DNA of 32,070 nt, taken from positions 1-32,070 of the IMG/VR virus record IMGVR_UViG_3300040811_001222; one strand, written 5' to 3'. Below, piece after piece: positions 1 through 32,070 of the stretch. The translations under genes were made by a program, and so were the position numbers. The stretch comes from a virus. The notes under the pieces are model-generated. The model was given only the letters and a program-made list of their open reading frames with translations. It ran no database searches and had not been told where the DNA came from. Every line of letters begins with the position of its first letter. The first letter of the stretch is position 1.

Positions 1-24
1 AACCCCGCTCCGGCGGGGTTTTTT
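1..24 (+). terminator. Intrinsic terminator, plus strand
   Basis: An 8-bp perfect stem (AACCCCGC with GCGGGGTT) closes a TCCG loop and runs into six T residues. It would end a plus-strand transcript that enters from left of the window, facing the minus-strand terminator at 33-56. Confidence 0.85.
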
Positions 25-32
25 ATGCCCAC

Positions 33-56
33 AAAAAAGCCGCCCGGAGGCGGCGT
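33..56 (-). terminator. Intrinsic terminator, minus strand
   Basis: Read on the minus strand, GCCGCC and GGCGGC pair around a TCCG-type loop and are followed by six T residues (plus-strand A-run 33-38). It lies 18 bp after the last minus-strand gene of the window and should end the leftward operon. With 1-24 it forms a back-to-back terminator pair between converging transcription units. Confidence 0.85.
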
Positions 57-73
57 GAGGTGGACCGTGTAGG

Positions 74-289
74 TCAGTGGCGGGCCAGTGCCGCAAGCTC
101 TTCTAGCGGCGAAGTATCCACCGCTATCTCCCGAAGCCTGTCGATCTCATCCGCGGCCTCGGCGGCATATTCCCTTGCTCGGCCATAGGCCTCGGCGGCT
201 TCCTCGGTCCGGCCCGCACTCAGCATCATGGCCATGTACTCCACATTGAAGCGCGCCAGCGTTGCAGGGTTTTCTTTTCTGTTGCTCAT
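74..289 (-). CDS. Small alpha-helical protein, unknown function
   Basis: A 71-residue Ala/Glu/Arg-rich protein predicted to be almost wholly helical, with a TPR-like look (EEAAEAYGRAREYAAEAADE). I recognise no family. The start at 289 is chosen because its ATG overlaps the stop of the upstream gene (TGATG) and is preceded by GAGGA; a longer reading would run into that gene. It is the last gene before the minus-strand terminator at 33-56, so it ends a string of coupled small genes. Real as a gene; function unknown. Confidence 0.7.
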   Translation of the reverse strand: MSNRKENPATLARFNVEYMAMMLSAGRTEEAAEAYGRAREYAAEAADEIDRLREIAVDTSPLEELAALARH

Positions 290-498
290 CACACATTCCT
301 CGCTAGGAGCGAGCAAATCCGATCGCCCTCTTCGGTTACAGGCGCAGGCCTGCCAACGTAATCGTCATACAGCCAAACGAAATGCCCGCGGGGATCAAGC
401 CCCCGCTCACAACACGCGTCCACCCACCCCTGCGGCAACGCGTGATCGTATGTCTGCCCCTCATACCGCGCAATGGCGGCTTCGCCTACTGTTTGCAT
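289..498 (-). CDS. Small phage protein, unknown function
   Basis: A 69-residue protein with a mixed composition and a central GWVDACCERGLDPRGHFVWLYDDY stretch in two parts that looks folded rather than random. No family is recognised. Its ATG overlaps the previous stop (TAATG) and has a strong GGAGGAG ribosome site about nine bases upstream; its own stop overlaps the next ATG. This tight coupling on both sides is the main evidence that it is a true gene. Confidence 0.7.
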   Translation of the reverse strand: MQTVGEAAIARYEGQTYDHALPQGWVDACCERGLDPRGHFVWLYDDYVGRPAPVTEEGDRICSLLARNV

Positions 499-977
499 TA
501 TCGAAGCTCCTCCGTGGATTCAAGGGTGTAGCAAGAGTCACCGTCATACTCGCGGCAATCTGAAATCTCCAGATCCCCACAGATAGGTGAATACCAATCG
601 TGCTCCACAGTTTCAAAGTTAGTTATAGAGGCGTTATACATATCGGACACGCGCTCATCAAAAACACGCTGAGCGATTTCAATGGCTTCCTCTTCACTGC
701 GCGCCAAGACATCAATCTTGGTGGACATCTCCACCCACCCATCGACTTGATAATGGTGGCGCGTTTCGATTGAGGGCCAAAGCTCAACTTCCGCTAACGC
801 CGCCGCCACTTCATCGGCCCGACTATCTGGCTGTTGGTCTTCGCGCGCCCCACAGCGGGGGCATTCAAACTTCGACTGGTCCGCGCCTGTAATTTTCTTA
901 GGCCGAATGTAGTCGGTCTTACACTCGCAGTCCCAATAGTCTTCGTTCAGAGCTATAACTTCAGGTGCTGTTTTCAT
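498..977 (-). CDS. Zinc-ribbon-like phage protein, unknown function
   Basis: A 159-residue acidic protein starting MKTAPEV. The first third has two Cys pairs, CxC in DCECKTDY and CxxC in ECPRCGA, spaced about 22 residues, which suggests a zinc ribbon. The rest is acidic, with a probable alpha/beta region (VDGWVEMSTKIDVLARSEEE). A three-codon longer start exists, but the ATG at 977 overlaps the upstream stop as TAATG and has CGGAG upstream. Function unknown; a nucleic-acid or protein interaction adaptor is possible. Confidence 0.7.
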   Translation of the reverse strand: MKTAPEVIALNEDYWDCECKTDYIRPKKITGADQSKFECPRCGAREDQQPDSRADEVAAALAEVELWPSIETRHHYQVDGWVEMSTKIDVLARSEEEAIEIAQRVFDERVSDMYNASITNFETVEHDWYSPICGDLEISDCREYDGDSCYTLESTEELR

Positions 978-1177
978 TATCGACACTCCGCTTCATTTAA
1001 CAGAGCCACGACATCGGAGGGACTCTCCACCATGCGCTGGCTGATGAATGGAATACCGTCCACGTCAAAGTCCCAGCAATCACTAGCGTATTGCCGAGCA
1101 TCCTTTTCTGAGTCAAACCACCGAATAGAGTCGTGACAGCACGTGCCATCATCGACTAGCCAAAGTATTGCTTTCAT
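977..1177 (-). CDS. Small acidic phage protein, unknown function
   Basis: A 66-residue protein (MKAILWLVDDG at the start) with beta-rich N-terminus and acidic C-terminus. The start at 1177 is preferred over one 69 bases upstream because GGGAGAA sits about seven bases before it and the longer version would overlap the nuclease gene. It is separated by 52 bp from that nuclease. It shares the pattern 'hydrophobic strand, SEKDARQYA helix' seen in many small phage proteins, but I assign no function. Confidence 0.65.
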   Translation of the reverse strand: MKAILWLVDDGTCCHDSIRWFDSEKDARQYASDCWDFDVDGIPFISQRMVESPSDVVALLNEAECR

Positions 1178-1229
1178 ATCTGTTCTCCCAAAGATTAGGC
1201 AACATTGCCCAATAACAGGATATGCGATA

Positions 1230-1670
1230 CTAAACCGGCATTGCAATAGTATTTAGAATATTTTCCCAGTCGCCCGTTTGATTGGTGTACACCATGGGCT
1301 CCGTAGTCAGGCCGTCCATCCGCAGGTCCACCGCCTGACTGGCGTGGTACAGGAATATCTCCCGCCCGTTATCTTCTTTTCGCTGAACCAAAATCCAGCA
1401 ACTGCCGCGCTTGTGCTTACTAGCAAAAGCCACTTGGTGGGGAGAAATCTCAACCTTGTTCTTTTTCGCCACCTTCATCTCTACCAGATGGAAGGCACCG
1501 TTGGGGTCCATCAGCAAAAGATCAGGGAACCCAAGGGTGGCCCTAGATTCCACCCGAGTGTAGGCCCAGCTAGGCTGATACTTAAGTATCCCTGCCTTGA
1601 ACGCCTGCCAGAGGCTCGCTTCTCTTGGTTTACGCGCCTTCTTTACCGGTTCCAATATGTCGATGCTCAT
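1230..1670 (-). CDS. VRR-NUC domain nuclease
   Basis: A 146-residue protein of the PD-(D/E)XK superfamily. The VRR-NUC signature is visible: GFPDLL with the catalytic Asp at residue 50, then VEMK with Glu64 and Lys66, and a conserved Gln79 in SPHQVAF. VRR-NUC proteins in phages are structure-selective nucleases, often acting on branched DNA such as Holliday junctions. The ATG overlaps the stop of the 54-aa gene upstream (ATGA) and has AAAGG ahead of it. Its place close to the small terminase subunit suggests a job in debranching DNA before packaging, which is inference. Confidence 0.87.
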   Translation of the reverse strand: MSIDILEPVKKARKPREASLWQAFKAGILKYQPSWAYTRVESRATLGFPDLLLMDPNGAFHLVEMKVAKKNKVEISPHQVAFASKHKRGSCWILVQRKEDNGREIFLYHASQAVDLRMDGLTTEPMVYTNQTGDWENILNTIAMPV

Positions 1671-1831
1671 TTAAAGCGAGCCTTTCTTAATTCCCACGCC
1701 TTCTTTTCCAAGGGATGTGAGAAATACGGCTCAATGTTTTTTCGCTCACCCTCAAAATACTCCCCCCTACAACGCCTTTCCCACTCCGATTTGCCGTACC
1801 AAATCTTGCCTACAAAATTAACTAGGAACAT
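1667..1831 (-). CDS. 54-residue basic protein, unknown function
   Basis: A short gene starting MFLVNFVGKIWYGKSEWERR and ending KKAWELRKARFK. It is rich in Trp, Tyr, Phe, Lys, Arg and Glu, unlike a random frame. Its ATG lies inside the end of the small terminase gene (14-base overlap) with AAGAAG just ahead, and its TGA overlaps the ATG of the VRR-NUC gene, so it fills the otherwise unexplained gap exactly. Function unknown; the basic, aromatic character would suit contact with nucleic acid or with one of its two neighbours. Confidence 0.7.
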   Translation of the reverse strand: MFLVNFVGKIWYGKSEWERRCRGEYFEGERKNIEPYFSHPLEKKAWELRKARFK

Positions 1832-2483
1832 CTTCTTGTATAACCTCCGCGTCCTCTACATCCCCATCGTCAAGAATTGCCATCATGCGCTCTCTGGCTT
1901 GGCTCCGCTTGCCTTTGCCCGTGCTAGATAAGTCCACATCGTGCATCAGAGGCTGGTAGTTCTGCTTAAGCTCATCCAACGCCTTCATCACCTCTTCCTT
2001 CGACATCTGCTCAATAGACCCATGACGGATCTCAGTCTTATTAACGTAGATATCTCCCTGCGCCTGACCCCTGCGGTACTCGGCTTGAACCGCGGCTGAA
2101 TACGCGCCAGCATCTAACGCCGCGTCACGGATCCGCTGAAGGTCCCGAAGGTGCCGCTGGTATTCCACGCCATACTTCTGGTCCAGTTCCTGTCGGTATT
2201 CCCGTATGGCCTTACAAACGTGGGGGCTTATCCGCGGGTTGGTCAGTTCAGAGGCACGAACGTGGGCAGACTTCTCAGGGTAGCCTGCATTGATCGCCGC
2301 CTCCCGCATCGTAATCTGGCCGTCCTTGCTGACTAGCTCACGGACAAACAGTTCTTGCCTGCGGTTTAGCCGCTTCTCTTTCAGGGGTGGTCTGCCCCGC
2401 CGTTTCTCTTGCCGCTCTTCAGGGATAGGGGTGGTCTTCGCGCCAGAGAATACCTTGGCGTAGCGTGATTTCTTCTCAGCCAT
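1818..2483 (-). CDS. terS: Terminase small subunit
   Basis: A 221-residue protein with a basic N-terminus (RRGRPPLKEKRLNRRQELFV) followed by a terminase-2-type helix-turn-helix: REAAINAGYPEKSAHVRASELTNP at about residues 60-83, and a long helical region typical of oligomerisation. Small terminase subunits bind the packaging site and hand DNA to the large subunit. The start at 2483 has GGGAG about six bases upstream; a start 60 bases further is possible. It is the first gene left of the repeat-rich non-coding region. The large subunit is not adjacent and not seen in the window. Confidence 0.82.
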   Translation of the reverse strand: MAEKKSRYAKVFSGAKTTPIPEERQEKRRGRPPLKEKRLNRRQELFVRELVSKDGQITMREAAINAGYPEKSAHVRASELTNPRISPHVCKAIREYRQELDQKYGVEYQRHLRDLQRIRDAALDAGAYSAAVQAEYRRGQAQGDIYVNKTEIRHGSIEQMSKEEVMKALDELKQNYQPLMHDVDLSSTGKGKRSQARERMMAILDDGDVEDAEVIQEDVPS

Positions 2484-2544
2484 ACGGGCTCCCAATATAT
2501 GAGTAAGTTCAAGAACCATAAGCTTGGCAGGCCTTAATTTCAAG

Positions 2545-2566
2545 TTCTATATAGTGTTTTTTCCAG
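2545..2566 (-). promoter_or_regulatory. Left copy of 22-bp inverted repeat, promoter-like
   Basis: Read on the minus strand this copy contains AACACTATATAGAA and points at terS. It matches the copy at 2767-2788 in inverted orientation at 21 of 22 positions. The CACTATA core resembles promoters of T7/SP6-type single-subunit RNA polymerases (SP6 has ACACTATAGAA), and TATATA could also be a sigma-70 -10 box. No such polymerase gene is seen in this window. Confidence 0.45.
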
Positions 2567-2656
2567 AGAAATAAAAAATATTTTTTTCATTTTTCGCCAG
2601 AATATTTAAACCAATTCCTTGATTAACGTTTTGTAGTACACATGGTGTATACCACC

Positions 2657-2732
2657 GTTACCCCCTCGTTACCCCCAAAAGTGAGTGTTTATGCGGGCTA
2701 GAGACCCAAGGTAACGCGGTAACGCCGGTAAC
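2657..2732. repeat. GGTAAC/GTTACC word cluster
   Basis: Two GTTACC words (2657-2662 and 2668-2673, 11 bp apart) face three GGTAAC words (2710-2715, 2718-2723, 2727-2732, spaced 8 and 9 bp). The two groups can pair into a hairpin, or act as separate binding sites for one protein. The cluster lies between the arms of the 22-bp inverted repeat. Confidence 0.6.
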
Positions 2733-2766
2733 GGCCATTTTTTTTCTTTTTTATTTTTTTATGTTG

Positions 2767-2788
2767 CTGGGAAAAACACTATATAGAA
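2767..2788 (+). promoter_or_regulatory. Right copy of 22-bp inverted repeat, promoter-like
   Basis: Contains AAAAACACTATATAGAA on the plus strand, the mirror of 2545-2566. In this orientation it would transcribe rightwards through the repeat region and antisense to the minus-strand genes from 3138 on. It could instead be the second half of a cruciform or protein-binding pair. Confidence 0.4.
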
Positions 2789-2805
2789 ACGCTTTTTAAC
2801 CCTGA

Positions 2806-2829
2806 CCCGTGGTCCGTGGGCCCTGAACC
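2806..2829 (+). repeat. CCGTGG-type dispersed repeat, non-coding copy
   Basis: Reads CCCGTGGTCCGTGGGCCC, then TGAACC. It is a non-coding member of the dispersed family described at 12894-12918. Confidence 0.6.
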
Positions 2830-2852
2830 GATAGTACCCGCTAACAAACTAT

Positions 2853-2912
2853 GCGATGAGGCCCTTGAATCACCGCAAATTTTGCGGCGATGAGGCTCTT
2901 GAATCTCCGCAA
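2853..2912 (+). repeat. 26-bp direct repeat, two copies
   Basis: The unit GCGATGAGGCYCTTGAATC followed by WCCGCAA occurs at 2853-2878 and 2887-2912, a 34-bp period, with 24 of 26 positions identical. Between the copies CCGCAAA and TTTGCGG (2872-2886) form a short perfect hairpin. It could be a protein-binding repeat; a small open frame through it is not convincing. Confidence 0.65.
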
Positions 2913-2936
2913 TGCCAACTATTCACGGCCCAAGGG

Positions 2937-2984
2937 CCTATTTCCCATCAAGAAATATCATGATGGAATGCCTACTGAAATAGG
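2937..2984. repeat. Nested inverted repeats
   Basis: An outer 8-bp pair (CCTATTTC at 2937-2944 and GAAATAGG at 2977-2984) encloses an inner 6-bp pair (CCATCA at 2945-2950 and TGATGG at 2961-2966). The nested layout could extrude as a cruciform or fold in RNA. Confidence 0.5.
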
Positions 2985-3000
2985 TACTGGAGTGCATATT

Positions 3001-3099
3001 AGTGTAGAAGTGTAGGGAAAACCCTACTACTTTTATATATTCCCTTTCTATCCTTTTCAAATAATCTATTTGTGAAGAAAAACTCTACACTTCTACACT
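3001..3099. repeat. AGTGTAG iterons in a 15-bp perfect inverted repeat
   Basis: AGTGTAG occurs twice at 8-bp spacing (3001-3007 and 3009-3015), and its complement CTACACT twice at the same spacing (3085-3091 and 3093-3099). Together the pairs make a perfect 15-bp inverted repeat with a 69-bp AT-rich spacer. A second hairpin, GTAGGG-AAAA-CCCTAC (3012-3027), overlaps the left arm. Iterons around an AT-rich spacer suit an origin or paired operators. The winged-helix gene nearby is a candidate binder (inference). Confidence 0.6.
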
Positions 3100-3137
3100 G
3101 GCATGTGTCGTCAAAAGCGACAGGTGTTGGTTAATTT

Positions 3138-3380
3138 TTAATCAAGTGCCTGTATTTCTTTGGGGATTTCCCCGAGCAAATGCAGGACGCGTTGCACCAT
3201 GTGTTGCTGATTGGGAGCGGCTATAGCGAGTTCGAATTGCTGAAGAGCCTGCTTGAGATGGACGGTGGCCGTGCGAAGATGGTACTTGGAGTTGATTCGG
3301 TCGCTGTTGGATGAGGGGGCACGTAGGTTGCCCAAGGTTTGTTCAGCAGCTTCCTGAACGGGGAGGTCTTTGCGTAGCAT
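3138..3380 (-). CDS. 80-residue helical protein, unknown function
   Basis: Starts MLRKDLPVQEAAEQTLGNLR and ends GEIPKEIQALD; helical, with a probable amphipathic segment (LRTATVHLKQALQQFELAI). The ATG has a good AGAGGA ribosome site eight bases upstream. The gene begins inside the winged-helix gene and shares 160 bases with it in the -1 frame, which is unusually long. The frame is also open far upstream of this start, so a -1 frameshift fusion with the upstream protein cannot be excluded, but an independent start is simpler. It is the last gene before the repeat region. Function unknown. Confidence 0.65.
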   Translation of the reverse strand: MLRKDLPVQEAAEQTLGNLRAPSSNSDRINSKYHLRTATVHLKQALQQFELAIAAPNQQHMVQRVLHLLGEIPKEIQALD

Positions 3381-3556
3381 AGTCGGTTTCCTCTTTTGGT
3401 ACAGGTTATGAGTTGTTCCTTTTCGAGGTGCGTCAGGATTTTGATGGCCTGTTGGTGGGAGACCTTGAGCCGTGTAGCGAGTTCCCCGCAGGAGAATTCC
3501 TCCCCAGAGGCGTACAGTTGGGTCTCTAGGGTAGACTGGAGGAGTTCTGGGGTCAT
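3221..3556 (-). CDS. Winged-helix DNA-binding protein, probable regulator
   Basis: A 111-residue reading frame whose first 65 residues look like a MarR/ArsR-type winged helix: CGELATRLKVSHQQAIKILTH as helix-turn-helix, then a wing (LITCTKRGNRLCYAK). Such proteins bind inverted repeats in operators. The region after Lys63 is Ser/Thr/Pro-rich and overlaps the 80-aa gene in another frame, so it may be a poorly constrained tail or the true protein may end differently. The ATG overlaps the upstream stop (ATGA). Nearby operators are candidates at 3001-3099 (inference). Confidence 0.65.
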   Translation of the reverse strand: MTPELLQSTLETQLYASGEEFSCGELATRLKVSHQQAIKILTHLEKEQLITCTKRGNRLCYAKTSPFRKLLNKPWATYVPPHPTATESTPSTIFARPPSISSRLFSNSNSL

Positions 3557-3780
3557 TCGTCGTATCCTGAGTACAGTTCATCGAACAGGAGTTCGGTGAT
3601 GTCGTTGAGGTCGCTTGTGGTAAACACATCGGTGATGTCTCTGGCCCCGTTTCGGGTTTTGACAAAGACCACGAGGTCTTCCATTTCGTGCTCCACGGCG
3701 TTGTATTGGGCTTGGACATACAGGTCTAAGTAGGTCTCATAGTCCTGAAGGTCGAGCGTGATGGCCCCTGATTTTGGCAT
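3553..3780 (-). CDS. 75-residue acidic protein, unknown function
   Basis: An acidic protein (TLDLQDYETYLDLYVQAQ near the start; C-terminus ELLFDELYSGYDE). The ATG at 3780 has AAGGAG about eight bases upstream, just after the stop of the 43-aa membrane peptide. Its TGA overlaps the ATG of the winged-helix gene, so the two are probably translated together; it may be a partner of that regulator, which is inference. No family recognised. Confidence 0.68.
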   Translation of the reverse strand: MPKSGAITLDLQDYETYLDLYVQAQYNAVEHEMEDLVVFVKTRNGARDITDVFTTSDLNDITELLFDELYSGYDE

Positions 3781-3790
3781 GGGGGACTCC

Positions 3791-3922
3791 TTATTGACGG
3801 CCCATGAACTTGATGGTTTCGCGGGCCTCTTTGAGCTTAGCTCTGGTGCTCATGAGTTCGGCGAAGATGTAGGCGTTGAACATGAATAAGAGGGCGAATA
3901 GGACTACATGGTCTTCTGACAT
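3791..3922 (-). CDS. 43-residue single-TM peptide
   Basis: Starts MSEDHVVLFALLFMFNAYIF: a short acidic N-terminus, one strongly hydrophobic segment (residues about 6-23), then a basic helical tail (TRAKLKEARETIKFMGRQ). The layout suggests N-out or N-in single-pass inner membrane insertion. The ATG lies 19 bases inside the end of the 72-aa gene, and the stop is directly followed by the AAGGAG of the next gene. Small TM phage peptides act as lysis regulators, superinfection blockers or envelope modulators; nothing here picks one. Confidence 0.65.
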   Translation of the reverse strand: MSEDHVVLFALLFMFNAYIFAELMSTRAKLKEARETIKFMGRQ

Positions 3923-4122
3923 AGGTATTTCTCCAGTTGCTCTTTCTCGTGGTTGAGGCATCGGTTTTCGGTTTCGAGGCGGATTATTTCTTCATCCACC
4001 CCAACGATGGCGTCTCGCAGGGCGTCTTTTGCAATGGATCTGGCCAAAGCATTATCGCCCGGGGCGAGGGACGCGATTTTTACTAGGGCGTCGGAGAGTT
4101 TCTCAGCTAATTCAAGACTCAT
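3904..4122 (-). CDS. 72-residue helical protein, unknown function
   Basis: A helical protein (MSLELAEKLSDALVKIASLA at the start) ending in a likely coiled coil (DEEIIRLETENRCLNHEKEQ). The ATG at 4122 has GGGAG about nine bases upstream. A GTG start 66 bases further upstream would include a copy of the dispersed CCACGG repeat in frame, but it has no ribosome site and overlaps the 49-aa gene extensively. Function unknown. Confidence 0.65.
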   Translation of the reverse strand: MSLELAEKLSDALVKIASLAPGDNALARSIAKDALRDAIVGVDEEIIRLETENRCLNHEKEQLEKYLCQKTM

Positions 4123-4261
4123 GCGGCCACTCCCAACTGGCGTCCCCAGTCCCGTGGGCCGTGGCACATCCTGTAATGGCACTGACACTGGTGAAAAAGC
4201 AAAGGCATATCACGATGTAGATACAAAGTATCGTCACCGGACGGTGTTTTTCGTCACTCAT
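4112..4261 (-). CDS. 49-residue membrane or lipoprotein-like peptide
   Basis: Starts MSDEKHRPVTILCIYIVICL: a charged N-terminus with Lys-His-Arg, a hydrophobic stretch to about residue 29, then SAITGC, a weak lipobox, and a short polar tail ending WEWPHES. It fits a signal-anchor peptide or a very small lipoprotein. The ATG overlaps the stop of the upstream 106-aa gene (ATGA), and the end overlaps the next gene by 11 bases. The size and position could fit an outer-membrane spanin partner, but a spanin is expected by the lysis genes 23 kb away, so this is only a possibility. Confidence 0.6.
   Translation of the reverse strand: MSDEKHRPVTILCIYIVICLCFFTSVSAITGCATAHGTGDASWEWPHES
4151..4165 (+). 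repeat. CCGTGG-type dispersed repeat
   Basis: CCCGTGGGCCGTGGC just upstream of the 72-aa gene start and inside the 49-aa gene, where it is not in the frame shared by the other coding copies. It is in that frame only in the unlikely GTG extension of the 72-aa gene. See 12894-12918. Confidence 0.5.
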
Positions 4262-4578
4262 GGGGGCGTCTCCTGTGTGTATTCTTCGTTGAGTAGATAG
4301 CCGCTGAGTACCACAAACCCTATCTTATACAGGGCCATGGTCAGATCCTTTTCGGATTCAGCACTCAGAGCGTCGATCATGGCGTTGATCACCATGTCGC
4401 AGTTTTCGTCGAGGTCTTGATTGACGGGGTCGAGGGCCTCTTGCAGCATACTGAGCCTGAACCGTGGGTCGTCGCCCAAGAGGTCGTAGAGGTTGTCTAG
4501 GCACACTTGCCGGAAGCCGTCGTCGATGGTGGCCTTGTCAATAACCTTGCCCCGTGACACGTTAATCCTGTTTGTCAT
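4258..4578 (-). CDS. 106-residue protein, unknown function
   Basis: An acidic, mostly helical protein (MTNRINVSRGKVIDKATIDD at the start; NLYDLLGDDPRFRLSMLQEA in the middle). No family recognised. The ATG has GGGGGA about seven bases ahead. It heads a leftward run of coupled genes and is divergent from the plus-strand gene at 4657, with 78 bp between that must hold promoters for both directions. Confidence 0.7.
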   Translation of the reverse strand: MTNRINVSRGKVIDKATIDDGFRQVCLDNLYDLLGDDPRFRLSMLQEALDPVNQDLDENCDMVINAMIDALSAESEKDLTMALYKIGFVVLSGYLLNEEYTQETPP

Positions 4579-4656
4579 AGTAATCCCCCAAAGGTCTGGT
4601 AATCTGTGTGCGTGACCACAGAGTCACCTTATCGCATACGGGGGGAGATAGGCAAG

Positions 4657-4920
4657 ATGGAGAGGAAACTTTTTTTGGTTGTGTGGCGTGATGCGTGCGG
4701 CGGGAGCAACGTAGGCTGGCGCGACATTGCGGAGGTATGCAATCAAAAGGTAGCGACAGTATGGTCGTGCGGATTGATTGTGCATGAGGATGATGACCGG
4801 TTGGTTATCTGTCCTCACATTATTGTTGAGGATGGTGAGGCCATTGAGGGGGACGCGGAGTTAGCGATTCCGAAAGACTGGATTGTGTCTAAGCGGGAGT
4901 TGTTTGTCGATGAGCAATAG
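4657..4920 (+). CDS. 87-residue acidic phage protein, unknown function
   Basis: One of the few plus-strand genes. Starts MERKLFLVVWRDACGGSNVG and includes CGLIVHEDDDRLVICPHIIV, a beta-rich pattern (short strand, acidic turn, PHI) that I have seen in small conserved phage proteins of unknown function. The start has GGGGGAG about nine bases upstream and is preferred over one 51 bases earlier. Its end overlaps the next gene by 11 bases. The antisense open frame is rejected because codon and residue composition favour this strand. Confidence 0.72.
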   Translation: MERKLFLVVWRDACGGSNVGWRDIAEVCNQKVATVWSCGLIVHEDDDRLVICPHIIVEDGEAIEGDAELAIPKDWIVSKRELFVDEQ

Positions 4921-5092
4921 TGAAGAGCGCGACTGGGACGAGTTCTTTGATGAGTGTGATGATCTCGACTTAGATTTTGCGGAGGACCGTGACGCGTGGT
5001 CCGAGGTCCATGAGAAGTTAAACTTTTACGAAGAGCGGTTGCAGATGATTGAGCGTGCGGTGTTGCGGCTGAAGGAGAAGGGTGGGGGCTAG
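4910..5092 (+). CDS. 60-residue highly acidic protein, unknown function
   Basis: Residues 5-35 contain 16 Asp or Glu (ERDWDEFFDECDDLDLDFAE), followed by a helix that is likely coiled coil (FYEERLQMIERAVLRLKEKG). The ATG is inside the end of the upstream gene, with GGGAG in front. Its TAG shares the bases CTAG (5089-5092) with the stop of the opposing HNH gene. Strong acidity in a small phage protein can reflect DNA mimicry against restriction or other host DNA-binding proteins; this is a hypothesis only. Confidence 0.7.
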   Translation: MSNSEERDWDEFFDECDDLDLDFAEDRDAWSEVHEKLNFYEERLQMIERAVLRLKEKGGG

Positions 5093-5586
5093 TCTTCTTC
5101 GGGGAAGGAGTTGAGGTGGTAGGAGATTTGTCGGCACCAGAAGTAGAGCTCGCCGTCGTCCATGTTGCCTTTAACTTTATTTGCACGTTCGCAGACTAGG
5201 CGGATGTTTTCTTTGGTATAGCCGATGCTTGGGTCGATCCGATCTACGCTGATAGAGGTTCCGCGTCTTTCGGCGCTGTTTGAGTGTTCGCCATCGTTTG
5301 CCCACGTCATTGGCATTGAGGTTAGGGCGCAGAGGCCGTGTTGTTTTTTGTAGAGGGCAATGAGGTCTTCCGGGGTTATCCCAATTTTTTCTTTACGGCG
5401 CGTGGCCCGTGATCGGAGATCAATAAAGCGTCGCCGTAGGAGCGTTTCTGGGGATCGGAAAATGCGTCCTTTAGTCCTAACATTGTCGCAATCTTTGCAC
5501 ATATTAGTGACGCCGTTCTTAGATCTTTTAGAGCGCGTGAATTTATCTTCGGGCTTTTTTTCGCCGCAGGAATAACATTGCTTCAT
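5089..5586 (-). CDS. HNH endonuclease with N-terminal zinc ribbon
   Basis: A 165-residue nuclease. It begins with a CxxC...CxxC zinc ribbon (MKQCYSCGEKK, then MCKDC) and ends with an HNH-type core: GLCALTSMPM, SVDRIDPSIGYTKENIRLVC, NKVKG. The usual His of the first motif is not the classical DH pair but VDRIDP, as in several phage HNH proteins. Such enzymes nick or cut double-stranded DNA; roles include homing and helping terminase. The start at 5586 has GGGGGAG upstream. It contains a copy of the CCACGG repeat in frame (SRATR). Homing versus packaging role is unresolved. Confidence 0.85.
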   Translation of the reverse strand: MKQCYSCGEKKPEDKFTRSKRSKNGVTNMCKDCDNVRTKGRIFRSPETLLRRRFIDLRSRATRRKEKIGITPEDLIALYKKQHGLCALTSMPMTWANDGEHSNSAERRGTSISVDRIDPSIGYTKENIRLVCERANKVKGNMDDGELYFWCRQISYHLNSFPEED

Positions 5587-5610
5587 CGATCGCTCCCCCA
5601 AGCGAAAGAA

Positions 5611-5682
5611 TTAAATCCATCCTAGCTCCATGAGAACAAGGAACAAAACAAAAAGGATGAGGGCTTCACGCCAGTTTATCAT
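5611..5682 (-). CDS. 23-residue membrane peptide, candidate
   Basis: Reads MINWREALILFVLFLVLMEL then GWI: one hydrophobic helix flanked by charges, nothing else. The ATG overlaps the zinc-ribbon gene by 17 bases with a weak GAGC/AAAG site, and the ORF fills most of the 80-bp gap before the HNH gene. Membrane micropeptides of this length are common in phages, but chance cannot be excluded at this length. Confidence 0.4.
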   Translation of the reverse strand: MINWREALILFVLFLVLMELGWI

Positions 5683-5836
5683 CTTTTTGCTCTACTTTTA
5701 TGTAATACGAAACAAAGGCGTCGCAGCTTGAGCAGGTGAGATTTGACTCTATGTCGTAGGTGTCTTCCTCTTCCAGATCAATATCTCCGCCCCATATTAG
5801 CTCGCCGCCGCAATACCAGCAGGTTGTTCTACTCAT
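5666..5836 (-). CDS. Small zinc-ribbon protein
   Basis: A 56-residue protein with two CxxC knuckles: TCWYCGGELIWGG and LTCSSCDAFVSYY, about 25 residues apart, a classic zinc ribbon. The middle is acidic (DIDLEEEDTYDIESN). The start at 5836 overlaps the stop of the Cas4-like gene as ATGA. This CWYCGGELIW-type ribbon is of a kind common among small phage proteins; the job is unknown, perhaps modulation of host polymerase or of the neighbouring nuclease. Confidence 0.75.
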   Translation of the reverse strand: MSRTTCWYCGGELIWGGDIDLEEEDTYDIESNLTCSSCDAFVSYYIKVEQKDDKLA

Positions 5837-6654
5837 TCTTCTGCCTCCGTAGATTCTACTTTGTACCAGTGTGAGCAAGGCTCCGTGGCCCGTGATCCGT
5901 GTTTCGTGCAGAACCATTTTCGTTTAGCGACGGGCTTAGCGTGCTTACAGGTTTTGCATTCGACGGAGATGGGTAGTGAAGTTTCCCCGTGCGGCCAGCA
6001 GTGTGGCTTGAAGTTGCAATAGCGGCACTCAAAGGCGAGGGGGTTGTTAGAGACGCGCTTTGCGGAACCGTAGCGCACAACGCGGTTTGTTTTGGCGAGC
6101 AACCGGATGTAGTAGTCGTAGTCAAATTCGATGTGTTCGGCGTGGTACACCGAGGTGTTTTTGTTGTAGGCGATCACCCATGACTCGTAGTAACCGGAGA
6201 GCCCCATGAGTAGTTGCACTTGTGCGAAGTAGACGGGGTGGCTGTAGTAGACGCCGCGGGTCTTGAAGGCTGTCCACTTTTTGTCGTTCATTGATTTAAT
6301 TTCAAGGATGGCGGGCACAGGGGCTTTTTTATCGGTAGCCATGACCCCGTCGGCGTGGCCTCGCAGGTGCCCTCCGAACGCTGTATATTCCCACTGCTTT
6401 TTGGTTTTAGGATCGACTTCGTAGACAAGGACGCCTGCCTGCTTTAGGTCTTTGACAACCTTCTCTTCGATGTCGTGTCCGAGTTCAAAGATTCGTAGTA
6501 CGGCGGCAGGGATGCTTTTTTGGGGATAACCACGAAGGCTGTATTGCAGGGCAGCTTCGCAGGGGTTTCCCACGTTGCTTGCACCGATGTACGAGCGTCG
6601 CTCTCGCTCAGCATTTTTCTCGGTGCCCAGATCGATGGCTTTAATTAAGTCCAT
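5833..6654 (-). CDS. Cas4/RecB-type PD-(D/E)XK exonuclease with Fe-S motif
   Basis: A 273-residue nuclease. Motifs in order: FELGH with His60, HADGV with Asp102, LEIK with Glu118 and Lys120, and QVQ at about 145-147, the RecB-family set. Cys32 (NPC) plus Cys210, Cys213 and Cys219 (ECRYCNFKPHC) match the four iron-sulphur cluster ligands of Cas4 and AddB. A further set, Cys233, Cys236, Cys249 and Cys260, suggests an added zinc site. Such enzymes resect DNA ends, for recombination or host DNA degradation. The start lacks a strong ribosome site. An in-frame CCACGG repeat lies in the tail (HGSRATEP). Confidence 0.87.
   Translation of the reverse strand: MDLIKAIDLGTEKNAERERRSYIGASNVGNPCEAALQYSLRGYPQKSIPAAVLRIFELGHDIEEKVVKDLKQAGVLVYEVDPKTKKQWEYTAFGGHLRGHADGVMATDKKAPVPAILEIKSMNDKKWTAFKTRGVYYSHPVYFAQVQLLMGLSGYYESWVIAYNKNTSVYHAEHIEFDYDYYIRLLAKTNRVVRYGSAKRVSNNPLAFECRYCNFKPHCWPHGETSLPISVECKTCKHAKPVAKRKWFCTKHGSRATEPCSHWYKVESTEAEE
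5881..5909 (+). repeat. CCGTGG-type dispersed repeat, coding copy
   Basis: CTCCGTGGCCCGTGATCCGT and following bases, in the C-terminus of the Cas4-like gene; encodes HGSRATEP between two predicted zinc cysteines. See 12894-12918. Confidence 0.6.
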
Positions 6655-6669
6655 GTTAAAATGACTCTT

Positions 6670-6686
6670 GGTCCGTGGGCCGTGGA
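6670..6686 (+). repeat. CCGTGG-type dispersed repeat, non-coding copy
   Basis: GGTCCGTGGGCCGTGGA in the 63-bp divergent spacer between the Cas4-like gene and the plus-strand gene at 6718. It is one of the cleanest tandem copies and lies outside genes. See 12894-12918. Confidence 0.6.
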
Positions 6687-6717
6687 TAGAACATAGTATA
6701 CGATGAGGTAGATTTCA

Positions 6718-6975
6718 ATGGTTGGTCCCGAAGGTTTTGATGGCGCAATAATTGGGATTGGATCGGTAGCGACACCGGACGGTGATCAAGAGGTACTGGT
6801 CTATGACATCCAGAGGATGGTTAGGATTTTGGTGGACAGTGAAGACATGACGCTGGAAGAGGCGCAGGAGTTTATTCACTTCAACATTCTAGGCATTTAT
6901 CTGGGCCAGCCGGGACCTTGTTTTGTGCAGTCGCTGGGGTCGATATTTCCGCAACCCGGGGAGACGATACACTAA
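6718..6975 (+). CDS. 85-residue plus-strand protein, unknown function
   Basis: Starts MVGPEGFDGAIIGIGSVATP and contains a helical acidic segment (DMTLEEAQEFIHFNILGIYL). GAGG precedes the ATG by about nine bases. It stands alone on the plus strand, divergent from the Cas4-like gene, and its stop runs straight into the minus-strand terminator at 6977-7018. No family recognised. The strand choice is supported by the ribosome site and a reasonable residue mix. Confidence 0.68.
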   Translation: MVGPEGFDGAIIGIGSVATPDGDQEVLVYDIQRMVRILVDSEDMTLEEAQEFIHFNILGIYLGQPGPCFVQSLGSIFPQPGETIH

Positions 6976-6976
6976 T

Positions 6977-7018
6977 AAAAAAGCCCCGTTACAGGCCATG
7001 ACACCTATAACGGGGCTT
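6977..7018 (-). terminator. Intrinsic terminator, minus strand
   Basis: AGCCCCGTTA (6982-6991) pairs with TAACGGGGCT (7008-7017), with an extra AGG/CCT pair in the loop. Read on the minus strand the stem is followed by six T residues. It ends leftward transcripts of the replication operon after the DUF3310 gene and so separates the replication genes from the Cas4-like/HNH block. Confidence 0.85.
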
Positions 7019-7061
7019 GGGTTCAAAGAAAAGTCACTTTGGGAGAAAACTTTGCGAACCC
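7019..7061 (-). other. Long hairpin next to the terminator
   Basis: GGGTTC (7019-7024) pairs with GAACCC (7056-7061), continued by AAAG (7025-7028) with CTTT (7050-7053) across a two-base bulge, and a small inner AAAG/CTTT stem. On the minus strand it lies just before the terminator, so it could protect the mRNA 3' end or be part of a small terminator-ended RNA covering about 7116-6977. No known RNA family is recognised. Confidence 0.4.
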
Positions 7062-7115
7062 GCAGTTACAACTTAGGAGTAACCACAACCAATGATACCG
7101 ATTATGCGATCGCAG

Positions 7116-7298
7116 TCAAGGGGTTATGCGTTCGATAATCGTCTTGGTGGAATGCCGTTCTAGCACCACCGATAAGTCTTCTTGAATCACGACGGGTTCT
7201 TTGAACCTTTTACAAAGAGCTTGGGCTGCTCGGACGGCGTCGATTGCGTCTTCGGCGAGGGTTCCGAGAAAGTTTCCAAAAGCCTCTCCAGAAACCAC
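7116..7298 (-). other. Overlapping open frame, possible frameshift product
   Basis: The -1 frame relative to DUF3310 encodes a protein-like C-terminus, ending FKEPVVIQEDLSVVLERHST and TIIERITP, with a helix FGNFLGTLAEDAIDAVRAAQ before it. It extends 71 bases beyond the DUF3310 stop. No ATG or ribosome site starts it; the only early GTG (7298) has no site. It may be joined to DUF3310 by a -1 frameshift or may be noise. I saw no canonical slippery heptamer. Confidence 0.3.
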
Positions 7299-7504
7299 TG
7301 GGCTTTCAGGAGGTGCTTTTCGGGCTCGCTTCCTTTGCTTTCGTACCGCCAAAGGTACTTTAAGACGGAACCCTTCAGATAACCTCGGTATGCTTCCGAT
7401 GTCATACTGTCCTTTATCGCCTCTATGCACTCTATGCCCCCCTTTGCATAGTGCGCTGGACTGTTAACTTCGTCCAACGTCTTTTGCGTTCTTTTCTCGC
7501 TCAT
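7187..7504 (-). CDS. DUF3310 family phage protein
   Basis: A 105-residue protein with the DUF3310 signature: VNSPAHYAKGGIECIEAIKD, then YLKGSVLKYLWRYESKG and LLKAQWFLERLLE (about residues 13-77). The family is widespread in phages and often labelled nucleotide-kinase-like, but no activity is established that I can cite. The C-terminus (ETFSEPSPKTQSTPSEQPK) is low complexity. The ATG at 7504 follows AAAGG and overlaps the upstream 63-aa gene by 41 bases. Another frame in the last 100 bases looks protein-like too. Confidence 0.85.
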   Translation of the reverse strand: MSEKRTQKTLDEVNSPAHYAKGGIECIEAIKDSMTSEAYRGYLKGSVLKYLWRYESKGSEPEKHLLKAQWFLERLLETFSEPSPKTQSTPSEQPKLFVKGSKNPS

Positions 7505-7655
7505 AATCAAACTTTGCCTTTAAAAAGTCATGCCATATATGAAGGTTGTCAAAATCTTCTTTATGGATGGGCTTATTAGTTTCGTACTTTTCGAGAATTT
7601 TTTCATACGCTTCGTGAAACTTAACCATCATAGAGTTAAAGTTTGATTTGCTCAT
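7464..7655 (-). CDS. 63-residue helical protein, unknown function
   Basis: A Lys/Glu-rich helical protein (MSKSNFNSMMVKFHEAYEKI at the start). The ATG overlaps the stop of the RHH gene (ATGA), so it is coupled to that possible regulator. No family is recognised. Its end overlaps the DUF3310 start. Confidence 0.65.
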   Translation of the reverse strand: MSKSNFNSMMVKFHEAYEKILEKYETNKPIHKEDFDNLHIWHDFLKAKFDYEREKNAKDVGRS

Positions 7656-7885
7656 ATTGAAAAGCTCTTGGAAGTCAGCGACTTCTCACCATTTTCTTTC
7701 TTGAACGCCTCAACCTGCTCCGCAATATAGTCTTGATCATTGTGGGACAAGTTCTCTGATTTCCATGCCTCATGCATGTAGCGCAACTGGCCGCTAAGCG
7801 TCCGCCCTTCAACCCGGGCAATCACCACCAACTCTTCATAAACCTCACGTGGCAAAAGCACGGATTTCCATTTTGTCGTATCCAT
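7652..7885 (-). CDS. Ribbon-helix-helix-like DNA-binding protein
   Basis: A 77-residue protein starting MDTTKWKSVLLPREVYEELV. A strand (WKSVLLP), a helix (REVYEELVVIARVEG) and a second helix after the turn RTLSGQLRYMHEAW form a ribbon-helix-helix as in Arc/CopG proteins. It may repress early or replication genes. The start at 7885 is decided by a perfect AAGGAGGT eight bases upstream, which itself lies over an alternative ATG at 7903 that has no site. Positioned right after DNA polymerase. Confidence 0.72.
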   Translation of the reverse strand: MDTTKWKSVLLPREVYEELVVIARVEGRTLSGQLRYMHEAWKSENLSHNDQDYIAEQVEAFKKENGEKSLTSKSFSI

Positions 7886-7931
7886 CTGGACCTCCTTAGA
7901 CATATGGGACAGTATAGGCTAGGTCTTAGAC

Positions 7932-9836
7932 TCATTCAACCTCAACGCATTCGCCCCATGATGGTCCGATTTCTACGTCACACTTGTTGGGAACCTGCAA
8001 CGGCAGGGCATTTTCCATGATGCTGGACAATTTCTTGGCGTGCTCGGCGTCTTGGACAGCAAAAGCAAGCTCATCGTGGACCTGTAGCATGGGGATTTCG
8101 CCCTCTCGGCACACGTTAATCATGGCCTGCTTGGTCATATCCGCGGCAGACGCCTGAATTAGGCGGTTTAGCGCCTTGTAGGTGTACGCCCGGCGTAGTC
8201 TGGTCGTTGGGCCGTGAGTCGCGATGGCTTCATCTTTAGGCAACGCCTTGTGCATATCAAAGCTATCGGGCTCCCAGAGGTCGAAACGGCACTTCCTGCC
8301 CTTTAAAGAGCGCAAAGACCCTGAGGATCGGGGGTCGTCCAGACGTTGCTGTACGCCCTTCATGAGCCCTTTAACGAAGGGTACGGACTTGTGGTACTGC
8401 TGCATCAGTTCTTTGGCTTCGGCCACGGAAACATCCAGTTGGTCTGACAGCTTGTTGACGCCCATGCCGTAGATTAGGCCGAGGTTGATAACCTTGGCTT
8501 GTTTCCTTGGTATTTTTGCCATTTCCGCCACCATGTTGTGGAAGTCGGCGTCGGGGTTTTCGTTGTACATCTGCACAAATTCATTGACCCCGGGCATGTC
8601 TATCCCCTTGTAATCACTAAAGTTTTTAGCGAAATGGACCAAGATCCGTGGTTCCTGTTGCGAGAAGTCAATGGCCGCCCACTGAGTGCCTTCCTCGGGG
8701 AGGAACAGCCCGCGGAGCATGGGGCCCAGTACGGGATCCCGTGCGGGTATCTGCTGTAGGTTGGGCGAGTTCATAGAGATACGGCCTGAGACGGTGCCCC
8801 CGTCGTCAGAGCGTAGCTGGTTGATGTGGCTGTGGATCCGGCCACCATGTACATACTTCAGGATGCCGTCGATAAACGTGCCGTTCATCTTGTTGAGGTT
8901 GCGGGCCTTTACCACCATCTGAGCAAACTCGTGGGGGTGTTCTGACAGGAACTGTTTAGTAAAGCTTGGAGAGCCCTTCTCAGTTTTGGGGTATTTTAAT
9001 GAAAGTGAGTCAAAGGCCTTAGCCACGGAGGTGGCCGCCCAGATATCCACATCCATACCTGCAAGGCTCTTGAGGTGCTTACGCACCGCCTTCTCTTCTT
9101 TCATGACGTGCTGTTTGGTGCGCTCCGCCTTGTCTAGATCCACCCGGATGCCCCGCATGGTCATCTCTGTCAGGTAGGGCAATAGCTCCATTTCTAGCGC
9201 CCAGATGTCCCACAGGTCTTCCCGGTTCAACAAGGTCTTGAAGTGGTTCCATAGCTCCAGCGTAAGCTCAGCATCGGTCTCCCCGTAGGGGCCAACATAC
9301 ATGGCTGGGAGTTTCCACATCTCACCCTTGGGATCAACGCCAAAATCTTTGGCCGCCTCAACAAGGGTCTTTTCGGATTTTGTCTTGCCAAGGTATTCGT
9401 AGGACAGCGCGTTCAGGCTGTAGCTGAATCGGTTCTCGTCAATCAGGCTGGCGGTCATCATGGTGTCGATGATTCTGCCGTTGACGGTAAAGCCGTGGGC
9501 CCTGATCCAACCCAGATCATACTGGGCGTTGTGCATTATTTTGTCGGCGGGGCTTTCAAAGACTTTCTTCAGCCACTTGCTGACAATGCGGAAGTCGAGG
9601 TTACCGCCGCCTGCGTGACCGACAGGGATATACCCTTTCCAGCCCGCAACGGCGACGGCATAGCCTACTATCTCACCGTCCTTGGTAGGCCACCCGGGGC
9701 CTTTGTTCTTTAAGTTGGGGTCCCGGGTTTCCACGTCGATGGCAATTTCTTCAGCTTCAAAGATATCCGGCAATTCCGCAGGGGGAACCCAGTCGGTTTT
9801 TGGCGGAAACATCGCCATCTGTAGTTTGCCTGTCAT
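7932..9836 (-). CDS. polA: DNA polymerase, family A (PolA-like)
   Basis: A 634-residue replicative polymerase with proofreading. The 3'-5' exonuclease motifs are present: AIDVET (Asp34, Glu36), HNAQYD (Asn103, Asp107) and YGETD (Tyr184, Asp188). Polymerase motif A is AIDFSQQEPR with Asp390, motif B is RKQAKVINLGLIYG, motif C is QVHDEL with Asp588. There is no 5'-3' exonuclease domain. Leu452 takes the place of E. coli Phe762, a known marker that alters nucleotide selectivity and correlates with phage lifestyle. AAAGGAAAG precedes the ATG. Coupled to the zinc-ribbon gene by ATGA. Confidence 0.97.
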   Translation of the reverse strand: MTGKLQMAMFPPKTDWVPPAELPDIFEAEEIAIDVETRDPNLKNKGPGWPTKDGEIVGYAVAVAGWKGYIPVGHAGGGNLDFRIVSKWLKKVFESPADKIMHNAQYDLGWIRAHGFTVNGRIIDTMMTASLIDENRFSYSLNALSYEYLGKTKSEKTLVEAAKDFGVDPKGEMWKLPAMYVGPYGETDAELTLELWNHFKTLLNREDLWDIWALEMELLPYLTEMTMRGIRVDLDKAERTKQHVMKEEKAVRKHLKSLAGMDVDIWAATSVAKAFDSLSLKYPKTEKGSPSFTKQFLSEHPHEFAQMVVKARNLNKMNGTFIDGILKYVHGGRIHSHINQLRSDDGGTVSGRISMNSPNLQQIPARDPVLGPMLRGLFLPEEGTQWAAIDFSQQEPRILVHFAKNFSDYKGIDMPGVNEFVQMYNENPDADFHNMVAEMAKIPRKQAKVINLGLIYGMGVNKLSDQLDVSVAEAKELMQQYHKSVPFVKGLMKGVQQRLDDPRSSGSLRSLKGRKCRFDLWEPDSFDMHKALPKDEAIATHGPTTRLRRAYTYKALNRLIQASAADMTKQAMINVCREGEIPMLQVHDELAFAVQDAEHAKKLSSIMENALPLQVPNKCDVEIGPSWGECVEVE

Positions 9837-9991
9837 GCAACTTTCCTTTCTCTATGAATTGCATTTTCGAAATGGTTGCACGCAGGGCACCACCAACCTC
9901 TACGGATTCTCTGCTCCGCATGGATAACTTCTTGTGCTTCTTTTCGGCACTTCGGGCACGCGATGGTGCTCATTTCATCATTTCTGCTCAT
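9833..9991 (-). CDS. 52-residue zinc-ribbon protein, replication module
   Basis: Starts MSRNDEMSTIACPKCRKEAQ and continues to GWWCPACNHFENAIHRERK: two CxxC pairs separated by about 20 residues, a small zinc ribbon with a basic tail. Its ATG overlaps the helicase stop and its TGA overlaps the polymerase ATG (ATGA both times), so all three are tied together in translation. A role as accessory subunit or clamp-like helper of the helicase or polymerase is plausible, but is inference from position. Confidence 0.8.
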   Translation of the reverse strand: MSRNDEMSTIACPKCRKEAQEVIHAEQRIRRGWWCPACNHFENAIHRERKVA

Positions 9992-11490
9992 AGGTCGTAT
10001 GCTCTCATGTAGTCTTCTGGTTCAACGATATACAGGTTCTTGGACGCACGAGTGACACCGACATAAAAAACCCGGTGTAGATCATCCCCCGATTGATCCA
10101 TTGCTGCTGCGGTAAGGTCTGTCATGAGCACGGCATTCTCGGCTTCACCGCCTTTAGTTCCGTGGATCGTGGACAGACGTATTCTTGGTTGGGCATTGAA
10201 CTTCTCGCCCCGGCGGAGAAGCGCTGTGATATAGGCGCGATCCCCTTCTGGTATTTTATCCATGGCTTCATGCCAAATCATGGATTCGTCAGCAAGTAGC
10301 CCAAAATTATCTTTAAGGTCTTGCATTGTTAAAAGCGCTTCGTCTGGGGCCTTAATGTTTTTGTGGCCTCGCTTTATCTTATCGCCGTTGCCGCTCATGT
10401 AGCCATAAATACACTGTGCAGTTCCCGTGGGCACCGCTCGGCCTTTCCGCAAAGCTTCCCAGCCATTGATCGCAATGGACATTTTTTCACCAATAGACCG
10501 CCCTGAATTCTGTTTCTCATACAGGTATCCGTTGCTTTTTAAAACCTGTTGTATGGGGTATAGCATGTAGTTTGCTTGCGCCATGATCAACCATGTTCCT
10601 TTTGACATATCTATGGAGCTTATGTCGTAAGTCCGAAACACGTTGCCCTCTTCTTCCCGCGGGCGGTAAACCTTTGGGAATCTGTTTTTGATACGGCTTG
10701 AAATCCTTGACGCCACATTGTGTATCGATTTAGGCACCCGGTAACTTTGCTCCAAAACTTCGGCACCTCCGGGCAGATTGATGAAATGATCAACATCTGC
10801 GCCAGCCCAACGATAAATAGCCTGATCGTCGTCCCCGGCGCAATACATTTTCTCGGAGCACTCATCTAATTTGTGGGCAATGTCCCACTGTAAGGGAGAC
10901 AAGTCTTGTGCTTCATCAAGGAAAACCAGTTTAAAGTTGGGCAGAAAGACATGGGCCTCATCGATAAAATTCTGAAGCATGTCTGTGAAATCAATTAAGC
11001 CGAATGCTTCTTTATAATTCTGATAGGCATCCGCAACATACTGGACCTCTGTCCATGTGAAGTTAATATCGCTTTGATTATATGTTCGGTGGAGCGACTG
11101 CTTTTTTGCTTTAGCTAAATTTATCAGCGCCAAAATAGGATGGTCAGTATGCTTAAACGTCGTGCTTTCCTCATCGTTAGAAGAGGCTGTTAGCTGAAAT
11201 CCAATTCGTTCGGAAAGGGCTCTGTAATGTTCGCCGCTCATCATTTGGTGTTCCTTTACAGAAAGCATGCGGTACGCCAAAGAATGAATGGTTCGGAAGT
11301 AAGGCAAGTCTTTTTCAGGGTTAAGCTTAAAGCGCTTAGTCGCCCGCTCCTTTGCCTCGTTTGCAGCCTTTTTAGTAAACGCAAAAAACCCTATTTGGTT
11401 CGGGGAAATGCCCTCCTCCATGGCCTTATCAACCATGTTAAGGAGGGTGGTAGTTTTCCCTGTCCCCGGTGGGCCGAATATACGGAACAT
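9988..11490 (-). CDS. SF1 DNA helicase, UvrD/Rep-like
   Basis: A 500-residue superfamily 1 helicase: Walker A GPPGTGKTT (residues 6-14), motif Ia near FAFTKKAANEAKERA, Walker B FLDEAQDLSP (Asp192, Glu193), motif III GDDDQAIYRWAGA (219-231), SYRVP for motif IV, TIHGTKGGEAENAV for motif V and VFYVGVTRASKNLY for motif VI. It should unwind DNA 3'-5' at the fork. It is shorter than UvrD (about 720 residues), lacking much of the inserted subdomains. Its start overlaps the primase stop as TAATG. Confidence 0.95.
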   Translation of the reverse strand: MFRIFGPPGTGKTTTLLNMVDKAMEEGISPNQIGFFAFTKKAANEAKERATKRFKLNPEKDLPYFRTIHSLAYRMLSVKEHQMMSGEHYRALSERIGFQLTASSNDEESTTFKHTDHPILALINLAKAKKQSLHRTYNQSDINFTWTEVQYVADAYQNYKEAFGLIDFTDMLQNFIDEAHVFLPNFKLVFLDEAQDLSPLQWDIAHKLDECSEKMYCAGDDDQAIYRWAGADVDHFINLPGGAEVLEQSYRVPKSIHNVASRISSRIKNRFPKVYRPREEEGNVFRTYDISSIDMSKGTWLIMAQANYMLYPIQQVLKSNGYLYEKQNSGRSIGEKMSIAINGWEALRKGRAVPTGTAQCIYGYMSGNGDKIKRGHKNIKAPDEALLTMQDLKDNFGLLADESMIWHEAMDKIPEGDRAYITALLRRGEKFNAQPRIRLSTIHGTKGGEAENAVLMTDLTAAAMDQSGDDLHRVFYVGVTRASKNLYIVEPEDYMRAYDL

Positions 11491-13034
11491 TAGAACGGCG
11501 CTTCTTGACGTTGTTCCGTGAACCGTGGTGCGAGGACTCTGCTCTGTGTCACGTCATCCATGGGTATCTTCCACACACGCACAGGTTTGCCTTTAATCTT
11601 CAGGAGCGCTGACTCTCCATTGATGTCCCGTAGGCGCTGAGCGATCTTGTGTGTACGAAACTCAGTGAATCTGTTTTTACGCAAAAAGCTCTCAAAGTCC
11701 TTCAACCTAAAGTGGATGGTATTGTGCTCATCATCCACCCATGGACGGCGCAACAGTATTTCTTCCCGGTCCTCTGCTCGTTGCGTAGAGGTGCAGAATT
11801 CATCAAGGAATTCGTAAAGCTGGCCATTGATGCTGGCGTCTTCAGAAACCTCCATGATGTTGCCTTCGGTCTCTATCATCTCCTTCATCAACTGGTTGAT
11901 GCGTCCTTCCCACGATCGCTTGGCCATGGTCTGTGGCATGAAGTTAAGCTGTTCCACGCAAGCTTTTTGGAAAGCTGATTGATTCAGCAAAGCATCGGTG
12001 TCTAGCTCAAGGGGTATGCCGTTGACATCAATAAACCACACAGGGGGTATAGAGTTGTACTTGCGAAGGTTAGCCACCGCCGCATCGGAGACCGCGGAGC
12101 CGATACCAAACTTCCGCGTCTGGCAAAGCTCTTTGTTGCAATACGGCTGGATAGGCGGTTCACCACAGCGGAACGCGTAATCCTTTTTCTCCAACTGCTT
12201 TACGACAAGATTCACCTCTGACAGTGGTAGCGGTGGATCCACATACGCCATGTTGTAGTTGAGGATTTCATCCTGCCAGTTGTCCGGGTGCGCCTTACGG
12301 AGGTAGACCCCTATGTTGAAGAGTCCGTTGTTTCTTCCGCCTTCGGAGATTTTGTTAGCACATAAGGTTTGGAGGCAGGGCGGACCGTCCACGATCGGAC
12401 TGTTGTCGAAGGATTGTTTGGTGAGCGCCTCAACTTGTTCCGGCGTTTGCGCATGCGTTTGATAGAGGCCAAAAAATTCGTCCAACGTAGCCGCTGAACC
12501 GTCATCATTTATGGCATAGCGCAACCCTTCCTCCGCATCGTAATACGGCATGTTAAGGAAGTTGCCGACATCCCCCCGATCAAGGTACAGCTTAATTTGT
12601 TTGGGGAATATCTCGCAGGAGCCATGGCCTAGCGCGCTGGCTATATGCTGGAGAGTGTCCCTCATTCTTTTCGCGGTAATCCATTCCTGAGAAAACAAGA
12701 ACAGGTGAGCACCGCCTGATTTTGAGCGGCATACTACCAGAGGTAGCCCGGCTCTACGAATTTTTTCTATTAGTCGTTTATGGTCCAGCGGGTACTCATC
12801 GATGTCGATGCACCCCCATTTACACATGTCATCCTCGTTGATTGGGATGATCCCGATACCTGCGCCTTTCCCCGATAGGTGCTGTTCAAATTGCTCCGTG
12901 GTCCGTGGTTCGCGGACTACCCGAGCTTTGCCAACATTTTTGCCATTAGATTTTTTGCTATCGATTTCAAAGGTGCCGTAGGCGCATTTTAGGCCATCAA
13001 AAATGGCCGCAAATTGTTTTGTTGCGTCTGACAT
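11490..13034 (-). CDS. PrimPol/archaeo-eukaryotic type primase
   Basis: A 514-residue primase of the AEP superfamily. Catalytic motifs are visible: CIDIDEYP with Asp77 and Asp79, CRSKSGGAHLFLF with His110, and GSCEIFPKQ at 138-146. The region after residue 215 (RNNGLFNIGVYLRKAHPDNW) resembles the primase C-terminal helical domain, with Cys220, Cys225, Cys290, Cys299 and Cys304 as possible metal ligands. It would make primers and perhaps extend them. It sits in the operon between SSB and helicase. A clear copy of the CCACGG repeat (REPRTTEQ) lies at residues 41-48, before the core. Confidence 0.88.
   Translation of the reverse strand: MSDATKQFAAIFDGLKCAYGTFEIDSKKSNGKNVGKARVVREPRTTEQFEQHLSGKGAGIGIIPINEDDMCKWGCIDIDEYPLDHKRLIEKIRRAGLPLVVCRSKSGGAHLFLFSQEWITAKRMRDTLQHIASALGHGSCEIFPKQIKLYLDRGDVGNFLNMPYYDAEEGLRYAINDDGSAATLDEFFGLYQTHAQTPEQVEALTKQSFDNSPIVDGPPCLQTLCANKISEGGRNNGLFNIGVYLRKAHPDNWQDEILNYNMAYVDPPLPLSEVNLVVKQLEKKDYAFRCGEPPIQPYCNKELCQTRKFGIGSAVSDAAVANLRKYNSIPPVWFIDVNGIPLELDTDALLNQSAFQKACVEQLNFMPQTMAKRSWEGRINQLMKEMIETEGNIMEVSEDASINGQLYEFLDEFCTSTQRAEDREEILLRRPWVDDEHNTIHFRLKDFESFLRKNRFTEFRTHKIAQRLRDINGESALLKIKGKPVRVWKIPMDDVTQSRVLAPRFTEQRQEAPF
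12894..12918 (+). repeat. CCGTGG-type dispersed repeat, best coding copy
   Basis: CTCCGTGGTCCGTGGTTCGC and on, encoding REPRTTEQ on the minus strand. Other copies, all with the same strand: 2806-2829, 4151-4165, 5398-5416, 5881-5909, 6670-6686, 8201-8223, 11514-11535, 16127-16149, 17464-17486, 19241-19267, 21523-21547, 26594-26612. The ten copies in confidently called genes all use the frame CCA CGG RCC ACG (Pro-Arg-x-Thr); 2806 and 6670 are non-coding and 4151 is in a different frame. Confidence 0.65.
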
Positions 13035-13054
13035 AAATATCCCAAAGAAATAAT

Positions 13055-13074
13055 GTGGGGCCCGAAGGCCCCAC
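13055..13074 (-). other. Stable UUCG-loop hairpin between SSB and primase genes
   Basis: On the minus strand GTGGGGCC pairs with GGCCCCAC around a TTCG loop closed by C-G, the very stable cUUCGg type. It lies in the 47-bp gap between the SSB stop and the primase start and lacks a clean T-run (ATTATTTCTTTG follows). It could act as a weak terminator, an mRNA processing or stability element, so that SSB is made in excess of primase. This is inference. Confidence 0.6.
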
Positions 13075-13081
13075 TAGTTGA

Positions 13082-13858
13082 TCAAAACGGGGCGTCGTTG
13101 CTCCCGCCTGCTTGGTCGTCGGAGTGCTTGACTTCGACATCACCGCGCAAGATCGATTCGGCAAAGTCTTTTGCCTGCTTGTAGACCGCAGCGTCGTCTA
13201 CCATGCCCTCAAGGCTGATTTCCCAGCCGTGCCACGATCCCTTGGAGTTTTCCTCAGAGATTGTTTTCAGCCGATAGATATGGCTGAAGCGTGGTGGGGT
13301 GAACGGGCCGTTCTTCCCCATTACAGAGCGCTGCGCTACCATGGAGTTCCACTTCCGACTCTTCTTGAGTTGAGTAGACTTCATGGCAATCAGTGCAGAG
13401 GTCACCGTGCCGTCCTCTTCTAACACGAGGACAAAGTGCTGGTGAGTCTCTTCCAGATATGAGCCATTACCACCGACTACATAATCCTTGTTGTCATCTC
13501 CGCGTTCGGTTTTCGGTCGTTTATCTTCTGGAGTAAAGATATTAATAGGAGCGCCGTTACCACTGCCACGAGGAGCCCACTCAACAAAACGGCGTTGATA
13601 AGCACAAGGCACCACTCTAATACCTGTTTTGCCACCGTAGACACCGTTGGAAACGGTATTGAGGATATCTCCAGCCTTAGCGTTTTCCAGATCGTCCAGA
13701 GTCGGGTCTTGACGAGAGAGTACTTTAAGGAAGGGGAGCGCAATATCATCTTGCCCGAGATTTTCCAAACCCATTCCAGCGTCCGCTTCAAAGATTGACG
13801 CATCGAAGACAACGATGTCATTTTGCGCCTCCTTAGTTGCCACATTTTTAGCAGTCAT
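13082..13858 (-). CDS. ssb: Single-stranded DNA-binding protein
   Basis: A 258-residue protein in the replication operon. The core looks beta-rich and OB-like (GIRVVPCAYQRRFVEWAPRG; HQHFVLVLEEDGTVTSALIA), and the C-terminus is acidic and ends in Phe (SDDQAGGSNDAPF), the hallmark of phage and bacterial SSB tails that recruit partner proteins. AGGAGC precedes the ATG. The family resembles T7-gp2.5-like and marine-phage SSBs rather than bacterial Ssb. Identified by tail, position and length, so the exact fold is inferred. Confidence 0.75.
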   Translation of the reverse strand: MTAKNVATKEAQNDIVVFDASIFEADAGMGLENLGQDDIALPFLKVLSRQDPTLDDLENAKAGDILNTVSNGVYGGKTGIRVVPCAYQRRFVEWAPRGSGNGAPINIFTPEDKRPKTERGDDNKDYVVGGNGSYLEETHQHFVLVLEEDGTVTSALIAMKSTQLKKSRKWNSMVAQRSVMGKNGPFTPPRFSHIYRLKTISEENSKGSWHGWEISLEGMVDDAAVYKQAKDFAESILRGDVEVKHSDDQAGGSNDAPF

Positions 13859-13859
13859 A

Positions 13860-14435
13860 TTACTTGCTCCTATTGATTGTTGCGCGTTGCCCTACAAAGG
13901 CCCCGAATAGTTCCATTGGGAATTCATCCCCGTTTTGTACACGTTCCTTGACCCATGCCTTCAAGGTAGACGGATGCACGTCCGTTTTCTGCTCGGTGGC
14001 GTAACCAAGCTTCTGAGCATATTCCATGAACTCAACTGCTTCATGGTCTTCGCCCCGGCCAAACTGACAAGACACCGTGTTCTTGATTAAGTCACCGTAC
14101 TCATTTGCACGCAACCAATCAAACGCGGTCTCCTTGTTGTCTGCCTTGATGTGGGCTCCATACGTCGGGCGCACAGTCACTTTGGACCCGTCATCCAGTT
14201 CAAACGAACTGAGTCCGAGTTCAAGAAGCATTGCAGGTAGGTCTTCGTCGGTGAGTTTCAGCAGGTCTTTCTTTGCCGCTTTGAGATCGGATTCAAGGCG
14301 TTGCACCAAATCCTCCTGATCCCTTACCGCGCGGGCAATCCCTGCTATGCTTTTCAAACCAGATTGGTCTACCGCTTCCACGGCGGAAACAGTGGTTTGG
14401 TCTGCTTCCATTTCTTGCAAGAGCGAATTGCTCAT
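13860..14435 (-). CDS. Conserved phage protein beside SSB, unknown function
   Basis: A 191-residue protein with an N-terminal coiled coil (DQEDLVQRLESDLKAAKKDL), a beta segment (SFELDDGSKVTVRPTYGAHI) and a basic helical C-terminus (STLKAWVKERVQNG). The combination of coiled coil plus small beta domain followed by SSB is recurrent in phage replication modules; I cannot name a family with certainty. AAAGGAGA precedes the ATG. It is the first gene of the leftward replication operon and divergent from the SNF2 helicase. Confidence 0.72.
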   Translation of the reverse strand: MSNSLLQEMEADQTTVSAVEAVDQSGLKSIAGIARAVRDQEDLVQRLESDLKAAKKDLLKLTDEDLPAMLLELGLSSFELDDGSKVTVRPTYGAHIKADNKETAFDWLRANEYGDLIKNTVSCQFGRGEDHEAVEFMEYAQKLGYATEQKTDVHPSTLKAWVKERVQNGDEFPMELFGAFVGQRATINRSK

Positions 14436-14533
14436 GATTTTTCTCCTTTCGTTAATCGGCCCTTTTTTGAGGGCTGGACGCGCAGTCTACGATCCCATAC
14501 AATCGTATGTCAACAGGGAAATGGTAACTTTTC
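14436..14533. promoter_or_regulatory. Divergent control region with small palindrome
   Basis: 98 bp between divergent starts. It holds an operator-like palindrome (CATAC-AATC-GTATG, 14496-14509) and an overlapping TACGAT/ATCGTA pair (14488-14493 and 14502-14507). TACAAT at 14498 resembles a -10 box. No well-spaced -35 is seen, so promoter positions are uncertain. Confidence 0.45.
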
Positions 14534-15985
14534 ATGTATCAATTCAAAACTAAGCCATATGACCACCAAATGCAGGCGTTTGAAGCGTCTTGGCAGAGAC
14601 CATACTTTGGCCTGTTCATGGAGATGGGTACCGGAAAATCAAAAGTTGCAATCGACACAATGGGGTCGCTGTTCCTCGCAAAAGAAATTGACACCGCATT
14701 GATCATTGCACCCAAGGGCGTGTTTGATAACTGGGTTAAAAAAGAAATACCTACGCACCTTTCCGACGCCGTGCCTTACAAGATAGTCCGTTGGCAGCCT
14801 AATTTCACTAAGAAATTTCGCGAGGAAATTCAACAACTTGCGGACCCCCAGAACCGTGAGCCGGGGTTCTTGCACATCCTTGTCATGAATACGGAAGCCT
14901 TCAGCACTGACAAAGGTTACTCTGCCGCGCAGAAGTTTTTGATGCTTAATCCAAACGCGATCACGGTGCTTGACGAGAGCACCAGTATCAAGAATAAGAG
15001 TGCGCAACGCACCAAAAACTTGCTGAAGATATCAAAAGAATCGAAGTATCGGCGCATCTTAACGGGCTCCCCGATTACCAAAAGCCCCATGGATTTGTTT
15101 AGCCAGTGTGCTTTCCTTGATCTGGACGCCCTTGGATTCAACAGTTACTACGGATTTCAGAACCGTTACGCCATTATCCAACGTCGTAGCATGGGGGCGC
15201 ACAGCTTTAACGAGATCACCGGGTACCGCCGCTTGGATGAGCTAGGGGATAAATTAGACCAGTTCAGCTTGCGAGTGCTCAAAAAAGACTGCCTTGACTT
15301 GCCAGAAAAGGTTTATCAACGCAGGGAAATACCCCTGACTGCCGAGCAAATGCGGCTGTATAAACAGATGAGTGACTTGGCCCTAGCGCAATTGTCGCAG
15401 GGCAAGTTGGCCACTACCGCTTCTGTACTGACTCAGATCATGCGGCTTCAGCAAATATGCTGTGGTTTCTTGCAGCCCGATGAAGGTGAAATACAAGAAG
15501 TTAAGAATAACCGTCTAGAGGAATTGTTAGCAGTAACGGAAGAGGTTCAAGGCAAAGCCATTATCTGGGCAACGTGGACCTACGATATCTTGAGAATTGA
15601 GAAGGCGCTACGCAAAAAGTATGGCGCTAATGCTGTGGCGACGTACTACGGAGACACTGAGCAAGATGACCGGCAGGAAACAGTAGACCGGTTTCAAGAC
15701 CCTGAGTCAGAACTGCGTTTCTTTATCGGTCAACCCCGTACAGGGGGCTACGGTATTACGCTGACAGAAGCCAACACAGTCATCTATTACAGCAACAGCT
15801 ATGACCTAGAAATTAGACTACAGTCGGAAGACCGGGCGCACCGTATCGGCCAAGAGCAAAGCGTGACGTATATCGACTTAGTAAGCCCGGGCACTATCGA
15901 CGAGAAAATACTAGAAGCACTGCGCGACAAGATTAATCTTGCCGGGACAGTGCTTAAAGAGGATGTGGCTAACTGGCTAAGCTAG
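14534..15985 (+). CDS. SNF2-family DEAD/DEAH-box helicase
   Basis: A 483-residue SF2 ATPase, plus strand. Walker A is MEMGTGKSK (31-36), motif II is DEST (147-150), motif III is LTGSP (176-180) and motif VI is DRAHRIGQ (433-440), the SNF2/SWI2 signature; IIWATWTYDILRIEKAL opens the second RecA domain. These enzymes move along DNA and displace proteins or reverse forks. Phage members are called helicase, function mostly unknown. It is the only large plus-strand gene here, so its expression is separately controlled. Weak ribosome site (AGGGAAATGG about 14 bases ahead). Its 3' end overlaps the next gene. Confidence 0.92.
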   Translation: MYQFKTKPYDHQMQAFEASWQRPYFGLFMEMGTGKSKVAIDTMGSLFLAKEIDTALIIAPKGVFDNWVKKEIPTHLSDAVPYKIVRWQPNFTKKFREEIQQLADPQNREPGFLHILVMNTEAFSTDKGYSAAQKFLMLNPNAITVLDESTSIKNKSAQRTKNLLKISKESKYRRILTGSPITKSPMDLFSQCAFLDLDALGFNSYYGFQNRYAIIQRRSMGAHSFNEITGYRRLDELGDKLDQFSLRVLKKDCLDLPEKVYQRREIPLTAEQMRLYKQMSDLALAQLSQGKLATTASVLTQIMRLQQICCGFLQPDEGEIQEVKNNRLEELLAVTEEVQGKAIIWATWTYDILRIEKALRKKYGANAVATYYGDTEQDDRQETVDRFQDPESELRFFIGQPRTGGYGITLTEANTVIYYSNSYDLEIRLQSEDRAHRIGQEQSVTYIDLVSPGTIDEKILEALRDKINLAGTVLKEDVANWLS

Positions 15986-18900
15986 CGATGCCGCCGCTCT
16001 GTATTAACCCCGAGATAGGATCTTCAGGGAACAACGCCGCGTACTGAGCCCGTTGCTGTGGTGCAGGCGCCGCCGGAGCAGGAGCCGCTTGAGGCGTAGG
16101 CATTGACACCGGCGGCATTGACACTTGGGCCGTGGGCCGTGGTGCGGCCATGCGCCTATCTTCTTCCAATAACCGACGAGCCTCTTGTTCCGACAGTGCC
16201 TGTTCTTCCGGCGTTAAGACAAAGGGTGACTCTTGTGGTTGTTCTGCTTCCTGTGCTTCAAAACCGTCTTCGCCCGGCTCTTGCCCAGCGACATAGGCGC
16301 GTCGAGAGAACACAAACCCTTTGCTCATGGCCCAGTCTTTCGCCAATTGGTACAGATTTTTTGCTTCTCGCCTATTGCGAGGAGTCTTTAGAAGGCGAGC
16401 CAACGTCTCGGGATCTTGCAACAACATCTTAAATGCTTTCATGTTGTTAATGCCCGACTTGCTAACAAAAAGGGCTCGTAATGCACGCGAGCCTGCCGCT
16501 GCTGCGATCAAGCTTGCTTCGCTACCCCCAACGATGGAAGATGCGGTAGTACCTAATTTTGCACCTATGATCCGTAAAGCCAGATCCCTTAGGGGGCCTT
16601 CTTGCTTAATTAGATCGTCTAGGCCGCCCTTGGCAGTCAAGCTTTCTAGGTTTCTCATTTCAGCCAAGTATCGCTGAATGGTCTCAGCCTCTGTTTTGCT
16701 CAACAAATTTTTGCTGATAAGCCAATCAGCCGGGGTGACTTGAGAACCTGAAGAAGTGGGGGCAAACAAGCTATCGTACATGCGAGTAGGGTTTAGGTCC
16801 CCGTCACGATTGCTGGATCGCGTGATCGCCCAATCAAAGACTCCTGACTTTAAGCTCTCTCTCGCTTCTTCCCTAATTTTAGAATCTACATCAGACCTAT
16901 TGATCGTTGTTAAGATTTGATTCAACTCAAACAAAGGCCGCTGTGAAGATAGCGCTCCTCTAATTACAGCCGTAGGTGTTTCATCGCCCTTGTCGATAAG
17001 CCTTTTAAAAGACAGTCTCTCTCTTGCCTCTTTTGCAGATTGATCTGCTTGCTTACGAGCAGTCATTAAAAGCTCATAGGCGGCATCGGCATCGCGAAGA
17101 TCCATTTCCAATTGACGAGGGAAAATTGCCAAGAGTTGTTGGTTAGTAGGGTCCTCTAACCACCGAGTAAGTTCTGGAATGTTTAACGAGAGTTCGCCAA
17201 CTTCTTCTCCCTCACGAGGACGCAATGCGGTTGATCTAATGTTACGAAGCGCACGCTCTAAAACGTCCGGGACATCGCCAACGATTCTTCCAACATCAAT
17301 GTACCCGGGAAGATCTTCAATCAATTCTATGTCAGGGTTGACCTCGTCTCGCAAAAACTGACCTACCCTAGCTATTTCTTTTGCGTTTCGATACACCCGA
17401 TCGCTACGCCCCGTAAACAGCGAGCGAATAGATTCTTCGGGGCTTAATCTATCCGCCCCGGTAGTCCGTGTTCCGAGGACCGCGGCAGGAGCAGAAGCGC
17501 GCGTGAAAACATCGTTAAGGGCTGAAGAATAAGCGCGCGCCATGGTTAACGCCGCTCGTATGGTGTCCGCACGATCTCCCCCTATATCGCCAACCGCCCC
17601 GGTCAAATCTTGGTCCACTAACTCCGCAAACCTGTTTGACAATCTAGCGTCGTTGTATTTGGCATTTGCCTCTAACTCTCTTCCAGAAGCTAATGCTCGT
17701 GATCGAATGCCACTTAACTTATTGGAAGAGATCACTATAGGTTCGCCAGCTTGTCTAAGCTCGTCCACCAAAATCCTAAGATCCACTATTGTGTCAGCTA
17801 GTTGATCCTCTGCGGTTCTTTCTACAACGCGTGCGCCAACATTGGCTAAGTCGTCTTGAGCCCTAGCAGAGCTTAACCGGTTGTTAAGAAGTTGACGGAT
17901 CTGCTTTAGCTCTTCCATCCTGAACTGATCTTCAGGGATGTTTCTTCGCCCGCGAGTAGCTTCTATAAGGTCATCAATAGTCCTTAGATCGCTTCTAACA
18001 GACATCACTTGCTCTTCTACGGGCAGCGAAGAAAAACGAGGGCTGTTGCTACCCAAATCCAACAAGTTACGCATACCGTTAACCGTTCTTTGCGGCATAC
18101 GGTCCAAGATAGATTGTCTTTGTTGCGCCAATCTTTCAATACGGGCTTCTATTCTAGCTGTTTCTTGAGAAGACTCCGTTATGCCCGCAGAAGGTCCTCG
18201 CTTCCCTAATCGACTTGTATCGATTCCAGAATCCTCTAAAACTTCTTTTATGAAGTCGATGCTGGTTTGCAAAGGTCTTGGGAGAGCTTTTAACTCTGCA
18301 CGACTTTCTGGGAGAAGATCTACCCAGTCGAAAAGATTCGGAATCTCACGGATCTCTCCCACTTCTTCGCCTTCTTCCGGGAAAGCACGGAAAACAGAAA
18401 TTTCGGTGTTAGGGATTTGGTTGTATAAAAATCGTTCTTTTGCACGTGCGGCAGTTAAAGCCTGCGACAGATTCTCTTGTAACGCTCTGCCTACCGCTTC
18501 TTCTGTCTCCCCCGTTCCAATCCTATTAGCGGCCTCTAAAACCTTTTGAGCCTGCTGGGATAGTTTTTGCGTGAAGGCTTGTTCCAACGTGTCTTGAAAA
18601 GCGCCTTCAACTTGGCGCAATGCCCCGGCATCTCCCACCATGGCAAAAGCGGCAATTAAATTCTTGTAACTATCTATTGCACTGCGAAGGCCTTGTTTTC
18701 CCTGCTCTTTTAATTCGGGGAAAATGCCCGCCATCTCATCTTCGATGCGAAGCAATGTTGGGCTTTGAGATAACGTGCCTGATGTAAATTCTCTGAATTG
18801 AGAGTTGGACGTGAGATCTTCTAAAATTTGCGCCACTTTTTCAGGGTCTTCCCCAGCTTGTTGGAGACGCTCTTCAATAATGTTTACAACGTCCACCAAA

Positions 18901-20066
18901 GCTTGGTTGTCACCTTTCCTTTTGAAAAGGTCCGCCACACCTACATTACTACCCGGGGTAAACGCATCTTTTATTTTTTTCAACCCGTCATAAATGGCTT
19001 CTCTGTTCTTTATTGCGGTGTACGGGAGACCTATGACCGCAGGGCCTGCCAAACCTACTGCTATGCCCCCGGCAATTTCCGCAAGAGGAGCATATTCTCC
19101 GTCCATATATTCTTCAGAAAAGTACCGGGCCCCTGTGGCGCCTCCGGCAAATCCCGCTTCTTCCAAAAGAGTGCGTCCGGGCTTTTCTGCGGCCCTTTGT
19201 CCGATTCGGGGAATGTTCCTTTCAGCAGAACTGATAAGGCGCGTGGTCCGTGGGCCTTTAGCCGTGGCTTTTTTTATAGCCGCCTTTGCCGCACGCTTTG
19301 GTAAGGGGCCTGCCTCAAAAGCTTTTTCTAGCTTAATGTTTTTAAGTTCCAGAAGATTCTCTAAATATTTTCCTGCGCCAAAATCTAGTGCTTTTTTGGT
19401 GGTCAAGAATGGAAATGGTAAAAAAGCAGCGCCAATCGCGGCAGTTTCACCCACTCTTTCCATGCGAGCACCTTCTCCGGGTGCGACAAGGTCTGGTTCC
19501 CCAAAGAAACGATCGCGTATTTCTTCTATGCCTTCTTCACCCAGAATTTGGCCACCGATCCCTGTTGCTACTGGGATAAGGAATTTTGCACCAATAGCAA
19601 AAGGGTTTACTGCGGGAATTGGTTTTTGTAAGGCGTAACCTATCTTGGCTCCAGTTATAAAACCAGCTAATCCGCCCGCTTGAGGCGCTATTTCTTTTTT
19701 AAACCCTTTTGCAAAAGAGCCTTCTCGCATGGGCTTGTTTTCAGGGTTTCGTAGGTAACGGCGCAAGATTTCTGCATCCGTTAATTGAACCCCCTGATCT
19801 TCGGCTGGAGTAAGCTTAGACTGCCCAAGAGCGATGGATTTATACGGGTCTTCGTCCTTCCCGAATAAAGAAGGATTTTTTTCCTTTAATGCAAAAGCGG
19901 TATCAATCGCCAGCATCATTTCGGGCGTTATATTTTTAGGCAGCCCTTCTTCTTGCGGATTTCGTCGAAGATTCTGCTCATATAAGTCTGAAGAAATTTT
20001 GGGATAAACAATGTCTAAAACGACTTCATCCTGCTCTTCAGACGGCTCAATCACTTGATCGACCAT
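15969..20066 (-). CDS. Large internal virion or ejection protein
   Basis: A 1365-residue protein. The N-terminal 400 residues contain four Gly/Ala-rich hydrophobic segments (GGLAGFITGAKIGYALQ, FAIGAKFLIPVATGIGGQIL, TAAIGAAFLPFPFLTTK, IAGGIAVGLAGPAVIGL); the middle is long and helical with coiled-coil stretches; the C-terminus is Pro/Ala-rich. This matches podovirus internal virion proteins that leave the head to form a channel across the host envelope. Two in-frame CCACGG repeats occur (KGPRTTRL; GTRTTGAD) and one near the C-terminus (APRPTAQV). Start overlaps the next protein's stop. No lytic transglycosylase motif seen. Confidence 0.65.
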   Translation of the reverse strand: MVDQVIEPSEEQDEVVLDIVYPKISSDLYEQNLRRNPQEEGLPKNITPEMMLAIDTAFALKEKNPSLFGKDEDPYKSIALGQSKLTPAEDQGVQLTDAEILRRYLRNPENKPMREGSFAKGFKKEIAPQAGGLAGFITGAKIGYALQKPIPAVNPFAIGAKFLIPVATGIGGQILGEEGIEEIRDRFFGEPDLVAPGEGARMERVGETAAIGAAFLPFPFLTTKKALDFGAGKYLENLLELKNIKLEKAFEAGPLPKRAAKAAIKKATAKGPRTTRLISSAERNIPRIGQRAAEKPGRTLLEEAGFAGGATGARYFSEEYMDGEYAPLAEIAGGIAVGLAGPAVIGLPYTAIKNREAIYDGLKKIKDAFTPGSNVGVADLFKRKGDNQALVDVVNIIEERLQQAGEDPEKVAQILEDLTSNSQFREFTSGTLSQSPTLLRIEDEMAGIFPELKEQGKQGLRSAIDSYKNLIAAFAMVGDAGALRQVEGAFQDTLEQAFTQKLSQQAQKVLEAANRIGTGETEEAVGRALQENLSQALTAARAKERFLYNQIPNTEISVFRAFPEEGEEVGEIREIPNLFDWVDLLPESRAELKALPRPLQTSIDFIKEVLEDSGIDTSRLGKRGPSAGITESSQETARIEARIERLAQQRQSILDRMPQRTVNGMRNLLDLGSNSPRFSSLPVEEQVMSVRSDLRTIDDLIEATRGRRNIPEDQFRMEELKQIRQLLNNRLSSARAQDDLANVGARVVERTAEDQLADTIVDLRILVDELRQAGEPIVISSNKLSGIRSRALASGRELEANAKYNDARLSNRFAELVDQDLTGAVGDIGGDRADTIRAALTMARAYSSALNDVFTRASAPAAVLGTRTTGADRLSPEESIRSLFTGRSDRVYRNAKEIARVGQFLRDEVNPDIELIEDLPGYIDVGRIVGDVPDVLERALRNIRSTALRPREGEEVGELSLNIPELTRWLEDPTNQQLLAIFPRQLEMDLRDADAAYELLMTARKQADQSAKEARERLSFKRLIDKGDETPTAVIRGALSSQRPLFELNQILTTINRSDVDSKIREEARESLKSGVFDWAITRSSNRDGDLNPTRMYDSLFAPTSSGSQVTPADWLISKNLLSKTEAETIQRYLAEMRNLESLTAKGGLDDLIKQEGPLRDLALRIIGAKLGTTASSIVGGSEASLIAAAAGSRALRALFVSKSGINNMKAFKMLLQDPETLARLLKTPRNRREAKNLYQLAKDWAMSKGFVFSRRAYVAGQEPGEDGFEAQEAEQPQESPFVLTPEEQALSEQEARRLLEEDRRMAAPRPTAQVSMPPVSMPTPQAAPAPAAPAPQQRAQYAALFPEDPISGLIQSGGIASLAS

Positions 20067-22174
20067 TACTGAACCCCTGTGCCGTAACCCGGTTGGGTTG
20101 TCCTTTGCCCACTCAAATCGAAACGGTTTTGTGCGAATTGCTCTTGCCCAATCGCGGGTATGTCGCCTAGTAAAGTGCGCAACAATTCAATTTCTCGAAG
20201 ACTGTTTTCAGCTTCTCTTCGCTGAGTAGAATCCAACCCGCCTCGCGCTAAATCCCCTATGGTAGTGGTATAAAGCTGATCTGTTACTGCTTTAATCTGA
20301 GACAACTTTAATGCCTCTGATTCTGGGTTGGCGAAGAAGGTATCGGGATCTGGGAACAATTCAGAAGCCAATTGCATTTCAGCAACAGGGAATCGTGGAT
20401 TAGTCACCAACGCCACTTTTCCTATAAACCGAAGTGCTTTCAAATATTGTCTGGCCGCCAAGGTGGTAGCATCGTCAGCGTCCAAACCACTTTGAAAATA
20501 GCCAAAGTACTTGTCCATTGCGGCTGTGAATCCTGCTCCCATGCCGGTGCCTTCTTTAGCTGCCGCATAGGCGGATTGTTTGACCGCATTAAGAGCTTTA
20601 GCACCTTCCTCTATGTTTAACGGCTCCCCGGTGGCTTCTTCAATTGCTTGTTGATTTAAAGAAGCGGTAGACAAAATACTGTTTGTGTACGACGGGTCGG
20701 CTAAAACACCTTCAGATGGGGACGACTGACCTTCTTGCATGTTGCTAAGAAGCCTTCGGTATTTGTTTTCCGAAGATATGCTTTTCTGTAGCTCAGCAAC
20801 TTGCTCCGGTGGCGCCACCGCAGTGCTGTACCCTTCTCCGGTGGGCATCTTAACCGCCGTGCCGTCAGGGCCAATATACGTTTTACCGTTGTCAAAACTT
20901 TCAACAAGCTCTCGACCGCCGTCAGGAGCCTGAATGATGTAGTTTGTTAAAGACTCTGCCCCGTCGGAAGTGATCTTTCTAAAAGTGTATTGGCCCGTAC
21001 CCTTGTAGTTTTCATAGGTCGCAAGGTCCGCGGCGTTGTTCACATTAAGAACGGCCACCTCATTACCTTCTCTATCTAAAACAACACGCTCATCAAGTCC
21101 CTTTGCCGCAAGTCTTGACGCCGTTGCCATGCGTGAAATCAAAAGATCATTTAAGTACTTTTGTTCTAACTGGGCTTGCTCCATGGCACCAGACAGCGCG
21201 GCACTCTTAACGCCTTGCTCTAGTTTACGTTGTTCCGCGGCCCGTGCTTGAAAGGCCGCCGGTAGCGTAGAAGCCGCCGCCGCTAACTGTGCGCCAAAAG
21301 GTTGCCCCGCTACACTTTTACCTGTTCTAGGGTCCGTGCCTGAAGCCAAAGATAATCCTGCCTGCGCCAAGTCAAAATAGGCTTGTGCTTTGTTATATCT
21401 TTCTTGATCTTCTGTTTGACCTAGAATTTCTTGATATAAAGGCAACATTTCATTGTAGTAGCCCTTTACAGAGTCACCAAAAGTGCTCCCAGACAAAAGC
21501 ATTTCAGCGGGCCCTGTTTCTTGGTCCGTGGTCATTGGTTCGCGCCGCGTTGCTGTTACTTCAATGGGTTGTAACAAGTCCGCGTCTTGGCCCTCATCCA
21601 ACAACGGAGCAAAAGCAGGAGGCATGGCGATACCGCCGAGTGCATAACTTTGCACGGCACCGCCTTGGTTAAAATTTTGAGGAACGGGAGCCTCCTGCGC
21701 CCCGGCCATCATGAGGCTTCCTACGCCTTGGCCCATTTCATTAGGCATACCGCCTTCTGTAGTCATTTCTACATCGCCAATAATGCCCTGCATTAACTCG
21801 CCGATGCCGCTGTTCATAGCCCCTTCTTCCGTCATCATGATGACAGGCTGTACCATGGCCAGCACGGACTCTGGCGTAGCTTGTGCGTCTTCCATGCCGA
21901 CAAAAGCCCCAAGCTCTTCCACGCGAGCCGAAATTGGCATCTGGTTGCCTCTGATGGCGTTGATCAAATCTTCAGCAGATTCTGCCTGATCTACATTTGC
22001 CATCATGTCCTGAGCATACTGTGCGCCCAGTTGCTCGGCTTGTTGAGCGGCCATCATTTCTGCTTGCTCAACCATAGCGGCCTCTTGAGGCATGGGCTGG
22101 GCCATCATGTCTTGAGGCATAGGTTGCGCTGGGCCACCGGCTTGTCTAAATAGAGGTCGGTTATATACGTTCAT
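20066..22174 (-). CDS. Large Ala/Gln/Met-rich structural protein
   Basis: A 702-residue protein starting MNVYNRPLFRQAGGPAQP, with an N-terminal Met/Gln/Pro-rich stretch (residues 15-55), a central helical region and Gly/Ala segments. It resembles a structural protein found in marine podovirus-like phages between the tail genes and the internal virion protein. It may be an ejection protein or scaffold-like component; no enzymatic motif is visible. Its ATG overlaps the stop of the upstream structural gene (ATGA). An in-frame CCACGG repeat encodes REPMTTDQ. Confidence 0.68.
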   Translation of the reverse strand: MNVYNRPLFRQAGGPAQPMPQDMMAQPMPQEAAMVEQAEMMAAQQAEQLGAQYAQDMMANVDQAESAEDLINAIRGNQMPISARVEELGAFVGMEDAQATPESVLAMVQPVIMMTEEGAMNSGIGELMQGIIGDVEMTTEGGMPNEMGQGVGSLMMAGAQEAPVPQNFNQGGAVQSYALGGIAMPPAFAPLLDEGQDADLLQPIEVTATRREPMTTDQETGPAEMLLSGSTFGDSVKGYYNEMLPLYQEILGQTEDQERYNKAQAYFDLAQAGLSLASGTDPRTGKSVAGQPFGAQLAAAASTLPAAFQARAAEQRKLEQGVKSAALSGAMEQAQLEQKYLNDLLISRMATASRLAAKGLDERVVLDREGNEVAVLNVNNAADLATYENYKGTGQYTFRKITSDGAESLTNYIIQAPDGGRELVESFDNGKTYIGPDGTAVKMPTGEGYSTAVAPPEQVAELQKSISSENKYRRLLSNMQEGQSSPSEGVLADPSYTNSILSTASLNQQAIEEATGEPLNIEEGAKALNAVKQSAYAAAKEGTGMGAGFTAAMDKYFGYFQSGLDADDATTLAARQYLKALRFIGKVALVTNPRFPVAEMQLASELFPDPDTFFANPESEALKLSQIKAVTDQLYTTTIGDLARGGLDSTQRREAENSLREIELLRTLLGDIPAIGQEQFAQNRFDLSGQRTTQPGYGTGVQ

Positions 22175-23484
22175 GAAAACATCCCCAGTTGTTTTGCCCC
22201 GCCTGCGGCGCTAAGGCCCGCAATGCCAAGTCCTGCAATTTGCTGGAAGGTGGAAGGATCTTGCGATTGACTGATCTGAGTTACCTGTTGTGAAGAAGGC
22301 GTCCCTTTGTAAATGTCGCTCAAGAAGGAGTACTGCTGGTAAGGCATTTGATAAAGTTGCAGATTGCTTTGACGCTGCGCGTCCAAAATAGCCTGCTGTA
22401 ACGCTTGATCACGCGCACCCATTGCTTCCATCGTCTTGATATCTTGAAGACCTAATTGCTGACCTAGCTGACCAAGACTCGCTTGCTGTAGCCCCAGTTG
22501 ACCTAATTGAGCACCTAGTTGGCCCCCAGTCTGCGCCAAAGATCCAAGCCCTTGTCCCAACTGCCCTGAAGCTTGTGCCATGTTAATCATTTGGTTAACG
22601 TCTGCTTGAGACAACTGACCGTATTGAAGCCCTAACTGTCCCAGTTGTTGAGCGCTTTGCTGTCCCATACCGGCGGCTTGTAAGCCTATGCCCGCTCCAG
22701 CTTGTGCTTGTGCAAGCTGGCGTTGACGAGCCTGCTCAAACGCTTGTTGTGCCTGTTGAGAAGCTTGCTGATACCCGCCCATGCGAAGTTGTGCCCCGGT
22801 GCGAGCCTGTTGCTCCATGACATTACGAGCAAGTTCTCTCTCAGCGACGGCTTGTCTAGAACCACCAAAGGCCCCAGCGGCAGCAGCTTGCGCTTGCAAT
22901 CCCTGTTCTTGGATTTGGCCCTCGCGAGCAATGTCTCGCATGGTTTGTTGAACAACTTGCTCTTCATAGGGGTTCATGAAAGCAGGGATTCTTTCCGGTC
23001 CAAACTCGGCGCTTGCGCCGGTTAAGCCTTGTAACGCCTGCCCCGCGCTTCCATACCCATACCCTGTAGCACCGCTAAGCGCCTGTTGTGCCGCTTGTTG
23101 ATACGCGTAAGGTTGTAGACGAGACTGAGCCGCTATTTGTGCCGCTTGGCTTAATGCGGCTTGGCCCTCACGCGTGGCGCCCAAAGCTTCTTGAAGTCCT
23201 CCGGCTCCCGCGGTTCGTGTAAGCTCTTCCCCAGCCCGGATAGCCCCAAGACCTTGTTGAAGGTAGGGTTGATAACCCCCAATACCTTGCTGGGCCATTT
23301 GTGCCGCTTGCTGTTGCATGGGGGTAAGCCCCGCAACCTGATACGCGGGTGGCGTAACGGGCGGAGGAGGCATTTCCAAAAGGTTTTGGTTAATAAACTG
23401 TTGAACAGCTTGCAGTAACCCAAGGCGATGCGCCTCGATTTCAGGGTTTTCCTGAATTATCTGGCGAGTAACTTCTTCAGCCAC
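22171..23484 (-). CDS. Gln/Ala/Gly-rich structural protein with GAFGGSRQ motif
   Basis: A 437-residue protein. It contains AFMNPYEEQVVQQTMRDIAR, followed by QAAAAGAFGGSRQAVAERE, a conserved pair I know from marine phage virion proteins; the rest is Gln/Ala/Gly-rich (QLGQLGLQYGQLSQ, repeats of LGQLG from about residue 280). Probably a virion component of the ejection assembly or tail. I choose a GTG at 23484 because AAGGAGG lies eight bases upstream; a TTG 18 bases earlier is the formal alternative. The gene overlaps the upstream one by 8 bases. Confidence 0.75.
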   Translation of the reverse strand: MAEEVTRQIIQENPEIEAHRLGLLQAVQQFINQNLLEMPPPPVTPPAYQVAGLTPMQQQAAQMAQQGIGGYQPYLQQGLGAIRAGEELTRTAGAGGLQEALGATREGQAALSQAAQIAAQSRLQPYAYQQAAQQALSGATGYGYGSAGQALQGLTGASAEFGPERIPAFMNPYEEQVVQQTMRDIAREGQIQEQGLQAQAAAAGAFGGSRQAVAERELARNVMEQQARTGAQLRMGGYQQASQQAQQAFEQARQRQLAQAQAGAGIGLQAAGMGQQSAQQLGQLGLQYGQLSQADVNQMINMAQASGQLGQGLGSLAQTGGQLGAQLGQLGLQQASLGQLGQQLGLQDIKTMEAMGARDQALQQAILDAQRQSNLQLYQMPYQQYSFLSDIYKGTPSSQQVTQISQSQDPSTFQQIAGLGIAGLSAAGGAKQLGMFS

Positions 23485-25180
23485 GGACAGCGCCTCCTTC
23501 AAACTTTCGCATCATGTCGTACATTCGACGCATCCCTAATTCACGACTACCGTTTCCTGCTCCACGTACCGCTTGGGCGGTCATAACAAATTCCCCGTCA
23601 GAAAGCATAGCGGGGACATCGTCAGAAGTCTCCGTACCGGGGCCGTAAATAGCGCCGTTCTTACGGGGGAAACTTGAGATGTCGCCGCCATTAGCCGCCG
23701 TAATTGGAACATATCCTGACCCCGGTGCTGCTAGCCCATATCGCTGTGGGTACATTTGTAACAGCTTAGAGCCCGTCATACCGCCAAAGGCATCTGGCAA
23801 TTCTCCCATCTCAGGTTGCTCAAAAGCTCCCGTGGCAGCCATCAAACCTGTAATCCCGAGTGCTGAAGGACCGTATTTTGCCAGCAATTGAGAACCAAAA
23901 AGCTCCGGTCCAGCAGAAGCTGCGGCAGCTTCTGCTGCTTTTAGGGCAGCTTGTTGAGCAACGTCGCCTGCAACACCTAAGCCTTGATAGCGTGCTAAAG
24001 TGTCGGCATAGGTTTGCTTGAAGGCGGCGTCTTTAAGCGCTTGAACTTCGGCGGGGTTTTGTCCGGCTCTAAACAAGAAATCACCGGCCTTATCAAAAAA
24101 TCCGCGTTGTTCCCCTACGGTAGGAATGCCTGCCGAAATGTCGGTTCCCGCCACCTGCTCAATTCCAGTTGGAGGCGCTGCGGCTACGGCAGAAGCGCCG
24201 GTATCTATGATAGGGGACATTGCAGGTGCTGCCGCGTTAGCTTGTGCTTGTTGCATAACGGCGGCGCTCGTCGGAGATGCGGCAGTGGGCAATGGAGCAA
24301 GTTGGCCTCCGGGAAGGCCTAGTTGTGCTGCCGTATCTTTTGCCGAAATCAAGGATTGTTGCAGAGGATCTACCGCCTGCGCCACCGCTTGCTGAGCCGT
24401 GACCGGTGCGCCTGCCGCAACAGTGGCTGTATCCAAAGCGGGAGGCAGAGCCCCTGCTTCAGCGCCAGCCACAAAATCGGGTACTCCCGTTTCTATAGGC
24501 GCTTGTGTTGGAGCGCCACCACCAAAGGTGCCCCCGGGCAAGCCGCCTTTAACGCCTTCTACAAATCCTTGACCACCCATTGCGCCAGAAATCCCAGAAG
24601 CTAATCCGCCCATAGCGCCACCAATTAAAGCGGACTTGAAGGCGTCTTTTAGACTGCCGCCTTGAACTAAGGTGCCGATACCAGAACCCAAAGCGCCAGA
24701 AGCAATCGCTCCTAAACCGGGGAACATAAAGTTAAGCGCAATCGGCAATACAATTGGCGCAATCTTTTTAAATACTTTTACAACTCCTTTAACAGCTTTT
24801 TTAATTCCTTTAACTATTTTTTTAAGAAAGAACTCTGGACGACCGGTTTCAGGGTTAATGCTGTTTAGTTCGCTACCAACAACGTAGCGCTCGGGCTCCA
24901 GACCCATGTCTCGCATCTGCGCAAACAAGCGATTCTTTAATTCTGGGTCTGCGTCCAATACCTCAAGAGGGACGACGGTTTCACCCGGAGCCACGTGCGC
25001 TAACTCAGTATCACCCTCACGGCCATACTCCGTTAGTTTTTCTGCCATCTGAATGACATAACCGGTTTCTGGCCCCTCTAGAGCCTTATCCGACCAATCC
25101 CCTTCAGTAGCCGTCAGAAACGACGCAAGGCCCCCTTCTGGAACCTCATACGGTTCTTGTTGAATAGCTGCTGCTGTCAT
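23477..25180 (-). CDS. Virion protein with amphipathic and TM segments
   Basis: A 567-residue protein. Two conserved modules stand out: LAHVAPGETVVPLEVLDADP with SELNSINPETGRPEFF near residue 110, and the C-terminal AIYGPGTETSDDVPAMLSDG then EFVMTAQAVRGAGNG, known from marine phage structural proteins. Between them lies a Lys-rich amphipathic stretch (KKIVKGIKKAVKGVVKVFKK) leading to Gly/Ala-rich hydrophobic segments, suggesting membrane penetration during DNA entry. The start at 25180 has GGGATGGA ahead; an ATG nine bases upstream is possible. Likely an ejection or tail protein. Confidence 0.7.
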   Translation of the reverse strand: MTAAAIQQEPYEVPEGGLASFLTATEGDWSDKALEGPETGYVIQMAEKLTEYGREGDTELAHVAPGETVVPLEVLDADPELKNRLFAQMRDMGLEPERYVVGSELNSINPETGRPEFFLKKIVKGIKKAVKGVVKVFKKIAPIVLPIALNFMFPGLGAIASGALGSGIGTLVQGGSLKDAFKSALIGGAMGGLASGISGAMGGQGFVEGVKGGLPGGTFGGGAPTQAPIETGVPDFVAGAEAGALPPALDTATVAAGAPVTAQQAVAQAVDPLQQSLISAKDTAAQLGLPGGQLAPLPTAASPTSAAVMQQAQANAAAPAMSPIIDTGASAVAAAPPTGIEQVAGTDISAGIPTVGEQRGFFDKAGDFLFRAGQNPAEVQALKDAAFKQTYADTLARYQGLGVAGDVAQQAALKAAEAAAASAGPELFGSQLLAKYGPSALGITGLMAATGAFEQPEMGELPDAFGGMTGSKLLQMYPQRYGLAAPGSGYVPITAANGGDISSFPRKNGAIYGPGTETSDDVPAMLSDGEFVMTAQAVRGAGNGSRELGMRRMYDMMRKFEGGAVRG

Positions 25181-25215
25181 TATTTCCATCCCATAGCGAT
25201 GCTGTATTGTACCAT

Positions 25216-25512
25216 CTAAGGCGTAGAAACCGTTACTTCACCGACCAAACCTTGGCCAGAAACCCCTGCTGGGTGCGGTTTATACGCGATGGTAATCTTT
25301 ACAATCCCGTCTTGTTGAAAAAGTGCGCCCTCTTCCAAGTTGTAGTCATTCTGTTGCAAGTTGGTCAAGGTCAATTCTGTGCCCCGCATGTCCCCGGGGT
25401 TGTTAAATTGGCGAAGGAAAATAGAAAAAGATCGAACAACATTAGACATATAGGTTGCATTGTATATCTCCGGAGCGTTCGGAAAATCCGGTAAAACAAG
25501 CTTCCGGCTCAT
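25216..25512 (-). CDS. 98-residue conserved structural-module protein
   Basis: Starts MSRKLVLPDFPNAPEIYNAT. It has a helical N-half (YMSNVVRSFSIFLRQFNN) and a beta-rich C-half (GIVKITIAYKPHPAGVSGQG). The gene sits between the virion protein and the tail/stabilisation protein, with the start overlapping that gene's stop (ATGA). I do not recognise a named family; by location it is a minor virion part or assembly factor. Confidence 0.7.
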   Translation of the reverse strand: MSRKLVLPDFPNAPEIYNATYMSNVVRSFSIFLRQFNNPGDMRGTELTLTNLQQNDYNLEEGALFQQDGIVKITIAYKPHPAGVSGQGLVGEVTVSTP

Positions 25513-27386
25513 CGACGACCGTCCTGTCTAATGTCGACACGAGGCGATCCCAAACGCCATTGTACGTCTAATCCATCACTTTCCAGTTTTAACGCCAAAC
25601 TCCGTCCCCGAAGACGAACGTGTACCTGCTCCGTGAACTGCTCAACAGGGACCGTTGCCGATCTGGCCACGTTTTTAGAACTCGTCGCCGAGTAATTAGC
25701 GCCGGGAAAATTTCTAGTCTGAAGAATAAAATTAACCGAGGGGCTCTCGGCAGAAGACCCCGCAAAAGTCACATCAGGGATCATTCGTCGGATAAAAGCA
25801 AAATTCTCTCCATCCCCAATGTCCACTTGGCTAGACTCAATGTAAGCATTAATCGCCGTGTTGTTCTCCCCGTCGTTTAACCCTAGTTCTTGCAGATATA
25901 AATAACCATCTGTGCCCGCCGCCAAGGGATAATCATTAATTCCGCGGTCAACCCAAGCCGTTCTGGCCATTGTTCCGTAGAACCAAAGTTGTTGTAAGTG
26001 GTTGTAAACAACATAACGATCAACTTCTTCGGAATCCGCCGAAGGGTAAAACCACCAAATTTCGTTAAAAGACGAGTTTAATGCCGCAAATACTTTTTCT
26101 GCCTGACCGTCGTTAAAATCTTCAAAGACATAATTACGAACAGTACACGGAAGTTTTTGAACCTGCCCCGTATACATATAAAAATCTTGCATCCCCATCC
26201 AAAAAACAGTGTCATCCATTGCCTTAACAGCATTCGGCGACATGATCGTGATGTTCTCTGAAATTAAATTAATGCCAAAAGTGAACGGCGGCCCCAAAAA
26301 TTGCATGGCGTGCAAGGAAACATCTGTAAACACCAGAACCTGCTGTCTCGTCTCAACCGCCGCAACAATCTCCGAACCAGAGCCAATACGGAGGTCCCCC
26401 GCCGTGTTCGTCGGCAAAGACTGCCACGTAGTCGGGCTTTCTTGATCACTGAACCGAATCAACAGCGGATCCTGCGTGCCAATATCATTCTCAGGGTCAC
26501 AGCCAAACGCAATAATGTGCCTGTCCCGGTCAGAAACCAGTACCTGCTTGGCAATCGTCGGCGTCGTAGCATCCGCACCAGCTAAATCAGAAAGGGCCGT
26601 GGCCCGTGTGCTAACACCCGCGCTGTTATCCCAATAAAAAATACCCGCGTCACGCGCATTAATGATTAAATCTTCACCAAAATTGTCGCTGCTCCACAAA
26701 CGTAAGGCCGCACCTACCGCTAAAAGAGAACTGGCCGAGCCCCACGTGCCACGGGACCACGTCCCGGCGCCCCAGCCAGTGCCTGCAACGGTGGTATCTA
26801 GTCCCGTATTTATTTGGTAAGCCCCTACAACAGAAGATCCCCCATTGCCGGTGTCGCTAGCATTTGCGGTAAGTACAGCCCCAGAAACGTCTTTAGCGAT
26901 GATTTTGTAACTATTTAAGTCAATAACCTCAGCGATTTGATATTCTTGGTTTAGCGCATCAGCGATGATGTTTCCGCCCAAGGACACTGCTCCACTAAAC
27001 GTCACAAAATCATTAGCAATTGCGCCGTGGTTGTTGTCACTTACGGTAATCGTTGAGGACCCGTCCGTGGCTGAAAAAGTAACATCTCCAGCGGCAGTTG
27101 TAAGGCGGATCGGCGTTATATCGTTATAACCCCCGCCTTGTTCAATGTAATATTTTAAGTGTGTTCCTACGCCGTTTAATTTTTCTCCACTTAAAGACAC
27201 AAACGGCTTTATTTCTCGCGCCGTACCTAAGTAAGTCGAGCCACTATATTTTTCCCAGCCGCCTATTTTTTCGGGAGTCCCAAACCTAAACCGGATCTTG
27301 TCACAATCATACCACCCTCCTTCGTTAGTATAGGAAGTTGTTTCTCTAACAATACCCGGTCTAAACTGTAACTTTGTTAAAGGCAT
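25509..27386 (-). CDS. Probable tail tube/DNA stabilisation protein
   Basis: A 625-residue beta-rich protein. The N-terminus RPGIVRETTSYTNEGGWYDC and the following IRFRFGTPEKIGGW are typical of a phage family related to P22 gp10 or T7 gp12 type tail proteins, which close the portal and hold packaged DNA. WYPSAD-type motifs (NEIWWFYPSADSEEVDRYVV) and many propeller-like repeats follow. The assignment to gp10/gp12 is by resemblance and position, not proven. An in-frame CCACGG copy encodes STRATALS. It precedes the spanin-like gene. Confidence 0.62.
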   Translation of the reverse strand: MPLTKLQFRPGIVRETTSYTNEGGWYDCDKIRFRFGTPEKIGGWEKYSGSTYLGTAREIKPFVSLSGEKLNGVGTHLKYYIEQGGGYNDITPIRLTTAAGDVTFSATDGSSTITVSDNNHGAIANDFVTFSGAVSLGGNIIADALNQEYQIAEVIDLNSYKIIAKDVSGAVLTANASDTGNGGSSVVGAYQINTGLDTTVAGTGWGAGTWSRGTWGSASSLLAVGAALRLWSSDNFGEDLIINARDAGIFYWDNSAGVSTRATALSDLAGADATTPTIAKQVLVSDRDRHIIAFGCDPENDIGTQDPLLIRFSDQESPTTWQSLPTNTAGDLRIGSGSEIVAAVETRQQVLVFTDVSLHAMQFLGPPFTFGINLISENITIMSPNAVKAMDDTVFWMGMQDFYMYTGQVQKLPCTVRNYVFEDFNDGQAEKVFAALNSSFNEIWWFYPSADSEEVDRYVVYNHLQQLWFYGTMARTAWVDRGINDYPLAAGTDGYLYLQELGLNDGENNTAINAYIESSQVDIGDGENFAFIRRMIPDVTFAGSSAESPSVNFILQTRNFPGANYSATSSKNVARSATVPVEQFTEQVHVRLRGRSLALKLESDGLDVQWRLGSPRVDIRQDGRR

Positions 27387-27400
27387 GCTTTATCCCAACA

Positions 27401-27694
27401 TTAATGCTTCATCAGCATCATTTCTAGATGCTTGATAGTGGCTTTTGCTTCGCCTAATTCGTGCCTCAAAGAAGCAATTTCCTTCAAAAGCGTCTCTTTA
27501 TCATCACTTAACTTGTCTAATTTTACGCTCAAACGCTCCACTTGTGCCCTTAATGTGTCATTAAATTCAGCCCGGTCTTCTCTTTCTGCCAAAGCTGCCT
27601 TGTAGTTTTGCTCTGACCTCATTTTTAGGTAAGTCCACAACCCGGCGGATCCCAATATAGCCACAACAAGCGGCATTAATGCTTCAGGATTCAT
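27401..27694 (-). CDS. TM plus coiled-coil protein, spanin-like
   Basis: A 97-residue protein: an N-terminal TM helix (LMPLVVAILGSAGLWTYL) then a long coiled coil rich in heptads (LRAQVERLSVKLDKLSDDKE; LLKEIASLRHELGEAKATIK). This is the architecture of inner-membrane spanins (Rz), which disrupt the outer membrane at lysis. The start overlaps the end of the four-TM gene by 11 bases. The lipoprotein upstream could be its partner. Function inferred from architecture; a structural role is possible. Confidence 0.6.
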   Translation of the reverse strand: MNPEALMPLVVAILGSAGLWTYLKMRSEQNYKAALAEREDRAEFNDTLRAQVERLSVKLDKLSDDKETLLKEIASLRHELGEAKATIKHLEMMLMKH

Positions 27695-28106
27695 TTTTTA
27701 ACCGCTCCTCAAAATACAGCGCTTCATGGATCTGTCGTTGAACCAAGTCAATTAAATAGAGACCGTGAAGGGACAATACAGACCCTGCAATCAGTCGCCC
27801 CGCAAAAAATACAGGGGTAGTTATTCCTGTCGTATACTCCTCGTACAGATATAGAGACAATACCATTATCGATAGCATGGTATCTAATTTAAGAACGCGA
27901 AGTAGGGCAGGTTTCCCTGTCCAAATCGTGCAATAAACGACAGCTAACGAGGCTAGCGCCCACGTTATTAAAAGGTAGGCCGGTATGCCTACCTCATAAA
28001 AACCCGCTGTAGTTATCAAGCCCCACACGCCCATCAAAAGATGTTGTGCAGGGCCGTTGGCCGAGCGCAGAGCCTTATTGAGACCTGACAAGCCAAGCGG
28101 TTGCAT
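27684..28106 (-). CDS. Four-TM membrane protein, holin candidate
   Basis: A 140-residue protein with four hydrophobic segments at about 24-42, 43-62, 73-93 and 97-121 (for example AYLLITWALASLAVVYCTIW) and a charged C-terminus (HEALYFEERLKNES). Position beside spanin-like and lipoprotein genes makes a holin plausible, although most holins have one to three TM helices; a superinfection or structural membrane role remains open. The ATG overlaps the lipoprotein stop (TGATG). Confidence 0.5.
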   Translation of the reverse strand: MQPLGLSGLNKALRSANGPAQHLLMGVWGLITTAGFYEVGIPAYLLITWALASLAVVYCTIWTGKPALLRVLKLDTMLSIMVLSLYLYEEYTTGITTPVFFAGRLIAGSVLSLHGLYLIDLVQRQIHEALYFEERLKNES

Positions 28107-28936
28107 CAGTCACACGTTACGGTAGTGGTGGTGCCATCATCTGACGCAGAGCAAGTGATCGTCTGAACTTCCTGCGTACTGGTATTTGTTAGCGGATTTT
28201 CGATAAAACCATTTACCGTGGAGGTGTATTGCTCCATCAGCGCCTTAATCAAATCCGCATTGCTCTGATCCATCGTAATGATGGAGTTCATGCCTGTGTT
28301 AGACACATCGACAACACCGTTCATGCCAGCGTTGCTGATAGACGCCGTTGACTCAAACCCTGCGTTGCTGATGGCTACAGCACTGTCCAGACCTGCGTTA
28401 GACACGTCCACTAACCCGTCCATGCCTGATGTGCCTAGCGTAACCATGCCGTCAACAAATGGCGTGTAATCAACATTACCCATAGCGTTTAACGCGCCGA
28501 GTGCAACGTCAGACGTTAAGGACGACTGAGCCGTAAATGACCCATAAAGCGCCTGCTGAGTGGTTGCGTCAGCCGTGATCCGGGCCAAGTCAACATCGCG
28601 GTTGTACTGCGCCATCGTCTTGGTGGAGTCTGTTTGCATCCACATCATCCCCATATTGCTTAATGGTGCGGCCAGAACAGAGGCCCACTGAAGCGCGGCG
28701 GATTGCTGAGGAACGGGCTGTACTGTCGGGGTTTGGGTTAAGGCTAAGGCCATTACAGCGGCGCTAGCAGCCTGACCATCACCGGCGGCGGCAATCTTAG
28801 ACAGCGCCTCAAACTTGGCTTGAGATGCGGCGGCATTAGCGGCGGCGGCCTTTTCTACAGCCTCGTAATACTGAGATGTGCTAGAGGAGCATCCAGCAAG
28901 CATCAAAACAATTGCCCCGACAAACAGTTTATTCAT
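28106..28936 (-). CDS. Phage-encoded lipoprotein with repeats
   Basis: A 276-residue lipoprotein. Signal MNKLFVGAIVLMLAGC has a good lipobox (LAGC, Cys16) and Ser-rich +2 to +4. Residues 175-219 form four imperfect 11-residue repeats, e.g. LVDVSNAGLDS and AVAISNAGFES. Start at 28936 uses the AGGA nine bases ahead; two other ATGs upstream lack proper spacing. Candidates: outer-membrane spanin partner (though large), host-surface modifier or superinfection exclusion factor. The C-terminus ends TCSASDDGTTTTVTCD with a Cys pair that may form a disulphide. Confidence 0.72.
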   Translation of the reverse strand: MNKLFVGAIVLMLAGCSSSTSQYYEAVEKAAAANAAASQAKFEALSKIAAAGDGQAASAAVMALALTQTPTVQPVPQQSAALQWASVLAAPLSNMGMMWMQTDSTKTMAQYNRDVDLARITADATTQQALYGSFTAQSSLTSDVALGALNAMGNVDYTPFVDGMVTLGTSGMDGLVDVSNAGLDSAVAISNAGFESTASISNAGMNGVVDVSNTGMNSIITMDQSNADLIKALMEQYTSTVNGFIENPLTNTSTQEVQTITCSASDDGTTTTVTCD

Positions 28937-29078
28937 GGTCATCATCCTGTGGAACCTGTGGCTCCGCTTGCTCTTTGATCTTAACGATTAAAGGCCATGC
29001 GCCCGTTTTTGTAGGCAGATCGCCCAAGACTTGTAGAATGGCGTTTACTTCTTCAATGCTTAACTCAAGATTTACCAC
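28929..29078 (-). CDS. 49-residue small conserved protein
   Basis: Uses a GTG start with GGGAG nine bases upstream: (M)VNLELSIEEVNAILQVLGDL, then PTKTGAWPLIVKIKEQAEPQ. The LSIEEVNAILQxLGxLPT pattern followed by a helix is a recurrent short phage protein next to tail fibre genes, in my recollection. The gene overlaps the end of the 105-aa gene by 7 bases and the lipoprotein start by 8 bases, so no gap remains. Function unknown. Confidence 0.75.
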   Translation of the reverse strand: MVNLELSIEEVNAILQVLGDLPTKTGAWPLIVKIKEQAEPQVPQDDDHE

Positions 29079-29389
29079 GGCAAGCCACTCCCGTTAGTCG
29101 GGTTAGCCTTCTCGGCGATCTGTGCATCAACAGAATCCTGAATAGCTGTGACGGCTTCTTCACCCATCTCGTTGGTTGCCCAAGTCAATACAGTGAACTC
29201 GTCTAGGTTGTCCCAGTCTGTAAAGCTGTTGGGGTCGGGTGCAGGTAGACCTTGAGTGCCGTAAGAAGAGCCGCTGTTACCGTTTTCGTCTTCTTTAGAA
29301 CAAGTCCAGTGTACGGTAGTGACTACGTTAGCCAGACCGTCTTGTGATACGGCGTAGTCTAGTGCTGCTACTTTCCATGTGTACGACAT
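29072..29389 (-). CDS. Conserved tail-fibre-adjacent protein, unknown function
   Basis: A 105-residue protein starting MSYTWKVAALDYAVSQDGLA, with a beta-rich N-half and an acidic, Trp-containing C-half (FTVLTWATNEMGEEAVTAIQ) ending GSGLPW. This N-terminal MSYTWKV pattern is familiar to me from a phage family (DUF7936-like) near tail fibres; the match is by eye. It may be a tail or assembly component. Confidence 0.65.
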   Translation of the reverse strand: MSYTWKVAALDYAVSQDGLANVVTTVHWTCSKEDENGNSGSSYGTQGLPAPDPNSFTDWDNLDEFTVLTWATNEMGEEAVTAIQDSVDAQIAEKANPTNGSGLPW

Positions 29390-29392
29390 CTT

Positions 29393-30736
29393 TTATGCTC
29401 CTTTCAGTGCCGCTACTTCGGCTTTGAGTTCTTGGATTTCTTTGATGCACAGTGCAACCATGTTTGCATAAAACACTGCATCAGGTTCACCATCATCGTT
29501 ATATTCAACAAACTCCGTAAAACCTGCATCGTGTACTTCTTCAGCAATTAAACCAGCGTAGGTCTTGCTGTCACCCTCTTTTTTGCTGTTAAAGAATACG
29601 GGACGCAGTGCATCAATAGAAATTGATTGGTCGTAGTCGCGTATGTTTTCTTTGTATCGCGCAGATGAGGTTGACCTCTCCAGAAAACCACTTGAATTAA
29701 CAACAAGGTTTGCGGCAGTTGCCGATGTATTAAAATAAGGGGACTGCGCCGCGCCGCCTGTATTAAAAGCGCCATCCCCTCTGATATAAAACAGACCCGT
29801 GCCGCTACTATTAAGCATTGCTACAGCATTAGTACCCGATGTAGAACCTGCACTACGCACTGTAAGTCGTCCAGATGATGTGGTTTGACCAACCAGCAAG
29901 TCACCGCTGGAGTTGATGCGCATGGCTTCTGTATAGCTAGAACCATAAGTAAATATAGTGGAACCGCCAGCGTAGTTAAGGATATTAAGGTCGTTAGCGT
30001 TTTGATAGAGGTAGCTAACATCGTCTGATGCTGATGTATCTTTAATTGCTATGGTTGGAACAGCGCCTTCAACAGTCAACCCAGTTGCAGACCCAGAAAC
30101 ATTAGCAAGGGGTGTAGACGGACTACTCGTGCCAATACCAACGTTGCCCAACGCGTCGAGACGCATACGTTCGGTTAGCGTGGAAGTGCCGCTTTGTCTT
30201 GTGTAAAGTTTGAGTGCTGGATCGCCTGTTCCTTCAATAGCGGCGTTAACATTTCCTGAGCCAATAGTTCCGTCATACCATTGAATCTTTTGTCCTCTAT
30301 CTACGCTAACGTTGCCGCTGGAGTCGATACGCATACGTTCGGTAAAAGTGCCAGAGCCTAAAGCTCCTGTTGAACTAAAAAACTCAAGCGCTGAACTAGA
30401 CCCAATACCGACTGTCCAGCCTGTCCCGGTGCTTGTAGTATTTTGCCAGTGTTGATATGCCGGGCCAGCGTTAGCCATTGTTAATCGCGTTGTAGACCCC
30501 ATAGCAGTATTAGCACCAATACTAACATTCTGACTAGAATCAATCGTAATCGCAGTGCTTGTGGCGTTATCGTCTATTCCGGTAGACGTAAAGTTACTAA
30601 TTACGCCACTAGCAGATAATACAAAATCGCCAGATTCATCAGGAAGCGTTAGCGTCCTGTCGGTATTGCTGTTAGGCGAGGCAACGGTAAATACACCCGT
30701 ACCATTCGCGTTTGGCGTTAAGCTAATCTTAGACAT
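29393..30736 (-). CDS. Tail fibre with S74 chaperone domain
   Basis: A 447-residue protein. The N-terminal and middle parts have beta-strand repeats of the form MRIDSSGNV (ERMRIDSSGNVSVDRG, ERMRLDALGNVGIGTSSP, EAMRINSSGDLLVGQT), typical of trimeric fibres. The C-terminal 90 residues match the intramolecular chaperone (peptidase S74): SARYKENIRDYD carries the Ser-Lys site, then KTYAGLIAEEVHDAG, and a coiled coil ending EVAALKGA. This domain folds the trimer and is cut off by self-cleavage. It starts 7 bases after the previous gene by TAATG overlap with the next fibre gene upstream. Confidence 0.88.
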   Translation of the reverse strand: MSKISLTPNANGTGVFTVASPNSNTDRTLTLPDESGDFVLSASGVISNFTSTGIDDNATSTAITIDSSQNVSIGANTAMGSTTRLTMANAGPAYQHWQNTTSTGTGWTVGIGSSSALEFFSSTGALGSGTFTERMRIDSSGNVSVDRGQKIQWYDGTIGSGNVNAAIEGTGDPALKLYTRQSGTSTLTERMRLDALGNVGIGTSSPSTPLANVSGSATGLTVEGAVPTIAIKDTSASDDVSYLYQNANDLNILNYAGGSTIFTYGSSYTEAMRINSSGDLLVGQTTSSGRLTVRSAGSTSGTNAVAMLNSSGTGLFYIRGDGAFNTGGAAQSPYFNTSATAANLVVNSSGFLERSTSSARYKENIRDYDQSISIDALRPVFFNSKKEGDSKTYAGLIAEEVHDAGFTEFVEYNDDGEPDAVFYANMVALCIKEIQELKAEVAALKGA

Positions 30737-31872
30737 TAGTTAGCTCCTTTGAGTGCCGCTACTTCGGCTTCAAGTGTTTCAATTCGTGTTACAGCCTCTT
30801 GCAAAGCCTTAATGGCCTTCACGTACAAAATGCTGTATTTGACTGACTTCATGCCTTCGTCATCAGTTTTAACAAGTCCAGACATTCCAGAGGCTTCAAG
30901 CTCTTGAGCTACAACACCAATGTGCGTATCGCCTGTTTTGTTAAGCGTGTAACTTCTGACTTGCACAGCCATGATGTCATCAATCTGTGATGAGGCGTCT
31001 ACAATGTTTGACTTGAGGCGTTCATCAGAAAGTGCGCCGTATGAGTTATTAGTATTTTCTAAATCACCGTCCATTTTTACAATGCACTGGGTGCTGTTTG
31101 TAGTTCCCACATCGCTATTAAAAACCATAATAGAAGAAGACGTGGCAGATGACGGACGGTAAGCACTAAGCGTTACAAGCCCAGAAGTGCTTTGGAACTG
31201 ATGAGAAAAACCTGCTGATACTGAAGTTTTCCCAACCAGCAAGTTGCCGCTGGAGTCTATGCGGAGGCGTTCAATGCCAGAAGTACCAAAGCGCATTGGT
31301 GTTGCTTCAAAGTTGTAAAACACAGCACTTTCATCTGAGTCTAAGCCAACGATAATGCCATCAGCATAAGTACCACCACCAGTAGTGCTGTTGCTAAAGC
31401 CCATATATGCCTGTGCGCTGTCTGTTGCTGAAAGACGAGCTAAGATAGTACCGGGGCCACTTACCTCTAGTTTATGTGAAGGGTTTGTGTTTCCAATCCC
31501 AACGTTGCCAGAGCTATTAATCGTCATGCGTGTCGCGTTGTTGACGTACATAGACATAGCGTTGTCAGTGTGGCTGTATTCTAAAGCACCAATGTAATTG
31601 TCCAAGTCATCACCAAAACGCAAACTTCCCGTGTTAGTGCTATTAGTGCTATCAATACGAATACCGCCGCCATCCGTAGAATGAGCAACAATTAACTGGT
31701 CAATACCGCCTGTAGTAATTGAGGTATCAGCAACAGTTAGCTTTGTGCTTGTGGCGTTATCGTCGATGCCTGTGGAGGTGAACGTGGTGACAGTAGTAGT
31801 GCCGTCGTCCGCAATACTAATAGCAGCGTTACCCGTCTTGCTGTTTATATTTTGTACGTCAAGATCAGACAT
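30736..31872 (-). CDS. Second tail fibre with S74 chaperone domain
   Basis: A 378-residue protein, paralogous to the fibre gene at 29393-30736. The N-terminus contains FTSTGIDDNATSTKLTVADT, the same module as in the neighbour. The C-terminus has SDERLKSNIVDASS, with the Ser-Lys pair of the S74 family, HIGVVAQELEASG and a coiled coil ending EAEVAALKGAN, nearly the same as in the neighbour. The start overlaps the upstream stop (TAATG). It probably makes a trimer with a distinct receptor-binding centre. Confidence 0.87.
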   Translation of the reverse strand: MSDLDVQNINSKTGNAAISIADDGTTTVTTFTSTGIDDNATSTKLTVADTSITTGGIDQLIVAHSTDGGGIRIDSTNSTNTGSLRFGDDLDNYIGALEYSHTDNAMSMYVNNATRMTINSSGNVGIGNTNPSHKLEVSGPGTILARLSATDSAQAYMGFSNSTTGGGTYADGIIVGLDSDESAVFYNFEATPMRFGTSGIERLRIDSSGNLLVGKTSVSAGFSHQFQSTSGLVTLSAYRPSSATSSSIMVFNSDVGTTNSTQCIVKMDGDLENTNNSYGALSDERLKSNIVDASSQIDDIMAVQVRSYTLNKTGDTHIGVVAQELEASGMSGLVKTDDEGMKSVKYSILYVKAIKALQEAVTRIETLEAEVAALKGAN

Positions 31873-32070
31873 TAGTTAGACTCCACTGCCGACAGACGGC
31901 TCTCTAAATCTTCAATCTTTGCTACAGCTTCCTGTAGAGCCGCAGTCAGCAGAGGTACCAGCTTAGACTGGTCTATGCCTTGATACTCTGGAACTTCGCG
32001 AGTACCCATAACTGCATCAGTAACGACATTGCCTTCTTCATCTAAGACCGCAGGAGATACTTCATACTCC
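31872..32070 (-). CDS. C-terminal part of a third tail fibre, cut by window edge
   Basis: The last 65 residues of a gene that enters from the right. Visible: YEVSPAVLDEEGNVVTDAVM, then YQGIDQSKLVPLLTAALQEA and a coiled coil IEDLESRLSAVESN. This is the end of an S74-like chaperone domain (YxGIDxSKLVPLL is characteristic). The stop TAA overlaps the next start (TAATG). It shows that at least three related fibre genes stand in tandem. Confidence 0.8.
   Translation of the reverse strand, partial: EYEVSPAVLDEEGNVVTDAVMGTREVPEYQGIDQSKLVPLLTAALQEAVAKIEDLESRLSAVESN

Follow-up and report, generated by a model that had tools for sequence, protein, structure and literature searches.

We identified a dispersed 7-base repeat in a 32 kb stretch of viral DNA (IMG/VR virus record IMGVR_UViG_3300040811_001222; the whole stretch is called the window here) and in related phages, and we conclude, with a probability of roughly 0.85, that selection maintains these heptads as a nucleotide-level signal in the phage family. 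The repeat unit has the consensus YCACGRN and mostly occurs as two units in direct tandem, such that a matrix of the motif is best written YCACGRN-YCACGG. All of the evidence comes from sequence comparison, mostly of fragment contigs, and the related sequences are not independent samples.

Searching the window for CCACGGRCCACGG with at most two mismatches returned 23 minus-strand matches and a single plus-strand match (26742-26754), 24 in all, compared to 0.98 on average, and never more than 4, in dinucleotide shuffles. With up to three mismatches there were 49 matches against 12.5 expected. The preliminary description of this DNA, which reported about 13 dispersed copies that always lie on one strand, thus recognized a real repeat and understated it: the count was too low, the strand ratio is 23:1 where about one match is expected, and the plus-strand copy at 26742 is an exception to the strand rule. 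Within called minus-strand genes we found 19 sense copies and one antisense copy, a clear excess over synonymous-codon shuffles (mean 1.2, maximum 5), which is the codon-preserving comparison that the description had proposed. Another check that it proposed, a weight matrix run on both strands, also gave a strong minus bias. A matrix trained on relatives only, with the window excluded, matched 34 minus-strand and 2 plus-strand sites, compared to 1.6 and 1.1 expected from a strand-specific order-2 Markov background. Base composition was rejected as the cause of the motif, as these Markov models predict only one or two matches.

Positions of the heptad copies and of related features. Coordinates refer to the window unless a locus or phage is named.
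Feature	Position	Strand	Remark
Conserved non-coding element of ~270 bases upstream of terS (1818-2543)	2530..2800	-	Heptad polarity reverses here
Heptad run, non-coding, adjoining the conserved element upstream of terS	2800..2826	-	CCCACGGACCACGGGTCAGGG
Heptad copy in ORF 3904-4188, unverified gene	4145..4164	-	
Heptad run, three units	4987..5013	-	CCTCGGACCACGCGTCACGG
Heptad copy, endonuclease VII-like gene 5089-5601	5400..5412	-
Heptad run, Cas4-type exonuclease gene 5833-6654, reads SRAT	5883..5909	-	Top synonymous-constraint peak of the gene
Non-coding heptads immediately upstream of the exonuclease gene start	6666..6685	-
Ribbon-helix-helix-like protein, 83 aa, conserved	7652-7903	-	Just downstream of the polymerase gene
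Degenerate copy, DNA polymerase gene	8202..8219	-	ACTCACGGCCCAACGACC; relatives CCACGGGCCAACG; second synonymous-constraint peak
Degenerate heptads, DNA polymerase gene (CCA CGG ATC TTG)	8639..8658	-	First synonymous-constraint peak
Copy in UvrD-like helicase gene (TCC ACG ATC CAC GG, STIHG)	10160..10172	-	Kept to ~55% identity; top synonymous-constraint peak
Heptads, C-terminal part of primase	11516..11535	-	Close relatives have a nearby copy in another alignment register
Weak copy, primase	11924..11936	-
Heptads, N-terminal part of primase (GAA CCA CGG ACC ACG GAG)	12896..12915	-
Heptads, large virion (DNA transfer-like) gene 15969-20066	16123..16142	-
Degenerate heptads, virion gene 15969-20066	17459..17485	-
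Copy, virion gene 15969-20066	19241..19253	-
Copy, gene 20066-22174	21235..21247	-
Heptads, gene 20066-22174	21519..21538	-
Copy, virion gene 25509-27386	26597..26609	-
Sole opposite-strand copy	26742..26754	+
parS palindromes	L248:10796-10811, 10824-10839; also L251, L252, L260, L283, L292, L295, L296, L309, others
GGGCCCACC repeat in phage 023Pt_psg01 (L232)	15431, 16244, 17001, 17784, 17839	one strand

In the replication module the heptads are scattered on one strand at a density of approximately one per kb. In the window, though not in two relatives, they are spaced more evenly than random placement would give. Runs of at least four units occur in the arrays of some relatives (e.g. L023, L327, L020) and not in the window. 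Two non-coding sites reported previously (2806-2829 and 6670-6686) were confirmed. The description had also assigned the coding copies to a single reading frame. A bias to frame 0 does exist, but the helicase copy reads TCC ACG ATC CAC, in another frame, and a copy reported at 4151-4165 as lying in a different frame is in fact in frame 0 of its open reading frame (4152-4164), for which no homologue was detectable among the relatives tested. Across the phage family, distinct aligned positions divide 13:10:6 among the three frames, and near-perfect copies divide 40:7:3, with frame 0 dominant. We propose that near-perfect copies prefer frame 0 because the resulting peptide, [PSTA]-R-x-T, needs no histidine and because invariant bases then fall at wobble positions.

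As read from its sequence, the window is a piece of an uncultivated phage of approximately 60 kb that falls in the DSL-LC04 ('Dishuiviridae') group. No near relative at the DNA level was found in the phage collection searched. By protein, the window's polymerase and primase are closest to, or group with, Phage DSL-LC04 and the HTVC023P-type Pelagibacter phages, as does the terminase of a matching contig, L248. Phage DSL-LC04 is an uncultivated 61.5 kb phage from Dishui Lake, with a predicted gammaproteobacterial host, for which the family 'Dishuiviridae' was proposed (PMC10611076). Over 25 kb, the window is matched at 100% by a second contig, G003, which contributes a further 13 kb upstream; L248 comes from the same sample as G003, has an identical terS, and runs beyond terS to terL.

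The motif and its strand bias extend across this family. In 80 loci fetched by their polymerase genes, we counted 333 copies (at most two mismatches) in the polymerase-sense orientation and 78 on the other strand, with about 18 expected per strand. The motif is present in relatives down to approximately 55% protein identity and in DSL-LC04 itself, and the AT-rich Pelagibacter-type phage 023Pt has zero copies in the 20 kb examined. When the whole viral collection (IMG/VR) was scanned for exact triple heptads, most of the loci recovered were from this family: about 20 of 32 had a terL, terS, or polymerase match in a first scan, as did 10 of 11 new loci in a second. Searching the open-access literature for the heptad in phages, we found nothing relevant.

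We next consider how the coding copies are maintained. At the sites inspected, in the polymerase, helicase, primase N-terminus, and exonuclease, the copies lie in gap-free columns of the codon alignments and were made by substitution on pre-existing residues. The preliminary description had raised a mobile repeat that spreads in frame; as the homologue alignments are mostly gap-free, the copies are not insertions, and a mobile element is not supported at the inspected sites. The main support for nucleotide-level constraint is an unbiased scan of each gene for stretches with excess synonymous-codon identity. The motif sites were the top two stretches in the polymerase, the top stretch in the helicase, and the top stretch in the Cas4-type exonuclease; in the primase, they ranked third and fourth. 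In the helicase, 57 of the 61 aligned sequences retain TCC ACG ATY CAC, at amino-acid identities as low as approximately 55%; the string is found in relatives with 36% GC and in DSL-LC04, though not in 023Pt. Amino-acid function alone does not account for this pattern: homologues share the STIHG and PRT residues, yet the wobble positions are constrained too. A codon-identity test on the motif columns gave the same picture, as 0-17 of 152-603 circular shifts were equally extreme, but this test is partly circular because the columns were picked by the presence of the motif, and so the unbiased scan carries the argument.

Across the loci compared, it is the position in the genome that sets heptad orientation, whichever direction the surrounding gene has. 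We designated the polymerase-sense orientation '+', de-duplicated clusters, and took the conserved element upstream of terS as the reference point. On the replication side of this element there are 81 '+' and 20 '-' clusters, whereas on the opposite side, to terL or the contig end, there are 2 '+' and 23 '-' (Fisher p = 2e-11, de-duplicated clusters). Past the start of terL, where few copies are available, the clusters number 11 '+' and 3 '-'. The distant, complete genome of DSL-LC04 agrees, with 15 '+' and 6 '-' followed by 0 '+' and 12 '-' across the terS element, although the genes annotated in its terS-terL interval all have the same direction. Most reversed copies are dense non-coding arrays upstream of terL; in 43 distinct loci, some of which were fetched by the motif itself, these arrays contain 182 opposite-strand and 15 same-strand matches. 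An orientation rule based on the coding strand or the transcript is contradicted by the terS-terL interval and by the opposite-strand helicase gene (14534-15985), which has no sense and seven antisense copies among 32 homologues. The polarity has exceptions. The exonuclease genes have a conserved antisense copy (17 antisense versus 42 sense), other exceptions are scattered, and several '-' copies between terS and terL have weak scores or fall within reading frames that are short and unverified.

The element at which polarity reverses contains imperfect inverted repeats (CTATATAGTGTTTTCCC and others) that flank iterons, e.g. CGTTACC, and these iterons covary between relatives. The element resembles an origin of replication or a packaging site.

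In 18 of 43 distinct loci we also observed an exact chromosomal-type parS palindrome (TGTTYCACGTGRAACA), which lies upstream of terL at a distance of 16-231 bases and often beside heptad arrays. Further copies are found at a promoter-like position (L262:677, L263:9133) and within a gene of three relatives (G001, G002, G008). The palindromes near terL possibly recruit host ParB.

What might such a signal do? We tentatively favor, at somewhat under even odds, a polar signal for directional DNA processing that would resemble Chi or KOPS in its logic. This reading is favored because of the nucleotide-level constraint, because the copies concentrate in the replication module, and because strand polarity depends on map position, with reversals at the terS element and at terL, and not on which way genes run. 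A phage-encoded DNA-processing machine would read the heptads in one direction, in the manner of RecBCD at Chi or FtsK at KOPS. One candidate reader is the UvrD-like helicase acting with the Cas4/RecB-type exonuclease, and another is the apparatus for recombination and packaging. Reading would protect phage DNA, or direct its processing, around DNA ends or restarts that may arise in the terS-terL region as the phage replicates and packages its genome. Several observations count against the proposal: heptad density is low in the further 13 kb known from this phage, a stretch of virion genes where a general protection signal would be expected as well; the polarity has the exceptions given above; and the known Chi and KOPS words are shorter and less degenerate. 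A more specific version is quite unlikely as it stands, namely that the phage encodes its own counterpart of Chi/RecBCD, in which a polar tandem-heptad word kept by synonymous constraint would let a phage helicase-nuclease distinguish self from host DNA and direct processing from the terS-terL region.

Among the options listed in the preliminary description, a Chi-like signal fits best with respect to constraint and map-set polarity, but a general host Chi is unlikely. On the latter account, the word would be the Chi of the bacterial host, over-represented so that the phage survives host RecBCD or AddAB, and Chi is indeed enriched in phages that lack RecBCD inhibitors (PMC3784561). However, we found no enrichment of the motif in 369 Gammaproteobacteria genomes (relaxed pattern) or in 150 Pseudomonadota genomes (exact pattern), sets that may not include the true host, and the known Pseudomonas Chi is a different word, GCTGGCGC (PMC5959072). 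We consider this explanation very improbable. The same genomes argue against the suggested uptake-type sequence, as the heptad is a phage word that is not enriched in the sampled Pseudomonadota. A gammaproteobacterial Chi-like word, GNTGGTGG, is strongly one-stranded (31:3) in DSL-LC04 (L231/L233, OR003939.1) and sparse in the marine relatives.

The main rival to directional processing, which we regard as rather unlikely, is that the heptads are iterons bound by a phage DNA-binding protein. The array upstream of terL would be its principal site, serving as origin, centromere, or packaging site, and copies elsewhere would be secondary sites that organize or mark the DNA. Direct 7-bp tandem units do resemble the heptads bound by omega, the ribbon-helix-helix ParB of pSM19035, at its parS (PMC9499535), and the dense arrays and parS palindromes upstream of terL are consistent with a binding site. 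The window also encodes a conserved small protein with a ribbon-helix-helix match, albeit a sub-threshold one, whose WKS strand is invariant across the aligned family members. However, a ribbon-helix-helix protein with a similar strand is also found in heptad-less Pelagibacter phages, and DSL-LC04, which carries heptads, has a different strand; this protein is thus not supported as the specific reader. Binding sites alone also leave strand polarity over 30 kb unexplained.

Less probable again is the idea that the heptads were spread by mutation biased by replication direction, through slippage, through template switching, or by short-patch gene conversion with the arrays as donors, and then persisted neutrally in proteins that can accommodate them. 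The direction of replication would then account for map-dependent polarity, and similar GGACCAC heptad arrays occur on both strands in some unrelated bacteria, although these may be convergent. Neutral persistence is disfavored because the gap-free coding copies keep their wobble bases in deep relatives while adjacent codons vary. A role in RNA, as the site of an RNA-binding regulator or as a pause or processing signal on phage transcripts, ranks behind biased mutation and is decidedly improbable. Copies in the main operon are mostly sense, one lies directly before the exonuclease start codon, and the TAACTGA heptamers of Beggiatoaceae, which form intergenic direct repeats, were proposed as sites for a post-transcriptional regulator (PMC4679880), but the opposite-strand helicase, with its antisense copies, and the arrays that lie reversed before terL argue against an RNA or pausing signal.

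Bacterial chromosomes are known to carry dispersed polar signals, among them Chi and KOPS, and phages borrow the Chi of their hosts. Like Chi (e.g. GCTGGTGG, read by RecBCD/AddAB), the heptads are dispersed, over-represented, strand-polar, and situated within coding sequence. The polarity of KOPS, the sequences that orient FtsK, is set by map position and reverses at fixed points; heptad polarity is likewise map-set and reverses at fixed points, whereas the sequence, its length, and the phage setting differ. Cyanobacteria have short tandem heptamers that are mainly intergenic. These and the Beggiatoaceae repeats share with the heptads tandem 7-base units scattered through a genome, but have been described mainly between genes, whereas the phage heptads are mostly coding, map-polar, and constrained at wobble positions. 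The concentration of heptads between replication and packaging functions recalls Chi in phages; in lambdoid phages, Chi sites cluster between the origin of replication and cos (PMC3784561). However, a Chi word has 5-8 bases and the heptad word is a 13-base degenerate tandem that also forms dense arrays and is not enriched in the sampled bacterial genomes. The pSM19035 parS shares contiguous 7-bp direct repeats with the heptads, but it is a compact centromere of other sequence, whereas the phage copies are also dispersed in genes and strand-polar. If the heptads are indeed a word of the phage family's own, with silent sites kept over deep divergence and polarity that reverses at the terminase region, they would point to an unrecognized system of DNA processing or self-recognition. 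This hypothesis is directly testable. The phages concerned are widespread, aquatic, and largely uncultivated, and the heptad provides a sequence signature for the group.

Repeats were also noted in two other genomes. In a Deltaproteobacteria MAG (G024, 1.5 Mb; locus L149), the same heptad pair occurs 159 times in near-exact form, with copies on both strands, compared to 2 for a control pattern, and these are intermixed with GGACTAC variants. Phage 023Pt_psg01 has five one-strand copies of a different repeat, GGGCCCACC, between terS and terL, which suggests that lineage-specific repeats occupy this same place.
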